From: Chelatococcus sp. HY11
Lineage (GTDB): Bacteria; Pseudomonadota; Alphaproteobacteria; Rhizobiales; Beijerinckiaceae
Length of the DNA: 64,000 bases
NCBI RefSeq assembly: GCF_018398335.1
Contig: NZ_JAHBRX010000002.1
Coordinates: 620,001 to 684,000 of the forward strand
Direction: 5' to 3'
Shown piece after piece: positions 1 through 64,000 of this stretch. The translations under genes and the position numbers were made by a program. The first letter of the stretch is position 1. The number at the start of each line of letters is the position of its first letter. Below the pieces are notes generated by a model. The model saw only the letters and a list, made by a program, of their open reading frames with translations, was not told where the DNA came from and did no database searches.

Positions 1-95
1 GCGCCCTCACCCTCTCGCCGCAATATCAGCGCGGCCGTTATCGCCAGGCTGCAGCCAAGCGCGCCGAACTCGCCGCTTTGCTGGGGCTCACCTAG
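1..95 (+). CDS. C-terminal end of an unidentified protein (partial)
   Basis: An open frame enters from the left edge and ends at a TAG at 93-95, giving about 30 residues that end in ELAALLGLT. The composition is typical of GC-rich coding DNA, but the fragment is too short to name. Because an Fe3+/polyamine-type ATPase and permease follow in the same direction, it could be the end of their solute-binding protein; that is inference from position only. Confidence 0.4.
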   Translation, partial: ALTLSPQYQRGRYRQAAAKRAELAALLGLT

Positions 96-114
96 TCAGT
101 CATTGGAAACGCTG

Positions 115-147
115 CCGGTCACGCAGGTCGCAAACCTGCCCGACCGG
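115..147. terminator. Stem-loop after the partial gene
   Basis: CCGGTC (115-120) pairs with GACCGG (142-147), and GCAGGT (123-128) pairs with ACCTGC (134-139) around a 5-base loop, with a 2x2 internal loop. It sits just downstream of the stop at 95 and well upstream of the ATPase start at 265. No T-run follows, so it is either a weak terminator or a processing/attenuation element. Confidence 0.35.
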
Positions 148-264
148 CTTCGTGTCAGGGGCGCTTCGTGATCAGGGGAGAACGTTCAGTTCTCCCGCTG
201 ACTGATCGCGAGCGCCGGATAGCAAGGGGCGCGGAGCGCCGACAGCGCGCGCGTAGCGAATGCG

Positions 265-1377
265 ATGAACCAAACGAGCCGGCCACGCATCCGCGTGAGC
301 AATCTGGTGAAGCACTACGGCACTGGCCGCGGGGCGGTGCTGGCGCTGGACAATGTTTCGATCGAAGTGAATGCCGGCGAGAAGCTCGTGCTTCTTGGAC
401 CGAGCGGTTGTGGCAAGACGACCCTGCTGCGCTGCGTCGCCGGTCTGGAGACGCCCGACTCCGGGGAGATCGAGATCGACGGCAAGATCGTCTTCTCGTC
501 GGCCCACCGCATCTCTGTGGCGCCGGAACACCGCCCGATCAGCATGGTCTTTCAGTCCTATGCGCTGTGGCCGCATATGACGGTGTTCGACAATGTCGCC
601 TATCCGCTGGTGAACACGGGCGTCGCCAAGGCAGAGATCAGGACGCGCGTCGCGGCCGTGCTCGATATCGTAGGCTGCGGCCACCTCGCCGCCCGCTTTC
701 CCGGCCAGCTCTCGGGCGGACAACAGCAGCGCATCGCGCTGGCGCGCGCTGTCGCAGGCAACGAGGGCACCATTCTGTTCGACGAGCCGCTGTCGAACAT
801 CGACGCGAAGGTTCGCGAGCAGCTTCGCCTGGAACTCGTCGCCCTGCAGAAGCGCCTCGGCTTCAGCGCGCTTTATGTCACCCATGACCAGACCGAGGCC
901 CTGGCGCTCGCCCATCGCATCGTCGTCATGGAAGTCGGCCGCATCGCGCAGGTCGGTTTGCCGCGGGACATCTATGAAGCGCCCCATTCGCGTTATGTCG
1001 CGGCCTTTACCGGTGCCACCAACGCATTGGAGGGCAAGGTCAAGACTGTGACGGGAAACATGGTCGTCGTCGAGACGGCGCTCGGCCCGATCAGCGCCAC
1101 TACAGCCAACGCCTTTACGGTGGGTCAGGCGGTCGACCTTCTGATGAGGCCAGAGCGTCTTGTCTTCAACCCGCCAGCAAGCGCGAGCAACCGGTTCGCG
1201 ATGACGGTCGACAGCACCATGTATCTCGGCCTCTATCTTGAATATGCGCTGGCGGCCGGAGACCAGCACTTCGTGCTGCGTAGCACGCAATCCAGCGAAA
1301 TTGCCGACGGCGAGACCGTGGCGGTCGGCATTTCGCCGATGCATGTGGGCATCTTCCCGCGTGCACAGGTGGCTTAG
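265..1377 (+). CDS. ABC transporter ATP-binding protein, Fe3+/spermidine-putrescine type
   Basis: This is the cytoplasmic ATPase of an importer. The Walker A is GPSGCGKTT (residues 45-53), the Q-loop lies near residue 97, the signature LSGGQQQR is at 149-156 and the Walker B TILFDEP at 169-175. A TOBE-type C-terminal region (around MRPERLVF) follows, which is usual for the FbpC/PotA/PhnT subfamily. Its length of 370 residues is normal. The next gene encodes a fused double permease, the usual partner in this group. The substrate (ferric iron, polyamine, thiamine or a phosphonate) cannot be read from the sequence, and the binding protein is not in view. Confidence 0.9.
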   Translation: MNQTSRPRIRVSNLVKHYGTGRGAVLALDNVSIEVNAGEKLVLLGPSGCGKTTLLRCVAGLETPDSGEIEIDGKIVFSSAHRISVAPEHRPISMVFQSYALWPHMTVFDNVAYPLVNTGVAKAEIRTRVAAVLDIVGCGHLAARFPGQLSGGQQQRIALARAVAGNEGTILFDEPLSNIDAKVREQLRLELVALQKRLGFSALYVTHDQTEALALAHRIVVMEVGRIAQVGLPRDIYEAPHSRYVAAFTGATNALEGKVKTVTGNMVVVETALGPISATTANAFTVGQAVDLLMRPERLVFNPPASASNRFAMTVDSTMYLGLYLEYALAAGDQHFVLRSTQSSEIADGETVAVGISPMHVGIFPRAQVA

Positions 1378-1433
1378 GACAGAATGATGATCGTCACAGG
1401 CCCCAGGTTCGCTGCCCCCGAGCGCCGGAGCGC

Positions 1434-3176
1434 ATGATGCACGGACGCGCAACCCCTCCCGCTCGCGCCACGGACGCCGCCCCCGCAGGCCACAGCCTGG
1501 CCGGCCGCCTGATTTCGCTCCGCACGCTCGCCTTGCTCCTGGCCGCGTTGCTATGCGCCTTGATCATCTATCCCATCGGCACGATGATCCTGCGCGCTTT
1601 CTTTTCGCCAACCTCGGCCGGCGACGAAGGGATCCTCAAGGCGCTCGCGGACACGGGCTTCGTGCCGGTGCTCGTCAATACCCTCGTCGTCGTTGGGCTC
1701 AGCGGCACGCTCGCGCTCGTCGTGGGCGCGACCTTCGCCTGGCTGAATGAGCGAACGGACGCCTCCACGGGCTGGATCGGCGGCCTGCTGCCGCTGGTGC
1801 CGTTGCTTGTTCCACAGATCGCCGGCGTCGCCGGCTGGGTGATGCTACTGGCGCCGCAGGCCGGCATCGTCAACGGCCTGCTTCGCGACGGGCTCGCCTT
1901 CGTCGGCATGCCGATGCGGACCGGGCCGGTCAACATCTATTCCTTCGGCGGCTTCGTAGCGATCATGGCGCTCTACATGGTGCCCTACGTCTATCTGACG
2001 GTATCGGCGGCGCTGCAAAATCTCGATCCGCATCTCGAGGAAGCCTCGCGCCTCTGCCGTGCCGGCGCCTTCACCACCTTGCGACGGGTGACGCTGCCCG
2101 CCATTCGCCCGGCGTTGATGGCGTCCGTACTTCTTCTTATCATGATGGGGTTTGCGATCTTCTCCGTGCCGGTGGTGATCGGCTCGGGCGCGCATATCGA
2201 GTTGCTGTCCGTCAAGATCTACCGGCTCATCTACACCTACCCGCCACGTACCGACCTCGCGATATTGCTCGGACTGTTCCTCACCTTCGTGGTGCAGTCA
2301 GCCCTGTTGCTGCAGGCGTGGATCGCCAGCTTGAACCGCGCCGCCACGATCGGCGGCAAGGGCCTGCGGGCGGCAACGACCAAGCTTGGCCCGTGGCGGT
2401 TCGTGGCGCGCGCCGTCATGATCATCTATCTGCTGGCGGCGGCCGTGCTGCCGGTCGTCGGCCTCGCGATCGTGTCTCTGCAGCCCTTTTGGTCGGCGCG
2501 CATCAACTTCTCGGTGCTCGATCTGCAGAACTACGTGACCGTGCTCGTCGAGAACGATATCACCCGTCGCGCGCTGTTCAACAGCGTGGTGCTCGGCATC
2601 GTTGGCGGCACCATAGGCATGCTCATCGCGGCGGTTCTGGTCGTCACCGCCAAGTCCGAGCGACGCTGGTTCGGCCGTGCCGTTGACATCATCACCGCCA
2701 CGCCTGCCGGCATCCCGCATGTCGTCATCGGTGTCGGCTTCGTGCTCTGCTTCTCCAGCGGCTGGCTCAACCTGAGCGGCGGCTTCCTGATCCTCATCCT
2801 CGCCTATCTCGTCATGAACATGCCGCAGGCCATGCGCTCGGCGGCGGCCGCCGTCGATCAGGTCGGTCGCGAGCTCCTGGAGGCCTCACAGGTCTTCCGC
2901 GCCTCCCAGGGCCGCACCTTCCGCCGCATCCTGTTGCCCTTGATGCTGCCGAGCCTCGGTGCCGGCTGGGTCATTCTGTTCGTGCAGATGTCGGGCGAAC
3001 TGACCGCCTCCGCCCTTCTCGCCGGCACGACCAATCCCGTGGTCGGGCAAGTCATTCTCGACTTCTGGCAGAACGGATCCTTCCCGCAGATCGCAGCGCT
3101 CGCGATGACTATGACGCTGATCAACGCGATCGTCGTCGTCACAGCCTTGCGCCTTGCTCGCGGAAGAGCCCGCTAG
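1434..3176 (+). CDS. ABC transporter permease, fused two-domain (FbpB-like)
   Basis: A 580-residue integral membrane protein with many hydrophobic segments and two copies of the binding-protein-dependent permease domain. Each copy carries an EAA-type loop that docks on the ATPase: EEASRLCRAGAF...LP in the first half (near residue 205) and LLEASQVFRASQ...LP in the second (near residue 480). One polypeptide therefore supplies both halves of the channel, as in FbpB-type iron permeases. It starts 56 bases after the ATPase stop, and two adjacent ATGs (1434 and 1437) can serve as the start. It is probably co-transcribed with the ATPase and the small gene that follows. Confidence 0.9.
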   Translation: MMHGRATPPARATDAAPAGHSLAGRLISLRTLALLLAALLCALIIYPIGTMILRAFFSPTSAGDEGILKALADTGFVPVLVNTLVVVGLSGTLALVVGATFAWLNERTDASTGWIGGLLPLVPLLVPQIAGVAGWVMLLAPQAGIVNGLLRDGLAFVGMPMRTGPVNIYSFGGFVAIMALYMVPYVYLTVSAALQNLDPHLEEASRLCRAGAFTTLRRVTLPAIRPALMASVLLLIMMGFAIFSVPVVIGSGAHIELLSVKIYRLIYTYPPRTDLAILLGLFLTFVVQSALLLQAWIASLNRAATIGGKGLRAATTKLGPWRFVARAVMIIYLLAAAVLPVVGLAIVSLQPFWSARINFSVLDLQNYVTVLVENDITRRALFNSVVLGIVGGTIGMLIAAVLVVTAKSERRWFGRAVDIITATPAGIPHVVIGVGFVLCFSSGWLNLSGGFLILILAYLVMNMPQAMRSAAAAVDQVGRELLEASQVFRASQGRTFRRILLPLMLPSLGAGWVILFVQMSGELTASALLAGTTNPVVGQVILDFWQNGSFPQIAALAMTMTLINAIVVVTALRLARGRAR

Positions 3177-3197
3177 ATCAACAAAGGACCAACGCCA

Positions 3198-3527
3198 ATG
3201 GCCATCGATCTCGACCGTATCCCCTCGACCTATTTGCAGGATTATCATCCGGAAGTCGGCGACAGCTTCAAGGCGATGCGCCAGGCCATCGCGACGGGCC
3301 CTCTCGACTATGAGACCTGCGAGTACATCGTGATCGCGAGCTTCGCGCAGGCAGGTTTCGAGGAGCCGCTGAAAATCCATGTGACACGGATGCTCAACCG
3401 CGGCACCCCGATCGCGAACGTCAAGCACGCGGTGGAGGTCACGCTTGGGGCAACAACCCCGCTCTTCGCCGTGGTGCGCGCGCTGCGCTGGATCGACGAG
3501 GCCGTCGCCGAGAACGCCAAGGCGTAA
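3198..3527 (+). CDS. Small carboxymuconolactone decarboxylase/AhpD-like protein without CxxC
   Basis: A 109-residue protein with the all-helical CMD/AhpD pattern (a Y-x-T-C-E-Y-I helix, then a helix ending in KIHVTRML, then ANVKHAVEVTLG). In AhpD-type proteins the second helix carries CxxC-x3-H. Here the cysteine positions read F and P (FEEPLKIH) while the histidine remains, so peroxidase-type redox chemistry is unlikely. It begins 21 bases after the permease stop behind an AAAGGA ribosome-binding site, so it belongs to the same transcript. Its role with the transporter is unknown. Confidence 0.65.
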   Translation: MAIDLDRIPSTYLQDYHPEVGDSFKAMRQAIATGPLDYETCEYIVIASFAQAGFEEPLKIHVTRMLNRGTPIANVKHAVEVTLGATTPLFAVVRALRWIDEAVAENAKA

Positions 3528-3635
3528 GGGCAACGCCCGCCCATCAGATTGGCCTCTCCCGCACAGGTCTTGAGCCATATCTGACTAGGTCTTCGCCCTA
3601 TTCCCCGGTGGCGCGACTGCACGTTTCGACGGCTA

Positions 3636-4634
3636 TCACGCCGGGCGGATTGGACGGACGCGCGACTTGATCCAACGCCAGACCGGCGAGACGCAATAGC
3701 TCATTGCCGGAATAGCAATCGCCCCGATGACGAGACCGGCCAGACCCGCGCCTGCCGCCTGCACCAGCCATGAGACAAGGGTGCCGATGGACGGAAGCAT
3801 AAGCGAAGCCTCATCCCCGGCGTCGTGCAACAGATGGCTCAGCCACCCGTAGCCATAACCCTCGAAGCCGTGGAGAATGATGCCGCCGCCGACCCAGACC
3901 ATGGCCGCCGTGCCGACGATGCCCAGCGCCCTCAGGAAATGTGGCATGCCCTGAACAAGAGCCCGGCCGATCACGCGCGACACGATGCCAATGGGCGACT
4001 GGGACGACACCCGCGCGAGCATGAGGCCGATATCATCGGCCTTCACGATCAGCGCAACCGCCCCGTACACCGCCACCGTGATGGCCACGCCAACAACGGC
4101 CAGCACCAGTGCCTGGGTCATGAAACCCGCATCGGGAACAGAGCCCAGGGTGATGGTCATGATTTCGGCGGACAGGATGAAATCGGTCCGGATCGCGCCC
4201 GAGACCTTTTGATCCTCGAAGGACTGAGCGTCGATCCCGATCGGCTCCACGTCAGCCTCATGTGCGTGCGCAGCATGGGGCGAGATGAGCCCGTAGATCT
4301 TCTCAGCGCCTTCGTAGCAAAGATAAAGCCCTCCAAGCATAAGGAGGGGCATGATGACCTGAGGCGCCAGGAGGCTCAACGCCAGGGCGGCCGGCAATAG
4401 GAACAGAAGCTTGTTCTTCAAGGAGCCGAGTGCGATCCGACCGATGATAGGCAGTTCGCGCGCGGCGGAAAAACCTGTGACATAGCGCGGCGTGACCGCC
4501 GCGTCATCGATGACGACACCGGCAGCCTTGGCACCGGCCTTCGCCGCCTGGCTGGCCACATCGTCGAGCGATGCCGCCGCAACCTTGGCCAGCGCGGCAA
4601 TATCGTCGAGAAGAGCCAGCAAGCCGACACTCAT
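3636..4634 (-). CDS. DUF808 family membrane protein (YedI-like)
   Basis: A 332-residue protein starting MSVGLLALLDDIAALAK, which matches the start of the DUF808/YedI family. Several hydrophobic stretches follow, with an acidic histidine-containing linker between them (HAAHAHEADVEP). A GGAGGTTCTTC ribosome-binding region precedes the start at 4634. These are inner-membrane proteins of unknown function. It is convergent with the ABC operon on its left and divergent from the DCC protein on its right. Confidence 0.85.
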   Translation of the reverse strand: MSVGLLALLDDIAALAKVAAASLDDVASQAAKAGAKAAGVVIDDAAVTPRYVTGFSAARELPIIGRIALGSLKNKLLFLLPAALALSLLAPQVIMPLLMLGGLYLCYEGAEKIYGLISPHAAHAHEADVEPIGIDAQSFEDQKVSGAIRTDFILSAEIMTITLGSVPDAGFMTQALVLAVVGVAITVAVYGAVALIVKADDIGLMLARVSSQSPIGIVSRVIGRALVQGMPHFLRALGIVGTAAMVWVGGGIILHGFEGYGYGWLSHLLHDAGDEASLMLPSIGTLVSWLVQAAGAGLAGLVIGAIAIPAMSYCVSPVWRWIKSRVRPIRPA

Positions 4635-4866
4635 GAAGAACCTCCAAACTTCAGGTCGACGGAAAGGCCGTCAATCGGGAAAGTCGGCCGACGACCGTCG
4701 CCAGAACAAATCCAACTTAGCTGCAATTATCTGGTTCCAGCCAAGTTGGGTGAATTTGCTCGTTCGTTTTCAGCGGAGCAAGTCCACAGCGCCGCACCGG
4801 CGTTGGGCCCGAGCGCCGGATGGACTAGGCTTGTGCTTCACGGCAATGCACTGCAGAGGCAGGACG

Positions 4867-5346
4867 ATGACGGTCCACCACCCGACGATCGATGCGCAGC
4901 GCGGTGCGATTCCGGGCTGCGTGGAAGCGCCAGACGGCTTGATGGTGTTCGATGGCGTGTGCAACTTCTGCTCGGCGCAGGTGCAGTTACTGCTTCGCTT
5001 CGACACCAGCGGCGCCATCCGCTTCACAGCGATCCAATCGCCCTACGGGCAATATTTGAGCGCGCGCTTCGGTAGTGATCCGCTCGATCCGTCCACGTTT
5101 CTGTTTTTCGATAAGGGACGCGCCCTGGAAAAGAGCGACGCGGCGATCGCAATCATCAGGCGCCTCCCCCGCCCCTGGCGATGGCTTCGAGCACTGCGCG
5201 TCATACCGCGTCCTCTACGCGATGCCATCTATCGCTGGATCGCTCGCAATCGCTATCGCCTGTTGGGGCGGCGTGAAACCTGTCTTGTCCCGCCGGCGCA
5301 TGTGCGGGCGCGCTTCATCGACCAAATTCCGCCCGAGACCTCATAA
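4867..5346 (+). CDS. DCC-family (DUF393) thiol-disulfide oxidoreductase-like protein
   Basis: The product has 159 residues. It carries the hallmark DGVCNFC near residue 30, a putative redox motif that gives the DCC family its name, followed by RFTAIQSPYGQ and the PRPLRDAIYRWIARNRYR segment usual for the family. I chose ATG at 4867 because family members begin shortly before the DCC motif; an in-frame extension upstream to 4492 overlaps the divergent DUF808 gene and is not plausible. The physiological substrate of this family is not known. Confidence 0.8.
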   Translation: MTVHHPTIDAQRGAIPGCVEAPDGLMVFDGVCNFCSAQVQLLLRFDTSGAIRFTAIQSPYGQYLSARFGSDPLDPSTFLFFDKGRALEKSDAAIAIIRRLPRPWRWLRALRVIPRPLRDAIYRWIARNRYRLLGRRETCLVPPAHVRARFIDQIPPETS

Positions 5347-5669
5347 GCCGCCAGAGCACCCAGCTTCGAATCACCCTCCCGTGAACGGAGCGCTGGCCGG
5401 AGCCGCCTCATGCCGCCGCTCCCGGCATCCGATCGTCGCCGGACCGAGCTTCAGCCAGCGGCTTGCGTCACCGCGTGCCCGATCGACTGGAAGGCGGAAG
5501 CCAAGGTCGCTACGCCACGATCAAGGCCGGCGCATCTGGCCTCTTGCCTCACACGGATGGCACATTTGCCCATTCCATCGGCCTATTTTCAGACCTAGTA
5601 AGAGAGTGGCCCATGTTCTCGGCAATCAGCGCCTTGCGTTCGCAATAATGAGGTCACGGGGGAGACGGG
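5347..5669. other. Intergenic stretch, no gene recognised
   Basis: About 320 bases separate the DCC protein from the GMC oxidoreductase. Short open frames exist on the plus strand, but none has a recognisable domain or a convincing start. The promoter of the GMC gene should lie in the last 100 bases; I see no clear -35/-10 pair or operator. Confidence 0.4.
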
Positions 5670-7280
5670 ATGATCGACGCGGGAACATTTGACTATGTGG
5701 TTGTCGGGGCCGGCACAGCCGGCTGCCTCATGGCCAACAGGCTGTCGGCCGATCCCGGACGCAGCGTTTGTCTTCTGGAGGCGGGCGGGCGCGACAACTG
5801 GATCTGGTTTCACGTGCCCGTCGGATATCTCTACGCCATCGGCAATCCCCGCGCCGACTGGATGTTCACGACAGAGGCCGAGACTGGGCTGAACGACCGT
5901 GTCCTCAACTATCCCCGCGGCAAGGTGATTGGCGGCTGTTCGGCCATCAATGCCATGATCTACATGCGCGGCCAGCGGCAGGACTACGACCGGTGGCGCG
6001 ACCTCGGCCTCAAGGGCTGGGGCTGGGAGGATGTCCGTCCACTCTTCCGCCGCCATCTCGATCACTTCCTCGGCGCGGGCGAGCACCATGGGGTGGATGG
6101 AGAGTGGCGCGTCGAGGCGCCACGGGTGCGCTGGGATCTGCTTGATGCCTTTATGGAGGCCGCGGTCGAGGCTGGCATTCCGCGCACCAACGACTTCAAT
6201 ACCGGCAGCAACGAAGGTGTCGCGTATTTTCACGTCAACCAGAAGCAGGGTCGTCGCTGGTCCGCCGCGCGGGGCTTCCTGAAACCCGTGTTGAAGCGTC
6301 CCGGGCTTAAGCTCGAGACGCAGGCGCATGTTGCGCAACTCGTCGTGGAGGATGGGCGGGTAACGGGTGTCGACTTCATCCAGGGTGGCGAGCGCAAGCG
6401 TGTGCACGCCCGCGCCGAAGTCATTCTGTGCGCCGGCGCGGTAGGTTCGCCCCAGATCCTGCAGCTATCCGGGATTGGTGACGCCGAACGCCTCAGTGCT
6501 CTCGGTATTTCCGTGACACGCAACGTGCCGGGCGTTGGGGAAAATCTGCAGGATCATCTCCAGCTCCGGCCGATCTATCGCGTCAAAGGCATCCGCACGC
6601 TAAACGAGGACTATGGCTCTCTGCTTCGCAAGGGAACGATGGCCCTCGAATACGCCCTGTTCCGGCGCGGCGCACTGACGATGGCGCCGTCTCAGCTCGG
6701 CGCCTTCACGCGATCTTCGCCCGACCAGGCAACGCCCAACATTCAGTTTCACGTCCAGCCCCTGTCACTCGACAAGTTCGGCGAGATGCCCCATGCTTTC
6801 CCGGCATTCACCGCGAGTGTCTGCAACTTGCGCCCGACGAGCCGGGGCAGTGTGCGGCTCGCCTCCCCGGACCCTTGGGTCCAGCCGGCGATCCGCCTGA
6901 ATTCCCTGACGACCAAGGAGGACGAACGCGTCGCCATCGACTCGCTCAAGGTCGTCCGTCACATCGTGTCGATGCCTGCCTTGCAGCGATACCATCCCGA
7001 GGAGTATCGGCCCGGCCCCGCAGCCGCGACGGACGACGCCCTGCTTGACGCCGCCCGGCAGATCGGCACCACCATTTTCCACCCGGTGGGCACCGCCAAG
7101 ATGGGGGCGGATGACGATCCGATGGCGGTCGTGGACGACAGGCTGCGTGTTCGCGGTTTGTCTGGGCTGCGCGTGGCGGACGCCTCGGTCATGCCGTTCA
7201 TCACGAGCGGCAACACGAATTCACCCACCTTGATGATCGCCGAGAAGGCGGCGACCATGATCCGCGAAGATGATCGATGA
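5670..7280 (+). CDS. GMC family FAD-dependent oxidoreductase (choline/alcohol dehydrogenase-like)
   Basis: The 536-residue protein starts with the FAD-binding VVGAGTAGC (residues 11-19) and has the GMC signature around YPRGKVIGGCSAINAM. The catalytic pair near the C-terminus is H471 in HPVGTAKM and N515 in GNTNSPT. Members oxidise alcohols, using FAD and often passing electrons to quinones. Its length is standard. The gene ends about 70 bases before a convergent alpha/beta hydrolase and lies at the left border of the catabolic region, so it may oxidise an alcohol intermediate there. The exact substrate cannot be deduced. Confidence 0.9.
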   Translation: MIDAGTFDYVVVGAGTAGCLMANRLSADPGRSVCLLEAGGRDNWIWFHVPVGYLYAIGNPRADWMFTTEAETGLNDRVLNYPRGKVIGGCSAINAMIYMRGQRQDYDRWRDLGLKGWGWEDVRPLFRRHLDHFLGAGEHHGVDGEWRVEAPRVRWDLLDAFMEAAVEAGIPRTNDFNTGSNEGVAYFHVNQKQGRRWSAARGFLKPVLKRPGLKLETQAHVAQLVVEDGRVTGVDFIQGGERKRVHARAEVILCAGAVGSPQILQLSGIGDAERLSALGISVTRNVPGVGENLQDHLQLRPIYRVKGIRTLNEDYGSLLRKGTMALEYALFRRGALTMAPSQLGAFTRSSPDQATPNIQFHVQPLSLDKFGEMPHAFPAFTASVCNLRPTSRGSVRLASPDPWVQPAIRLNSLTTKEDERVAIDSLKVVRHIVSMPALQRYHPEEYRPGPAAATDDALLDAARQIGTTIFHPVGTAKMGADDDPMAVVDDRLRVRGLSGLRVADASVMPFITSGNTNSPTLMIAEKAATMIREDDR

Positions 7281-7349
7281 CGGCGCGCGTGCCAGATCGA
7301 TGCTTCACCAAGGTCTCGATTGACGGAGCCCACGGCTGCGGGACGCCGC

Positions 7350-8234
7350 CTAGGACGCGAGAAACGTCATCAATTCGCGGAGTGTATCTTCCGGCGCTTC
7401 TTCCTGCGGAGAGTGGCCGCAATCGATGGCGCGGCCCCGGACGTCATCCGCCTTCTCGCGCCACGTGTCCAGAACATCATAGAGCTGCCCGACCGTACCC
7501 TGGGCGCCCCAGAGCGCGAGAAGCGGCGCCCGAATACGCCGATCCCCGTCAGCCCGATCGTGATCGAGATCGATCGTGGCGGCGGCCCGGTAGTCCTCGC
7601 AAATGGCATGGCGGGTCGCGGGATCCTGGTAGCAACGCAGATACTCGGCGATGAGCGCCTCGCTCGTCGCGCCCGGAACCTTGATCTGCCCCTCAATGTG
7701 CCGCCGCAGAAAGAATGCGGGGTCAGCCTCGATCATGCGCTCTGGCAGCGGAGCGGGCTGGATCAGGAAAAACCACCAGAAATAGCGTGTCGCGAACTCC
7801 TGGTTCGTGCGCTCGTACATGGTCAAAGTCGGCGCGATGTCGAAGACTGCGATCCGTTGGACGGCCTCCGGCCAGTCGAGCGCCATCCGGTGGGCCACGC
7901 GCCCGCCACGATCGTGGCCGACGAGATCGAATCGCGGGAAGCCTAAGGCACGCATCACCTCGATCTGATCAGCGGCCATCTCGCGCTTGCTGTAGTTGAC
8001 GTGGCGCGGCCCGCCTTCCGGCTTGCTGCTATCGCCATAGCCGCGCAGGTCCGGCAACACCACCGTGAAGTGCTCCGCAAGGTGAGGCGCGATCTTGTGC
8101 CAGGTCAGGTGCGTCTGAGGATGACCATGCAGCATCAGCAAGGGCGGCCCGCTACCGCCTGTCGCCAAGTGGATGCGCGCGCCCGTCGTCTCGATCTCTT
8201 GCGTCGCGAAACCAGGCAGGAATTCGCTCGTCAT
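7350..8234 (-). CDS. Alpha/beta hydrolase of the haloacetate dehalogenase family
   Basis: The 294-residue protein has the oxyanion HGHPQT, DLRGYGDSSKP, nucleophile motif GHDRGGR (D108), a second acid at D132 and a catalytic histidine in DCGHSPQEEAPE. An aspartate nucleophile with the following arginines (R109, R112) is characteristic of fluoroacetate/haloacetate dehalogenases and separates them from serine esterases. From memory of the fluoroacetate dehalogenase structure, the halide pocket is His-Trp plus a Tyr. Here the His position is a Trp (WW at 153-154), while CEDYR with the Tyr is kept. ATG at 8234 is preferred over 8267 because a GGAGGAGAG site lies just upstream. A related epoxide or ester hydrolase function is possible. 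Confidence 0.85.
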   Translation of the reverse strand: MTSEFLPGFATQEIETTGARIHLATGGSGPPLLMLHGHPQTHLTWHKIAPHLAEHFTVVLPDLRGYGDSSKPEGGPRHVNYSKREMAADQIEVMRALGFPRFDLVGHDRGGRVAHRMALDWPEAVQRIAVFDIAPTLTMYERTNQEFATRYFWWFFLIQPAPLPERMIEADPAFFLRRHIEGQIKVPGATSEALIAEYLRCYQDPATRHAICEDYRAAATIDLDHDRADGDRRIRAPLLALWGAQGTVGQLYDVLDTWREKADDVRGRAIDCGHSPQEEAPEDTLRELMTFLAS

Positions 8235-8303
8235 TATGGCTCTCCTCCCCCCGCTCAAGCGAGCCACGGGCGTCTCGGCCAGAGCGCTCCATATTCAGTC
8301 CGC

Positions 8304-9800
8304 TCAGATAAACGAAGAGGCCCCTATCGCAGGTTTGTCGAGGTCATCGAGATAGGCAACAATGTCTTCCCAATTGCCGGACGACGCGGATGCGGCGACA
8401 TAGCCGTCCGGTCGGATCAGTTCGATGCCGTCGATGGGTGCGGCCGGCCGGATCCGCGCCTCGATCAGCTGCGGATAGCGCGCGGCGATCTCCCCTGCCC
8501 TGCCAGGCGCGGCCCGCAGGCTGAAGAGCGGTCGATCACCAGCGCCATAAGGCAGTTCGCCGGCAACAGGCCGCGCCCGAACCCCGACAGCGAGGCCATC
8601 GCCCGAAGCAGGCCCATTGAGCGGGCTTTGCGGATACCCGACAGAGACTTCAGCCATGGACTCCACCATGGCCCGGCGGACTGACGAGAGACCCATGACG
8701 GCATGGGCAACCAGGTTACGAAGGCTCTGGGCGGCATGGCTGTGCAGAATGGACATCTTCGTCATCCGGCCCGATGACTGGATCACGGAGGCGCCGACAG
8801 CCTTTCGCTCGACGCTGTAGCTGTCGAGCAAAGCTGGCGCTGTCGAAAGGCCATGACAGACCATCCCCAGTTTCCAGGCCAGATTGAATGCATCCTGCAT
8901 ACCCGTGTTCATGCCCTGGCCGCCGGCGGGGCTGTGGACGTGCGCCGCGTCACCCGCCAGGAAAATTCGGCCGGACCGATAATCCGCGACCTGCCGCTCG
9001 TTGATGCGAAAAGCTGTCGTCCAGATCGTGTCCGTCAGCACAAATCCACCCGGCCCCCGGCGATCGACCAGCGCCTGGAACTCCTCGCGCGCCAGCGGAA
9101 CGGGGGCCTCATCGGTGGACGGCCCGAGGCTGGCGATGACGCGGTAGCGGTTGGAACTTATCGGCAGGAAGACGATGACCCCGTCCTCGTGCCAGCACGT
9201 CGCGAGTTCCGACGGCGGAAATGGCGCCCCTGACACGTGGAAATCTCCCAGCGTCCAGTCTTCATCCATCGTGTCGCCGCCGAACGTGAGGCCAAGCCGA
9301 TGCCTGACGGTGCTGTGGGCTCCATCGCAGGCGACGAGCCATTGAAAGCGCTCGGTTTCCTCCTGTCCGTCGGCCGCGCGTATCACGGCGGACACGCCGT
9401 CAGCATCCTGGGTAAAATCGAGGAGTTCCATACCGAGCTCCGACTTCACGCCGTACGCTTCAAGATGACGCTCCAGAACGGCTTCCGTGTCGCATTGGGG
9501 CACCATCAATGCAAACGGATAAGGTGACTGCACCTCGTCGAAGCCGATACGTCCGATCCGTTGGCTGCCGGCGAGTATATTGGCGGCGGTGACCTTGTTG
9601 CCGATCGCCAGCAGATCGTCCGTGACACCTGCCCTGTCCAGAAGCTCCAAGGTTCGGCTCCAGAGCACGACCGCCCTGGACTTGTCACTGCGAGCTGTCA
9701 TTCTATCGATCAGGCGGACGGGAACATTGTATCGCGCGAGCTCGGTGGCCATGGTCAGCCCCACGGGCCCCGCACCGACGACAAGAACACGGCCAGCCAT
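8304..9800 (-). CDS. FAD-dependent aromatic-type monooxygenase (PheA/TfdB family)
   Basis: The 498-residue protein has the three class A flavoprotein hydroxylase motifs: GAGPVG near the N-terminus, the ACDGAHSTVR (DG) motif, and GRIFLAGDAAHVHSPAGGQGMN (the GD motif contacting FAD ribityl). The C-terminal domain after residue about 380 resembles the thioredoxin-like domain of PheA/TfdB-type enzymes. These hydroxylate phenolic or other ring substrates with NAD(P)H and O2. It lies 69 bases upstream of the hydrolase gene on the same strand and is probably co-transcribed with it. It is divergent from the isochorismatase-like gene, with a candidate operator between them. Confidence 0.9.
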   Translation of the reverse strand: MAGRVLVVGAGPVGLTMATELARYNVPVRLIDRMTARSDKSRAVVLWSRTLELLDRAGVTDDLLAIGNKVTAANILAGSQRIGRIGFDEVQSPYPFALMVPQCDTEAVLERHLEAYGVKSELGMELLDFTQDADGVSAVIRAADGQEETERFQWLVACDGAHSTVRHRLGLTFGGDTMDEDWTLGDFHVSGAPFPPSELATCWHEDGVIVFLPISSNRYRVIASLGPSTDEAPVPLAREEFQALVDRRGPGGFVLTDTIWTTAFRINERQVADYRSGRIFLAGDAAHVHSPAGGQGMNTGMQDAFNLAWKLGMVCHGLSTAPALLDSYSVERKAVGASVIQSSGRMTKMSILHSHAAQSLRNLVAHAVMGLSSVRRAMVESMAEVSVGYPQSPLNGPASGDGLAVGVRARPVAGELPYGAGDRPLFSLRAAPGRAGEIAARYPQLIEARIRPAAPIDGIELIRPDGYVAASASSGNWEDIVAYLDDLDKPAIGASSFI

Positions 9801-9955
9801 AATACAACCCCTTTGAAAACGCCCCAGGCCGACATAGGCCGATGGCCCGAAGAGACTGTCAATCGTGATCTGTAGCGTGTGTCATCAGAGACGTCGTTGC
9901 GGGGCGCGACACAACAGGGTTTGACTGCCCGAGGCCTTTACAGCGCTCGCCTTTA

Positions 9956-9975
9956 ATGTCCTATGCTTATAGCAA
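9956..9975. promoter_or_regulatory. Candidate operator, cluster palindrome site A
   Basis: The sequence is ATGTCCTA TGCT TATAGCAA, an inverted repeat of the WTGTNNTA/TANNACAW type shared with six other intergenic sites in this cluster. It lies 54 bases upstream of the isochorismatase-like start (10029) and 156 bases from the divergent monooxygenase start (9800). Confidence 0.45.
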
Positions 9976-10028
9976 ATCATTGAATTCACGCCTCACACCC
10001 ACAGCAACCCTAACAAGATGAGGGTTTC

Positions 10029-10637
10029 ATGGCCGAGCACGTCAACACGCTTCTGCTGCTCGTCGATCTCCAGAACGCGTTCTGTGACGCCAATGGCTCC
10101 GTAGCCCAGCAAGGCTGGGACATCACGACCCTGGCCGAGGCCGCACACCACTGCAATCGTCTGGCTAGCGACGCTCGCGCGCGGGGCATCCCCGTCGCCT
10201 GGACCAGGATGATGTTCCGACCGGACTATTCGGATGCCGGCATCGTCGGCCGTATGCGGCCGAATCTGTGCCGTGCAGGGGGGCTGCGAGCCGGCACCGC
10301 CGATGTCGAATTGACGCCGCTCGTCAATGTCATCGCCGATGACATTGTCATCGACAAGGCACGACACTCATCGCTCTATGGCACGCCGCTCGAGGTCATT
10401 CTCAGGGCAAGGACGATCGAGCGGGTCATCGTCGGCGGCGTGACGACATCGATGTGTGTGGAGACCACGGTTCGCGACCTGGCACAACGCGACTACGAAG
10501 TCATCGTTCCCCGCGAGGCTTGCGCAGACTTCGACGCGGGACGGCACGCGGCCTCCCTGGCGGTGATGGCCTTCGGCTTCGCGCGGGTCGTGCCGATCGC
10601 AGAGACATTCATGACGCCACCCCTTCCAAGCGGTTGA
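10029..10637 (+). CDS. Isochorismatase-family cysteine hydrolase
   Basis: The 202-residue protein begins LLLLVDLQNAFCD, where the aspartate is the catalytic acid. It continues with a lysine in DKARHSSLYGT and the nucleophile cysteine in GGVTTSMCVETTVRDL, completing the Asp-Lys-Cys triad of nicotinamidase/N-carbamoylsarcosine amidase-type enzymes. Likely reactions are hydrolysis of an amide, carbamoyl or ureido bond. It is the first gene rightward of the divergent promoter region. The gene ends 94 bases before the amidohydrolase operon, which has its own candidate operator. Confidence 0.88.
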   Translation: MAEHVNTLLLLVDLQNAFCDANGSVAQQGWDITTLAEAAHHCNRLASDARARGIPVAWTRMMFRPDYSDAGIVGRMRPNLCRAGGLRAGTADVELTPLVNVIADDIVIDKARHSSLYGTPLEVILRARTIERVIVGGVTTSMCVETTVRDLAQRDYEVIVPREACADFDAGRHAASLAVMAFGFARVVPIAETFMTPPLPSG

Positions 10638-10677
10638 CACTCATCAAACGGGCGCGCCTGTAATTCAGGCTTGCTAA

Positions 10678-10697
10678 ATGTTCTAAATATATACCAA
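10678..10697. promoter_or_regulatory. Candidate operator, cluster palindrome site B
   Basis: The sequence is ATGTTCTA AATA TATACCAA, matching the cluster palindrome with one half-site mismatch. It ends 34 bases upstream of the GTG start of the amidohydrolase, where a repressor would overlap the promoter. Confidence 0.5.
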
Positions 10698-10731
10698 TAT
10701 AATAAAAGAGAATGAATAGAGGGACGATCCG

Positions 10732-11589
10732 GTGCAAGGCGTCATTGATGTCGTTGTGAATCCGTTGACACCACAGATCGTAGCGGCGCGCCCTGCGTGG
10801 ACCAAGACGTTCCACACCAAGAAGATCGGCCGCGCGGAAGAGGATGTTGCGTCGGTCACGCACGACGAGATGCTTGCCCAGATGGATGCCGCCGGCATCG
10901 AGAAAGCGTTCCTCATCGCTTGCAAGCTGGGCCAGGAGGGCACCCCCGGCGCCTGGCATATGCCTTATGAATGGATCGCCGAAGCCGTCGCGGCCCATCC
11001 CACCCGCTTCCATGGCCTTGCCGGCGTCGATCCGACCGAGGGGATGGAAGGCCTCCGACGCCTCGAATGGGCGGTCCGGGATCTTGGGTTCATCGGCGCC
11101 CACACCTATCCGCATTGGTTCGAGCTGGAGCCCAACCATCGCAAGTATTATCCATTCTATGCGAAATGCTGCGAACTCAACATTCCGATCCAGATGCAGG
11201 TGGGGCAATCACTGGTCTACTACGACAAGCGCCCGCTAAGAAGCGTCGCGAGGCCCATTCTCCTCGACGACATCGCCTGCGATTTTCCCGAGTTGAAGCT
11301 CATCGGGATTCACATCGGAATTCCATGGACGGATGAGATGATCGCGATGGCGTGGAAACATCCCAACGTCTACATCGCCTCGGATGCGCACAGCCCGAAA
11401 TACTGGCCAGCCAGCTTCATCCACTACATCAACACCTATGGCCGCCATAAGGTGATGTTCGGAACGGACTTTCCCGTTCTCGCGTTCAAGCGCACACTCG
11501 ACGAAATCGAGGCGCTTGGACTGCGGCCTGACGCGCAGAAGCTCTTTTTGCGCGACAATGCGTTGCGGGTCTATGGTCTCACTCCGTAA
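10732..11589 (+). CDS. Amidohydrolase-2 family protein (ACMSD-like fold), no HxH motif
   Basis: A 285-residue TIM-barrel protein of the amidohydrolase-related family, recognised by the LIGIHIGIPWTDE histidine strand and the C-terminal metal-site FGTDFPV. Family members usually begin with an HxH metal motif after the first strand, but here the same place reads VIDVVVNPLTPQ. If metal is bound, it is held differently. Relatives decarboxylate or hydrolyse carboxylated rings or lactones. The start is a GTG at 10732 after GAGGGACGATCC. It is the first gene of an apparent operon with a binding protein, an SMP-30 protein and a luciferase-like monooxygenase. Confidence 0.8.
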   Translation: MQGVIDVVVNPLTPQIVAARPAWTKTFHTKKIGRAEEDVASVTHDEMLAQMDAAGIEKAFLIACKLGQEGTPGAWHMPYEWIAEAVAAHPTRFHGLAGVDPTEGMEGLRRLEWAVRDLGFIGAHTYPHWFELEPNHRKYYPFYAKCCELNIPIQMQVGQSLVYYDKRPLRSVARPILLDDIACDFPELKLIGIHIGIPWTDEMIAMAWKHPNVYIASDAHSPKYWPASFIHYINTYGRHKVMFGTDFPVLAFKRTLDEIEALGLRPDAQKLFLRDNALRVYGLTP

Positions 11590-11629
11590 CCACAGAGACG
11601 TGCCAGCCAAGAAACCAGAGGTTGCCTCC

Positions 11630-12796
11630 ATGAAAAGCATTACGAACGCTCTGCTGGCTTCCGTCGCGCTCACCGCGATGCTCGGCACCGCGGCCTTGGC
11701 CGCCGACGGCACGGTGACGCTCGGTGTCGTCACAGCGCAGACAGGTCCGCTCGCGCCGGCCGGAAAATTTCAGCAGAACGGCTTCAACCTTGCCGTTGAA
11801 CAGATCAACAAGGCGGGTGGTTTCACAGTCGGCGGCAAGACCTACGACCTCGCGTTGAAAACCTACGACACACGCTGCAATGTCGCCGAAGGCGCCTCCG
11901 CGATGGAGCGGCTGGCGACCGTCGACAAGGTGCCTGTCGTGCTCGGTGAGCTCTGCAGCCCGGTCGCAGCCGCCGAGGCTCCCGTTGCCGAAGATTTCAA
12001 GGTGCCCTTGATCGTCACAGTCCCCACGGCCGGCAATCTCACGGAGCAGGGAAATCCCTATTTCTTCAGGATCAATGCCCGGGATATCCAGCTTAACGAG
12101 GGACTGGCTAAATACATCACAGATGCCAAGCTGACGCCGCTCGCCTTTCTCGCCTGGAACAACGACACCGGTCGTGGCGGTATCGAGGCCATGAAGGGCC
12201 TCCTGCCTGACAGCACGAAGATCGGCTATGTCGGCTATTTCAACGTGGGGGAGGTCGACTTCTCCAGCCATGTGACGAATATCCGCAATTCCGGCGCGAA
12301 AGCTGTCGTTCTTCTGATGGATGAGGAGCCGGGCTCCCTCGCGATCCGCCAGATTCGCGATGCCGGCGTGGATGTGCAGCTGATCGGGACCTTGGCCATG
12401 GGATCAGACCGCTTCTTGCAGCGGCTCAACGCCAAATATCTCGATGGTATGGCACAGTACAATTCCTTCCCGCCGAACAGCCCCGTTGATCGTATCAAGA
12501 CGTTCAGCACAGCGTACAAAGCTAAATTCGGTGAGGAGACGCACGGATTTGCCGCGCAATCCTACGACGCCGTCTTCCTGGCGGTTGAAGCGATGAAAGC
12601 CGCCGGCACGACAACGGATGGCGCAAAAATCCGCGATGCGCTTTCCGCGCTCACCTTCAACGGTGTCATCGGCGAAGTGAAATTTGACGGCAAGGGGCAG
12701 GCGAACCCACCGGTCTATGTGACGCAGTGGTGCGCTGATGGCACCAGAAAGATTGTGCTACCGGCCACTCTGGCTGCCGACTGCGGGAGCGGCTGA
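11630..12796 (+). CDS. Branched-chain-amino-acid-type ABC substrate-binding protein (first copy)
   Basis: The 388-residue periplasmic protein starts at MKSITNALLASVALTAMLG with a Sec signal peptide ending ALAADG. The mature start TLGVVTAQTGPLAPAG is characteristic of LivK-like proteins that bind ligands through a Venus-flytrap fold. I chose ATG 11630 because upstream in-frame codons would precede the signal peptide. It lies 40 bases after the amidohydrolase stop. It is very similar to the second binding protein at 19548 (shared GGKTYDLALK/GDKTYKVALK, RCNVAEGA, GELC, NVGEVDFSSH, FYVTQWC blocks) and lacks its own permease nearby, so both probably feed the LivHMGF proteins at 20.7-24.1 kb. Confidence 0.9.
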   Translation: MKSITNALLASVALTAMLGTAALAADGTVTLGVVTAQTGPLAPAGKFQQNGFNLAVEQINKAGGFTVGGKTYDLALKTYDTRCNVAEGASAMERLATVDKVPVVLGELCSPVAAAEAPVAEDFKVPLIVTVPTAGNLTEQGNPYFFRINARDIQLNEGLAKYITDAKLTPLAFLAWNNDTGRGGIEAMKGLLPDSTKIGYVGYFNVGEVDFSSHVTNIRNSGAKAVVLLMDEEPGSLAIRQIRDAGVDVQLIGTLAMGSDRFLQRLNAKYLDGMAQYNSFPPNSPVDRIKTFSTAYKAKFGEETHGFAAQSYDAVFLAVEAMKAAGTTTDGAKIRDALSALTFNGVIGEVKFDGKGQANPPVYVTQWCADGTRKIVLPATLAADCGSG

Positions 12797-12818
12797 TTAA
12801 ACGACTACGTGGCGCATC

Positions 12819-13742
12819 ATGCCCAGGTCACATCATGTTATTGCTGAGGGCCTCCGGTTCCCGGAAGGGCCGGTTGCCTGCGGCGACGGAAGTCTTCTCG
12901 TGGTGGAGATCGCGAGCGGCGCCCTCACGCGGGTCGGCCCTGATGGCGTCGTTCGCAGGCTCGCGACGATTGCCGGTGGTCCGAATGGCCTCGCGGTCGG
13001 GCCGGACGGCGCCTACTACGTCTGCAATAATGGAGGCTTCCAGTGGCACGAAGACAATGGCGTGCTCAGGCCGACAGGGACGCCGCCAGACTATGTAGGT
13101 GGCCGCATAGAGAGGATCGACCCCGTCAACTTCTCGGTGCGCGCTCTCTATACGGAATGTAACGGTCACCGACTTGAAGGCCCCAACGATCTCGTCTTTG
13201 ATCGAGAAGGTGGATTTTACTTCACTGACTATGGAAAAGTACGGCATCGTTGGCGCAGCCATGGTGGCGTATATTACGCGCTACCGGATGGGTCCGCGAT
13301 CATCGAAATCGCATATCCCATGCTTAGCCCGAATGGCATTGGCCTATCGCCAGATGGGGGCACGCTTTATGTCGCCGAGACGGAGACCGGGCGGCTTTGG
13401 GCATTCGACATCATCGGCCCAGGGCAGGTCCGCAAGGCCGGCTTTCCATCACCACATGGCGGGCGCTTGCTGTGTGGCCTTCCTGATTTCCAGAAATTCG
13501 ACAGCCTCGCAATCGAGCAGGCGGGCAACATCTGCGTTGCGACGCTTTTCGCTGGTGTGATTTCGGTTATCAGCCCTCTCGGTCAGCTCATACGGCAGGT
13601 GAATGTGCCCGATCTGTTCGTGACAAACATCTGCTTTGGCGGCAACGACCGACGAACGGCCTATCTGACACTGTCGAGCACTGGCAGGATTATGTCCATG
13701 GAGTGGCCGGAAGCCGGCCTTCCTCTCGCCTATGACTGCTAG
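12819..13742 (+). CDS. SMP-30/gluconolactonase/LRE-like protein
   Basis: A 307-residue six-bladed beta-propeller. Diagnostic pieces are GLRFPEGPV near the N-terminus, GGPNGLAVGPDGAYYVCNNGG, LEGPNDLVFDREGGFYFTDYGK (the Asn-Asp metal-binding turn) and MLSPNGIGLSPDGGTLYVAE. These enzymes open lactones with a divalent metal. A lactonase directly upstream of a luciferase-like monooxygenase fits a Baeyer-Villiger type sequence (ketone to lactone to hydroxy acid); that link is inference. It is spaced 22 bases from the binding protein and 11 from the next gene, so one transcript. Confidence 0.85.
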   Translation: MPRSHHVIAEGLRFPEGPVACGDGSLLVVEIASGALTRVGPDGVVRRLATIAGGPNGLAVGPDGAYYVCNNGGFQWHEDNGVLRPTGTPPDYVGGRIERIDPVNFSVRALYTECNGHRLEGPNDLVFDREGGFYFTDYGKVRHRWRSHGGVYYALPDGSAIIEIAYPMLSPNGIGLSPDGGTLYVAETETGRLWAFDIIGPGQVRKAGFPSPHGGRLLCGLPDFQKFDSLAIEQAGNICVATLFAGVISVISPLGQLIRQVNVPDLFVTNICFGGNDRRTAYLTLSSTGRIMSMEWPEAGLPLAYDC

Positions 13743-13753
13743 ACGGTGGAAAC

Positions 13754-15082
13754 ATGCCGCGTGATCGATACATGAATTTCGGCTGCATCCTCGAGAACTA
13801 CGGCAGCCATCCGGCAGCGTGGCTGGTGTCGGAGGCGCCGGTCGATAGCGCCACCGATCCGAACCATTATATCGGCCTGGCAAAACTCGCCGAAGGCGCG
13901 AAGCTCGACTTCGTGTTCGTCGCCGATACGCCATGTCTTCCGGAAGGCGACATCGAATCACTGAGCCGTTCTCCACGCTATATCAATGGCCTGGAGCCGC
14001 TGACCCTTCTCTCGGTGCTCTCTGCCCACACCAGCCATATCGGCCTGGTCGGCACCCTTTCCTCCTCCTACAACGAGCCGTTCAACGTCGCACGCGCCGT
14101 TGCATCGCTGGATCATCTCAGTGGCGGTCGCGCGGCGTGGAACGTCGTTACCACCGGCAGCCTGAACGCGCCGGCAAACTTCGGCCGCGATGCGAACCTC
14201 GACCATGCGGTGCGCTATGAAAGGGCGCGCGAATTTGTCGGGGTCGTGCGCGGTCTTTGGGATACGTGGGGCGATAGCGCCATTGTCCGTAACGTGACGG
14301 ATAGCCGGTACTTCGACCCACAGAAATTGCGTCCCCTGAACCATAAGGGAAAGCATTTCTCCGTCGCAGGCCCGCTCAATATCGCGCGCCCGCCCCAGGG
14401 CCATCCGGTCGTGGTTCAAGCTGGCGGCTCTGATCCAGGACGGGAGTTGGCCGCGGAGACCGCCGATATGGTCTTCATGGTTGAGAGTTCGCTTGAAGGA
14501 GCGCGTAGCTACTACAGTGACCTGAAGGGGCGGATGAGCAAATTCGGCCGGTGCCCCGATGAACTCAAACTGATGCAGGGTATTACGATCGTCGTCGGCA
14601 AGACTATCGCCGAAGCCGACGCCAAGACGGCCGCCTTGTCGTCCCGTATTCACGAAGATGTCGGCAAGACCGTGATCGGCACGGCGATCGGCGTGGATCT
14701 CAGTGACATGGACTTCGATGCCAGGATCCCCGCCGATCTTATCCCGGCTGAGTCCAATCGCGGCCAAACCTACCATCGCGTCATTTCACGCATGGCGATC
14801 GAGGAAAAGCTTACCATCCGGCAGATGAGCGCGCGCTTTGCCGAATCGCGGATCGGCAATACACTCAAGGGAACGCCCGAGACGATCGTTGATACGCTGG
14901 AGGAGTGGCACCAGGCCGGCGCTGTCGATGGCTTCATGCTGCGGGCTATGGCATTTCCCGACAGCTTACGCGACTTCTGCGACCTCGTCGTGCCAGAACT
15001 TCAGCGGCGTGGGCTGATGCGACAGGAATACAGCGGCAAGACTTTACGCTGCCATCTTGGTCTTGCACGGCCGGCCAATTGA
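13754..15082 (+). CDS. LLM class flavin-dependent monooxygenase (NtaA/SnaA/DszA family)
   Basis: The 442-residue protein is of the bacterial-luciferase superfamily, NtaA-type subgroup, recognised by LAKLAEGAKLDFVFVADT, the FNVARAVASLDHLSGGRAAWNVVTT block, the NFGRD turn and HPVVVQAGGSDPGRELAAETAD. Members use FMNH2 supplied by a separate reductase to oxygenate nitrilotriacetate, sulfones, dibenzothiophene or cyclic compounds. No flavin reductase gene is seen in the window. It is the last gene of the operon starting at 10732. The substrate cannot be read from sequence. Confidence 0.9.
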   Translation: MPRDRYMNFGCILENYGSHPAAWLVSEAPVDSATDPNHYIGLAKLAEGAKLDFVFVADTPCLPEGDIESLSRSPRYINGLEPLTLLSVLSAHTSHIGLVGTLSSSYNEPFNVARAVASLDHLSGGRAAWNVVTTGSLNAPANFGRDANLDHAVRYERAREFVGVVRGLWDTWGDSAIVRNVTDSRYFDPQKLRPLNHKGKHFSVAGPLNIARPPQGHPVVVQAGGSDPGRELAAETADMVFMVESSLEGARSYYSDLKGRMSKFGRCPDELKLMQGITIVVGKTIAEADAKTAALSSRIHEDVGKTVIGTAIGVDLSDMDFDARIPADLIPAESNRGQTYHRVISRMAIEEKLTIRQMSARFAESRIGNTLKGTPETIVDTLEEWHQAGAVDGFMLRAMAFPDSLRDFCDLVVPELQRRGLMRQEYSGKTLRCHLGLARPAN

Positions 15083-15177
15083 ACCGGCCAACCAATCGCA
15101 GCGTTGTCGGAACGATCAAATCCTCCCGATAACGTTTCGAGAGGATACGCTAACGTCACCACCACCGGATATCATGA

Positions 15178-16071
15178 TCAGGCGATACTTTTCTCGACTC
15201 GACGTGTTGGTTGAACGACGTCGTAACTCTTGCCAAGCGCAAGCAGCTCAGGAGTGCCGATAAGGCTGTTCAACTCATTGAAGTCAAACATACGATTACT
15301 GAATGGCGCATTGGTGCCATGCGCGGCGAGAGATCGATAGTATTCCTGCGCCGTTCGCGCAAGGGCTCTCACAATACCACCGCCAAAAATGACGATCTTG
15401 AAGCCGACCTCGCCGAGTTCTGCAGCCGAGCTAAGCGGGGTATCGCCACCTTCGACCATGTTGGCTATGAGCGGACGCAGGCTTCCAAATTGACGCCCGA
15501 TCGTCGCCATTTGCTCACGGGAGCGCGGCGCCTCGACGAACAGGATATCCGCGCCCATCTCGACGTAGAGATGGGCTCTCTCCAGAGCAGCATCAAAACC
15601 TTCGACCGCAATCGCGTCCGTGCGAGCGATGATCAAGGTTTCCTCGCTGGCGCGCGCATCCACAGCGGCCTTGACCTTGCCCGCCATCTCGCCGGCTGAG
15701 ATCAGTGACTTGTCGCGCAAATGGCCGCAGCGCTTCGGAAACGACTGATCCTCGATCTGGATGGCAGCCGCGCCGGCACGCTCGAACAACCTCACTGTGC
15801 GTCGGACGTTGAGCGCATTTCCATACCCCGTGTCGGCATCAACAATGAGCGGAACGTCGACGCGATCACGTATCTGCGTGATCGCGTCAGCAACTTCAGA
15901 CATCGATACAAGGCCAATATCAGAGCTGCCGAGGCGCGTATATGCGATCGCCGCCCCGGAAACGTAGAGTGCCTCGAAGCCGGCGGCCGCCGCAAGCGAA
16001 GCTGTCAGAGCATCGAAAATCCCGGGCGCAACCAGAGGAGCGTCTGCCGAAAGGCGGTTCCGCAAGTCCAT
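15178..16071 (-). CDS. Isocitrate lyase/PEP mutase-family enzyme (oxaloacetate decarboxylase or methylisocitrate lyase-like)
   Basis: The 297-residue TIM-barrel protein contains PGIFDALTASLAAAAGFEALYVSG, the DADTGYG Mg-binding segment, the IEDQSFPKRCGH active-site loop and ARTDA. The K-R-C-G-H motif with its cysteine is the gating loop of lyase members that cleave C-C bonds of 2-methylisocitrate, oxaloacetate-like or 2,3-dimethylmalate substrates. It is convergent with the luciferase-like gene and transcribed away from the long regulatory gap 16072-16657. A terminal C-C cleavage in the local pathway is a plausible role. Confidence 0.87.
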   Translation of the reverse strand: MDLRNRLSADAPLVAPGIFDALTASLAAAAGFEALYVSGAAIAYTRLGSSDIGLVSMSEVADAITQIRDRVDVPLIVDADTGYGNALNVRRTVRLFERAGAAAIQIEDQSFPKRCGHLRDKSLISAGEMAGKVKAAVDARASEETLIIARTDAIAVEGFDAALERAHLYVEMGADILFVEAPRSREQMATIGRQFGSLRPLIANMVEGGDTPLSSAAELGEVGFKIVIFGGGIVRALARTAQEYYRSLAAHGTNAPFSNRMFDFNELNSLIGTPELLALGKSYDVVQPTRRVEKSIA

Positions 16072-16307
16072 AATTCTACGAATCTCCTACCTGATACCCG
16101 GAAAACGCCCGCATTACCCGTTCGCGACGGTGGGGCCAAGGGCTCGCCCGCCCCAAAACAACTTGCCATCGCCGGAATAGCAGCGCGGCACATATGCGCC
16201 AGCAGACACTTCGCCTTAACTGGCCTCAAGATTGATGTTGCTCCGTCTCAGACAAAAGATTTGCTCAGACGAAGGATTCGAGCCGTGCGACAAATAATAT
16301 ACACAAC

Positions 16308-16327
16308 TTGTCATATCATTAGTACAA
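16308..16327. promoter_or_regulatory. Candidate operator, cluster palindrome site C (best match)
   Basis: The sequence is TTGTCATA TCAT TAGTACAA. Both half-sites fit TTGTNNTA exactly as an inverted repeat around four central bases, making this the most symmetrical copy. It lies between the divergent lyase-like gene (16071) and the LLM/Liv operon (16658). Confidence 0.55.
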
Positions 16328-16534
16328 ATGCCTCACCTGTCAAGCCGACATACCCTTGTTGGTGTGCACCGGGCAACAGCCAGCGGAGCCCGCGTCGCCT
16401 TTTCGACGCGCGCCTACTCCGGCGGACCATCCCAGGCGAGAGCGGACAATCCCGTGGCAAATTGCGTTCGAGGTATTGCAGCGACTATAATTCACTCCTC
16501 GCCTCTGTTCCCGTCTTGCCACCCCCAAAGCGTA

Positions 16535-16554
16535 TTGTTATACATTTATAATCA
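16535..16554. promoter_or_regulatory. Candidate operator, cluster palindrome site D
   Basis: The sequence is TTGTTATA CATT TATAATCA: a perfect left half and a right half with two mismatches. It overlaps a TATAAT that could be the -10 for the operon starting at 16658. Confidence 0.4.
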
Positions 16555-16657
16555 TAAGAAAGGCGGCGGCACATCGCAGTCGACGAGAATTGCCGGCTTG
16601 CGTTCTGGACGGTCACGCCCCGCGTAACAACGACACATTCAGAGTGGGTGGACTTCA

Positions 16658-17839
16658 ATGGCTTCAATACCGCTTCGGCATGGCATGTTTCTCCCGCCAA
16701 TCCATCCGAACAAGGAGAACCCGACCCTCGCCATCCAACGCGACATGGAGCTTGTGGAACATCTCGATCGCCTTGGTTATGAAGAGGCGTGGATCGGTGA
16801 GCACCATTCATCCGGCGCCGAGATTATCGCTAGCCCAGAACTCTTCATCGCGGCCGTCGCGGAACGGACAAGGCGCATTCGGCTCGGCACAGGCGTCATA
16901 TCCCTACCCTATCACTCGCCGCTGACGGTGGCCAATCGCATCATCCAGCTCGATCACCAGACCCGCGGCCGTGTCATGATGGGCGTCGGCCCCGGGCTCC
17001 TGACGGCGGACGCGATGATGATGGGCATCGAGCCGGAACAGTTGCGCGACCGCATGTCCCAGGCGCTGGACGTTATTCTGCGGCTGCTCGATGGACAAAC
17101 CGTCACCGAGAAGACCGAGTGGTATAATCTGGTCGATGCACGCGTCCATCTGCTGCCCTACACGAAGCCGCATCTGGAAGTCTGTGTCGCCAGCACGCTC
17201 ACGCCATCCGGCGGGCGCAACGCGGGCAAATACGGCCTCGGCATGCTCTGCGTGGCGGCCACCAGCCCGACCGGCTTCGATGTGCTCGGCACGAACTGGC
17301 GCATTGCCAATGAGGTCGCCGCCGAGCATGGCCATGTCATGGATCGCTCGCGCCTTCGCCTCGCCGGGCTCACGCATATCGCAGAGACGCGTGAACAGGC
17401 GATCGAGAACGTCAAGTTCGGCCTGCGCCATTGGCTCGACTACCGCGAAGCCGTTAATCCGACGATCAAGCGCAAGACGCGCGGCGAGACTTTCGAGGGG
17501 CTGGTCGAGGCGGTCGTCAAGGATCACGGTGGCGTCATCGGCACGCCCGACGACCTGATCGCGAAAATCGAGCAGCTCTACGAAAAACAGGGCGAATTCG
17601 GTGCTTTCTTGCAAGTCGCGCATAATTGGGCCGACTTCGAGGCCACCAAGAAGTCATGGGAGCTGGTCGCGCGCTATGTCATTCCGCATTTCAGCGGCGC
17701 GAACCGTAATCGTGACGAGTCGCTGAAGTGGTCGATGGAGCACGGTATGGAGTATGGCTCGCGCTCGGCAGTCGCCCAGCGTAAAATGTTCGAGAAGCAC
17801 GAGGCCGAACAGCAAGCCAAGCAATCCCGCAAGGACTGA
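16658..17839 (+). CDS. LLM class flavin-dependent oxidoreductase (luciferase-like, limonene monooxygenase type)
   Basis: The 393-residue protein has RHGMFLPPIHP, the ELVEHLDRLGYEEAWIGEHH strand-helix, LGTGVISLPYHSPLTVANRIIQLDHQTRGRVMMGVGPG and a long C-terminal tail rich in charged residues. These blocks place it with alkanal/limonene-1,2-monooxygenase-like members of the luciferase superfamily, which use reduced flavin and O2. It is a different subgroup from the NtaA-type protein at 13754. It is the first gene of a long operon with two SDRs and a full Liv-type importer, downstream of two candidate operators. Confidence 0.9.
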   Translation: MASIPLRHGMFLPPIHPNKENPTLAIQRDMELVEHLDRLGYEEAWIGEHHSSGAEIIASPELFIAAVAERTRRIRLGTGVISLPYHSPLTVANRIIQLDHQTRGRVMMGVGPGLLTADAMMMGIEPEQLRDRMSQALDVILRLLDGQTVTEKTEWYNLVDARVHLLPYTKPHLEVCVASTLTPSGGRNAGKYGLGMLCVAATSPTGFDVLGTNWRIANEVAAEHGHVMDRSRLRLAGLTHIAETREQAIENVKFGLRHWLDYREAVNPTIKRKTRGETFEGLVEAVVKDHGGVIGTPDDLIAKIEQLYEKQGEFGAFLQVAHNWADFEATKKSWELVARYVIPHFSGANRNRDESLKWSMEHGMEYGSRSAVAQRKMFEKHEAEQQAKQSRKD

Positions 17840-17877
17840 GCGCAGACCATCTCCCAGGCTGAGTTGAAGGGCACTCA

Positions 17878-18627
17878 ATGCGCGACTTAGACAGGCGAGT
17901 GGCAGTCATAACGGGTGCCGCGTCTGGCATTGGTCTTGGCATGGTGCGGGTCTTCACTGCCGCGGGCTTTCAGGTCGCGATGTGCGATATTCGGAATGCG
18001 GAACTCGATGCTGTCTTCGGCCGTGTCGACATCCTCGCGAACAACGCCGGCGTGCTGCTGCGCGGCCGCACTGTAGAAGATGTACCGCTTGCAGACTGGA
18101 AGTGGATTGTCGGCGTCAACCTGTATGGTCCAATCAACGGGATTGAGTTTTTCCTGCCGCGGATAAGGCGTCACGGGCAAGGTGGTCATATCGTCAATAC
18201 AGCGTCGATCAGCGGCTTTCTCGTCGCCCCCGGTCGCCTCACCGCACCTTACCAGGCGACAAAATTCACGCTCGTTGCCTTATCGGAAGCGCTCCTGTCA
18301 GATCTTGCCGAAACTGGCATAGGCGTGTCCGTACTCGCGCCGGCAGGCGTGAAGACAAGCATATATCAGTCGGGCGAAGCGCGGCCGGCGCGTTTCGAGG
18401 GTCACTCGCCCGCGTTTCCCACTCCGGATACGATCAGCGAAGGGGTGGAGCCCGATGACATCGCACGTCGCGTGCTCGCGGCCATCCATAGCAGCGCGTT
18501 TTGTATCTTCACCCATGAAGATATGCGCCCATGGATGGAGGCACGTCACCGGCGAATGATGCAGGCCTATGACAAGTCTGTCCCTCCGGCAGCGCACGCC
18601 TTGTCCTCCTCGGGAGGAGTGGGATGA
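17878..18627 (+). CDS. Short-chain dehydrogenase with an internal deletion
   Basis: A 249-residue SDR with TGAASGIG (nucleotide binding), NNAG, catalytic serine in VNTASISG and YQATK. Between the second beta strand (AMCDIRNAELDAV) and FGRVDILANNAG only a few residues remain, whereas classical SDRs have roughly 45-50 there, including strand C, helix C, strand D and the adenine-contacting aspartate. The C-terminus is full length. The frame is intact, so this is either an in-frame deletion that weakens cofactor binding or a degenerate copy. It overlaps the next SDR by ATGA. Confidence 0.8.
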   Translation: MRDLDRRVAVITGAASGIGLGMVRVFTAAGFQVAMCDIRNAELDAVFGRVDILANNAGVLLRGRTVEDVPLADWKWIVGVNLYGPINGIEFFLPRIRRHGQGGHIVNTASISGFLVAPGRLTAPYQATKFTLVALSEALLSDLAETGIGVSVLAPAGVKTSIYQSGEARPARFEGHSPAFPTPDTISEGVEPDDIARRVLAAIHSSAFCIFTHEDMRPWMEARHRRMMQAYDKSVPPAAHALSSSGGVG

Positions 18628-19496
18628 CCCACGAGGCAGCGGCTCCGGACAAGGGCTTCCCTGTCGCCCTCGTCACCGGCGGCGGACGCGGCATCGGTCG
18701 CGCGACAAGCCTCGCGCTCGCCAAAGCGGGATTTGATCTCGTTGTGCTGGATCGCCTTGATGATGATGCGTCGCGCGCATGCGTGGAGGAGATCCGCAGC
18801 TGCGGTCGGCAGGCACATCTTCTCATCGGCGATATTGCGAAGGTTGAGCATCACGCTGATCTGGCTGAGGCGGTTTTTTCCGTGTTCGGCACCGTAGACT
18901 GTCTTGTCAACAATGCCGGCGTGACAGCAGATCCCCGCGGTATCGATCTCTTCGATATTCCCGTCGAGAGTTTCGATCGGGTGCTCGATGTGAACCTGCG
19001 TGGCACTTTCTTTCTGACCCAGCAGATCGCCAAGCGGATGGCGGCGGCCTCACCATCGGCGGCCTCACCATCGGCGGATCACCATCGCAGTATCATCACA
19101 ATTACATCCGCAGCTGTCGGCCGGGCCAGGATAGACTCTCCTGAATACGCGATCTCCAAGACAGCGTTGTCGCTGGTCGCCCAGTGCTTTGCACTCAAAC
19201 TGGCAGAATATGGCATAGCGACCTACGAGATACGCCCCGGCGTCATCCGGACGGACCTTAACCGCGATCTCTGGGATCAGCTCGACACCATCGCTCAATC
19301 CGCAGGCTTTCCGATGCCACGGGCAGGCTTGCCGACAGAGGTCGCGCAGGCCGTCGCGGCCCTCGCATCCGGCGCCATGCCTTATGCGACGGGCGATCGC
19401 ATCTACATCGACGGCGGCGGCCACATTCCGCGCTCCACCATTCCACCGCCCGCTCGCAACGAGACGCAGCCATCGCATCGCGAAAGCGCGATGTGA
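18624..19496 (+). CDS. Short-chain dehydrogenase/reductase (FabG-like) with a repeat-encoded insertion
   Basis: The 290-residue protein has TGGGRGIG, LIGDIAK, LVNNAGV, catalytic serine in ITITSAAVG, YAISK and a C-terminal GDRIYIDGGGHIPRS. It is an NAD(P)-dependent alcohol/ketone oxidoreductase. Before the catalytic strand there is a low-complexity insert (AAASPSAASPSADHH) encoded by a 15-bp tandem repeat. Its ATG overlaps the stop of the preceding SDR (ATGA), which suggests translational coupling. Likely substrates are the alcohol or ketone intermediates of the local pathway. Confidence 0.88.
   Translation: MTHEAAAPDKGFPVALVTGGGRGIGRATSLALAKAGFDLVVLDRLDDDASRACVEEIRSCGRQAHLLIGDIAKVEHHADLAEAVFSVFGTVDCLVNNAGVTADPRGIDLFDIPVESFDRVLDVNLRGTFFLTQQIAKRMAAASPSAASPSADHHRSIITITSAAVGRARIDSPEYAISKTALSLVAQCFALKLAEYGIATYEIRPGVIRTDLNRDLWDQLDTIAQSAGFPMPRAGLPTEVAQAVAALASGAMPYATGDRIYIDGGGHIPRSTIPPPARNETQPSHRESAM
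19044..19087 (+). repeat. 15-bp tandem repeat inside the second SDR gene
   Basis: Two exact copies of GCGGCCTCACCATCG (19044-19058 and 19059-19073) are followed by a 14-base degenerate third copy (19074-19087). It encodes the SAASPSA stretch. Copy-number change by slippage would usually stay in frame because the unit is 15 bases. Confidence 0.8.
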
Positions 19497-19547
19497 TTAC
19501 CCGAGCCGATACAATGACGACCAAAATATAACCAAGGGGACGTAAGA

Positions 19548-20711
19548 ATGACGAGGTATAGATCAACACTCGCCGCCGCGTTCGCCATGGCGGCCTGTTT
19601 CGGTGGAATGCCCGCCTATGCCGAAGACGTGGTGACGATCGGCATCATCAGTGCCACGACCGGCCCCATGGCGGCACCCGGCTCGTACCAGATCAACGGC
19701 TTCAAGCTCGCCGAGGAGGACATCAACAAGGCAGGCGGCGTGAAGATCGGGGACAAGACCTATAAGGTCGCGCTCAAGATTTACGACTCCCGCTGCAATG
19801 TCGCCGAGGGCGCGGCGATCATGGAGCGCCTCGCGAGTGTCGACAAAGTGCCTGTCGCCCTCGGCGAGCTGTGCACGCCCGTCGCCGCCGCGGAGGCCCC
19901 TATCGCCCAGGATTACAAGGTGCCGCTGATCCTGACGGTGCCGACCGCCGACAACCTGACGACCCAGGGCAATCCCTATCTGTTCCGCGTCAATGCGCCG
20001 AATGCGGCGCAAAATCGCATGATCGTCGACTTCATTGTCGAGAAGAACTTGAGCCCCGTTGCCGAGCTCACGTTCAACAATGATACGGGCAGGGGCGCTG
20101 TGGCCGGCCGACGCGCGATCCTGCCGGAGACAATCAAGTCCGGCTATATCGGCTTCTACAATGTCGGCGAAGTTGATTTCTCAAGTCATATCACAAACAT
20201 TCGCAACTCCGGCGCCAAGGCCATCGTGCTCGGCATGGATGAGGAAGCAGGAGCGCTCGCCATCAAGCAGATCCGCGATGCGGGCCTCGATGTACAACTC
20301 ATCGGGACGCTCGCGATGGATTCGGACCGCTTTCTACACCGCTTGAGCGCTGATCATGTCGCTGGAATGGTCCAGGGCTCCGCCTTCGCGCTAACCGCTC
20401 CCGGCGAGAAGGCCAGGATCTTCACGGAGGCCTACAAAGCTCGCTTCGGCGCCGAGACCCATGCCTTCGCCGCCCAATCCTACGATGGGCTCATGGTCGC
20501 CATTGAGGCCATGAAAAAGGCAGGCACCGTCACCGACGGAGAAGCGATCCGGAATGCGTTGGTCAGCGTCGACTACAAGGGCGTGACCGGCGATCTGAAA
20601 TTCGACAAGAACAACCAGGCCGCTCCGCTGTTCTATGTCACCCAGTGGTGCAAGGACGGCACGCGCAAGATAGCCTTGCCGCAAGCTCTCGCCGCGGCTT
20701 GCAGCAGCTGA
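19548..20711 (+). CDS. Branched-chain-amino-acid-type ABC substrate-binding protein (second copy)
   Basis: A 387-residue periplasmic binding protein with signal peptide MTRYRSTLAAAFAMAACFGG...AYAEDV and the mature start VTIGIISATTGPMAAPGS. It is closely related along its length to the copy at 11630. Its gene is followed directly by permease and ATPase genes, so it is the cognate receptor of this Liv-type importer. A purine-rich AAGGGGACGT ribosome-binding site precedes the ATG. LivK-like proteins also bind aromatic acids and urea, so the ligand need not be an amino acid. Confidence 0.9.
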   Translation: MTRYRSTLAAAFAMAACFGGMPAYAEDVVTIGIISATTGPMAAPGSYQINGFKLAEEDINKAGGVKIGDKTYKVALKIYDSRCNVAEGAAIMERLASVDKVPVALGELCTPVAAAEAPIAQDYKVPLILTVPTADNLTTQGNPYLFRVNAPNAAQNRMIVDFIVEKNLSPVAELTFNNDTGRGAVAGRRAILPETIKSGYIGFYNVGEVDFSSHITNIRNSGAKAIVLGMDEEAGALAIKQIRDAGLDVQLIGTLAMDSDRFLHRLSADHVAGMVQGSAFALTAPGEKARIFTEAYKARFGAETHAFAAQSYDGLMVAIEAMKKAGTVTDGEAIRNALVSVDYKGVTGDLKFDKNNQAAPLFYVTQWCKDGTRKIALPQALAAACSS

Positions 20712-20745
20712 CCGCATAAAATTTCCAGGATTGGAGTGAAAAGGC

Positions 20746-21618
20746 ATGTTGGCCTTTGCCGAACAGGGCATGAACGGACTGATGATGGGGGCCATTTATG
20801 CCCTGTTCGCGCTCGGAATGGTGCTGATCTACGGTGTCATGCACGTTCTCAATTTTTCCCACGGCGTTCTTTTCATGGCAGGCGCCTATGTCTGCCAGGT
20901 CATATTTGCGCAACTGACCGGGAATTACTTCGTCGCGATACTCGGGTCCATGCTCGTATTGGCTCTGGTCGGCTGCCTGCTCGAAAAAGGCATTTTCCAG
21001 CACCTGCGCGGCAGCCTGAGCATGCAGATCGTCGCCTCGATGGGGCTGATCATGATCGTGCAGAACAGCATTATCTACTTCTTCGGACCGCTCGCGCTAC
21101 ATATGCGCGTCGAAACTGTCGAAAGTAAGATAAGACTGGGGCCGTTGAGCTTTACGGCCCAGCATTTCGTGATCATCGGCGTGGCACTGGTTGCCGTTGT
21201 CAGCCTTGATCTCTTCCTGCGCCACACGCGGCTCGGCACGGCCCTGCGCGCGACCAGCCAAAACCTGGAAGCCGCGCGGGTGGTTGGGGTAAATCCCGAC
21301 AGCATCTTCCTGATGACGTTCGCGCTCGCCACCGCGCTCGCCGCGTTGGCCGGCGCGCTACTTGGCCCGCTCTTCCTCATCTCGCCGGCAATGGGGGACC
21401 TGCCTCTCTTGAAAGGCCTCACGGCCATTGTGCTAGGCGGCATGGGCAGCGTCCCGGGCGCGATCGTCGGTGGATTTCTGATCGGGGTCCTCGAGGCGCA
21501 GGCCACGCTCGTGCTGCCGACGGACTACCGTGACGCGGTGGTCTTTGCCGCCCTCATCGGCATTCTCCTCTTCCGCCCCTATGGTCTGTTCGGCAAGCGG
21601 GAGCGTGGTGAGCCATGA
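20746..21618 (+). CDS. livH: Branched-chain-amino-acid-type ABC permease LivH-like
   Basis: A 290-residue membrane protein with the LivH start MNGLMMGAIYALFALGMVLIYGVMHVLNFSHG and a late GLTAIVLGGMGSVPGAIVGGFLIGVLEA loop that contacts the ATPase. It forms one half of the transmembrane channel. It is 34 bases after the binding protein and its stop overlaps the LivM start (ATGA). The name refers to the family; the transported compound is likely the pathway substrate rather than leucine. Confidence 0.92.
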   Translation: MLAFAEQGMNGLMMGAIYALFALGMVLIYGVMHVLNFSHGVLFMAGAYVCQVIFAQLTGNYFVAILGSMLVLALVGCLLEKGIFQHLRGSLSMQIVASMGLIMIVQNSIIYFFGPLALHMRVETVESKIRLGPLSFTAQHFVIIGVALVAVVSLDLFLRHTRLGTALRATSQNLEAARVVGVNPDSIFLMTFALATALAALAGALLGPLFLISPAMGDLPLLKGLTAIVLGGMGSVPGAIVGGFLIGVLEAQATLVLPTDYRDAVVFAALIGILLFRPYGLFGKRERGEP

Positions 21619-22625
21619 AGTCCATGAAGCTTCTCGCGCTGGTTGCCGCGATCATCCTCGCGGCTCTCATCCCAGTGCTACTGCCGGACCAGCCCTATAT
21701 CGTGAACACGCTCACCCTGACACTGTGCGCGATCATCCCGGCTATCGGCCTTAACCTGCTCTATGGCCAGGCAGGCTTACTGTCACTTGGGCATATGGCC
21801 TTCACAGGCGTCGGTGGCTATACGGCCGCGCTTCTGATGAAGAACGCGGGATGGGCGCTGCCGGAAGCGATGCTCGCCGCAGCGATCGTCGCGGGCTTCG
21901 CAGGTTTGCTCGTCGGCATCCCCTGCCTCAGGCTGCGCAGCCACTTCTTCGTCATCGTGACGCTGGGCGTCGGGATGATCCTCTATACGTTCTTCAACAA
22001 CCTCGACGGGATTACCGGCGGCGCGCAAGGTCTACCTGGTGTTCCCCGACCGCGGCCCCTGTCTATCGGCGACTTCACCATCGAATTCCGGACGCCTCGA
22101 GGTTTCTACTGGCTCGCACTGCTGACCATGCTGGGCACCTTGTTCGTGCAGTGGCTCATCGCGCGATCCCCCTTCGGCTTCTCGCTTGATGCCATCCGCC
22201 AGGACGAGACCATGGCCGCCTCGCGGGGCGTCGACGTCTTCGCGCACAAACTCGCGGTCTTTGTCATCTCATCGGCTATCGCGGGCGTGGGTGGCGCCCT
22301 GAGTGTAACCTTCCTGCGCGTCGCGGCGCCCACGATGTTCGATCTGCACGCCAGCATGAATGTCGTCGCCATCGTGCTTGTCGGCGGGCCCGGCTATCTC
22401 GCAGGACCCATTCTCGGCGCCTTCATCTTCATTGCTTTGCCCGAGTTTTTGCGTGTTGCCGCGGAATTCCGTCTTATCGTCTTCGGCTTCGTTCTTGTCT
22501 TCATCGCGCTCTTCGCCAATCGCGGCCTGCTCGGCCTCGCCGACAGCGTCTGGTCGAAAATGAAGCGCGATCGCATGGCGGACGAGGCGCCGGGCGCGAC
22601 CCGAACCGTGAAGAGCGAGGGATAG
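21615..22625 (+). CDS. livM: Branched-chain-amino-acid-type ABC permease LivM-like
   Basis: A 336-residue membrane protein carrying LivM features: GLNLLYGQAGLLSLGHMAFTGVGGY, the FFVIVTLGVGMILYTFFNNL segment and VVAIVLVGGPGYLAGPILGAFIF near the end. It is the second channel subunit. It overlaps livH by four bases and livG follows after four bases, indicating tight operon structure. Confidence 0.92.
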   Translation: MKSMKLLALVAAIILAALIPVLLPDQPYIVNTLTLTLCAIIPAIGLNLLYGQAGLLSLGHMAFTGVGGYTAALLMKNAGWALPEAMLAAAIVAGFAGLLVGIPCLRLRSHFFVIVTLGVGMILYTFFNNLDGITGGAQGLPGVPRPRPLSIGDFTIEFRTPRGFYWLALLTMLGTLFVQWLIARSPFGFSLDAIRQDETMAASRGVDVFAHKLAVFVISSAIAGVGGALSVTFLRVAAPTMFDLHASMNVVAIVLVGGPGYLAGPILGAFIFIALPEFLRVAAEFRLIVFGFVLVFIALFANRGLLGLADSVWSKMKRDRMADEAPGATRTVKSEG

Positions 22626-22629
22626 ACCG

Positions 22630-23379
22630 ATGGCCCCAATTCTCGAGGTTTCAGCCATCGCCAAGCGCTTCGGCGGCGTTGTCGCGTTGGACGGCGCGGG
22701 CTTCAGTGTCGACAAGCCCGGCATCGTCGCCTTGATCGGTCCGAATGGCGCCGGCAAGACGACGTTGTTCGACGTGATCTGCGGCCGCCAGAGCGCCGAC
22801 AGCGGGGAAGTCCGCTTTATGGGCGAGCGCGTCGATGGCCTGCCGCCCTTCCGCCTCTCGCGCCTGGGATTTGCACGCAGCTTCCAGGAATGCAGAGTTC
22901 TGCCAGAGGCGACCTGCCTGGAGAACATGCTGTTCTCGGCGCAGGACAAGACTTTGCGCAGCGAGATCGCAGGCATTTTTCGCGGGAGCGGGCATAGCCG
23001 CGCCACCGTCGACAAGGCTCGCGAACTTCTGCGGATGGTTGGGTTGGAGCGTTTCACCAACCGGCCCGCGAGTGACCTGTCCTTCGGCCAGAAACGCCTC
23101 GTGGAGATCGCCTCGACTTTGATGGGCTCACCCAAGGTGCTGCTTCTCGACGAGCCCGCCTCGGGCGTCAACCCGACGCTGCTGAATATTCTGCATGATT
23201 TTCTGCTCGATCAGGCGCCGAAGATGGGTCTCCTGCTTGTGGTCATCGAGCACAATATGGAGTTCATCATGTCAGTCGCCGAGCGTATCGTCGTCCTGCA
23301 CCAGGGCAAAGTCCTGGAAGACGGGCCGCCGGCGGCCATTCAGGCAAGCCCGCAGGTTATCGAAGCCTATTTGAGCTGA
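22630..23379 (+). CDS. livG: ABC transporter ATP-binding protein LivG-like
   Basis: A 249-residue ATPase with Walker A GPNGAGKTT, the LivG-type LGFARSFQECRVLPEATCLENM Q-loop region, signature DLSFGQKRLVEIAS and Walker B VLLLDEPASGVNP. The signature begins LSFGQ rather than LSGGQ, as is common in LivG. It pairs with LivF to energise the LivHM channel. Confidence 0.92.
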   Translation: MAPILEVSAIAKRFGGVVALDGAGFSVDKPGIVALIGPNGAGKTTLFDVICGRQSADSGEVRFMGERVDGLPPFRLSRLGFARSFQECRVLPEATCLENMLFSAQDKTLRSEIAGIFRGSGHSRATVDKARELLRMVGLERFTNRPASDLSFGQKRLVEIASTLMGSPKVLLLDEPASGVNPTLLNILHDFLLDQAPKMGLLLVVIEHNMEFIMSVAERIVVLHQGKVLEDGPPAAIQASPQVIEAYLS

Positions 23380-23387
23380 GGCGCGAG

Positions 23388-24134
23388 ATGAGCGGACAAA
23401 CATCCCAACCAATACTTGCCATTCGCGATCTCAAGGCCGGGTATGGCGGCGGCCGCATGATCGTCAACGGCGTTGATATCAATGTCGCCCCAGGCGAGAT
23501 CGTCTGCGTCATCGGTCAGAACGGCGCCGGCAAGTCGACTTTGCTCAAGGGCATCGTCAACCTGATCCAGGTGCGGCAGGGTAATGTGCAACTCGACGGC
23601 AGAGATGTCACCGAGCTGCCGGCCCAGAAGCTGCTGCTCGAAGGCCTGGCCTATATCCCGCAGGGCCGCAGCATATTTCCGCGGCTGACCGTCGCGGAGA
23701 ACATCAAGATGGGCGGTTACCTCATCAAGGATCGCAACGTCCTGAAACGCCGGCATGAGGAGATGGAGACGATGTTTCCGGCGCTGGCGGAACTGCGCGG
23801 TTTGCAGGCCTCGAGTCTCTCAGGCGGCCAGCAACGGCAGCTGGAACTCGCGCGGACCCTGATGATGGATCCGAAGGTTCTGATGCTCGACGAACCCTCC
23901 ATCGGGCTCGCGCCGCGCATCGTCGATCAGGTTTTCACGGTTTTGCGCGACCTCGCCAAGCTTGGAAAATCTGTTCTGATGGTGGAGCAGAATGTTCGCA
24001 AGGCGTTGGCCGCAGCCGACCGCGGCTACGTCCTTGAACTGGGCAAGGTTCGTCTTGAAGACCGCGCGCAGGCGCTTCTCGAAGACGAGCGCGTCGCGCA
24101 GCTTTATATGGGAATGCGTCCGAACGCTGCCTAG
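23388..24134 (+). CDS. livF: ABC transporter ATP-binding protein LivF-like
   Basis: A 248-residue ATPase with GQNGAGKST, AYIPQGRSIFPRLTVAENIKMG, SLSGGQQRQLELARTLMMDPKVLMLDEPSIGLAP and the closing VLELGKVRLEDRAQ. This is the standard LivF pattern. It is the last gene of the operon that begins at 16658; a hairpin lies about 60 bases downstream. Confidence 0.92.
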   Translation: MSGQTSQPILAIRDLKAGYGGGRMIVNGVDINVAPGEIVCVIGQNGAGKSTLLKGIVNLIQVRQGNVQLDGRDVTELPAQKLLLEGLAYIPQGRSIFPRLTVAENIKMGGYLIKDRNVLKRRHEEMETMFPALAELRGLQASSLSGGQQRQLELARTLMMDPKVLMLDEPSIGLAPRIVDQVFTVLRDLAKLGKSVLMVEQNVRKALAAADRGYVLELGKVRLEDRAQALLEDERVAQLYMGMRPNAA

Positions 24135-24190
24135 CGAATGGGATAATCACGACCAGGGCGGCGGGCGGATGCCGACAATGAGCCTCCCCT

Positions 24191-24222
24191 ATTTCGCTCA
24201 GGCGAAGTGTCCCGAGCGAAAT
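24191..24222. terminator. Inverted repeat between livF and the acyl-CoA ligase gene
   Basis: ATTTCGCTC (24191-24199) and GAGCGAAAT (24214-24222) form a perfect 9-bp stem around a 14-base loop. It is placed between two convergent genes (livF and the ligase), where a bidirectional terminator is expected, but no long T-run follows. Confidence 0.4.
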
Positions 24223-24285
24223 GCCAGCATTCCTTACAGCATGAACCGATGTACTGATCGCATCGCGGTTTCCCCAAGACGCGTT

Positions 24286-25851
24286 TTATGACGCGCTGGG
24301 TTCATGAGGCAGGAGGCCCCGCAATTCCCTGCGTAAGACCTTGCCCATGCTATTGCGAGGCAGCTTCTCGACAAAGATAAACTCTTTCGGCACCTTGTAA
24401 CGGGAAAGCTTACTCCGGCAAACATCGGCCAGTTCATCCGCACTGACCGTTGCGCCTTGACGCAGTCCGACGAAGGCGGCGACAGCCTCCCCCCAGTAGG
24501 CGTGGGGGATACTCGTCACAGCGCATTCAGCCACGGCGGGATGCGCAAGTAGAACTTCCTCGATTTCGCGGGGGTAGATGTTCTCGCCGCCCGAAATGAT
24601 CATGTCATTCTTGCGATCGACCAGGTAGAGATAGCCTTCTTCATCGATGCGGGCTAGGTCCCCGCTGATAAACCAGCCATCGCGGAACGATTGGTCTGTT
24701 TGTTCGGGGAGGTTAAGATAGCCTGAAAACATATAGGGCGAGGCAATCGCGAGCTCGCCGACCTCGTCAATACCCGCCTGCCGCCCGTCCTCGGTGATCA
24801 CCTTAAGGCGCGTCAAGGGAAGCGGTAGGCCGACACAGGCGATCTTTCTCAGCTGATCCTGGGGTCGCAGACATGATGTTACGCCCGCCTCGGTCGAACC
24901 ATAGCGCTCGTAGAGCTTGCCCTCGCCGAAATAGGCGATCGCTTCCTCTTTCAGCGCCTGCGACAGTGGCGCCGTGCCGGATGCGACGGTCCGCAGCGAG
25001 CGCGTGTCGAACTGGCTGGCCTTGCTGCCGAGATTGCGCAGGGCGGCGAGGTGCGTCGGAACCATATAGGCCGACGTAGCCTGTAGACGCGTAATTGCTG
25101 CAAGCAGGGTCTCGATGTTGAACTTACCGAGAATTTCGACAGTGCCGCCGAAGAATACTGGCGCCAGAGCCATGAGAAGGCCTGCACCGTGGAACATCGG
25201 GGTCGTGGCCACGGCACGATCGTCCGGCGTGTAACTGCCATGCTCCGTCGCCAGGCAAAAGGCGGAGAGCACACGGCTTCGATGAGAAAGCAACACGCCC
25301 TTGGGGCGTCCGGTCGCTCCGGATGTGTAGGGAATACTGAAAATATCAGTCTCACTGACCTCGACAGGACACAGCCTTGTCGAGGATCGGGCGAGCAGTT
25401 CCTCATAGGGCCCACCGAGTGAAATGATGCGCTCAACGCTCGGCGGGACGGAGGCTCGCGCCTTTTCCTCAAGCGCGGGATCAACAAAAAGCACCCGCGC
25501 TGCGGAATCCTCGCAGATGAAGCGAATTTCCGGCTCGGAGGCAACCGGGCCGATGGCTGCCGTGGCAACGCCCGCAGAGGACAGGCCGGCGATGATCTCC
25601 ATGTATTCGAGGCAATTCGGCGAAAGGATCGCGGCGCGATCACCGTGGCGCAGCCCCAGCCCGGCATGCGCGAGATTGGCAACCCGGTCAATCCGCTCGA
25701 TCAGCGCCGCGAAGGTGAGACGCCGCTCCCCCGCGATGATCGCCGTCTTCGACGGTGTTCTTCCGGCAGCTGCCCGAATGCCGTCGGCAACGATCATTCC
25801 CTTGGCGGACCCGCTACGAACATCGGAGAACGGAGTGTGCGAATGCATCAT
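24286..25851 (-). CDS. Acyl-CoA ligase (AMP-binding, class I adenylate-forming)
   Basis: The 521-residue enzyme activates a carboxylic acid to its CoA thioester through an acyl-adenylate. It has the P-loop-like YTSGATGRPKGV, LYERYGSTEAG, the SGDLARIDEEGYLYLVDRKNDMIISGGENIYP hinge region and the catalytic lysine in NSMGKVLRREL. These are the A3, A5, A7-A8 and A10 motifs in order. Substrate is not predictable; medium-chain or aromatic acids are common. In context it could activate the acid produced after ring opening. Cluster palindrome site E lies about 100 bases upstream of its start. Confidence 0.9.
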   Translation of the reverse strand: MMHSHTPFSDVRSGSAKGMIVADGIRAAAGRTPSKTAIIAGERRLTFAALIERIDRVANLAHAGLGLRHGDRAAILSPNCLEYMEIIAGLSSAGVATAAIGPVASEPEIRFICEDSAARVLFVDPALEEKARASVPPSVERIISLGGPYEELLARSSTRLCPVEVSETDIFSIPYTSGATGRPKGVLLSHRSRVLSAFCLATEHGSYTPDDRAVATTPMFHGAGLLMALAPVFFGGTVEILGKFNIETLLAAITRLQATSAYMVPTHLAALRNLGSKASQFDTRSLRTVASGTAPLSQALKEEAIAYFGEGKLYERYGSTEAGVTSCLRPQDQLRKIACVGLPLPLTRLKVITEDGRQAGIDEVGELAIASPYMFSGYLNLPEQTDQSFRDGWFISGDLARIDEEGYLYLVDRKNDMIISGGENIYPREIEEVLLAHPAVAECAVTSIPHAYWGEAVAAFVGLRQGATVSADELADVCRSKLSRYKVPKEFIFVEKLPRNSMGKVLRRELRGLLPHEPSAS

Positions 25852-25952
25852 GTTCCACTCTTCACCCAGACCATGATCGTACCGAGCATCTGCTTGATAG
25901 ACCGTAGATTGCTCGCTGACGCATGATCATGCCGCAGGGTGCAAAACTTCGT

Positions 25953-25972
25953 TTGTATTATCTTTAAGACAT
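25953..25972. promoter_or_regulatory. Candidate operator, cluster palindrome site E
   Basis: The sequence is TTGTATTA TCTT TAAGACAT, matching the shared inverted repeat at 11 of 12 constrained positions if the outermost base may be A or T. It lies upstream of the leftward acyl-CoA ligase gene and just past the end of the GntR regulator gene. Confidence 0.5.
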
Positions 25973-26037
25973 ACATATCCTCACCGCATCGGTAAAGCGC
26001 CAAGTGGGACTTGTCTAACAAACGGGGGGACCACGCC

Positions 26038-26871
26038 CTACCGCTTCCCGTTCTTGGCCTCGGCCGGCTGCATTGTCAGTTCACTCAGCGTGCTGCTCAT
26101 CGTCTCCACGGTCTGCGACGGGCTCAACACCATCTCCAGTTGATAGCGATCGGGCCGGTAATAGGCCGTCAAATATTCGATTGGCTCATCAGCATGATCG
26201 CTGACGACGCGCTGCACCTTCAACAACGGCGCTCCAATCTCGGTTGAAAGCCGCGTGGCTATATTCTGATCCGCGAGCGTCGCGGTGATGCTCTGACGCG
26301 CATGACCGATTTTGACGCCTGAGCGCTTGATCAGCGACAGCATCGGCGTTCGCGCAAGACCTGTGCGATCAAATGTGCGGCCGATCCGGGCGGGAATGAC
26401 GGTGACGAGGAGAGAGATGGCGAAGTCGCCGAAATAACGCACGCGCTGCGAGTGTTGCACCTCGGTCCCAGCAGGCAGCTCAAGTGCTTCCGCCTCCAAC
26501 TGGGTCGCGGGACCGTAGCCAAACTCGATCACCTTCACCGTGGTCGTCTGGCCCATAACGGTCGCGCCCTCGAGCCACGCCGCGACAGACGCCCGCAGCG
26601 GTGGCGTGGGCGGTCGATACTTGACGATGGTGCCCCGGCCGCGAGCGCGCGACACAAGCCCGGCCAGCGCCAGCTCCGTCAACGCCCGCCGCGCTGTTAT
26701 GCGTGAGACACCGTAAAGACTGGCAACTTCATGCTCGGCGGGCAGAACATCACCAACCTTGAAAGTCCCGCCGAGAATCCCATCCCGCAGAATGAGAAAG
26801 ATCTGGTGATAGAGTGGTGCCTTGAGGTTCGCATTGACGCTGCTTCCTTCCTTGGCGCTCGTCCGCGTCAT
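26038..26871 (-). CDS. GntR-family transcriptional regulator, HutC/UTRA subfamily
   Basis: A 277-residue protein with an N-terminal winged helix (LYHQIFLILRDGILGGTFKVGDVLPAEHEVASLYGVSRITARRALTEL condensed over residues 20-66) and, after the wing RGRGTIVKY, a UTRA-type ligand-binding domain ending near residue 260. HutC-type regulators are usually repressors released by a pathway metabolite and bind short palindromes. It sits in the middle of the catabolic cluster, upstream of the acyl-CoA ligase on the same strand, and is the only regulator encoded between 5 and 34 kb. It is therefore the best candidate to bind the recurrent palindrome; none is seen directly before its own start. Confidence 0.9.
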   Translation of the reverse strand: MTRTSAKEGSSVNANLKAPLYHQIFLILRDGILGGTFKVGDVLPAEHEVASLYGVSRITARRALTELALAGLVSRARGRGTIVKYRPPTPPLRASVAAWLEGATVMGQTTTVKVIEFGYGPATQLEAEALELPAGTEVQHSQRVRYFGDFAISLLVTVIPARIGRTFDRTGLARTPMLSLIKRSGVKIGHARQSITATLADQNIATRLSTEIGAPLLKVQRVVSDHADEPIEYLTAYYRPDRYQLEMVLSPSQTVETMSSTLSELTMQPAEAKNGKR

Positions 26872-27219
26872 CTGCTTCCCCTATTTTGTCTCGCAATATT
26901 CGCCACGAACATTGAATCAAGCAACGATAGAATCACACAACGATGCTCAATTGTAGGTTCTGCGGTGAAATATCAACCAGCTAAAAGGTTTAAAGCCCCG
27001 GATCAGATCGATCCGCGCGCACCAAACCCAAACCCTCAGCTCGGCCGCGTCTTCCCGCGCTGTAGGTCATAACCTCACCAGCATGCCGACGATTTCGGGG
27101 AGCTCCGCTTGCCGCGTCGATAGCTCAGCTCGCACGGCACCAGATTGGTCCAAATGCCGCACAGCAACCATTGAAGCTTGTAAGCCAGCACCCATGATGC
27201 GCTTGCCACGCCGACTTCA

Positions 27220-27239
27220 ATGATATAACTATATAACAA
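27220..27239. promoter_or_regulatory. Candidate operator, cluster palindrome site F
   Basis: The sequence is ATGATATA ACTA TATAACAA; the right half is perfect and the left half has one mismatch. It is roughly 440 bases upstream of the FAD oxidase start and 350 bases from the GntR gene start, so its target is less clear than for the other sites. Confidence 0.4.
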
Positions 27240-27400
27240 AATAACCTAGAGGGATATCGCACTCACGATCAACTTTGATCGCCATGCATAGTGGCAGATC
27301 TGGCGGCTGCGGCTGGGCCGAGGATAAGCTGGCGACATAGATGAGAGCGAGGCCGCTCGTTTGCTTACCTTGCTTCGTGCTGGGCCAATACCCCGCGTGA

Positions 27401-27505
27401 GAGCATTTTCGAGCGAAGTGGAAACCGGTTCGCGTGAAGAAAATGCGTAAAACAAAGACCTAGAGCAATTTCGGTGAGCCGGAGTTCACCAGAAGTGATC
27501 TAGAA
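27401..27505. repeat. Hyphomicrobiales-type intergenic palindromic repeat
   Basis: GCATTTTC (27403-27410) pairs with GAAAATGC (27439-27446) around AAGTGGAAACCGGTT, a core I recognise from repeats scattered through rhizobial-order genomes. A second small inverted repeat (GGTGA...TCACC, about 27473-27490) follows after TAGAGCAATTTC. Such elements are non-coding and often sit at transcript ends. Confidence 0.65.
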
Positions 27506-27680
27506 CCCAAGTCCAATAACATTGGAAGCCCCGTCGAGGAAGAGTTCCGCGCTGCCACACGCAATGGGCGACTTATCGCCTAGGGTTAAAGCACAAGTAT
27601 AGCCCTGCGAGCCCGCGCTAGCGATGCTAGCTCTGTCCAGCCGCAAGGAACCTGACACCTAAACCATCTGAGGTTGACAC

Positions 27681-29195
27681 ATGCTCGCCGACAAGTTGAT
27701 TGAGATTGCCGGCAAGGACAATGTTTTTTCAGATAGACGATCACAGGAAGTCGGCGGCTCCGATCTGTTCGTTTGGAATGATCAGGTCTTGCCTGATATT
27801 GTGATAAAGCCTGCCACAACAGACGAAGTAGCTGAGATCGTATCCTTTCTGGCCGCCAGCGAAACCGCTATCGTGTCGAGGGGTGGCGGCCTGTCCTACA
27901 GTGCTGGCGTCGTCCCGGCGCGCAAGGCCGTTGTCATCGATACGAAGCGCATCGACCACGTCCATGTCGCGGCGGATGATCTCTACGCGGTCGTCGGCGC
28001 GGGCTGCACATGGCAGCGACTGGCTGATGCCTTGAAACCCCATGGGCTACGGCCCCAGATCGCGGTTCCCATTTCGGGCGGCCATTCGACCGTAGGCGGC
28101 GCGGTTTCGCAGAATGTGCCGGGTTCGATGGATGGCATCATCGGTTTTACAGTGGTATTGGCAGACGGCTCGACAATACGCACGGGCAGCTGGGCGACCC
28201 AGCAATCCACCCCTTTCTATCGCAACAACGGCCCTGATCTCACGGGGCTCTTTCTGGGGGACTGCGGTGCCTTCGGCGTCAAGACCGAGGTAGCCTTGCG
28301 GCTTATACCTGAGCGACCCTGCAGCTTTGCCTCCTTCACCTTTCCGACGACCGCCGCGATGTTGCAGGCTCTCACCGGCGTGCAGCATGCCGGTGTTGCC
28401 ACCCGATGCTTCGTGATCGACCGCGATAAAGGTGAGCTGGCCGGCAAGGTCAATTTCGGCGAGACGGTGCAGACGGTCAGGGCCGTCGCGGCCCAGGCTG
28501 GCTCGATCGGCCGGGCGCTCCGCGATGTCACCGGTCTCAAGCGTGCGCAGTCCGAAATCGCGGGCGCCCCCTGGTCCATGCATCTCATCATGGAAGGTGT
28601 CAGCGAAGCGGCAGCCGAGGCCTCCGCCGTCATCGCGCGCGGCATATGCCAGAAATCCGGAACGGAAATCGTCGCCTCCATCGCCAAGGCGGCGCGGGCG
28701 CGCCCCTTCAATCTCCGCGGTTTCCTTGGGCCCGCCGGCGAACGCTGGGTGCCGGTGCATGGCCTCATGTCGCTCTCAAGCGCGCGGCAGGCGATGGCCG
28801 ACATGGAGGCGTACGCGGCGGGGATCAACGCGGACCTCCTTCGCCACGGCATCCGGCTGAACTGGCTCTTATCCTCCCAGGGCGCCTATGTGCTGATCGA
28901 GCCCATGATGTATTGGCCTGACGCGGTTGGCCCGGTCCATGACAACTACTTGCCGATCGACAGCCGGCCCGGCCAGAAGCAATTTCCCGCCAATCCCGCG
29001 GCGCGAGAGCTCGTCACGCGGACGCGAACGGCCCTGCGCGATATCATGGACCGCAATGGAGCGATCCATTTGCAATCCGGCCGCTACTACAATCTCGCGG
29101 AAGCCATGGACGCGCAGTCTCGCGGCCTGCTGGAACGCGTCAAGACAATGCTCGACCCCTCGCATTGTCTCAATCCGCGCGTGCTCGGCCTATGA
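27681..29195 (+). CDS. FAD-linked oxidase (FAD-binding PCMH domain, GlcD/vanillyl-alcohol oxidase-like)
   Basis: The 504-residue flavoprotein has a PCMH FAD domain: VIKPATTDEVAEIVSFLAASETAIVSRGGGLSYSAG near the N-terminus, AVPISGGHSTVGGAVSQN, and a substrate domain ending in the C-terminal MLDPSHCLNP usual for this family. It would oxidise an alpha-hydroxy acid, alcohol or phenolic compound. An ATG follows TGAGGTTGACAC. It is convergent with the dipeptide-type permease genes and carries its own long upstream region. Confidence 0.87.
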   Translation: MLADKLIEIAGKDNVFSDRRSQEVGGSDLFVWNDQVLPDIVIKPATTDEVAEIVSFLAASETAIVSRGGGLSYSAGVVPARKAVVIDTKRIDHVHVAADDLYAVVGAGCTWQRLADALKPHGLRPQIAVPISGGHSTVGGAVSQNVPGSMDGIIGFTVVLADGSTIRTGSWATQQSTPFYRNNGPDLTGLFLGDCGAFGVKTEVALRLIPERPCSFASFTFPTTAAMLQALTGVQHAGVATRCFVIDRDKGELAGKVNFGETVQTVRAVAAQAGSIGRALRDVTGLKRAQSEIAGAPWSMHLIMEGVSEAAAEASAVIARGICQKSGTEIVASIAKAARARPFNLRGFLGPAGERWVPVHGLMSLSSARQAMADMEAYAAGINADLLRHGIRLNWLLSSQGAYVLIEPMMYWPDAVGPVHDNYLPIDSRPGQKQFPANPAARELVTRTRTALRDIMDRNGAIHLQSGRYYNLAEAMDAQSRGLLERVKTMLDPSHCLNPRVLGL

Positions 29196-29283
29196 GGCCG
29201 GGTGACTTGCTGGAATGACCAGTTTGTGTCGGAGCCCGCTTTGAACAGTTTCCCAGAATCTTTATCTATGCTGGACAGCGCTC

Positions 29284-30162
29284 TTATCTTTCACGCAAGC
29301 GCGGATCCAGGGCGTCGCGGAGACCATCGCCGACGAGGTTCACGGCGAGGATGGCGATGGACAGGAAGATCGCCGGGAAGGCAATCATATAGGGCTTGAC
29401 CTGCCACAGTGCGCGGCCTTCGGCCATGATGTTGCCCCAGGACGGTATGGTGGGCGGCAGACCAGCGCCAATGAAGGACAGAATGGCTTCTGTCAGCATA
29501 GCCGCTCCGCAAATATAGGTGGCCTGAATAATGACCGGCGCCATGATATTGGGAAGGATGTGGCGCAGCATGATCCGCGGGACGCTTACGCCTGTTGCCA
29601 CGGCGGCGAGAACGAAAGGCTGCTCTCGCAGGCTGAGCAAGGCGCCGCGCACCACGCGGGCAACGCGTGGGATCTCCGATATCGTGATCGCGAGAATGAC
29701 ATTTCCAAGCGATCCGCGGGTCAACGTCATCAAGGCGATCGCAAGCAGGATGGGCGGGATCGACATCAATCCATCCATCATCCGCATGATGATGCCATCG
29801 GTCCAGCGGATGTAACCCGCAGTCATGCCCACGATGATCCCGGCCGCAGCCGATAGAACTGCGACGGAAAGCCCGACAATCAATGATATACGCGTGCCGT
29901 AGATCACGCGCGAATAAATGTCCCGGCCAAGTTGATCGGTGCCGAACCAGTAAAGTTCCGATGGCGCGCGGTTGCGCCGCGCTGGCGACAATGCCGCGGG
30001 ATCCACGGTTCCAAGCAGGGGCGCCGCGACTGCGATGAGGAGGAGGACGAGAAGTATGGTTGCTCCGAGGAGCAAGGGGCGATGGCTCGCCAGACGCCGC
30101 AATGTCTGTCCCCGGCGTTCGGAAGAGACTTCAAGCGGGAGGGTTGCGTGTTCGACTGTCAT
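29284..30162 (-). CDS. Dipeptide/nickel-type ABC permease, DppC-like
   Basis: A 292-residue membrane protein with an N-terminal cytoplasmic stretch, a first membrane segment near residue 30-50, the DppC block FGTDQLGRDIYSRVIYGTRISLIVG and the late GAGLPPTIPSWGNIMAEGR loop. It forms a channel with the DppB-like protein encoded 9 bases upstream. No ATPase gene follows: the next gene is the convergent FAD oxidase. Confidence 0.9.
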   Translation of the reverse strand: MTVEHATLPLEVSSERRGQTLRRLASHRPLLLGATILLVLLLIAVAAPLLGTVDPAALSPARRNRAPSELYWFGTDQLGRDIYSRVIYGTRISLIVGLSVAVLSAAAGIIVGMTAGYIRWTDGIIMRMMDGLMSIPPILLAIALMTLTRGSLGNVILAITISEIPRVARVVRGALLSLREQPFVLAAVATGVSVPRIMLRHILPNIMAPVIIQATYICGAAMLTEAILSFIGAGLPPTIPSWGNIMAEGRALWQVKPYMIAFPAIFLSIAILAVNLVGDGLRDALDPRLRER

Positions 30163-30171
30163 GACACGCCC

Positions 30172-31113
30172 TCAGTACCGAATTCGGGGATCAAAGATGG
30201 TATAGAGAATATCCACGACAAGATTGATCAGCACGTAAGTGATGCTGAAAATCAGCACGATACCCTGGATGACCGGATAGTCGCGCCTCAGAATGGCGTC
30301 AACGGTGAGGCGCCCGAGACCGGGAATGGCGAAAACGCTTTCGGTGACTACCGTGCCGCCGATCAGCAGCGCCACACCGATGCCGATGACCGTAATGATG
30401 GGAACCGCCGCATTCTTCAATGAGTGGACGAATAGGACGGCCCCCTGCCCAAGGCCCTTGGCGCGCGCCGTCCGTACATAGTCCTGCGTCAGGACCTCGA
30501 TCATCGCGGCCCGCGCAATGCGCGCGATGAGCGCGATATAGACCCCCGATAACGCAAGAACAGGCAGGATCAGATTTCCCAAAAACGGGAGAATTCCGGC
30601 GCTTAACGGCGTGTAGCCCTGAACGGGCAGCCATCCGAGCTGAACGGCGAAAACATAAGCAAGTAGATAGCCGACAACGAAGACGGGAACTGAAAAGCTG
30701 AAAACCGCTCCGGCAGTGACAAAATGGTCAACCCACGAGCCCCTGCGCCAGGCGGCAACGACACCGATGGGGACCGCGATGACAACCGACAGGACCATGG
30801 TCAGCACCATCAACGACAAGGTCGGGCCTACCCGTTGGCCGATCATATGGGCGACCGGCAGGTTCGTGAAAATGGACTGCCCAAGGTCGCCCCGGGTAAC
30901 CTGCAGGAGCCAGTCCCAGAAACGAATGAGAAACGGCTGGTCGAGCCCGAGTGCCTGTCGGATCCGCGCGACATCGTCCGCGCTCGCATGATCCCCGGCG
31001 ATGATCAGCGCGGGGTCGCCGGGCGCGAGATAGAGCAAGCTAAAGACGAAGAACGCCACGAACAACATCACCGGAATGGTCGATAAGACGCGACGTATGC
31101 AGTAAATCAACAT
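30172..31113 (-). CDS. Dipeptide/nickel-type ABC permease, DppB-like
   Basis: A 313-residue membrane protein with the DppB start (RRVLSTIPVMLFVAFFVF), PGDPALIIAG, LGLDQPFLIRFWDWL, the ATPase-docking region MIEVLTQDYVRTARAKGLG and TVVTESVFAIPGLGRL. It is transcribed after the SDR at 31945 and before the DppC-like gene in one leftward unit. The binding protein that should serve it is encoded divergently at 32143. Confidence 0.9.
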   Translation of the reverse strand: MLIYCIRRVLSTIPVMLFVAFFVFSLLYLAPGDPALIIAGDHASADDVARIRQALGLDQPFLIRFWDWLLQVTRGDLGQSIFTNLPVAHMIGQRVGPTLSLMVLTMVLSVVIAVPIGVVAAWRRGSWVDHFVTAGAVFSFSVPVFVVGYLLAYVFAVQLGWLPVQGYTPLSAGILPFLGNLILPVLALSGVYIALIARIARAAMIEVLTQDYVRTARAKGLGQGAVLFVHSLKNAAVPIITVIGIGVALLIGGTVVTESVFAIPGLGRLTVDAILRRDYPVIQGIVLIFSITYVLINLVVDILYTIFDPRIRY

Positions 31114-31168
31114 CTTGATTCTCAGTCCGGCATGTCAGAGCGCGGCCGCCAGGCCAACGATTACAGGA

Positions 31169-31945
31169 TCAGGCCTGGATCGACATGCCGCCATCGACGA
31201 GCAACACCTGCCCGGTGACGAAAGCACTCGCCGGTGAAACCAGGAAAAGCGCGGCGCCCGCAATATCCTGCGGTGTCGCCCACCGCCCCAGTGGTGTCCT
31301 CTGTTTCACAAAGGCATCGACCGCCGGATCAACCGCCAGGGTTTCTGTCATCGCGGTGCGCACGACGCCAGGAGCGACAACGTTGCAGCGAATGCCGCGC
31401 GGCCCGAGATCGACCGCGAGGGCACGCACCAGCCCGGCAAGTCCGGCCTTGGTCGCCGCATAGAGCGCATTGTTCGGCCGGGCGATCTGGCCGAGCATGG
31501 ACCCTGTAAACAGGATGCGCCCTCCCCCGCGCGCCTGCATAGACGGCGCGACCGCTTGCGCCAAAACCAAGGCCGCGCTGAGGTTGACATCCATCAAGCG
31601 GGCCATGTCGGCCTTGCCAAACTGCCCAAGCGGCTTGCGTAACGACTGTCCGGCATTGCCGATCGCAATATCGAGGCCGCCATGGCGCTCCACGATCGTC
31701 GCAACAGCCGCCTCGACCGCTGCGGTATCCGTGACGTCGAACGGGAGCGCTGAAACCGACAATCCCTCCCGCGCGAGCTCAGCCCGGCTGGCCTCGAGTT
31801 GTTCAGCATCACGCGCGTTCAAAATGACATGCGCGCCCGACTTAGCCAAAGCAACGGCGATAGCCCGCCCGATGCCGCGTGATGCCCCGGTGACAAGCGC
31901 GATGTCCCCGGACAGGCGAAAATAATTCGTCTCTTCCGACTGCAA
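31169..31945 (-). CDS. Short-chain dehydrogenase (gluconate-5-dehydrogenase/FabG-like)
   Basis: A 258-residue classical SDR: TGASRGIG, NARD, FDVTD, IGNAGQ (a variant of NNAG), catalytic serine in LFTGSMLG, YAATK, PGVVRT and C-terminal TGQVLLVDGGMSIQA. An NAD(P)-dependent alcohol/ketone oxidoreductase. It is the first gene of the leftward unit containing the two dipeptide-type permeases, an unusual pairing that suggests it acts on the imported compound. Confidence 0.88.
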   Translation of the reverse strand: MQSEETNYFRLSGDIALVTGASRGIGRAIAVALAKSGAHVILNARDAEQLEASRAELAREGLSVSALPFDVTDTAAVEAAVATIVERHGGLDIAIGNAGQSLRKPLGQFGKADMARLMDVNLSAALVLAQAVAPSMQARGGGRILFTGSMLGQIARPNNALYAATKAGLAGLVRALAVDLGPRGIRCNVVAPGVVRTAMTETLAVDPAVDAFVKQRTPLGRWATPQDIAGAALFLVSPASAFVTGQVLLVDGGMSIQA

Positions 31946-31998
31946 AGAAGAAAACCCCTCAAACTCGGCCTTAAACAGCTCTTGCGGTTCGTGTTTGT

Positions 31999-32018
31999 TT
32001 GTATTGTAAATATAACAT
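31999..32018. promoter_or_regulatory. Candidate operator, cluster palindrome site G
   Basis: The sequence is TTGTATTG TAAA TATAACAT. It lies in the 197-base divergent region, 54 bases upstream of the SDR/permease unit and 125 bases upstream of the binding-protein gene, so it could control both directions. Confidence 0.5.
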
Positions 32019-32142
32019 TAGCAGGGGGCCACCCAGGCGACAACGCCAAAGTGCGAAGCAGGCGGCAATCGTTCGAAAGCGACGGGTAGCGGCTGCTTCA
32101 GACCTCAACAACGATGAAGAACGAAGCCAGAGGAGTGGGGCT

Positions 32143-33732
32143 ATGCGTAGACGTGAATTCCTGAAGGGCGGAGCAGCGCTGACCGCCGCGGCGCTAGCCG
32201 CGCCGGCCGTGATCGCGGCGGAGCGGCAACGGGTGCTGAAATTCGTGCCGCAGACGGATGTCGCCGGCCTCGATCCCGTCTGGACCCCGACCTATCCCGC
32301 AAGAGACCATGCGCTGATGGTCTTCGACACCTTGTTCGCGCAGGACGACAGCTACCGGGCCGTGCCGCAGATGGTCGACGGCGTGGTGACCGAGAACGAC
32401 GGCCTCACCTGGAAGCTCACGCTGCGTCCCGGCCTCGTGTTCCATGACGGATCGCCCGTGCTCGCGCGCGATTGTGTCGCGAGCATCCAGCGCTGGGCCA
32501 AGCGTGATTCGTTCGGCGGTGCGCTGATGGCCGCGACCAATGAGCTGTCCGCGGCCGATGACAAGACCATCGTCTTTCGCCTGAAGCGGCCTTTCCCGCT
32601 TCTGCCTGATGCTCTCGGCAAGTCCTATCCCCGTATCTGTCCCATGATGCCAGAGCGGCTGGCCAACACGGATGCCTTCACCCAGATCACGGAGATGGTC
32701 GGCAGTGGGCCCTTCCGCTTTGTCGCCAACGAGCGGGTGGCCGGCGCGCGCCTCGTCTACGAGCGCTTCGACGGCTATGTGCCGCGCCAGAGCGGCACCA
32801 CGCAGTGGACCTCCGGTCCCAAGATCGTGCATTTCGACCGTGTCGAATGGACGATCATTCCAGATCCTTCGACCGCGTTCTCCGCGTTGAAGTCGGGCGA
32901 GATCGACTGGTGGTGGACGCCGGACGCTGATCTTCTGTCTGCGCTTCGCGGCGACAAGAACGTCAATGTGCGCATCGCGGATCCGACAGGACAGATCGGC
33001 ACGCTGCGCTTCAACCATCTCGTCGCGCCCTTCAACAATCCCGCGCTTCGTCGCGCGGTGCTGGGCGCGATCGATCAGCGCGACTTCATGACGGCCATCG
33101 TCGGAGACGACACCACGCTCTGGCGTGATGGCGTCGGCTACTTCTGCCCCGGCACGCCCTACGCGAGCAGTGCGGGAATGGAGGTTCTGACAGGACCGCG
33201 CGACCTCGAAAAGAGCAAAGCCGCAGTAAAGGCAGCGGGATACAACGGGGAAAAAATCGTTGTGCTTGCTCCCGCGGATATCCCGAACTTGAAAGCCCTG
33301 GCGGACATGACCGCCGATATGCTGACGAAGATCGGCTTCAACGTCGACTATCAGGCCATGGGCTGGGGCGCGCTCGTACAGCGCCGGTTCAAGGAGGATC
33401 CCGTTGAACAAGGGGGCTGGAACATTTTCAGCACCTTCTGGAGCGGCATGGATCAGTCGACCCCCGCCGGCCATGCCTTCATCCGTGGCAATGGCAAGCC
33501 AACCGGTCCCGGCTGGCCGACCGCGCCAAAGATCGAGGCCTTGCGCGATGCCTGGCTCGAAGCCTCCGATGAGGCTTCCCGCAAGACGATCGCGGCCAAC
33601 ATGCAAGTACAGGCGTTCGAGGATGTGCCTTACGCACCGCTCGGCCAGTATTTCTTCGCAACAGCCCATCGGGCCGATCTGACCGGCATCCTCAACGGGC
33701 TGCCGGCCTTCTGGAACGTCAAGCGCGGCTAG
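32143..33732 (+). CDS. ABC substrate-binding protein, family 5 (dipeptide/oligopeptide type), Tat-exported
   Basis: The 529-residue binding protein begins MRRREFLKGGAALTAAALAAPAVIAAERQ, a twin-arginine signal with R-R-R-E-F-L-K, followed by an SBP-family-5 body (QTDVAGLDPVWTPTY, LVFHDGSPVLARDCVASIQRWAKRD, LRRAVLGAIDQRDFM). ATG at 32143 follows AGAGGAGTGGGG and gives exactly the Tat signal; a longer in-frame start at 31999 lies inside the operator region. It should deliver ligand to the divergently encoded DppB/DppC-like permeases. Ligands of this family include peptides, nickel, and glycosides. Confidence 0.9.
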   Translation: MRRREFLKGGAALTAAALAAPAVIAAERQRVLKFVPQTDVAGLDPVWTPTYPARDHALMVFDTLFAQDDSYRAVPQMVDGVVTENDGLTWKLTLRPGLVFHDGSPVLARDCVASIQRWAKRDSFGGALMAATNELSAADDKTIVFRLKRPFPLLPDALGKSYPRICPMMPERLANTDAFTQITEMVGSGPFRFVANERVAGARLVYERFDGYVPRQSGTTQWTSGPKIVHFDRVEWTIIPDPSTAFSALKSGEIDWWWTPDADLLSALRGDKNVNVRIADPTGQIGTLRFNHLVAPFNNPALRRAVLGAIDQRDFMTAIVGDDTTLWRDGVGYFCPGTPYASSAGMEVLTGPRDLEKSKAAVKAAGYNGEKIVVLAPADIPNLKALADMTADMLTKIGFNVDYQAMGWGALVQRRFKEDPVEQGGWNIFSTFWSGMDQSTPAGHAFIRGNGKPTGPGWPTAPKIEALRDAWLEASDEASRKTIAANMQVQAFEDVPYAPLGQYFFATAHRADLTGILNGLPAFWNVKRG

Positions 33733-34044
33733 CGTAGCTTCTGGAAGGTCGCTTAAGCTTTCCGACTGAAAACATAAGAGTAATCGGATAGAGCACTTCC
33801 CGCCAATCAGCGAATGCGGAAGTACTCTATCCAATATTTCTTCAATGACGGATCGCCGCCGGGATCAGCAATGCCTGACGCGAATAAGTGTTATTAACGG
33901 CTCTCGACATACCCATAACACGGCAACGTAGGCGAACAGGGCCATCGTTCAGGCGCAGACGAAACAAGGACATGTCCGGGCCATGCAGCCTCGCCGCCGT
34001 GAACACAATCATGACAGCACGGCGTCCATGCCGTGCTATCATGC
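33733..34044. other. Intergenic region between binding protein and copper chaperone
   Basis: Contains the inverted repeat at 33786-33832; beyond it I see no gene. A 68-codon open frame on the minus strand (33842-34048) overlaps the end of the chaperone gene and has no recognisable domain. Confidence 0.4.
33786..33832. terminator. Inverted repeat after the binding-protein gene
   Basis: GGATAGAG (33786-33793) and CTCTATCC (33825-33832) pair, extended inward by ACTTCC/GGAAGT after one mismatch, giving a 14-bp stem around a 17-base loop. It is 54 bases past the stop of the binding-protein gene. It may be a terminator or another intergenic palindromic repeat; only a short T-rich stretch follows. 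Confidence 0.5.
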
Positions 34045-34293
34045 TCACGGGCTGTCGGGCTTGTAGCCGGCCAGAGCGATGATCTCGCGAACCCTTGCAG
34101 GGTCAGCGCCCGCCACGGAAACAAGCCGCGCGTCCTGATCGATGCTGACCGAGGCTCCCGGCAAAGCCTTCTCGATGGAACCTCGGATTGTCGCGGCGCA
34201 GTGACCGCAGGTCATGTCCGCGACGTGGATGGGGCTGCCCGCATCGGCTGCCGGACCATGATCCTGCTTGTTGATGGCGCGTGCATCGCACAT
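34045..34293 (-). CDS. Heavy-metal-associated (HMA) domain copper chaperone, CopZ-like
   Basis: An 82-residue protein whose HMA fold starts after a short N-terminal tail: IHVADMTCGHCAATIRGSIEKALPG. The MTCGHC motif (cysteines at residues 29 and 32) binds Cu(I). It is divergent from a copper ATPase with two HMA domains and probably passes copper to it in the cytoplasm. The N-terminal 20 residues (MCDARAINKQDHG...) contain an extra Cys and His that could contribute to metal sensing, but this is speculation. Confidence 0.88.
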   Translation of the reverse strand: MCDARAINKQDHGPAADAGSPIHVADMTCGHCAATIRGSIEKALPGASVSIDQDARLVSVAGADPARVREIIALAGYKPDSP

Positions 34294-34334
34294 GGGCCTT
34301 TTTCCTCAAAGGGGTTGGTGAGACGAAACTCGCC

Positions 34335-34356
34335 CCCTGCCATATGGCAAGGTCAA
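34335..34356 (-). promoter_or_regulatory. MerR/CueR-type promoter box for the chaperone gene
   Basis: Read on the minus strand, TTGACC (34356-34351) is followed at once by the dyad TTGCCATATGGCA, the arrangement of CueR-controlled promoters in which a MerR-family dimer binds between a well-spaced -35 and -10. The chaperone ATG is about 40 bases further. Confidence 0.5.
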
Positions 34357-34392
34357 GGTCGAATGAACACATCGGCTCACTAAAAAACACTC

Positions 34393-34415
34393 TTGACCTT
34401 ACCACAGTGGCAACC
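34393..34415 (+). promoter_or_regulatory. MerR/CueR-type promoter box for the copper ATPase gene
   Basis: TTGACC (34393-34398) is followed by the dyad TTACCACAGTGGCAA, closely resembling the minus-strand box 40 bases away. The start codon is at 34454. Both genes are thus likely induced together by Cu(I). No MerR-family gene lies in the window. Confidence 0.5.
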
Positions 34416-34453
34416 CTCACGACTGTCAGCCACGCACGCTAGCAAGGTGGCCC

Positions 34454-36958
34454 ATGACCGTCGTCACACACATCAGACAGCCTCAGTACCGGAGGCTCGT
34501 CCTGCCTATCGAGGGGATGAACTGCGCCTCCTGTGTCGGCCGCGTCGAAAAAGCCATCCGGGCCGTGGAGGGTGTCCAGGAGGCAGCGGTGAACCTCGCT
34601 ACCGCACGGGCCACTATCGACACGGGCAGAGCAAGCGCCGCCGCGGTCGCCGAGGCCATCCAGAGGACCGGCTATAAGGTGTCCAGCAACGAGGCCGATC
34701 TCGCTATCGAGGGAATGAACTGCGCCTCATGCGTTGGTCGCGTCGAGCGGGTCCTTGCGGCCGTTCCCGGCGTTCTTGAGGCCAACGTCAACTTGGCCAC
34801 GGGCAAGGCTCATATCCGCTATGTCGGCGAGAGCAGCCTGCCGGGCAGAGCGGCGGAAGCCGCCACAAAAGCCGGCTATGCGGCCGTGCCGACCACGGCG
34901 GGAAGCGGCCAGCGGGATCAGGAGGACGTCAGCCACCACAAAGAAATCCGGCAGCTCGGATTGTCCCTCGCCTTGGCGACGATCGCGACCCTTCCATTGC
35001 TCGTGATGGAAATGGGCACGCACATCTCAGACAGCCTGCACCACCTGCTGGCAAGCACCATCGGCGACAGCACAATGCGGCGGATCGCCTTCGTCCTTGC
35101 CTCGGTGGTGCAGTTCGGGCCCGGGCTCCAGTTCTATCGCAAGGGCGCCCCCGCCCTGCTGCGCGGCGCACCGGACATGAATTCTCTCGTCATGCTCGGA
35201 ACCTCGATGGCCTATCTCTATTCGGTGGTTTCGACTTTCGTCCCCGCATGGCTGCCGGAGGGCATGGACTACACCTATTTCGAGGCCGGCGCCGTCATTG
35301 TCACGCTCATTCTCGCCGGACGGTGGTTCGAGGCCAAGGCCAAGGGCCGGACGAGTTCCGCTATCCGCAGGTTGATGACTCTGCAGGCAAAGACCGCGCG
35401 GATTGTCAGGGATGGCGTTGAGCGCGACGTCCCCATCGACGAGGTTCGCAGCGGTGACATCGTGGTCGTGCGCCCCGGCGAGCGTGTGCCGGTCGATGGC
35501 GCGATCATCTCCGGTTCGTCCTATATCGATGAATCCATGATCACCGGCGAGCCAGTCCCCGCCCAAAAAGCTGGGGGTGACGCGGTCATCGGCGGCACGG
35601 TGAACAAGACCGGATCTTTCCAGTTTGAGGCCGTGAAGGTCGGTGCAGACACGTTGCTGGCTGAGATCGTCCGGACGGTTGAAGCCGCGCAGGGCTCCAA
35701 GCTGCCCATCCAGGCGCTGGTCGACAAGGTCACCCTATGGTTCGTGCCGGCCGTGATGGCGGCCGCCGTGGCAACCTTCCTCATATGGACATTTGTCGGT
35801 CCCCAGCCCGTCTTGAGTTTCGCTATCGCCAACGCGGTCGCCGTCCTCATCATCGCCTGCCCCTGCGCCATGGGCCTCGCAACGCCGACATCGATCATGG
35901 TGGGGACCGGCAGGGCCGCTGAAATGGGCATCCTTTTTCGGCGCGGGGACGCTCTGCAGGCCCTGCGGGATATCACGACCATCGCGCTCGACAAGACCGG
36001 AACCTTGACCAAGGGCCGTCCTGAGCTCACCGACATCATCGTCGCGGAGGGTTTCGAGGAAGCGGAGATGCTCCGTCTCGCGGCATCCGCTGAGAGCCGA
36101 TCGGAGCATCCCATCGCACAAGCCATCGTCGCCGAGACGAAGCGGCGCGGCATCGCCTTGTCGGAGCCGGCGACTTTTCTCGCCGAGGTCGGCTTCGGCG
36201 TGGTGGCGCGCGTCGAGGAACACTCGGTGTTGGTGGGCGCCGACCGCCTTGCGCGACGCGAGGTGGTCGATATCTCGCCGCTGGCGAAGAACGCGGAAGC
36301 ACTCGCTGCGAGCGGCAGGTCCCCTCTCTATGTGATGATCGACGGCAAACTCGCTGCTCTCCTCGCTGTGGCCGACCCCGTGAAGGACAGCACACCGGCG
36401 GCGCTCGCCGCCCTCAGGCAGCTCGGCCTGAGGATCGTCATGATCACCGGTGACAATCGCCAGACAGCCGAGGCCATCGCGCGAGAGCTCGGGATCACGG
36501 ATGTGGTTGCCGAGGTCCTGCCCACTGGAAAGGCCGATGTCGTCAAGCGGCTGCAAGCCCAGTGGGGGCAGGTCGCCTTCGTTGGTGACGGGATCAATGA
36601 CGCCCCGGCCCTTGCCCAGGCCGATGTCGGGCTGGCGATTGGCACAGGCACCGACATCGCTATCGAAAGTGCCGATGTGGTGCTGATGTCGGGCGATCTG
36701 CGCAACGTCCCCAATGCGATAGCCCTGTCACGGGCCACCCTGCGCAACATCGCGCAAAACCTCGGTTGGGCATTCGGCTACAACGCTGTGCTCATCCCCG
36801 TCGCGGCGGGCGTGCTTTATCCCGCGTTCGGCATTTTGCTGTCGCCGATGTTCGCCGGGCTGGCGATGGCCCTGTCGAGCGTCAGCGTCGTCACCAACGC
36901 CCTGAGGTTGCGCCGCTTCGCGCCGCCGCTAGAGCATAATCCGACCGCAGTGAAATGA
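34454..36958 (+). CDS. copA: Copper-translocating P-type ATPase (P1B), two HMA domains
   Basis: The 834-residue membrane ATPase exports Cu(I). Two N-terminal HMA domains carry GMNCASC (C24/C27 and C90/C93). The membrane domain has the transport motif CPC at 469-471 ([11 protein letters not shown]); phosphorylation D513 is in DKTGTLT, the nucleotide domain has SEHP, and GDGINDAP starts at 711. Transmembrane pairs flank these as in CopA. Its start follows AAGGTGGCCC. It is divergent from the CopZ-like chaperone. The last codons lie inside a palindromic repeat (36934-36976). Confidence 0.95.
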
Positions 36959-36976
36959 GGGTCGATAAGATTATGC
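36934..36976. repeat. Palindromic element overlapping the copA stop codon
   Basis: GCATAATC (36934-36941) pairs with GATTATGC (36969-36976), and CGACC (36942-36946) with GGTCG (36960-36964). The copA TGA (36956-36958) is in the loop. The AGAGCATAATCCGA start resembles the AGAGCATGATCCGA repeats of rhizobial-order genomes. It could double as the terminator of copA. Confidence 0.6.
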
Positions 36977-37179
36977 TTGCAATAAAATAGGTTAGAGCGC
37001 CGAAGCGCCCTCTCCAGTTGTCGGCAGCGTGGAAGCCGCTCGATGATGAACCGCCACTGGGGACAACCGCCGATCAAGAGCCAATCCTTGGCGACGAAGT
37101 CCACCGCGGGTAAAACTTGAAATGTTCTCTTTTTGTTCGGATCATGCTACATATCGATTTCCCAATAAGGGAGGGAAAC

Positions 37180-38010
37180 GTGACCAGCCAAACGAGCAAG
37201 TTTGAGGCATTCCGAGCGTTGCATCATCGGCCGGGTGCGTTCGTCATTCCCAACCCGTGGGATGCGGGCTCCGCGCGCATCCTGACTGCTTTGGGCTTCG
37301 AGGCGCTGGCTACGACGAGTGCCGGATTTGCCTTCGCAATCGGACGGCAGGATTCCGCCGCGGCGCTTTCGCGGGACGCCGTTCTGCAGAACGCGCGCGA
37401 TATCGTTGAGGCGACGGATCTTCCGGTCTCCGCCGACCTGGAGGACGGTTTTGGACCAGACCCGGCCGCTTGTTCGCTGACGATCGCGATGGCGTCCATG
37501 GCCGGCCTCGTTGGGGGGTCAATCGAGGATGCGACAGGCAATCCCTCAGACCCGATTTATCCATTTGCTCTGGCGGCAGAGAGGGTTGCCGCCGCTGCCG
37601 AAGAAGCCCGCAAACACCCGTTCCTGTTGACCGCGCGGACGGAGAATTTTCTGCATGGAAAGACCGATCTGGACGATACAATACAGCGCCTGCAGGCTTT
37701 CGAGAAAGCCGGAGCGGATGTGCTGTATGCGCCCGGCCTTCCAGATCTTGAATCTATTCGCACAGTCTGTTCATCCGTCAATCGACCCGTCAATGTCGTG
37801 ATGGGCCTTGCAGGGCAGATTTTCACTGTCGATCAGTTGGCCGAAGCAGGCGTCAAGCGGATCAGTGTCGGCGGCTCATTTGCCCGCGCCGCCCTTGGAG
37901 GGTTGATGCGCGCTGCGCGGGAGGTCAGGGACCATGGCACCTTCACCTACGCGAAGGATGCGATGCCTGCGAGCGAGGCAAAATCCTATATGCTGCAGAC
38001 CAACCGATAG
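37180..38010 (+). CDS. Isocitrate lyase/PEP mutase-family protein lacking the Cys loop
   Basis: The 276-residue TIM-barrel protein has the family start FVIPNPWDAGSARILTALGFEALATTSAG, DLEDGFG (Mg site), SIEDATGNPSDPIYP and LTARTENF. The KKCGH-type loop with catalytic cysteine seen in lyases is replaced by DATGNPSDP, as in the poorly characterised subgroup annotated only as 'PEP mutase family'. I prefer the GTG at 37180 behind AAGGGAGGG over an upstream ATG at 37117. It is a single gene between the copper and acetoin loci. Confidence 0.82.
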   Translation: MTSQTSKFEAFRALHHRPGAFVIPNPWDAGSARILTALGFEALATTSAGFAFAIGRQDSAAALSRDAVLQNARDIVEATDLPVSADLEDGFGPDPAACSLTIAMASMAGLVGGSIEDATGNPSDPIYPFALAAERVAAAAEEARKHPFLLTARTENFLHGKTDLDDTIQRLQAFEKAGADVLYAPGLPDLESIRTVCSSVNRPVNVVMGLAGQIFTVDQLAEAGVKRISVGGSFARAALGGLMRAAREVRDHGTFTYAKDAMPASEAKSYMLQTNR

Positions 38011-38049
38011 CCGCCGAGGGATAGACTTTCGGCGCAAACGTAAAGCATA

Positions 38050-38077
38050 TATATAGAGAATATTGTTCTTATATATA
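38050..38077. terminator. AT-rich hairpin between convergent genes
   Basis: TATATA (38050-38055) pairs with TATATA (38072-38077) and AGAA (38057-38060) with TTCT (38066-38069) around TATTG, with a wobble and a bulge. It lies 40 bases after the PEP mutase-family stop, before the convergent AhpD-like gene. Confidence 0.4.
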
Positions 38078-38204
38078 AAAGTCTCACGCCTTTTATTTCT
38101 TCTGTACAAAATGGATTTTTCATAGATCGGCTATTTTCAATAACGGAGGGGAGCTGCCCGTCGATGCTCGCATGCGGGCATGCTCGTTCGAGGCTATCGC
38201 CTTA

Positions 38205-38561
38205 TCAAATATGCTCGGACGTGAACGTGTCGAATGCCTCGAGCGCACGGCTGGCATAGACGGCGGAGGGCCCGCCGCCCATCTCGATCGTGACCGCGAG
38301 CACCTCGGCCAGTTCCTCGCGACTGGCCCCGTGCCTCCTCGCATTGGCGACATGAAACAGAATGCAGTCCGCGCATCCCTGATGAACGGCGATGGCGACA
38401 GCGATCAGTTCCTTGGTGCTGGACGGCAGGACGCCGGCTTTGGACGCCTCCCCCATCAACGAACGAAAGGCGGTCATGGCCTGTGGCGCCGCCTTGCCGA
38501 GCGCGCCGAAGCGCAGATTCATCGCCTTTAGCTCAAGCGGCAGGTTCTCGGATGATGCCAT
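38205..38561 (-). CDS. Carboxymuconolactone decarboxylase/AhpD-family protein
   Basis: A 118-residue protein with the AhpD core: STKELIAVAIAVHQGCADCILFHVANARRHGASREELAEVLAVTIEMGGGP. CADC-x3-H is the redox-active centre of alkylhydroperoxidase-D-like proteins. I chose the ATG at 38561, 14 bases after the SDR stop, over 38603, which would overlap the SDR. It is the last gene of the leftward aco unit and may give it a peroxide-protective or decarboxylase function. Confidence 0.82.
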   Translation of the reverse strand: MASSENLPLELKAMNLRFGALGKAAPQAMTAFRSLMGEASKAGVLPSSTKELIAVAIAVHQGCADCILFHVANARRHGASREELAEVLAVTIEMGGGPSAVYASRALEAFDTFTSEHI

Positions 38562-38574
38562 GGCGCAAGCTTTC

Positions 38575-39360
38575 TCAAACGAAGACCATGCCGCCGTCGA
38601 CAAGCAACGACTGGCCGGTCATGAAGTCGGAATCCGCCGACGCGAGGTAGCGTGCCACACCGACGAGATCGTCCGGCCGCGACGGACGCCCCAGCACCGC
38701 GCCCGCGGCGAAGGTATCGAACGCCTCGTTGACATTGTGCGTAAGGCCACTGTCCCGGAACCCCTTGTCGATGGTGTCCCACATCGGCGTCGCCACCACA
38801 CCCGGGCAGAAGGCATTGGCGGTAATACCCTCCTTGCCGAAGGCGCGCGCGGCCGCCTGCGTCATCGCCACCACGCCGAATTTCGAGGCGCAGTAATGCG
38901 CAAGTGGCTCGTAGCCTTGCTTGCCAGCAATGGAAGCGGTGTTGATGATCTTCCCGCCACCCCCCTGTTTGCGGAAGGTCTTGATCGCCTCCTGCATGCC
39001 GATCAGCACGCCTAGCGCGTTCACGTCGGTAACGAAGCGCCAATCCTCCTCGGTGATGTCGAGAAAGGGCTTCGTCTGGGCGACACCCGCGTTGTTGAAG
39101 AGAACGTCGAGCCGGCCGAAAGCTGCGACGGCACTGTCGATCATGGCGCGGACCTGCGCGCGCTCGCGCACGTCCACCGCCACGGCTATCGCCTTGCCGC
39201 CCGCCGCCGTGATTTCGCCCGCGACCTTGCTGGCAGCGTCATGGGAAAGATCCGCGACGGTAATGCGGGCGCCATCGGCGCCGAGCGCCTTGGCGATGGC
39301 AGCGCCAATGCCTCCGGCCGCGCCGGTGATGACGATGCTCTTGTCCTTGAGATCAGGCAT
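38575..39360 (-). CDS. Short-chain dehydrogenase, acetoin reductase/2,3-butanediol dehydrogenase-like
   Basis: A 261-residue SDR: TGAAGGIG, DLSHD, VDVRER, FNNAGV, serine in INTASIAG, YCASKFGV. The stretch ITANAFCPGVVATPMWDTID near residue 185 closely resembles that of acetoin reductases. NAD-linked conversion of 2,3-butanediol to acetoin (or diacetyl reduction) would feed the acetoin dehydrogenase encoded directly upstream. This functional choice rests on the motif plus location. It lies 61 bases after acoC. Confidence 0.85.
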   Translation of the reverse strand: MPDLKDKSIVITGAAGGIGAAIAKALGADGARITVADLSHDAASKVAGEITAAGGKAIAVAVDVRERAQVRAMIDSAVAAFGRLDVLFNNAGVAQTKPFLDITEEDWRFVTDVNALGVLIGMQEAIKTFRKQGGGGKIINTASIAGKQGYEPLAHYCASKFGVVAMTQAAARAFGKEGITANAFCPGVVATPMWDTIDKGFRDSGLTHNVNEAFDTFAAGAVLGRPSRPDDLVGVARYLASADSDFMTGQSLLVDGGMVFV

Positions 39361-39421
39361 GTTTCCTCCTTGACCCTCCGCGCGCGCGGCGGCCTCTGTT
39401 TCAGCTTGGGCGAAGTGCGCG

Positions 39422-40537
39422 TCAGGCCTTGATGTGAGCGATGACCAGGTCGTTGACGCGGCCCGCCTTTTCCATCTGCACCATGTGGCCGGCGCCGCTG
39501 ATCACCTCCGCCCTCGCCCGGTCGCCGAGCGCGGCGGCGTGGGCGGCCGGGATCACCCGGTCGCTCTCGCCCCAGATGACGAGCGCCGGCGTCGAGGCGG
39601 CCATCAGCGCCTCAGCGAGCACCACGCTCTGCCGCCCACCCGGGAACAAGGCGCTGGAGAGCGCCCGCAACGCCTCATCCACGCCGTCGAGCCGCTTGTA
39701 TTTGAGGAGATCGTCGACGAGTTGGCGGGTGACAGTCGCCGGATCGTGGAACAGTTGCTCCAGAACCGGTTTCAGGTCACGGCGCGAAGTGGCGGCGACG
39801 AATCCGTCGGTATAGCCGCTGTTGATCTCCGCGCCGAGGCCGGCTGAGCCGATCAGCGTGATCGAGGAAACGCGGTCCGGGTGGTCGAGCGCTGTTTGCG
39901 CAGCAATCGCCCCGCCCATGGAATGGCCGACGAGATGCGCCAAGCTGATACCGAGGGCGTCCATGAAGCCGGTGACAGCGTCGGAGAGGCCCTTGAGGCT
40001 CGCCTCCCTCACCGCCTTGTCGGACTGGCCGTGGCCAGGCAGGTCAAGCGCGTAGACGGTGCACGCCTCGGCGAGCGCGTCGATATTGAACAGCCAGTTG
40101 TCGAGGTCACCACCGAAGCCATGGATGAGGATGATGACTTGCTCGCCATCGCCGCGTTTCGCATAGCGCAGGCGGCCAGCGGGCGTATCCACGAATTCAT
40201 AGCGCGGCGCCGCCTCCTCCTCTTCGCTCTCATCCGCCGCATGGGACGCATATTCGGCGACATAGGCGTCAATCTCGCCGTCAGGCACGTCGTCCGCGGC
40301 GATGATGCCAATCAAGGCCTTGACCGGATAAATCGTATCCGGCTCTCCCAATACGCGGCGCAGCGTGCCCGCATCACCGGCTTCCACCACACCCGCGATC
40401 TTGTCGGTCTCAACCTCGACGATTTCGTCGCCAACCGCGATCTTGGCACCGGCTGACTTCAGCCAGCCGGTCACTTTGCCTTCCGACATCGACAGGCCCC
40501 ATTTGGGCATGACGATCGGCTTGATCCGTTCGTTCAT
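39422..40537 (-). CDS. acoC: Acetoin dehydrogenase E2 component, lipoyl domain fused to an alpha/beta hydrolase (AcoC)
   Basis: The 371-residue protein has an N-terminal lipoyl domain (PKWGLSMSEGKVTGWL, lipoylated K46 in ETDKIAG), an acidic linker (DESEEEEAA at about 102-110) and an alpha/beta hydrolase domain with LIHGFGGD, GHSMGG (S206), WGESD and GAGHM. This is the AcoC architecture, in which the hydrolase-fold domain acts as acetyltransferase, unlike the usual E2 catalytic domain. I chose ATG 40537 behind AAGGAGC; an ATG at 40552 would overlap the acoB stop. Confidence 0.92.
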   Translation of the reverse strand: MNERIKPIVMPKWGLSMSEGKVTGWLKSAGAKIAVGDEIVEVETDKIAGVVEAGDAGTLRRVLGEPDTIYPVKALIGIIAADDVPDGEIDAYVAEYASHAADESEEEEAAPRYEFVDTPAGRLRYAKRGDGEQVIILIHGFGGDLDNWLFNIDALAEACTVYALDLPGHGQSDKAVREASLKGLSDAVTGFMDALGISLAHLVGHSMGGAIAAQTALDHPDRVSSITLIGSAGLGAEINSGYTDGFVAATSRRDLKPVLEQLFHDPATVTRQLVDDLLKYKRLDGVDEALRALSSALFPGGRQSVVLAEALMAASTPALVIWGESDRVIPAAHAAALGDRARAEVISGAGHMVQMEKAGRVNDLVIAHIKA

Positions 40538-40548
40538 CGAAAGCTCCT

Positions 40549-41568
40549 TCACGCCGCAAGAGCGCGTGCAGTCGTCTTGTTCACAGCCGCGACGATGGCG
40601 TCGGACGACGGGATGTAGAGGTCCTCCAAGACGGGCGAGAACGGCACCGGTGTATGTGGCGCGGTGACCATTTGCGGCGCCGCCTTCAGCGCCCCGAAGG
40701 CGTTCTGGGCCACGTGGGCCGCGATATCTCCGGCGATGGAGCAGCGCGGATTAGCCTCGTCGACGACCACGAGACGTCCGGTATTCTCCACACTTTCGAT
40801 AACCGTGTCCCAATCGATGGGCGACAGCGTACGCAAGTCAATTACCTCCGCCTGCACCCCGCCCTTGGCCAACGTGTCGGCCGCCTCCAGCGCGCGATGA
40901 ACGGTCAGGCCGTAGCTGACAATGGTGACGTCCTCGCCCTCGCGCATCACATTCGCCTCACCGAAGGGGATGGCATAGGATTCAGCCGGCACGTCCCATT
41001 CAAGCCCGTAGAGGTTCTTGTGTTCGCAGAAGATCACCGGGTCGTCGTCGCGGATCGCCTGGATCAGCAGACCCTTGGCGTCATAGGCGTTGGAGGGGCA
41101 CACCACCTTCAGCCCGGGCACGTGGGTGAACATCGGCGTTAGCATCTGCGAATGCTGCGCGGCGGCGCGGAAACCGGCACCGACCATCGCGCGGATGACG
41201 ACCGGGGTCTTAGCCTTGCCGCCGAACATATATTTGAACTTCGCCGCCTGGTTCAGGATCTGGTCGAAACACACGCCCATGAAATCGAGGAACATGAGCT
41301 CGGCGACCGGCCGCATGCCGCAGGCGGCGGCTCCGATTGCGGCGCCGATATAGGCGCTCTCCGACAGGGGGGTATCGATCAACCGGTTGCCGTGCTTGGC
41401 ATGCAACCCCTTGGTAACACCTAGCACTCCGCCCCAGGCATCGATCTCGCCGGGCGCACCGGCGCCGCCAACGATGTCCTCGCCGAGTACGATAACTGTG
41501 GGGTCGCGGCGCATCTCGAGGTCCAGCGCCTCGTTGATCGCCTGCTTCACGCTGATCTTGCGGGCCAT
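40549..41568 (-). CDS. acoB: Acetoin dehydrogenase E1 component, beta subunit (AcoB)
   Basis: A 339-residue transketolase-like protein with RKISVKQAINEALDLEMRRDPTVIVLGEDI, DTPLSESAYIGAAIGAAACGMRPVAELMFLDF and a C-terminal domain with VDEANPRCSIAGDIAA. These are the typical E1-beta blocks. With AcoA it forms the thiamine-diphosphate enzyme that cleaves acetoin to acetaldehyde and an acetyl group passed to AcoC lipoyl. Confidence 0.93.
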   Translation of the reverse strand: MARKISVKQAINEALDLEMRRDPTVIVLGEDIVGGAGAPGEIDAWGGVLGVTKGLHAKHGNRLIDTPLSESAYIGAAIGAAACGMRPVAELMFLDFMGVCFDQILNQAAKFKYMFGGKAKTPVVIRAMVGAGFRAAAQHSQMLTPMFTHVPGLKVVCPSNAYDAKGLLIQAIRDDDPVIFCEHKNLYGLEWDVPAESYAIPFGEANVMREGEDVTIVSYGLTVHRALEAADTLAKGGVQAEVIDLRTLSPIDWDTVIESVENTGRLVVVDEANPRCSIAGDIAAHVAQNAFGALKAAPQMVTAPHTPVPFSPVLEDLYIPSSDAIVAAVNKTTARALAA

Positions 41569-41615
41569 CTCGTTTCCTCTGTTGCTGTGTTCTGCAGTTC
41601 TGTTCGCGGCATCGC

Positions 41616-42599
41616 TCAGTAGGTGACGTAGACGTCGCTCAGGAGGTCTTGCGCGGTCGGCAGCGGTGCGCCCTTGGCCTTGTCGACGGCGTCGTCGATC
41701 AGAGCCGCGACCTCGCGGTCGATCAGCGCGATTTGGGCAGCACTCACCACGCCGGCGGATGTGACGCGATCGGCAAATATCTTCAGGCAGTCGCGGTTGG
41801 CCCGGTTGTAGTCGTTCTCACCCTTGGCCTTGTAGGCCTGCGCATCGCCTTCGAAATGGCCGAAGAAGCGGATCATCTTGCATTCCAGCAGCGCTGGTCC
41901 GCCGCCCTCCCGGGCGCGTTTGATGATCTCGCCGGCGGCTTCATGGACGGCGAAGAAGTCCGTGCCATCCACCGTCACGCCCGGCAGGCCGAAGCCGGAA
42001 GCCCGGTCCACATAGGAGTCGACGGCGGTAGCGTATTCGACCGAGGTCGATTCCGCGTAACCGTTGTTCTCCACCACGAAGATCACCGGCAGGTTCCAGA
42101 TGGCGGCGAGATTCATGCTTTCCAGCACGGTGCCCTGGTTTGACGCGCCATCCCCGAAGAAGGTGATGCCGACACCGCCGTCACCTCTGAATTTTGCCGC
42201 GAGGCCCGCGCCGCAGATCAGCGGTGCGCCCGCCCCGAGAATGCCATTGGCCCCCATCATGCCCTTGGAGAGATCGGCGATATGCATGGAGCCGCCCTTG
42301 CCCCTGCAGGCACCTGTCGCCTTGCCATAGATCTCCGCCATCATCTCGTGGACGTCGACCCCCTTGGCGATGCAGTGACCATGGCCGCGATGCGTGGAGG
42401 CGATGCGATCGACATCGGTGAGGTGGCTCATGATGCCCGCCGCGCAGGCTTCCTCGCCGGCGTAGAGATGGACGAAGCCGGGAATATCGCCCTTGGCGAA
42501 CTCCACATGCAGCCTTTCCTCAAAATCGCGGATGGTGCGCATGGTGCGATAGGCGGCGAGCAGTTCGTCCTTCGAAAGCGGGAACGGATTGTTGGTCAT
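41616..42599 (-). CDS. acoA: Acetoin dehydrogenase E1 component, alpha subunit (AcoA)
   Basis: A 327-residue E1-alpha protein. The thiamine-diphosphate motif begins GDGASNQGT and ends VENNGYAES, roughly 30 residues apart, and HRGHGHCIAKGVD and the phosphorylation-type loop GKGGSMHIAD are present. It is 47 bases upstream of acoB and 22 bases downstream of acoX, consistent with one operon. Confidence 0.93.
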   Translation of the reverse strand: MTNNPFPLSKDELLAAYRTMRTIRDFEERLHVEFAKGDIPGFVHLYAGEEACAAGIMSHLTDVDRIASTHRGHGHCIAKGVDVHEMMAEIYGKATGACRGKGGSMHIADLSKGMMGANGILGAGAPLICGAGLAAKFRGDGGVGITFFGDGASNQGTVLESMNLAAIWNLPVIFVVENNGYAESTSVEYATAVDSYVDRASGFGLPGVTVDGTDFFAVHEAAGEIIKRAREGGGPALLECKMIRFFGHFEGDAQAYKAKGENDYNRANRDCLKIFADRVTSAGVVSAAQIALIDREVAALIDDAVDKAKGAPLPTAQDLLSDVYVTY

Positions 42600-42621
42600 G
42601 TCCTGGTTTCCTCCTCGGTTG

Positions 42622-43665
42622 TCACGATTTGACGGCTTCGGGTGACCTGTCGAACAGCAGCCCCTGGCGGGCGGCGAATTGCATGACCGCTTTGACGTCG
42701 ACGGTATGGAAGGCCTGGTCGACGAGGGTCACGGCCACGTCCTGGTGGGGATCGAAGAAGAGTTCGCGCTCCCCATCGAGGGCAATCGCGCCGGCGGTAA
42801 GCGCCGGTTTGAAAACCATGCCGGCTGGCATGCGGCGCCAGGCTTCGATCCCGACCATCTCCACAAGACCCGGCGCAATCGGTGCACGCGCCCGCATCCT
42901 CGCGGTCGCGGCCGGGCCGAGCGTCAGGGCAAGGCCGCCAGCGTCGCTGCGCGTCACCGGCTCCACGAGACCCGCGATAGCCGCCATGCCGATCACCTCC
43001 GGATCGGCAAAGGTCACGTAGAGCTCGCGGAAGGTTTCGGTCCGCCACAGGGCGCGGGCACCGACGAAGCGATCTGTCACGATGGCGACATCGACCAGCG
43101 CGATCTCCGGCGCGCCATCGTCTATGCTCACCTCGATAATCTTGTTGTCAGCGAAGGCGATGGCCGGCGGCACGAGCCCCATGGCCGCGAGACCTGCGGC
43201 GAGACCGGTGATGGTCGGCTCCCGATGCTCGGGAAAAGCGTTGTTGGTTCCTGTCGAGATGCCGGCAATCGGCACTGGGCCGCATTCCCCGGCCACCGCG
43301 CGGTGCGTGCCGTCACCGCCCAGCACGATGATGACGGCCACATCCCCGGCCAAGGTCATCATCCGCGCCGCGCATCGCGTATCCTCCACCGTGCCGGTAA
43401 TCTTCATGTCGAGAAAATTGAGCCGCGGAAAGCGCGCCTCACCGCGCTGACGCGAACGCTCGATGCCACGCAATACATGCCCGCCGATACCGCCCCGTTC
43501 CGGCATCATCACCACATCCTCGACACCGCAGGCGGCGAGTGCGGCCAATGCCCGCAACACGATGTTCGCGCGATCCGCGATCTGCACGCTGTTGGCGCTC
43601 GCGACGACGCGGCGAATGTCTCGCGCTGAAATCGGATTGGCGATAATCCCGACCCTCGGCGTCAT
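42622..43665 (-). CDS. acoX: AcoX-like protein, ATP-NAD kinase-like fold
   Basis: A 347-residue protein with the diacylglycerol/NAD kinase-type GGDGTHRAVAG near residue 110 and ISTGTNNAFPE afterwards. AcoX proteins are encoded at the head of aco operons in several bacteria, but their precise reaction is not established. It is the first gene behind a well-formed sigma-54 promoter. The N-terminal VGIIANPISARDIRR is the expected start. Confidence 0.9.
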   Translation of the reverse strand: MTPRVGIIANPISARDIRRVVASANSVQIADRANIVLRALAALAACGVEDVVMMPERGGIGGHVLRGIERSRQRGEARFPRLNFLDMKITGTVEDTRCAARMMTLAGDVAVIIVLGGDGTHRAVAGECGPVPIAGISTGTNNAFPEHREPTITGLAAGLAAMGLVPPAIAFADNKIIEVSIDDGAPEIALVDVAIVTDRFVGARALWRTETFRELYVTFADPEVIGMAAIAGLVEPVTRSDAGGLALTLGPAATARMRARAPIAPGLVEMVGIEAWRRMPAGMVFKPALTAGAIALDGERELFFDPHQDVAVTLVDQAFHTVDVKAVMQFAARQGLLFDRSPEAVKS

Positions 43666-43710
43666 CCCTCGTTCCTTCCTCCATCCCGATTTTTTTCTGC
43701 CGCCATCTCC

Positions 43711-43725
43711 GCAAGTCGCGGGCCA
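43711..43725 (-). promoter_or_regulatory. Sigma-54 (RpoN) promoter of the acoXABC operon
   Basis: On the minus strand the sequence TGGCCCGCGACTTGC fits the TGGCAC-N5-TTGC consensus, with GG and GC separated by exactly ten bases. The acoX start is 46 bases downstream of the -12 element. AcoR-type activators work only with RpoN, so the match is expected here. Confidence 0.8.
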
Positions 43726-43801
43726 ACACCATGCTGCTCGCTAACTTATTGATTTTACTTGATCAGACCGACCTCCTGAGCCGAAAGGAGCTGCGGCAGC
43801 G

Positions 43802-43840
43802 GCGCCACAGCTGTGGCGCATGGCGCGACACCTGTGGCGC
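43802..43840. promoter_or_regulatory. Paired palindromic upstream activator sites, likely AcoR-binding
   Basis: GCGCCACAGCTGTGGCGC (43802-43819) is a perfect 18-bp palindrome. A second copy (43823-43840) differs by two mismatches between its arms. Their centres are 21 bases apart, two helical turns, and they lie about 80-115 bases upstream of the sigma-54 promoter, the usual placement for an enhancer-binding protein. Confidence 0.7.
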
Positions 43841-43960
43841 CGATACCATGCGGGACACACCCACCGTGCCCGGTCGTCGCCATCACGATGCTTGCGGGAA
43901 CCGCCGATCGGGGCGACACTCCGCCCGCAACAACAAAAAATCCGCCTCCGGGAGGATGCC

Positions 43961-45952
43961 ATGCGCTACGATCAGGCTGCGCATATTGACGAGCTTGTGC
44001 GAACGGCGAACGGCCAGACGACGCGGCGGGACGCCATCATCCAGGATTCCTGGCGGCGTTGCGTCAGCGAGCACAATCTCGACCCCGAGGTGCTGCGCGC
44101 TCCCTGCATTGTCACGCAGGCCCGTCTACGCGAACATCAGGAGGCTATGGAGGAATTTCTCCAGACGGCGCGCTTTGGAGCGGAGACGCTCTACCGGCAG
44201 GTCGTCGGGCTCGGCTATGTGATGCTGCTCACCGATTCCAAAGGCATTACCGTCGATTTCATCGGTGATCCCACCTTTGACAACAACCTGATGCGCGCCG
44301 GGCTTTATCTGGGCGCGGACTGGCACGAGGAGAATGCCGGGACCTGCGCCGTCGGCACCTGCATCGCGACCGGCGAAGCGCTCGTCGTCCATCAGACGGA
44401 CCACTTCGACGCGACGCATATCCCGCTTACCTGCACGGCCGCTCCCGTGTTCGATCCAGCAGGCAACCTGGCCGCTGTCCTCGACATCTCGGCGCTGCGC
44501 TCGCCCAGCCCGAAGGAAAGCCAGTTCCTGGCGTTGCAGTTTGTCAAATCCTTCGCCCACAAGATCGAAACGGCCAATCTCATCAACCGCTTCCGGCGCG
44601 AATGGATCATCAAGCTCGCCGCCTCGCCCGAATTCGCCGATGTCGAGCCGGCCCATGTGCTGGCCGTGGATGGATCGGGACGCATTCTCGGCTTCAACAA
44701 CATGGCCCGCGAGTTGATGCGTCGCGAGGACAGAGCACCGGATCACGGGCGACCACTGGTCGGGCGCCTTATCTCGGAGTTTCTGGACCTCGCCGTCGAT
44801 GATCTGCCGCGTTTCGCCCATTCGCGCCCCGCCGCCCAGCGCATGGTCCGGCTGTCAGCAAGCGGCGTGCCGTTCTTTGCCCAAACTTTGCCTCCGCCCA
44901 GCCGCCCGGTGGGGCTTCCAGCAAATGAGGCCCCGCAACCGGCCCTGCCCAAGCCACTACAAGCGCTGTTCCAGGACGAGCCGGGGATGCATCATGTGGC
45001 CGTCCGCGCCGCCAAGCTGGTCAACACGCAGATGAGCCTCTTGATCTGCGGCGAGACCGGCAGTGGCAAGGAATATCTCGCGAAAGCGATCCACGCCTCG
45101 AGCGGCCGCGCGGGCAAGCCGTTCATCCCTGTCAACTGCGCCGCACTGCCTGAAACACTGATCGAAGGCGAGCTGTTCGGCTACGAGCCCGGCGCCTTCA
45201 CCGGCGCGGCCGCGAAGGGCAAAAAAGGTCTCGTCATCGAGGCTGACGGCGGTACGCTGTTCCTCGATGAGATCGGCGACATGCCGCTCACGTTACAGAC
45301 GCGCCTCCTGCGCGTGCTCGCGGAGCGCGAGGTCACGCCACTCGGCCGATCACGGCCGATCCCGGTCAATATCCGCGTCATCGCCGCGACCCATCGCGAT
45401 CTCGTGGCCGAAGTGAAGGCGGGATGCTTCCGCGAGGATCTTTATTTCCGCCTGAGCGGCGCCATTCTGACCCTTCCTTCCTTGCGACAACGCGCTGATC
45501 TCGCTTGGCTGGTGGAACGGCTGCTCGCTGAGCGGGTGGCACAATCGGGAGAGCGTTTCGCAATCGCGCATGAGGCGATGGTGGCGATGCGCAGCTATGG
45601 CTGGCCGGGCAATATCCGCGAACTCGCGAATGCCCTGGATTTTGCCTGCGCCGTGGCGTGTGATGGAATCATTCGGCGGGAAGACCTTCCGGACATCGTG
45701 CATCGGATCGCGGAAGCCAATTCAGCGACGCGAACGCAAGACATCCCGCACGCAACAACGGTGCCGCTCGGCCCCGCCGGGGGCTCGCCAACCGCGTCAG
45801 ACCGCGACCAGCTCATCGCGGTGCTCATCGCCCGGCAATGGAACGTCTCCGCGGTAGCGCGCGATCTCGGCCTTGACCGTACGACCGTGCATCGCCGCAT
45901 GCGACGTCTCGGCGTCATGCCTCCCTGGCGGAGCACCAACGCGTTGCAATGA
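43961..45952 (+). CDS. acoR: Sigma-54-dependent transcriptional activator AcoR
   Basis: The 663-residue enhancer-binding protein has an N-terminal GAF-type sensor (about residues 70-220), a central AAA+ domain with Walker A GETGSGKE (364-371), the sigma-54-contacting GAFTGA (411-416) and GGTLFLDEIGDMPL, and a C-terminal Fis-type helix-turn-helix (NVSAVARDLGLDRTTVHRRM, from residue 628). This order matches AcoR, which activates aco operons in response to acetoin or acetaldehyde. ATG 43961 is preceded by GGGAGGATGCC. It is divergent from acoX. Confidence 0.93.
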   Translation: MRYDQAAHIDELVRTANGQTTRRDAIIQDSWRRCVSEHNLDPEVLRAPCIVTQARLREHQEAMEEFLQTARFGAETLYRQVVGLGYVMLLTDSKGITVDFIGDPTFDNNLMRAGLYLGADWHEENAGTCAVGTCIATGEALVVHQTDHFDATHIPLTCTAAPVFDPAGNLAAVLDISALRSPSPKESQFLALQFVKSFAHKIETANLINRFRREWIIKLAASPEFADVEPAHVLAVDGSGRILGFNNMARELMRREDRAPDHGRPLVGRLISEFLDLAVDDLPRFAHSRPAAQRMVRLSASGVPFFAQTLPPPSRPVGLPANEAPQPALPKPLQALFQDEPGMHHVAVRAAKLVNTQMSLLICGETGSGKEYLAKAIHASSGRAGKPFIPVNCAALPETLIEGELFGYEPGAFTGAAAKGKKGLVIEADGGTLFLDEIGDMPLTLQTRLLRVLAEREVTPLGRSRPIPVNIRVIAATHRDLVAEVKAGCFREDLYFRLSGAILTLPSLRQRADLAWLVERLLAERVAQSGERFAIAHEAMVAMRSYGWPGNIRELANALDFACAVACDGIIRREDLPDIVHRIAEANSATRTQDIPHATTVPLGPAGGSPTASDRDQLIAVLIARQWNVSAVARDLGLDRTTVHRRMRRLGVMPPWRSTNALQ

Positions 45953-46173
45953 CCGCCCTCGGATATCATCCGTGCAGCTATGTTCGGGGCATCAAGCACA
46001 ATCCTGATGAAGCGCCTTTGATGTGCGGATTCGCGTTGCTGCTTAAGGCCGCGGATGCACTGAAGGCTGAAGTGCTGGACGAGATCCGCGATGCCCATTT
46101 TGTGCTTATCGAGAGCTCGGCAGGCACCGGCCTCCGTGAAGCCGTGACCTTGTTGCGAGAGCAGAAAATTTAG
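45949..46173 (+). CDS. Small hypothetical protein overlapping the end of acoR
   Basis: A 74-codon frame whose ATG overlaps the acoR stop (ATGA). Its codon use is less GC-biased than the neighbours and I recognise no domain; the sequence KAADALKAEVLDEIRDAHFVLIESSAG looks globular. It could be a real coupled gene or a chance frame or remnant. Confidence 0.3.
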   Translation: MTALGYHPCSYVRGIKHNPDEAPLMCGFALLLKAADALKAEVLDEIRDAHFVLIESSAGTGLREAVTLLREQKI

Positions 46174-46175
46174 GT

Positions 46176-46295
46176 TCAATCAATATTCAGGCATTGCCAA
46201 GGAGATACCACCGGCATCACGAGCTTGTTTACTGTGATGCCGACAGGAAAGGCGCCCCAATAGATCGGGATGGCCAGGATAATAAGCCCGGCCAT
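46176..46295 (-). pseudogene. Possible remnant of a membrane protein C-terminus
   Basis: A 39-codon frame on the minus strand starts MAGLIILAIPIYWGAFPVG, has GC-rich codon use and reads like a membrane segment plus tail, ending just after the small frame on the other strand. No ribosome-binding site or full-length gene is present. It may be the leftover of a deleted transporter gene. Confidence 0.25.
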
Positions 46296-46357
46296 GGCAG
46301 CTGAACGCTGAATATCGATTGGCCCTAGAGCGCGGCACACGGTGGATTTTTTGCCCG

Positions 46358-47278
46358 TCAGATATAGCCGGACTTCCGCAGCGCAGGCTTGTCGGCTGTT
46401 CCGGCCGACAGATGCTGCAGCAGGTCCCGGAGAGGCGCGGTCAGATGCGCGTCCATAGGGACACCGACAACCAGCCGGCGGGTCGCCCAATCGTCGGAAA
46501 GCCGGATCATGGCAATCTTGCCGGATCTCACATGGCGGCGGGCTGCCGCCTCCGGCACGATCCCGAAGCCGACACCGCTGGCCGCCATTTGGCAAATGCC
46601 TTCAAAGGTTCGCATCCGGATCCTCATCTTGAGCCGCGCGCCAAGGCCTGTGGCCTTCGCCTCAATGTGCTCCTGCAGCGCTCCGTCGATGAGCCCGACG
46701 CAGCGCTCGTCCATGATATCCTTAAGGAGGGCATGTTTCCGCGCTGCAAGCGGATGATCTCTTGCGACGATGACAACCAGCCGGTCGATCGCGAAGGGCC
46801 GCAGTTCGAGCCCCGCCGTCTCGACGGCATCGGAGAAAATGCCGATATCAGCCAGTCCTCGCGACACGGCCTTTGCGATCTCGGCGCTTTGCCGCTCCTT
46901 CAATTCCACATCGATCCGGGGATTTTCGGCCATCCAGGGCGCCAGGCTCGCGGGCAGGAATTCTGCATGCGCGGCCGTATTCGCCAGAATGCGGATCGTC
47001 TCGCGGAAGCCGCTTGCGTATTCACCCAGTTCCCCACGCAGCTGCGCCATTTGGCGAAGGATGAGCCGGGCATGATGGGCGAGCGCATCGCCGGCTTCGG
47101 TCGGCATGATGCCACGCCGGCCACGGTGGAGAAGCTTGACGCCTCCGTCCGCTTCCATGTCACGCAGTCGCTCGCTCGCGGCAGTCAGTGAGAGGCCGGC
47201 GTCGGTGGCGCCACGGGTGATGCTGCCGGCTTCCACCACGGCGAGAAAGAGACGAAGGTCTGCCACGTCAAAGCGCAT
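46358..47278 (-). CDS. LysR-family transcriptional regulator
   Basis: A 306-residue LysR protein: N-terminal winged helix with DLRLFLAVVEAGSITRGATDAGLSLTAASERLRDMEADGGVKLLHR over residues 7-52, then a periplasmic-binding-like effector domain (ETIRILANTAAHAEFLPASLAPW, ADIGIFSD, VIVARDHPLA). It is divergent, with about 96 bases between starts, from the TauE/SafE exporter gene, which is its likely target as is usual for LysR pairs. Confidence 0.92.
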   Translation of the reverse strand: MRFDVADLRLFLAVVEAGSITRGATDAGLSLTAASERLRDMEADGGVKLLHRGRRGIMPTEAGDALAHHARLILRQMAQLRGELGEYASGFRETIRILANTAAHAEFLPASLAPWMAENPRIDVELKERQSAEIAKAVSRGLADIGIFSDAVETAGLELRPFAIDRLVVIVARDHPLAARKHALLKDIMDERCVGLIDGALQEHIEAKATGLGARLKMRIRMRTFEGICQMAASGVGFGIVPEAAARRHVRSGKIAMIRLSDDWATRRLVVGVPMDAHLTAPLRDLLQHLSAGTADKPALRKSGYI

Positions 47279-47374
47279 GCGTCACTGTACCTGAGCTTCA
47301 GCCTTCGGGCCAGCCGAAGTCTGATGGCGGATTATCCGCATTGCGCGCGCGGCAGGCTCTGCTATCCAGCAGTC

Positions 47375-48124
47375 ATGGCTGAGGTATCAATCACGTTCAT
47401 TATTACGGTGTCGGCGACCTTCCTTGTGGCCGGGCTCGTGAAGGGCGTCACGGGCATGGGCCTGCCGACAGTGGCCATGGGCCTTCTCGGCGCGCTGATG
47501 TCCCCGCTCCTTGCCGCGACACTGCTGCTCGTCCCATCCTTCGTTACCAATGTCTGGCAGGTTCTGGCAGGGCCGAACCTCGGCGCGCTTCTTCGCAGGT
47601 TCTGGCCGATGATGCTGGCGATCATCCTCGGCACGGTCACAGCGTCGTCGCTTATCAGCGGTGGCGATACGCGCTTCACAACCGCCGCGCTTGGCACAGC
47701 GCTGGTTGTCTACGCGGTCTATGCACTTCTTCTACGTCCGTTTCGCGTCTCCACAGGTCTGGAGCGGTGGCTTGCGCCTGTCATCGGCGTGGTGACGGGT
47801 CTGGTCACCGGCGGCACCGGCGTCTTCGTCATACCCGCCGTGCCTTATCTCCAGGCGCTCGGCCTGGAAAAAGACGATCTGGTGCAGGCGCTCGGCCTGT
47901 CCTTTACGATCTCAACCATCGCGCTGGCGGCGGGTCTCGCCTGGCACAGCGCGTTTCGAGCGGATAACCTGGCGGTCTCAATTCTGGCGGTCGGCCCGGC
48001 GCTCGCCGGCATGTGGGCGGGGCGGAGGCTGCGGATAAGGATCAGCCTGGCGACCTTCCGGCGATGGTTCCTGGGGTGCCTGTTGCTGCTGGGCCTGGAG
48101 ATGATCGCAAGGTCACTCCTGTGA
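47375..48124 (+). CDS. TauE/SafE-family sulfite/organic anion exporter
   Basis: A 249-residue membrane protein with two related halves; each begins with a glycine-rich segment (VAGLVKGVTGMGLPTVAMGL and VIGVVTGLVTGGTGVFVIPAVPYLQALGL) typical of the family. About eight hydrophobic segments are visible. Family members export sulfite, sulfoacetate or related organic anions. I prefer ATG 47375; an ATG at 47324 adds 17 polar residues. The LysR gene is divergent. Confidence 0.85.
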   Translation: MAEVSITFIITVSATFLVAGLVKGVTGMGLPTVAMGLLGALMSPLLAATLLLVPSFVTNVWQVLAGPNLGALLRRFWPMMLAIILGTVTASSLISGGDTRFTTAALGTALVVYAVYALLLRPFRVSTGLERWLAPVIGVVTGLVTGGTGVFVIPAVPYLQALGLEKDDLVQALGLSFTISTIALAAGLAWHSAFRADNLAVSILAVGPALAGMWAGRRLRIRISLATFRRWFLGCLLLLGLEMIARSLL

Positions 48125-48222
48125 GGACGCCCTCAGCCCCCCGCGCAGGAACCACGGCCTCCCCAGGGAGAGCCGGCTCTTGAACGCCTCACACCCACAG
48201 CCTGCCGGCAGCACGCGACCCG

Positions 48223-49356
48223 TCAGCTGACGAGGCTGTCGCGCGTGATCTCGCCGATGCTGTGCGCACCTGTCAGTGTCATCGCTACGCGCATTTCCTT
48301 CTCGAAGAGGCCGAGGAGGTTAGTCACCCCTGCCTCGCCCGCCGTCGACAGCGCATAAACGAAGGCCCGGCCGAGCAGCACCGCGTCAGCGCCGAGCGCG
48401 ATCATGCGAACCACGTCGAGGCCGGTGCGGATCCCGGAGTCCGCCAGGATCTTGATCTGGCCCTGCACGGCCTCCGCGATGGCCGGCAGGGCGCGGGTCG
48501 TCGACAGGACGCCATCCAGTTGTCGTCCACCGTGGTTGGAGACCACGATGCCATCGGCTCCAAAGGTTACGGCGTCGCGCGCGTCATCGGGATCAAGAAT
48601 TCCCTTGATCACCATGGGGCCCTTCCAGAACTCGCGGATCCATTCAAGGTCCTTCCAGCTGATGGATGGATCAAAGTTCGCGCCAAGCCAGCCTATATAG
48701 TCAGCGAGGCCAGTGGGCTTGCCGAGATAGGCGGATATATTGCCGAGATCATGGGGCTTACCCATGAGCCCTACATCGAATGCCCAGGACGGATGGGTGA
48801 CTGCCTGCAGCATACGGCGAATATTGGCATAGGGACCGGACATGCCGGAATGCGCATCGCGGTAGCGGGCGCCCGGCACCGGCATGTCGACCGTGAAGAC
48901 GAGGGTGTTGATGCCCGCGGCCTGCGCACGCTCCAGGGCGTTGCGCATGAAGCCGCGGTCCTTCAGCACATAGAGCTGGAACCATATCGGCGACGGCGAC
49001 TGTTTCTGCACCTCCTCAATGGGACAGACCGAGACAGTGGAGAGCGTGAATGGAATGCCCTTCTTGTGGGCGGCCCTCGCGGCCTGCACTTCCCCTCGCC
49101 GCGCATACATGCCGGTCAGGCCGACAGGCGCGATGATGACCGGCAAGGTCAACTTCCGTCCGAAGAGTTCCGTCTCCAGGCTTAGGGAAGACATGTTCTT
49201 GAGAACGCGCTGCTTCAGCGCGACAGCCGAGAGATCAGCGACATTGCGCTGCAATGTATGCTCGGAATAGGCGCCCCCGTCGGCATAGTGGAACAGGAAG
49301 CCCGGCAGCTTCCGACGTGCGGCCTCGCGATAATCCGTGGGAGCTGAAATTATCAT
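48223..49356 (-). CDS. lldD: FMN-dependent L-lactate dehydrogenase / alpha-hydroxy-acid oxidase
   Basis: The 377-residue TIM-barrel flavoenzyme starts [35 protein letters not shown], standard for LldD. FMN and substrate motifs include [35 protein letters not shown] and the catalytic-histidine segment [13 protein letters not shown], followed by [27 protein letters not shown]. Length equals that of E. coli LldD. ATG 49356 gives this length; the frame runs open to 49485 but without a family match. It oxidises L-lactate to pyruvate at the membrane. Confidence 0.92.
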
Positions 49357-49658
49357 TGTCCGTCCGATGCACGATTGGGATCGGCGGCTTATCGCACACC
49401 ACGGCCTGGCTTTATAGTGTGGTGAGGTCCTGATCCTGAGAATTCGTCCTCGCGTGGGGAGGGTATGCTTCCGATCAACCAGCATGCGGCGAGAACCCGC
49501 GCCGCAGTGGAATCGGGAGTGGCTATCTCAACGATCGCGGCGGGAACTCCCTCGGCGAGTGCGGGTTGTCCTTCCGCCGCTCCGTGACCGGTTGGGGCTG
49601 CCTTTAATGCTCAGAAGGATCTAAGATCATCCGAGCAATTGCCAAGGAAGGTCGTCCG
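49357..49658. other. Divergent intergenic region between lldD and the osmoprotectant operon
   Basis: About 300 bases hold the promoters for both directions and a short open frame with a strong ribosome-binding site (49465-49587, listed separately). I see no clear operator. Confidence 0.4.
49465..49587 (+). CDS. Possible 40-residue small protein
   Basis: An ATG behind GGGGAGGG opens a 40-codon frame ([18 protein letters not shown]...) ending in TGA at 49585-49587, 71 bases before the binding-protein start. No domain is recognised; the second half is rich in Ala, Ser, Gly and Pro. It could be a leader peptide or chance. Confidence 0.25.
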
Positions 49659-50570
49659 ATGAAGCTGTTCACGACAATACTTGCCGCCGGGCTCGTCCTC
49701 GGAGCCGCAGTTCCGGCCGCGCATGCGGATGTGGTGGTCTCATCCAAGATCGACACCGAGGGCTCGGTTCTCGGGAACATCATCCAGATCGCGCTGAATG
49801 CCAATGGCATCAAGACGCAGGATCGCATTCAGCTCGGCGCGACGCCCGTCGTCCGAAAGGCCATCACAGCCGGCGAGATTGATATCTATCCCGAATATAC
49901 GGGCAACGCGGGCTTCTTCTTCAACAAGGCCGACGATCCGCTCTGGAAGGATAGCGCGAAGGGTTTCGAAGCCGCCAAGACGCTCGACTATGATGCGAAC
50001 AAGATCGTCTGGCTGGCTCCGGCGCCAGCGAACAACACCTGGGCCATCGCCGTTCGCAAGGATGTCGCCGAGCCCAACAAGCTTGCGAGCATGTCCGACT
50101 TCGGCAAGTGGGTCGCCGGCGGGGGCAAGGCTGTGCTCGCCGCTTCCGCGGAATTCGTGAACTCGGCTGCCGCCCTGCCCGCTTTCCAGACGGCCTACGG
50201 CTTCGCGATGAAGCCCGATCAGTTGATCGTCTTGTCGGGAGGCGATACAGCGACAACGATCAAGGCTGCGGCGGAAAAAACCAACGGCTCGAACGCGGCC
50301 ATGGTCTATGGAACGGATGGTGGCATCGCGGCGTCGGATCTGGTGGTGCTTGCCGACGACAAAAGCGTGCAGCCTGTCTATGCGCCCGCCCCGATCGTTC
50401 GCGAGGCGGTCCTGAAGGACAATCCGAAGATCGCGGACATTCTGAAGCCGATTTTCCAGTCGCTGGACCTGACCACGCTCCAGGGGCTCAATGCCCGGGT
50501 TCAGCTCGGCGGCGAGCCTGCAAAGGCCGTCGCCACCGACTATCTGAAATCCAAAGGTTTCGTGAAATGA
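49659..50570 (+). CDS. yehZ: Osmoprotectant (glycine betaine/choline) ABC substrate-binding protein, YehZ/OsmF-like
   Basis: A 303-residue periplasmic protein with signal peptide MKLFTTILAAGLVLGAAVPAAHAD and the OpuBC-type mature start VVVSSKIDTEGSVLGNIIQIALNANGIKT. DIYPEYTGNAGFFFN is the typical ligand-site segment of quaternary-amine binders. The length and the gene order binding protein-permease-ATPase-permease match E. coli yehZYXW. The start follows AAGGAAGGTCGTCCG. Confidence 0.9.
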   Translation: MKLFTTILAAGLVLGAAVPAAHADVVVSSKIDTEGSVLGNIIQIALNANGIKTQDRIQLGATPVVRKAITAGEIDIYPEYTGNAGFFFNKADDPLWKDSAKGFEAAKTLDYDANKIVWLAPAPANNTWAIAVRKDVAEPNKLASMSDFGKWVAGGGKAVLAASAEFVNSAAALPAFQTAYGFAMKPDQLIVLSGGDTATTIKAAAEKTNGSNAAMVYGTDGGIAASDLVVLADDKSVQPVYAPAPIVREAVLKDNPKIADILKPIFQSLDLTTLQGLNARVQLGGEPAKAVATDYLKSKGFVK

Positions 50571-50604
50571 GGATCTGCAACCTCTCTCACGAAACCCACG
50601 GCGG

Positions 50605-51786
50605 ATGAAGCGATACGACTGGCCGCTCCGCGGCAGGCGCCTGTCGTTTGACCGGCTAGGGATCGTCATCGCACTTTTTCTGGGGCTGGGCCTATGGCCC
50701 GCGCCCTTCGTGACCGTTCGCGCCAATCGTATCGCCAGCGGCCAACCCTTCACGCTGTTCGAGGCTCTGCCCTGGTTCGGGGTCGCGGCGCTTGTGTCAG
50801 TCGTTCTGGCTGCCGCCGCCGTCGCGCTTTTCGTCCGGCCGCCTGGGGGCCGCCTGGCCGCCGCCGCGATCGGCCTCGCGGTCCTGTTGCCGGTGGTGGG
50901 ATTCGCCGCGACGTGGCTCACGCCGCCGGGCAACAGTTTCGCGCGCATCTCCCCCGCCGTCGGATTTTGGCTGCTTGCCTCAGGATTGGCTCTGCTCCTC
51001 GCCGACTCGATGACGCGCCTTAATTTTTCGCCCTGGGCGCGCGTTGCCGCGCTCGCGCTGGCCGGCCTGATGGTGGGGCTCATCATCGCCTCCGGCGCCT
51101 GGAATGACCTCGCGGTGATGAAGGAATATGCCAACCGGTCGGACAGCTTCGGCCGCGAGATCCACCAGCACCTCATCCTCGCGATCGGGTCACTCGTCAG
51201 CGCGGTCATCACGGGCGTGCCATTGGGCATCCTGTGTCATCGACGACCCAGGCTGCGTGTCGCGGCCCTGCAAACGCTCAGCATCATTCAGACGATCCCG
51301 AGCATCGCACTCTTCGGCATCCTCATGGTGCCGCTCGGCTATCTCGCCGGCACCGTACCACTGGCGCATGCCGTCGGGATCCGGGGCATCGGCGCCGCTC
51401 CGGCTTTCGTCGCCCTGTTTCTCTATTCCCTCCTGCCCGTCGTCGCGAACACCGTGGTGGGGCTGGCCCAGGTCTCTCCGGCGGTCGTGGACGCGGCGCG
51501 CGGCATGGGCCTGTCGCGGCGGCAGCAGCTTTACCAGGTCGAGCTGCCGCTCTCCCTGCCGATCGTTCTGGCTGGAATGCGCATCGTGCTCGTCCAGAAT
51601 CTCGGGCTCGCCACCGTCGCCGCCTTGATCGGCGGCGGAGGCCTCGGAACGTTCATCTTCCAGGGTATAGGTCAGACCGCGATGGATCTCGTTCTGCTCG
51701 GTGCCATTCCCATCGTCGCTATGGCCTTCGCCGCAGCTGTCATTCTCGATGCGATGGTCGATGTCGCTGAGAGGGGGATAGCGTGA
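50605..51786 (+). CDS. yehY: Osmoprotectant ABC permease, YehY-like
   Basis: A 393-residue membrane protein. The N-terminal half contains several hydrophobic segments not found in ordinary OpuBB permeases, and the C-terminal half is a standard permease domain with GIRGIGAAPAFVALFLYSLLPVVANTVVGLAQV and the ATPase loop VVDAARGMGLSRRQQLYQVELPLSLP. YehY has the same enlarged form. Its stop overlaps the ATPase start. Confidence 0.9.
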   Translation: MKRYDWPLRGRRLSFDRLGIVIALFLGLGLWPAPFVTVRANRIASGQPFTLFEALPWFGVAALVSVVLAAAAVALFVRPPGGRLAAAAIGLAVLLPVVGFAATWLTPPGNSFARISPAVGFWLLASGLALLLADSMTRLNFSPWARVAALALAGLMVGLIIASGAWNDLAVMKEYANRSDSFGREIHQHLILAIGSLVSAVITGVPLGILCHRRPRLRVAALQTLSIIQTIPSIALFGILMVPLGYLAGTVPLAHAVGIRGIGAAPAFVALFLYSLLPVVANTVVGLAQVSPAVVDAARGMGLSRRQQLYQVELPLSLPIVLAGMRIVLVQNLGLATVAALIGGGGLGTFIFQGIGQTAMDLVLLGAIPIVAMAFAAAVILDAMVDVAERGIA

Positions 51787-52733
51787 TCGCAATCGAGCAC
51801 CTCACGAAACGTATCGGCGGAACGACGATCGTGGACGACGTCTCGATGGTCGTGGAGACCGGCACGATCACGGTGGTCGTCGGCACCTCGGGAGCGGGTA
51901 AATCAACCCTGCTGCGGATGGTCAACAGGTTGATCGCGCCGACCTCCGGCCGCGTGCTCATCGATGGCAGTGACACGATGACCATTCCCGAAGACACGCT
52001 GCGGCACCGCATCGGCTATGTCATCCAGGGCAATGGCCTATTCCCTCACTGGACGGTCGCCCGCAACATCGCGACGGTCCCTCGCCTGCTCGGCTGGGAC
52101 GCAAGCCGCATTGACCAGCGCGTGACTGAACTCCTCGCGTTGTTTCAGCTCGATCCGGGCGAGTTCGCCGGCAAGTTTCCACACCAGCTCTCGGGCGGAC
52201 AGCAGCAGCGTGTCGGTGTCGCGCGGGCTCTCGCCGCAGAGCCCGGCCTGCTCCTGATGGACGAGCCCTTCGGGGCGCTCGACCCGCTTATCCGGAGAAG
52301 GGCGCAGGACGATCTGCTCGGCATCCAACGCCGTTTCGGCACGACCATCATGCTCGTTACCCATGACTTGGAAGAGGCCTGCCATCTGGGTGATCGCATA
52401 GCCGTGATGCATGAAGCGAAGCTCCTGCAATATGGCACGCCGGCGGAGTTGCTGATCCGACCGGCGGAAGGCTTCGTGGAGCGCCTTGTCGGATCGTCCG
52501 AGCGTCCGTTTCGGCTTCTTTCACTCGCCAAGGTACGTAATGCGGTCGAGCCGGGCGACGTGCCAGGCTCACCCGTCGACCCCGACCTCAATCTGAGGGA
52601 CGCGCTCTCGCGCTTGATCTGGACCGGGGCCGAGCGTCTTCCTGTCGCGCCGGAACAGGGACGGTCCGGCGGGCACGTCAGCGTGGCGGGGATCATCGCC
52701 CATGGCCGCTCCTCGATGCGGCTCTCCGAATGA
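51783..52733 (+). CDS. yehX: Osmoprotectant ABC ATP-binding protein, YehX-like
   Basis: A 316-residue ATPase with Walker A GTSGAGKST (near residues 37-45), Q-loop VIQGNGLFPHWTV, signature QLSGGQQQRVGVARALA and Walker B LLLMDEPFGALDP. A C-terminal extension after residue about 240 occupies the place of the CBS region of OpuCA-type ATPases but is short. It overlaps both neighbours by four bases (ATGA). Confidence 0.92.
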   Translation: MIAIEHLTKRIGGTTIVDDVSMVVETGTITVVVGTSGAGKSTLLRMVNRLIAPTSGRVLIDGSDTMTIPEDTLRHRIGYVIQGNGLFPHWTVARNIATVPRLLGWDASRIDQRVTELLALFQLDPGEFAGKFPHQLSGGQQQRVGVARALAAEPGLLLMDEPFGALDPLIRRRAQDDLLGIQRRFGTTIMLVTHDLEEACHLGDRIAVMHEAKLLQYGTPAELLIRPAEGFVERLVGSSERPFRLLSLAKVRNAVEPGDVPGSPVDPDLNLRDALSRLIWTGAERLPVAPEQGRSGGHVSVAGIIAHGRSSMRLSE

Positions 52734-53491
52734 AGAACCCCGGCCTTCTCGGACGCGCTCTGGTCCTCGTCCTGCTCCTGGCGTTCATCCTGTCGCCGAA
52801 TTCCTTTGCGCCTCTTTTCAGGCCACTGACGGAGAACAACGCTCCGCCGATCTACAACCATGGCTCGCTACTGTCCTTGACCCTCTCCCACCTGACGATC
52901 GTGTTCGTTGCCACATGCGCGAGCACGCTCCTCGCCGTCGGCCTCGGCATCCTCGTCACGCGCCCGAGCGGAATGGAGTTTCTTCCTCTCTCGCGCAGCC
53001 TCGTGAATGTCGGCCAGACCTTCCCACCGGTGGCGGTCCTGGCGATCGCTGTCCCGCTCGTCGGGTTCGGCGAGATACCGACCTTCATCGCGCTCTTCCT
53101 CTATGGTCTGTTGCCGATCTTCGAGAACACGCTGACGGGCCTGGCGCAGGTCCCAGCCCTGACTCGCGAGGCGGCCAGAGGCATGGGAATGAGCCCACGT
53201 CACCGCCTCATTCAGGTGGAACTGCCTTTGGCGCTGCCGGTGATCCTCGCCGGAATAAGAATTTCCACGATCATCAACCTCGGCACCGCCACGCTCGGCT
53301 CCACGGTCGCCGCAAAGGGGCTCGGTGAGGTCATCATCGCCGGCCTGCAATCGAACAACCAGGCTTTCGTACTTCAGGGCGGGATCATCGTGGCCATGCT
53401 GGCCGTGCTTATCGATGGCCTGCTGATCGGTGTCGAGCGGTTCACGAGCTCTCGGCTCGGAGGACAGAGCGCCTCGAGAGCATTGCGGTGA
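52730..53491 (+). CDS. yehW: Osmoprotectant ABC permease, YehW-like
   Basis: A 253-residue membrane protein with LTLSHLTIVFVATCASTLLAVGLGILVTRPSG, GFGEIPTFIALFLYGLLPIFENTLTGL and the EAA-like loop REAARGMGMSPRHRLIQVELPLALP. It is the second channel subunit of the importer and the last gene of the operon. Confidence 0.92.
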   Translation: MKNPGLLGRALVLVLLLAFILSPNSFAPLFRPLTENNAPPIYNHGSLLSLTLSHLTIVFVATCASTLLAVGLGILVTRPSGMEFLPLSRSLVNVGQTFPPVAVLAIAVPLVGFGEIPTFIALFLYGLLPIFENTLTGLAQVPALTREAARGMGMSPRHRLIQVELPLALPVILAGIRISTIINLGTATLGSTVAAKGLGEVIIAGLQSNNQAFVLQGGIIVAMLAVLIDGLLIGVERFTSSRLGGQSASRALR

Positions 53492-53627
53492 CGGGCGCGG
53501 CCAGCGGGGCATCCTTTCATGTCGCAAGCGCAGCACAGCTATATAAGCCGGTCGCGAGGACGAGGCCTCACCGCGCCCGATCCGGAAGTGCCGCGATCCG
53601 AATGATAGGTCCAAACCCTTCACGTCC

Positions 53628-54107
53628 ATGGTGAATGCAATGACCAGGAAGACTTCCAGCAAGCCCAGGCAGATCCCGGAGGCAACACTCAAGCAACCCG
53701 CCGGCAAGCCTGTACTTCTCTCGGGCGGCAATCCTCAGATTGCGAAGGCTGACGGCGACGCGCCCGTGCAGGCCTATATCGCCGCCATGCCGGGCTGGAA
53801 ACGTGCCGCCGGCGCGAGTCTGGACGCGCTCATCACACACACCGTTCCTGACGTGCGCAAAGCGGTCAAATGGAATTCGCCGTTTTATGGTGTGGAGGAC
53901 CAAGGCTGGTTTCTTAGCTTTCACTGCCTCACCAAATACATCAAGGTAGCTTTCTTCCGGGGCAGATCGCTTGAACCTCTTCCTCCGGTTGCGTCAAAGG
54001 ATCAAAATACGCGTTACTTCCACATCTATGAGGGGGAGCAGCTCGACGAAAAGCTGGTCGCAAGCTGGATCAGACAAGCTTCGAAACTTCCCGGCTGGAT
54101 CCCTTAG
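53628..54107 (+). CDS. DUF1801 domain protein (YdhG-like), first copy
   Basis: A 159-residue protein. After a basic, proline-rich N-terminus it has the DUF1801 core: VQAYIAAMPGWKRAAGASLDALITHTVPDVRKAVKWNSPFYGVEDQGWFLSFHCLTKYIKVAFFRG, and ends with a Y-F-H-I-Y-E-G-E helix cap. The function of the family is unknown; it resembles iron-chaperone frataxin-like folds. A second DUF1801 gene follows. Confidence 0.82.
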   Translation: MVNAMTRKTSSKPRQIPEATLKQPAGKPVLLSGGNPQIAKADGDAPVQAYIAAMPGWKRAAGASLDALITHTVPDVRKAVKWNSPFYGVEDQGWFLSFHCLTKYIKVAFFRGRSLEPLPPVASKDQNTRYFHIYEGEQLDEKLVASWIRQASKLPGWIP

Positions 54108-54188
54108 GGCGGACCAGGGTCTTTGCTGTGGATCACTGGATTGAGGCCAGCCCCACGGGCGCACGAGCAACGCGGAGACGATCACGTC

Positions 54189-54587
54189 ATGGGCGAGAGC
54201 GGAACTGGGGAGGCGCGGCCTCCCTCTCAGATGATCGATGAGAGGATCCGGGAACTCGGTGACTGGCGCGGCGATGTCCTGTCACAGATCCGCGCCCTGA
54301 TCCGCCAAGCCGATCCCGCGGTGATCGAGGAATGGAAGTGGAGAGGTGTCCCTGTGTGGTCTCGCGGCGGAATCATCTGCACTGGCGAGACTTACAAGAG
54401 CATCGTGAAAATGACCTTTGCCAGAGGCGCGGCTCTTCAAGACCCATCAGGCCTTTTCAACGCGAGCCTCGATGGCAATACGCGGCGCGCCATCGATATC
54501 CATGAGGGCGAGGCAATCGACCCGGAGGCGTTGAAAGCCCTCATTCGGGCTGCCGTGGACCTGAACATGTCCCGGACCCGCCGCTGA
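54189..54587 (+). CDS. DUF1801 domain protein, second copy
   Basis: A 132-residue protein with RDVLSQIR-type helix (WRGDVLSQIRALIRQADPAVIEEWKWRGVPVWSRGGIICTGETYKSIVKMTFARGA), the DUF1801 signature with Trp-Lys-Trp, and IDIHEGEAIDPEALKALIRAAV. ATG 54189 is 81 bases after the previous stop. The pair may be co-transcribed; the two are divergent enough to be old paralogues. Confidence 0.8.
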   Translation: MGESGTGEARPPSQMIDERIRELGDWRGDVLSQIRALIRQADPAVIEEWKWRGVPVWSRGGIICTGETYKSIVKMTFARGAALQDPSGLFNASLDGNTRRAIDIHEGEAIDPEALKALIRAAVDLNMSRTRR

Positions 54588-54657
54588 TCGAGCTACACAA
54601 CGCGGTCGATCCGCTCGCCGATTGCGCGGAAAACCAACCCGCAACGGCGGATTGGCT

Positions 54658-55593
54658 CTACGACGTCTTGTACCAGCCGACATCGAGAGATGGGCTGAAG
54701 TCGCGGAGCGCATCCCACGTGGGCAGGCCGGCCCGCCCGCCCGGCCGCGTGCATTTCAACGCCGCCACCGCATTGGCGACGGCGATCGCCTGGTCGAGGG
54801 GGCAGCGCCGTGCGAGAGCGAGCGCCAGGGCGCCATGAAACGCATCGCCCGCGCCAACGGTATCCACCACATCGACCTGGGGCGGCCGCGCGTTGCGGAC
54901 GCGCCCGCCGTCGAGCCAGAACAGGCCGTCGGCCCCGTCCGTCACGCCGATGAGCGCATGGCCGGGCCGGGCCGCCTCGCGCAGACCGGCCTCGATCCCG
55001 TCGGTGCCCGTGAACTGCGCCAGCCCGGGACGTGAGAAGACCACGTGATCAGCCGTGGCGACCAATGCCGCGACCTCATCCCGGCCATGGCGCGAGATAT
55101 CGGCATCGAGCACGGAGGGAATGCCGTTATCACGCGCCGCGGTCAGGCATTTCATCGCGCCCTCCGGCCACGACAGATCGCATAGCACGGCATTGCCGAG
55201 GCTCTGCGGCTTTAACCAGCCGGGATCACGCGGCAAATTCGGATCGGCATAGGCGACGATGAGGCGCTCGCCCTGGCGATCGACGAGGATGATCGAGCCA
55301 GGCGACTGAAACCCCGCGAAGTCGCGTAACCACGTCACGTCGACCTTCTCATTATCGAGTTCACGACGGAGCACCGCCCCGGTCGGATCATCGCCTAGCC
55401 GGCCGGCGAAGCTCGCCCGCCCACCCAGCCGGGCAATGGCCACGCTTGCCGTCGCCGCCGGGCCACCGCCGACGTCACGGCGGGCGGATGCGTAGATCTT
55501 GACCGGCTCACGCGGGATCGACGCGACCGACAGGATCGTGTCCTGGATGGCGAGACCGAGGCAGAAGACCTCCGTGTCCTCGGCGCTATGCAA
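54658..55593 (-). CDS. PfkB-family sugar kinase
   Basis: A ribokinase-fold enzyme of about 311 residues with GGGPAATASVAIARLGG near the N-terminus and the catalytic DTVGAGDAFHGALA (the Asp of GAGD is the base) near the C-terminus. It phosphorylates a sugar, probably a ketose made by the isomerase encoded in the same locus. The start is uncertain: I prefer a TTG at 55593 overlapping the ATPase stop by eight bases, which gives normal family length; the frame remains open to an ATG at 55677 inside the ATPase gene. It is transcribed after the ATPase. Confidence 0.85.
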   Translation of the reverse strand: MHSAEDTEVFCLGLAIQDTILSVASIPREPVKIYASARRDVGGGPAATASVAIARLGGRASFAGRLGDDPTGAVLRRELDNEKVDVTWLRDFAGFQSPGSIILVDRQGERLIVAYADPNLPRDPGWLKPQSLGNAVLCDLSWPEGAMKCLTAARDNGIPSVLDADISRHGRDEVAALVATADHVVFSRPGLAQFTGTDGIEAGLREAARPGHALIGVTDGADGLFWLDGGRVRNARPPQVDVVDTVGAGDAFHGALALALARRCPLDQAIAVANAVAALKCTRPGGRAGLPTWDALRDFSPSLDVGWYKTS

Positions 55594-56683
55594 GTCTTTC
55601 GCCCGATTCTGGATGGAACAAATGGAGCGCGTCGACATCGAGACGGAAGCGGCGCGCCTTGTCACCCACATGGGCACCGCCGGGCTTCACCCGCGCCATG
55701 ACCTCGCGCTCGCCCAGCGTCACCACGGCGATGGAATCGGCGCCATGCTCCTCGACGAGGATGACATCGGAGACGAAATCCGCGCCATTGCCATCGCTGT
55801 CAGTAACGAGCGCGATATGTTCGGCCCTGAGGCCGACCTCCACACGGTCGACATTGGCGCGAGCCAGAGCCTCGGCGCGCGTGGCGGGCAGGCGGATATC
55901 GTGGCCGCTCCCGAACGACAGGACTGACTGTCCCGCCTCCACCTTCCGCCGGGCCGGCACCAGGCTCATCGGCGGAGAGCCGATGAAGGTCCCGACGAAA
56001 CTATTGACCGGCTTCTGATAGATTTCGATGGGCGTCCCGATCTGCTGCACCTCGCCGAGTTTCAGCACGACGATGCGGTCGGCCATGGTCATGGCCTCGA
56101 TCTGATCATGCGTCACATAGATGCTGGTAGTACCCAACGCCACCTGCAGCTTTCGGATCTCCATGCGCATGCCGACGCGCAACTTGGCGTCGAGGTTCGA
56201 CAGCGGCTCGTCGAAGAGGAAGACCTTGGGGTCGCGGATCAGCGCGCGCCCGAGCGCGACACGCTGGCGCTGGCCGCCGGAGAGCGCCTTCGGCTTGCGA
56301 TCGAGCAAGGCGTCGAGCTCGAGCATCCGCGCCACCTCATGCACCTTGGCGTCGATCTCGGAGGCCGCCATGTCGCGCATCTTCAACGCGAAGCCGAGGT
56401 TTTCCGCCACAGTCATATGGGGATAGAGCGCATAGTCCTGAAACACCATGGCCATGTCGCGGTCGCGCGGCGCAACGGCATTCAGGCTCCTGCCATCAAG
56501 CATGATCTCGCCGGAAGAAATCTCCTCCAGCCCGGCGATCATCCTGAGCAGCGTGCTCTTTCCACAGCCGGACGGGCCCACCAGAACGATGAACTCGCCG
56601 TGTTCCACATCGAGATCGACGGCCTTCACGGCCTGGACGTTGCCAAACCGCTTTTCAACGGTCCGCAGTGTCAACTCTGCCAC
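55586..56683 (-). CDS. Carbohydrate ABC transporter ATP-binding protein (UgpC/MsmK-like)
   Basis: A 365-residue ATPase: GPSGCGKST (36-44), VFQDYALYPHMTV, ALSGGQRQRVALGRALIRDPKVFLFDEPLSNLDA and a C-terminal TOBE region. This subgroup energises sugar importers with separate binding protein and permeases, as encoded at 61.4-64 kb. The preferred start is a GTG at 56683 behind GGGAGCGAG; an ATG at 56728 would lie within the promoter region. It is divergent from the ROK regulator. Confidence 0.92.
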   Translation of the reverse strand: MAELTLRTVEKRFGNVQAVKAVDLDVEHGEFIVLVGPSGCGKSTLLRMIAGLEEISSGEIMLDGRSLNAVAPRDRDMAMVFQDYALYPHMTVAENLGFALKMRDMAASEIDAKVHEVARMLELDALLDRKPKALSGGQRQRVALGRALIRDPKVFLFDEPLSNLDAKLRVGMRMEIRKLQVALGTTSIYVTHDQIEAMTMADRIVVLKLGEVQQIGTPIEIYQKPVNSFVGTFIGSPPMSLVPARRKVEAGQSVLSFGSGHDIRLPATRAEALARANVDRVEVGLRAEHIALVTDSDGNGADFVSDVILVEEHGADSIAVVTLGEREVMARVKPGGAHVGDKARRFRLDVDALHLFHPESGERLA

Positions 56684-56701
56684 TTTCGTCTCGCTCCCGT
56701 G

Positions 56702-56745
56702 TTGACAATTTTTCTTTTTAAAGCACAATAATTACATAGTGTAAA
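56702..56745. promoter_or_regulatory. Overlapping divergent promoters with a palindromic operator
   Basis: Rightward: TTGACA (56702-56707), a 17-base spacer and ACAATA. Leftward: TTTACA (56745-56740), a 17-base spacer and TTTAAA (56722-56717). The two overlap, and TTACATAGTGTAA (56732-56744) is a 13-bp palindrome inside. A ROK repressor bound there would block both the ATPase/kinase unit and its own operon. Confidence 0.6.
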
Positions 56746-56760
56746 TATAACGGATAAACA

Positions 56761-57954
56761 ATGTTGGGACGGGCCGCCCCCAGGAGCAGGAGAGAGACAC
56801 GGGCCACCGTGCTCGAGAACTTATTGCGCACTGGCGGCGCCTTTCGCTCGGCGATCGCGCGTGAAACGAAGCTGACCGAGGCTAGTGTCTCACGCATTCT
56901 CGCCGAGTTACGCAGCGAAAATCTCGTTCAAGAAGTCCGCCATCCGGCACCCTACAGCGGCGGGCCGACCTCTCTTGTTACACTAAGCAAAAGCGTAGCC
57001 ATTGCGGGCATCGAATTGTCCAACAGCCGGCTCTCCTTCGGCATAGGCGACCTCGCCGGCACGCTCGACTATGTGGACAGGATGCCGGCCTCGCCACAGC
57101 TCGATCAGGACGCGTTCGAGCAGCTGTTCCGGCGCAGCGCTGCCGCCATGCTGGCGTGGGCACAGACGCGCGGCATCACCCTTCGCCAGGCTGCCCTCTC
57201 CATTCCCGGCTATGGCCGTGAGGCCGGCAATCCAATCTACCCCTGGGATGTCGCGCGCCTGCGTGGCGTTCTCGGCGATGCCCTTCCGGGCTTGCCGCTT
57301 GAACTCACCAACTCCGTCGTCGCGCAGGCCGCTTTCCAGCGCTATTCCCAAAGCACGCGCTATCCGGTGGCCGGCAACCACCTCTTCCTCTTCGTGGGCC
57401 ACGGCGTGGCCGGTGTCATCGTCAACGAAGCCGCCTCGATCGACGCCTTCTCGCCCTTCGAGATCGGCCACATGGTGATCGAGCGCAACGGTCTCGCCTG
57501 TCGCTGTGGGCACCGGGGCTGCATCGAGGCCTACACGTCGCTGAGGGCGATCTCGTCGATCCTCAACCTCGACGCCGGGGAGATCCTGCATCGCGGCGAC
57601 AGCTTCATCGACATGCTTGATCTCGACGGCGACGCACGCGCCGTGCTGCGGGAGCGGCTCGTCATGCTGGGGCTCGGGCTCGGCAATGCGCTGAACCTGC
57701 ACCCCCTCTCTTCGGTGGTGATCAGCGGCTGGCCGTCCCTGATGCCGGAGGAAGATCGCGCGGCCATCATCGCCGGGCTGGACGAGAGCCTGCTCGGCGG
57801 CTTCGACGAGCGGCGCTTGAGCCTGTCTTTCATCGCGCCGTCGATCGGCAATGATCCGCGGGCGGCGCTTCATTACGCAGCCTATTGTTTCGTGAGCGGT
57901 GGAGGACTGGACGCAAGAGCCGACTCCCAGACCGCGCTGGAGGAGATCGCCTAA
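56761..57954 (+). CDS. ROK-family transcriptional regulator
   Basis: A 397-residue NagC/XylR-type protein: N-terminal winged helix (ATVLENLLRTGGAFRSAIARETKLTEASVSRILAEL over residues 18-52), then a ROK domain with VGHGVAGVIVNEAAS and the zinc motif CRCGHRGC (C247, C249, C254). These repress sugar genes and release DNA on binding a sugar or sugar phosphate. The stop codon directly abuts the start of the isomerase-like gene (TAAATG). It is the first gene of the rightward sugar operon. Confidence 0.9.
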   Translation: MLGRAAPRSRRETRATVLENLLRTGGAFRSAIARETKLTEASVSRILAELRSENLVQEVRHPAPYSGGPTSLVTLSKSVAIAGIELSNSRLSFGIGDLAGTLDYVDRMPASPQLDQDAFEQLFRRSAAAMLAWAQTRGITLRQAALSIPGYGREAGNPIYPWDVARLRGVLGDALPGLPLELTNSVVAQAAFQRYSQSTRYPVAGNHLFLFVGHGVAGVIVNEAASIDAFSPFEIGHMVIERNGLACRCGHRGCIEAYTSLRAISSILNLDAGEILHRGDSFIDMLDLDGDARAVLRERLVMLGLGLGNALNLHPLSSVVISGWPSLMPEEDRAAIIAGLDESLLGGFDERRLSLSFIAPSIGNDPRAALHYAAYCFVSGGGLDARADSQTALEEIA

Positions 57955-59307
57955 ATGCTGACAAGAAACCAGGCCGCCGCAACGGGCGAGAGCCGGGTCG
58001 GTATCCTCTTCGTCGCGTCCTCGCTCTTTCCGGAAGCGGCGGCCCAGGCGTTAATCGCGCGGACGCAGGATCTCGTTGGAGAGGAACGGCTCGCCGGGCG
58101 CTTTGCTGTCGCCGGTACGCTGGCACGCGACCGCGCGACCTGCGCGGCGGCGCTCGAAAGCCTTGATCTGGGCGATCTCGACGGGTTGGTGATCCAGCTC
58201 TCAACCTTTTGCACCGCCGACCTTCTCCATGAGGTGCTGACCGCGATCGGGGGTCGCGCGCTGCCCCTCGCCCTCTGGGCGCTTGAGGAAAGTGACGCCA
58301 TCATCACCAACTCGCTCTGTGGCGCGCAGCTCTGGGCATCGACGCTCGCGCGCTTCGGCCATCGCTTCACCCTGCTGATGGGCAATCCGGGCGAGGACGC
58401 GCTCGCGTGGGACTTGGCGGCTTTCGCGGCCGCCGCGCGCGCCAACACGCGTGTCAGGGGCGCGCGCGTTGCCCTCGTCGGCAGCCATGCGGACTGGTTC
58501 ACGAATCTCGCCGTGGACCCCTGGGCGCTCAAGCGCGCGCTCGGCGTCACCATCGAGCAGATGACGCTCGTACGGTTCCTCGAAGGCTGCAAGGCGACGG
58601 CCGAGGCTGAGAAGGCCGGCGCCACGCGCTGGGCCGAAGCGAGCTTCGACGGCGGCGAGGCCGAGGCTGGCCGTGCCACGCTGGGACGGACCTATGCGCG
58701 CCTTGCGTCCGGGCTCGATGCCGTCAAGGCGGATGCCATCGCGCTGCGCGACTGGCCAGAGATTCTCTATGCGGAGGATTTCCGCGGCACCTGGGCCGCG
58801 CTCGGCGAACTCTCCGATCGCGCAACGCCGATCGCGCCGGAAGGCGATGTCATGGGCGCCGTATCCGCCCTTGTCGCGCGGGCCTTTGATCCCGCCTCCC
58901 TGCCCTTCCTAACAGATATCTCCGGCATCGACCGCGCCCATAATCGTCTCGTGCTGTGGCACTATGGCGTCAGCCCGCGGCTGGCGGATGGACCGCGTTC
59001 GCTCGATCCCGTCCTGAAACAGGAGACCTTTCCGCTGCGCGCCGGCCCGATGACCCTGTTCCGCCTGTCCATGCGCGCCGATGGAGCCTTGCGGATCTTC
59101 GTGACCGAGGGCGTGATCGAGGATCAGCGGTCCGGCGCGAACCGCGCCGCCGGGTATTTCCGCCCGTCGAACAGTACGGCGGAGGCGTTGGTCCGACAGT
59201 TCATCGACGAGGGCTACGAGCACCATGTCACGGCAGTCTACGGCCATTGGCGCGACGCCGTCTCGCATCTCGGTCGCCAGCTCGGTGTGAAGGTGGACCA
59301 TGCCTGA
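57955..59307 (+). CDS. L-fucose/arabinose isomerase-family protein
   Basis: A 450-residue protein with a Rossmann-like N-terminus (VGILFVASSLFPEAAAQALIARTQDLV), LVIQLSTFCTADLLHEVL, ALWALEESDAI and GAQLWASTLARFGHRFTLLMGN, then a C-terminal barrel with HYGVSPRLAD and PLRAGPMTLFRLSMRADGALRIFVTEG. The pattern fits the fucose isomerase C-terminal superfamily, which interconverts aldoses and ketoses with a metal. Some members isomerise sulfoquinovose. It overlaps the GH31 gene by eight bases. The substrate is undetermined. Confidence 0.8.
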   Translation: MLTRNQAAATGESRVGILFVASSLFPEAAAQALIARTQDLVGEERLAGRFAVAGTLARDRATCAAALESLDLGDLDGLVIQLSTFCTADLLHEVLTAIGGRALPLALWALEESDAIITNSLCGAQLWASTLARFGHRFTLLMGNPGEDALAWDLAAFAAAARANTRVRGARVALVGSHADWFTNLAVDPWALKRALGVTIEQMTLVRFLEGCKATAEAEKAGATRWAEASFDGGEAEAGRATLGRTYARLASGLDAVKADAIALRDWPEILYAEDFRGTWAALGELSDRATPIAPEGDVMGAVSALVARAFDPASLPFLTDISGIDRAHNRLVLWHYGVSPRLADGPRSLDPVLKQETFPLRAGPMTLFRLSMRADGALRIFVTEGVIEDQRSGANRAAGYFRPSNSTAEALVRQFIDEGYEHHVTAVYGHWRDAVSHLGRQLGVKVDHA

Positions 59308-61324
59308 CATCCGGCCAGACAGCGAGGCTGGCGCTTCCCATGCCGGCGCCGCCCATCGCCCCGTGAGCATCGGCTGGCGCGCCTCCGGTGGCTCGTGGAC
59401 GACCGTGCCCTTCGCCGAGGCGGGCGGCGCCGTCAGCACCACGGAGACGCCCGGCGGCGGGACGCGGATCGTCGTCACCCGCCCGGGAGCCGCTGCCGTC
59501 GAGATCGCTTTCGCCGTGCCGGCCAAGTTCCAGGCCTTCGGCGGCGGCGAGCGTTTCGAGACGCTCGACCTGCGCGGCCAGTCAGTCCGCTACTATCTGG
59601 AGAACTTCGGCCTCGGCAACGGCACCTATCTGCCGAGCCCCTGGATCGCCACGACGCTCGGCTACTCGCTCTTCCTGCCCGACGAGGCGCCGGCCGTCTT
59701 CCACATCGCCGCGCCCTTCGATCCCAACGTTTTGCGGGTCCAGGTCGAGGGTGAGAGCCTGACGCTCGATATCGACCGCGGCGGCCTTGCGGAGCTCTAT
59801 GCGGCGCTGATCGCGCGGATCGGCCCGCCGCTGATGCCGGACCCGCATTTCTTCGGCCTCTGGAAGGCGGGTGACTGGCGCTATGAGAATGCAGCGACGG
59901 TCGCGGCAGATGTCGCCGGCCATGCCGACCTCAACCTGCCGATGGCGATCAAGCTCATCGACGCCTATTGGGCGAGTGAGGTCCACTCCTTCGCCTTCGA
60001 TACCGTCAAATATCCCGACGCCTGGGGCATGGTGTCGGACATGGCCAAGGACGGAACAGGCATCTATCTCTGGCTCTGCCCCTGGGTCGTCGTCGGCACC
60101 AAGTCGTTCGACTATGCCCGCTCCAAGGGATATGTGATCGTCGATCGCAATGGTGAACTGATTACACGCCGTCCCGGCGCCAATCCCAATGTGGTGGCCG
60201 CGCTCATCGATTTCTCCAATCCGGAGGCGAGCGCCTGGTGGTCGGGCAATCTTCGCGGCCTCGTCGAGCGGGGGAGCGTTGGCTTCAAGGCCGATTTCGG
60301 CGAACAGCTCCCCGAACATGCCGTGCTCCACTCCGGTGAAACCGGTGGACGCGCTCACAACGCCTTCGTGCGCTACTATCTCGAGGCGACGATCGCGGCC
60401 TTCGACGGCAAGACGCCGGCGATCATCAGCCGCTCTGGCTCGCCGCGCGTCCGCGCGCCCATCTGGAGCGGCGACCAGACGTCGGACTTCTGTCCCAAGA
60501 CCGGCCTGCCATCCGCGATCCGTGCCGTCCAGAGCGCCAATCTCTCAGGGTGGTCGTTCATCGGCAGCGACCTCGGCGGCTATTTCGGCACGCCGACGCC
60601 GCAGGTTTTCGCGCGCTGGACACAGTTCGCCTGTTTCACGCCGCTGATGATGCTGCACGGCCTGGGCTGCCGGGAGCCATGGGACATGGATGCGGCGTCG
60701 ACGGCCATCTATGCCGACTACGCGAGGCTGCACCTCGCCCTTCGACCGATCTTCGAGCATTACGGCCAGGAAGCCGCCAACGGCGGTCTCCCTCTCCTGC
60801 GCATGATGCCGCTCGCCTTCCCCGATATCGATTGGAGCGGGATCAACGACTGGGACCAGCAATTCATGCTGGGACCGGATATTCTGGTCGCGCCCGTCGC
60901 GTTCTACGGGAATACCCGCGCGGTCTATCTGCCGCATGGCGACTGGTACGACGTGCTGGCCGATGAATGGGTGAGCGGGCCGGCCTGGCGGATCCATGAC
61001 GTCCCGCTCGACAGGATGCCGCTCTTCCTGCGCGACGGCGCGCGGCTGACGCTCGCCCTCGGAGCCACCGGCCATGGGGAAAGCAAGGCCGCGCTCGGCC
61101 TCATTGCCGTCAACCCGGACCGGCATTCATCCGTTGACACAAAGCGCGGGTTTGCCGCTGATTGGCGCATTGATCACGTCGGGATCGTCGGCGCCCGGGG
61201 ACGCCCTGGATCCCATTCCGGCGCGGCCGATCAGCCGGTCGCGGCGGCGGACATAGCCAAATGGTTCGGCAAGGATATCCTGTGGCTTTCGCCGGACGCA
61301 GAGGTCGAGACTGGCCCTGATTGA
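59300..61324 (+). CDS. Glycoside hydrolase family 31 (alpha-glycosidase)
   Basis: A 674-residue GH31 enzyme, with a beta-sandwich N-domain (FGGGERFETLDLRG), a catalytic barrel and a C-terminal beta domain. The nucleophile is D332 in KADFGEQLPE and the acid/base D392 in WSGDQTSDF. This ADFGE/GDQ form is like sulfoquinovosidase YihQ and alpha-xylosidases. From memory of YihQ, an Arg and a Trp in the barrel bind the sulfonate; the aligned region here (YPDAWGMVSDMAKDG) has neither, so sulfoquinovoside is doubtful. No signal peptide is seen, so it acts on imported alpha-glycosides in the cytoplasm. Confidence 0.9.
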   Translation: MPDIRPDSEAGASHAGAAHRPVSIGWRASGGSWTTVPFAEAGGAVSTTETPGGGTRIVVTRPGAAAVEIAFAVPAKFQAFGGGERFETLDLRGQSVRYYLENFGLGNGTYLPSPWIATTLGYSLFLPDEAPAVFHIAAPFDPNVLRVQVEGESLTLDIDRGGLAELYAALIARIGPPLMPDPHFFGLWKAGDWRYENAATVAADVAGHADLNLPMAIKLIDAYWASEVHSFAFDTVKYPDAWGMVSDMAKDGTGIYLWLCPWVVVGTKSFDYARSKGYVIVDRNGELITRRPGANPNVVAALIDFSNPEASAWWSGNLRGLVERGSVGFKADFGEQLPEHAVLHSGETGGRAHNAFVRYYLEATIAAFDGKTPAIISRSGSPRVRAPIWSGDQTSDFCPKTGLPSAIRAVQSANLSGWSFIGSDLGGYFGTPTPQVFARWTQFACFTPLMMLHGLGCREPWDMDAASTAIYADYARLHLALRPIFEHYGQEAANGGLPLLRMMPLAFPDIDWSGINDWDQQFMLGPDILVAPVAFYGNTRAVYLPHGDWYDVLADEWVSGPAWRIHDVPLDRMPLFLRDGARLTLALGATGHGESKAALGLIAVNPDRHSSVDTKRGFAADWRIDHVGIVGARGRPGSHSGAADQPVAAADIAKWFGKDILWLSPDAEVETGPD

Positions 61325-61375
61325 TAAATCAGAAATATCAATTCAGCATAATTCAATAATAAAGCGGAGGAACGA

Positions 61376-62614
61376 ATGAACATGCGAAGCAATCTCAAAA
61401 TCGGCGCGGCCATTTCAGCTGTCGTTCTTGGACTCGGATTGTCGCCGGCACTTGCCGACAACATCGTGATGTGGGTCAATGCTCCTCTCGTGCCCGGGCC
61501 CAACGCTCCGATCTATGAGGAGATCAAGGCCTTCGAGGCCAAGACCGGCCACAAGGTCGAGCTGCAGGCCGTTCCGCATATGGAAATGGAGCGCAACCTG
61601 TTCGTCGCGCTGTCCGGCGGCGCCGGCCCGGATGTGATGGCGCTCGACATTGCCTGGGTTGCTGGCCTCGCCGATGCGGGCTTGCTCGCCGACATCACCG
61701 ACAAGACGAAGCCGATCGCCGAGCAGTACCAGCCGGGCCCGCTGGCGAGCGGCCGGTTCCAGGAGAAGCAGTACGCCCTCCCGCTTTACACCAACAATGT
61801 CGCTCTCTTCGTCAACGATCGCATGTTGGCGGATGCGGGGATCGCCAAGGCGCCGTCCAACTGGAAGGAGTTCCGCGACGCCGCCATTGCCATGACGAAC
61901 AAGGAGAAGGACACCTACGGGGCGAGCTTCGGTGGCAGCCGGATGGGTGCCTTCCAGCTCTACAGCTTCATCTGGCAGAACGGCGGCGAGATCATCGACG
62001 AGAAGGGCGTGCCGCATGTCGCGGAAGCGCCGACGGTCGAGGCGGTGGACTTTCTAGCCAAGCTCTACACCCAGTCGCAGGCCATGCCGAAATCGGTGCT
62101 CACGGCCGGCAACTGGGACGAGGTGCACGCCCCCTTCATCCAGGAGCGCGCCGGCATGGTCGTGACCGGCGACTGGGCACTGGCGGCACTCGCCAAGGGT
62201 AACCCCAACCTCAAGTTTTCCGTGCATCCGCTTCCCGTTGGCGTCAAGGCGGCCACTGTCATCGGCGGCTACAACCTCGCCGCCAAGGCCGGCAGCAAGT
62301 CTCCGGACGCGAGCTTTGCCCTCATCGAATGGCTCACCGGGCCGCGCAGCGTGGAGCTGATGCGCAAATATGAGCGCCTCTCAGCGGCTGCCAGCGCGAC
62401 GACGCCCGAGGCGATCGCCACCCTGCCGAAGCAGCTCCAGCCGTTCATGGCGCAAGCGGATGCGGGCCGTGCCCGCCCGGTCGTCGCGCCGTGGAGCGAG
62501 ATCCATGCGAGCGTCTTCGCGAATGCATGGGATTCGGTGATCCGCGGCAAGCCGGCACAGGCAGCGATGACCGAGGCCAATACGGCGATCAAGGGTCTGT
62601 TGGAGAAGAAGTAG
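61376..62614 (+). CDS. Carbohydrate ABC transporter substrate-binding protein (family 1)
   Basis: A 412-residue periplasmic protein with signal peptide MNMRSNLKIGAAISAVVLGLGLSPALAD. The body has FEAKTGHKVELQAVP, LSGGAGPDVMALDIAWVAGLADAGLLADIT, YALPLYTNNVALFVNDRML and AGMVVTGDWAL, the MalE/UgpB-like pattern. It follows the GH31 gene by 51 bases behind GCGGAGGAACGA and should capture the glycoside hydrolysed by it. Confidence 0.92.
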   Translation: MNMRSNLKIGAAISAVVLGLGLSPALADNIVMWVNAPLVPGPNAPIYEEIKAFEAKTGHKVELQAVPHMEMERNLFVALSGGAGPDVMALDIAWVAGLADAGLLADITDKTKPIAEQYQPGPLASGRFQEKQYALPLYTNNVALFVNDRMLADAGIAKAPSNWKEFRDAAIAMTNKEKDTYGASFGGSRMGAFQLYSFIWQNGGEIIDEKGVPHVAEAPTVEAVDFLAKLYTQSQAMPKSVLTAGNWDEVHAPFIQERAGMVVTGDWALAALAKGNPNLKFSVHPLPVGVKAATVIGGYNLAAKAGSKSPDASFALIEWLTGPRSVELMRKYERLSAAASATTPEAIATLPKQLQPFMAQADAGRARPVVAPWSEIHASVFANAWDSVIRGKPAQAAMTEANTAIKGLLEKK

Positions 62615-62615
62615 G

Positions 62616-63560
62616 ATGACCGCGCGCACCCTGAACGCACCGGGTCTGAAAAGAACCTGGTCGTCGATCTTCGAAACCGGGCTGGGTGCGCGCATCTATC
62701 CCTATCTGATGGTCTTGCCCGCCGTCATCATCGTTCTCGGCGTCGTCGTCTATCCCGTTATTTCGGGCGTTGTCTCGTCGTTCTATGACGTCACCTTGCG
62801 GACGCTCAACAATGGGACGGTCACTTTCGTCGGGATGCGCAATTTCCAGCGCGTCTTCGCCGATCCGGTCTTCGTCAAGGCCTCCGTCAACACGCTCATC
62901 TGGGTGGTCTTGAACGTCGTCGCGCAGCTCGGCCTCGGCCTGGCGCTGGCGCTGCTCCTCCACCGCGCCATGCCGGGGATCGGCTTTTTCCGTTCCGGCA
63001 TCCTCGTGCCATGGGTGGTGCCCAGCGTCGTCGCCGTGCTGACGTGGCGCTGGATGTATGATCCGAGCGTCGGCATCGTCAACGAGATGCTGCTGAAGCT
63101 CGGCATCATCAGCGACTATCATCCCTGGCTCGGCGACACGGCCACCTCGCTCTATGCGGTCACGGTCGAAAGCATCTGGAAGGGCACGCCCTTCGTCATG
63201 CTGCTGCTGCTTGCCGCGCTGCAGCTCGTGCCGCGCTCCATTCTGGAGGCAGCCTCAATGGATGGCGCATCAGGCTGGCGCAAGCTCTGGTACGTCATCC
63301 TGCCGCAGATCCGCGTGTCCTTCGCGATCGCGGCGGTGCTCACCTTCATTCTCACCGTGAACAACTTCAACGCCATCTGGCTGATGACCGAAGGCGGGCC
63401 GCTGAATTCGTCGGAAATCCTGTTCACGCTGGCCTATAAATACGGTTTCCAGCGTTTTGATCTGGGCATGGCCTCCGCCGTCGCGACGATGCTCTTCGTC
63501 GGGCTGGTGATCGCCACGACCCTCTATCTCAAGCTCATCCAGGCGCGCGAGGGAGATTAG
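62616..63560 (+). CDS. Carbohydrate ABC transporter permease (MalF/UgpA-like)
   Basis: A 314-residue permease with six membrane segments: the first at ARIYPYLMVLPAVIIVLGVVVYPV, and the EAA loop LEAASMDGASGWRKLWYVILPQIR near residue 210. The start ATG is one base after the binding-protein stop. It forms one half of the importer channel. Confidence 0.93.
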   Translation: MTARTLNAPGLKRTWSSIFETGLGARIYPYLMVLPAVIIVLGVVVYPVISGVVSSFYDVTLRTLNNGTVTFVGMRNFQRVFADPVFVKASVNTLIWVVLNVVAQLGLGLALALLLHRAMPGIGFFRSGILVPWVVPSVVAVLTWRWMYDPSVGIVNEMLLKLGIISDYHPWLGDTATSLYAVTVESIWKGTPFVMLLLLAALQLVPRSILEAASMDGASGWRKLWYVILPQIRVSFAIAAVLTFILTVNNFNAIWLMTEGGPLNSSEILFTLAYKYGFQRFDLGMASAVATMLFVGLVIATTLYLKLIQAREGD

Positions 63561-63562
63561 CC

Positions 63563-64000
63563 ATGAGCCTCGCCACCCTCTCCGTATCCCGCACCGCCGG
63601 CGCGCCACGCTCCGACGCGCTGCGCCGCACACGGACGCCGAAGTCGTTGCGCAAGGTCCTGACCTACGCGACGCTCTGGATCGCCTTTGTGTGGTCGGTC
63701 TTTCCCTTCTACTGGATGATCGCCACGTCTCTCCGCGCGAAGGACGAGATCTTCCAGCGTCCGCCGGCGCTCGTTCCGCACAGCGTGACGTTTCAGAACT
63801 ATATCGACCTTTTGATTGGCGCCCACTTCTGGCAGTTCGCGCTCAACAGCCTCATCCTCACGGTGAGCGTCACGCTCATCAGCGTGGCGCTGTCGGTCAC
63901 GGCCGGCTATGCGATGGCGCGGCATCGTTTCAAGGGTTCGGTGGCGCTGCCGCTCTTCATGCTCTACGGCCAGATGTTTCCGCCCGTGCTGCTGCTCATC
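63563..64000 (+). CDS. Carbohydrate ABC transporter permease (MalG/UgpE-like), cut by the window end
   Basis: The first 146 residues are visible: a basic N-terminus, first membrane segment VLTYATLWIAFVWSVFPFYWMIATSLR, then FQNYIDLLIGAHFWQFALNSLILTVSVTL and AGYAMARHRFKG, the typical MalG beginning. The ATPase partner is probably the UgpC-like protein at 55586. The gene starts two bases after the first permease. Confidence 0.9.
   Translation, partial: MSLATLSVSRTAGAPRSDALRRTRTPKSLRKVLTYATLWIAFVWSVFPFYWMIATSLRAKDEIFQRPPALVPHSVTFQNYIDLLIGAHFWQFALNSLILTVSVTLISVALSVTAGYAMARHRFKGSVALPLFMLYGQMFPPVLLLI

Follow-up and report, generated by a model that had tools for sequence, protein, structure and literature searches.

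A recurrent palindrome in a catabolic gene cluster of Chelatococcus sp. HY11 as the putative operator of a clade of HutC-type GntR regulators

Which protein, if any, reads the inverted repeat WTGTNNTA-N4-TANNACAW that recurs between the genes of a catabolic cluster in Chelatococcus sp. HY11? In the window (i.e., the whole 64-kb stretch of DNA that was analysed), a sequence-only reading had located seven intergenic copies of this repeat, and had proposed that they form a single regulon tied to the HutC-type GntR protein encoded within the cluster. All seven copies were recovered at these locations, with zero to two mismatches each.

Candidate operator A (9956..9975, one mismatch) lies between the divergent genes for an FAD monooxygenase (8304-9800, minus strand) and an isochorismatase-like protein (10029-10637, plus strand). 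Candidate B (10678..10697, one mismatch) is found upstream of an operon encoding an amidohydrolase, a binding protein, an SGL protein and an NtaA-type LLM protein (10732-15082, plus strand). Candidate C (16308..16327, exact) separates a PEP-mutase-like gene (15178-16071, minus strand) from a divergent LLM/SDR/SDR/Liv ABC operon (16658-24134, plus strand), and D (16535..16554, two mismatches) lies upstream of the same operon. Candidate E (25953..25972, exact) is located upstream of an acyl-CoA ligase gene (24286-25851, minus strand). Candidate F (27220..27239, one mismatch) lies between the regulator gene, which starts at 26871, and a divergent FAD-linked oxidase gene (27681-29195, plus strand). 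Finally, candidate G (31999..32018, one mismatch) is situated between divergent SDR-OppB-OppC genes (29284-31945, minus strand) and an SBP_bac_5 gene on the plus strand. The first open reading frame called at 31999 begins within site G, and the later ATG at 32143 was therefore adopted as the SBP_bac_5 start.

Two assignments of the sequence-only reading changed. Site C more likely belongs to the PEP-mutase-like gene, because a promoter-like TTGACA-17-AATGAT on the minus strand (16343-16315) overlaps it, and site A, between divergent genes, may serve both. Pfam annotation and site positions delimit a proposed regulon at 7350..33732, with transcription units predicted from gene order only.

With up to two mismatches allowed, the window contained eight matches to the pattern versus 0.61 expected, and none of 100 shuffled sequences reached eight, although this count is circular in that the pattern itself was derived from the seven sites. 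The eighth match, at 18556, falls within an open reading frame. Two other comparisons are less circular. In leave-one-out matrices every left-out site scored higher than all non-site positions in the window; site D scored 18.9, and the smallest margin was that of site A (15.5 versus 14.7 for the best non-site). Furthermore, an external matrix was built from 54 distinct sites at HutC loci of other genomes, which were gathered with a relaxed version of the same pattern after removal of seven coding-like strings. Its top seven positions in the window were exactly these seven sites, with scores from 30.5 to 15.7, followed by 9.1. Both rankings agree with the earlier observation that good sites are lacking in the rest of the window.

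Whole-genome searches (6.95 Mb) were made with two patterns, while the matrices were applied to the window and to homolog loci. At no more than one mismatch, the genome contained 15 sites, of which six were in the cluster, versus 18 for a reversed control pattern. The pattern per se is not rare genome-wide; its clustering in the catabolic cluster is. An equal density of equally good sites elsewhere was found neither with the window matrices nor with the genome-wide pattern, which clustered here even though the reversed control was as numerous. Three of the nine genomic sites outside the cluster lie ~3-4 kb from paralogous HutC genes. Two further matches to the relaxed pattern adjoin LacI genes and look like another operator.

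Conservation among same-genus relatives was concentrated in the sites. Key bases reached 97-100% identity at sites A, B, C/D, E and G, versus 62-83% in the remainder of the same intergenic regions. At sites A, B and E they were identical in all three relatives; sites C and D were also conserved, with the G001 copy of D nearer to the consensus. Site G was identical in G001 and G002, the two relatives that aligned there, and none was found in the examined stretch of G003. Site F had a counterpart in G003 and G002, and none in G001. Hence, six of the seven sites were kept in orthologous promoters of all relatives that aligned, as a local regulon with a single regulator predicts, and 27220 was the exception.

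The proposed binder of all seven sites is the GntR/HutC-type protein encoded at 26038..26871 on the minus strand. It has a GntR-type winged helix-turn-helix (Pfam PF00392, 1.5e-17, 63.4 bits versus a cut-off of 27) and a C-terminal UTRA effector domain (PF07702, 2.2e-30, 105.8 bits versus a cut-off of 23.8), and its profile matched NagR/YvoA at 1.2e-40. The AF2 model (mean pLDDT 73.9) has the expected fold, consisting of the winged helix-turn-helix, a low-confidence linker and the UTRA domain. Among the named HutC equivalogs in NCBIfam (HutC, PhnF, TreR and others), the best models all scored below their curated cut-offs (e.g., 98.9 versus 220 for TIGR02018 HutC). Because the nearest site (F) is ~350 bp from the regulator start, autoregulation is less clear in the window than at other loci.

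We calculated how often the motif accompanies homologs of this regulator in other Proteobacteria. At a score of at least 14, the seven-site matrix found a site for 51 of the 80 HutC homologs in the 300 bp upstream, versus a mean of 1.0 and a maximum of 3 after shuffling. With permuted columns, matrices reached on average 6.8 of the 80 loci and at most 41 under this cut-off, since certain permutations amount to AT-rich words that resemble promoters; the tests of exact spacing given below are independent of this problem. Over the 80 loci, 56 sites fell in the 500 bp before the HutC gene versus 0-2 per neighbouring upstream bin, 15 in the bin just past the gene and none within it, and the background more than 4 kb from the HutC gene was 29 sites in 825 kb. 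Neighbouring genes varied between loci, while the sites stayed centred on the HutC gene. Five of the 11 plasmid loci had a site. In contrast, 18 of the 80 loci had no site, near or far, and a by-eye look at the list of site-less homologs revealed no shared alternative palindrome upstream. Four of seven further homolog loci (38-45%) were also without a site (L062, L065, L067 and L068).

The motif-bearing HutC-type clade includes Bosea, Sphingomonas, the Halomonas group, Polaromonas/Acidovorax, Roseobacter and other relatives. In our genome, the four nearest paralogs all had the site in their loci, versus none at the 12 loci of less closely related GntR paralogs; in other genomes, three of the 19 distant loci examined reached a score of 14. 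Hence, few or none of the more distant GntR/HutC loci carry the motif. In a quickly built tree with long-branch warnings, one clade (SH-aLRT 99) had the site in 69 of its 92 rows, and none of the 10 rows outside it did. Since the same palindrome precedes related regulator genes in many bacteria, the cluster's own GntR/HutC-type protein is indicated as the probable binder, and at the level of sequence these results support the single regulon that had been proposed.

The spacing of the half-sites was equally specific. WTGNNNTA-N4-TANNNCAW occurred 48 times in 24 of the 80 loci, versus 0-7 occurrences for other spacings. TGT-N12-ACA was present in 43 of the 80 upstream regions versus 1 of 30 controls, and, after clustering at 70% protein identity, in 16 of 35 clusters versus 0-7 for other gaps. 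The GT-N4-AC form of the HutC subfamily was not the one found here: TGT-N4-ACA occurred in five, and the canonical form GTNTANAC in none, of the 80 upstream regions. By inspection, a gap-7 peak (19 of the 80 upstream regions) was attributed to the Burkholderiales version ATGTCCTATTGACAGGACAT, which has TGT-N7-ACA inside the same site. In distant controls GT-N12-AC was also the commonest gap, but only slightly (32 matches versus 13-27). Together with the upstream counts and the position of the sites before the HutC gene, the spacing provides strong independent support for the GntR protein as the binder, with GT-N12-AC as the putative operator of this HutC clade. Two candidate causes of the wide spacing were rejected. 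Linker length differed too little, with 26-27 residues in 75 of the 92 clade rows versus 24-27 outside, and an arginine at residue 57, which we take to be equivalent to NagR Arg48, occurred in all 92 clade rows but also in seven of the 10 outside.

The regulator resembles the HutC subfamily (NagR/YvoA, DasR, HutC) in its winged helix-turn-helix and UTRA domains, in palindromes with G and T conserved per half-site, and in multi-operon catabolic regulons. However, GT and AC are 4 nt apart in most HutC operators (PMC4494728), with published exceptions, versus 12 nt here. One exception is SdhR, whose operator TCTTATGTCTTATATAAGACATAAGA (as printed in PMC4494728) includes the same kind of half-site, ATGTCTTA; compared by operator string alone, it differs in that its half-sites read as separated by 2 bp (GT-N10-AC), with additional symmetry in the outer parts. 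Our literature search returned no further SdhR papers. The YtrA subfamily, as described in PMC4494728, likewise has GT and AC distant from the palindrome centre, but combines short C-terminal domains with mostly single ABC-transporter operons, whereas a full UTRA domain and a putative multi-operon catabolic regulon are found here. In a literature search with subscription papers and RegPrecise outside its scope, we recognised no paper describing the operator or the clade. Two points are new relative to the sequence-only reading, namely half-sites spaced unusually for a HutC protein and the distribution of the motif across a clade.

Computation directly gave the sites and their conservation, the link between motif and clade, and the exact spacing. 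We consider it highly probable that the regulator encoded at 26038-26871 uses the seven palindromes as its operators, from which it would repress the cluster until released by a metabolite; direct binding, repression, a ligand and the transcription units are what we infer. The regulator dimer would recognise WTGNNNTA-N4-TANNNCAW as two TGT/ACA half-sites with 12 bp between them, and its two DNA-binding domains would accordingly sit ~8 bp further apart than on the GT-N4-AC operators that most HutC proteins have. The bound regulator would most likely block promoters for roughly ten transcription units (7.3-33.7 kb) for transporters, flavin monooxygenases, amidohydrolases, SDRs, an acyl-CoA ligase, a lyase and perhaps the regulator itself. 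Binding of a pathway metabolite by the UTRA domain would then cause the regulator to leave its operators.

Activation by the same protein, or roles that differ between promoters, seems unlikely to us. In its favour, C and F lie 340 bp and 461 bp, respectively, from the LLM and FAD oxidase starts, as called from sequence. Yet NagR and other HutC-type regulators whose function is known act as repressors (PMC4333415). Moreover, the best, though weak, promoter-like matches overlap the operator in seven of 11 site-gene pairs (ties included), which suggests occlusion. It is still less probable that the sites belong to another, non-HutC regulator whose linkage to such catabolic clusters is coincidental. 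HutC binding is deduced from sequence, several hundred bp separate the site in the window from the regulator gene, and two LacI genes adjoin other relaxed-pattern matches in this genome; however, a merely linked regulator fits poorly with sites centred on the HutC gene across 80 loci despite differing neighbours, and with site presence that tracks the HutC clade on the tree.

We give very little weight to the possibility that AT-rich promoter elements resemble a palindrome by chance or through shared -10 sequences. The genome is GC-rich while the sites are AT-rich, several of them are overlapped by promoter-like hexamers, and the reversed pattern is equally common genome-wide. Nevertheless, the 4-bp spacer is fixed and the dyad symmetry persists across genera, with symmetric key bases conserved; promoter composition predicts neither spacing, symmetry nor conservation, and is contradicted by the spacing tests.

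In NagR, 6 nt separate the recognition half-sites (PMC4333415). We see an even chance that the broad proteobacterial HutC clade has a different dimer geometry. Flexibly tethered DNA-binding domains would then occupy half-sites 14 rather than 6 nt apart, lacking the mutual contact seen in NagR, while invariant inner pyrimidine-purine (TA) steps would let the DNA bend. Such proteins would control many catabolic clusters of Alpha-, Beta- and Gammaproteobacteria for which the literature searched describes no characterised regulator. A guess on one cluster thereby becomes a usable rule, namely a putative operator shared by a large clade of HutC-type regulators. How widely half-sites can be spaced within one GntR subfamily becomes testable with one protein and a set of spacer variants, and the rule would let regulons be read directly from the sequence of many catabolic clusters whose substrate is unknown.

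All seven 20-bp palindromes of the pattern WTGTNNTA-N4-TANNACAW that the sequence-only reading had assigned to one putative regulon (sites A-G at 9956, 10678, 16308, 16535, 25953, 27220 and 31999) were present. Since the pattern had been fitted to these sites, we based our judgement on tests that exclude them. With leave-one-out matrices, each left-out site outscored all non-site positions in the 64-kb window. The same seven were top-ranked by a matrix from HutC loci of other genomes, with scores dropping from 15.7 for the last of them to 9.1 for the next position; its 54 training sites came from a search with a relaxed pattern, seven strings that resembled coding matches having been left out. 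Allowing at most one mismatch, the strict pattern matched 15 sites genome-wide, six of them in the window cluster, and the reversed pattern 18. Hence, the genome-wide number is not above chance, and the clustering is what counts. Near-palindromes TTGA-TTTA-ACGT-TAAATCA adjoin LacI-type genes at G000:C2:87278 and G000:C2:214928 in the same genome (L155, L156), and look like a separate LacI operator. At G000:C2:313380 (L157), a relaxed-pattern match separates two divergent genes, one for a zinc alcohol dehydrogenase and the other for an aldehyde dehydrogenase.

Conservation in relatives, a check proposed with the original claim, was found for all sites except F. In three same-genus genomes (G001-G003), whose regulator orthologs are 94-96% identical, the key bases of sites A, B, C/D, E and G were 97-100% the same as in the window, versus 62-83% identity for the remainder of those intergenic regions; for site G, only G001 and G002 gave an alignment. 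A counterpart of site F is present in G002 and G003 and missing from G001. The G003 version (L047:149-184) is enlarged into overlapping tandem repeats, ATGATATAACAATATAACAATATAACAATATAACAT, a possible operator multiplication.

The proposed binder is the GntR/HutC-type protein encoded at 26038-26871 (reverse strand). We examined the best 80 of 585 homologs, taken from named genomes (37-52% identity). In 51 of the 80, the seven-site matrix found a site scoring at least 14 in the interval from -300 to +20 relative to the aligned start; at this threshold, shuffled upstream regions gave a mean of 1.0 (maximum 3) and column-permuted palindromic matrices a mean of 6.8 (maximum 41). In 500-bp bins around these 80 genes, 56 sites fell directly before the regulator gene and 15 directly past it, with 0-2 in each other upstream bin shown and 29 in the 825 kb lying beyond 4 kb. 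When the count also takes in the 400 bp beyond the gene, a near site was present in 56 of the 80 loci, only a far site in six and neither in 18; after clustering at 70% protein identity, a near site was present in 24 of the 35 clusters. Five of 11 plasmid loci (from the best 20 of 577 matching records) carried a site at most 150 bp upstream of the regulator gene.

In a quick tree of 102 regulators, for which the program gave a long-branch warning, one group held 92 rows (SH-aLRT 99), with a near site in 61, a far site in eight and none in 23; the 10 rows outside it had no site. The own genome encodes four near paralogs (30-42% identity), and each locus fetched holds a site scoring at least 19, three of the four having first been found via genome-wide pattern matches. 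Their orthologous loci in the relatives carry those sites too, except L071, which has none. In the own genome, 12 loci of more distant GntR paralogs, several of them partial matches, all stayed below a score of 14, which 3 of 19 distant loci in other genomes reached (L029, L035, L038).

Half-site spacing was specific. Among the same best 80 of 585, WTGNNNTA-Ns-TANNNCAW occurred 48 times at s = 4 (24 loci) and 0-7 times at every other s from 0 to 12. Assuming only a GntR half-site, TGT-N12-ACA was found in 43 of the 80 upstream regions and in 1 of 30 distant controls, where GT-N12-AC was also marginally the commonest gap; other gaps gave 0-12 loci of the 80, apart from gap 7 with 19. On inspection, this gap-7 peak is attributed to the form that the site takes in Burkholderiales. 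Burkholderiales homologs have a variant around ATGTCCTATTGACAGGACAT, with one inner step CA rather than TA, directly upstream of the regulator gene (L099, L105, L106, L111, L113, L128, L135, L136, L140, L142, L146, L148, L149, L151).

By its domains, a GntR winged HTH and a UTRA domain, the regulator is a HutC-subfamily protein; its profile matches include NagR and DasR, and its AF2 model has a low-confidence linker (residues 88-108). The usual subfamily operator is GT-N4-AC, with a few printed exceptions (PMC4494728); the clade's operator departs from it alongside these, and we found no description of it in the open literature. With the conserved G at -8 from the centre instead of -4, the half-sites would by arithmetic be 14 nt apart, whereas those of NagR, which has a flexible linker, are 6 nt apart (PMC4333415). 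Site C overlaps a 10/12 promoter match for the PEP-mutase-like gene; counting ties, 7 of the 11 site-gene pairs had a promoter-like match overlapping the operator, but most of these matches were only 8/12. In the simplest mechanism, binding to the putative operator would occlude the promoter and a metabolite would cause release.

Site positions and gene order suggest a proposed regulon of ten transcription units: FAD monooxygenase with hydrolase, isochorismatase-like, amidohydrolase operon, PEP-mutase-like, LLM-Liv operon, acyl-CoA ligase, the regulator, FAD oxidase, SDR-OppB-OppC and SBP_bac_5. The LLM protein at 13754 clears the NtaA/DmoA cut-off. At 29284-33732, the OppB/OppC-type permeases and SBP_bac_5 had no adjoining transporter ATPase among the scanned ORFs. 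Elsewhere, 66 site-adjoining ORFs, chosen from 148 mechanical candidates, included aconitase-type dehydratases (10), tautomerases (8), FAD_binding_2 (8), TonB receptors (6), HMGL-like proteins (4) and CoA-transferases (3). Plasmid neighbourhoods contained leuCD-like, isocitrate lyase/PEP mutase, isochorismatase and hydantoinase genes, with Liv, TRAP or TTT transporters. At five loci (L171, L173, L175, L176, L179), regulator homologs lie beside leuCD-like, isocitrate lyase/PEP mutase, hydantoinase/oxoprolinase, isochorismatase or MmgE/PrpD genes, and the transporters vary between neighbourhoods. This gene company may represent a recurring pathway. From the enzyme families listed, our guess for the regulon's substrate would be an alkylmaleate- or maleamate-like acid.
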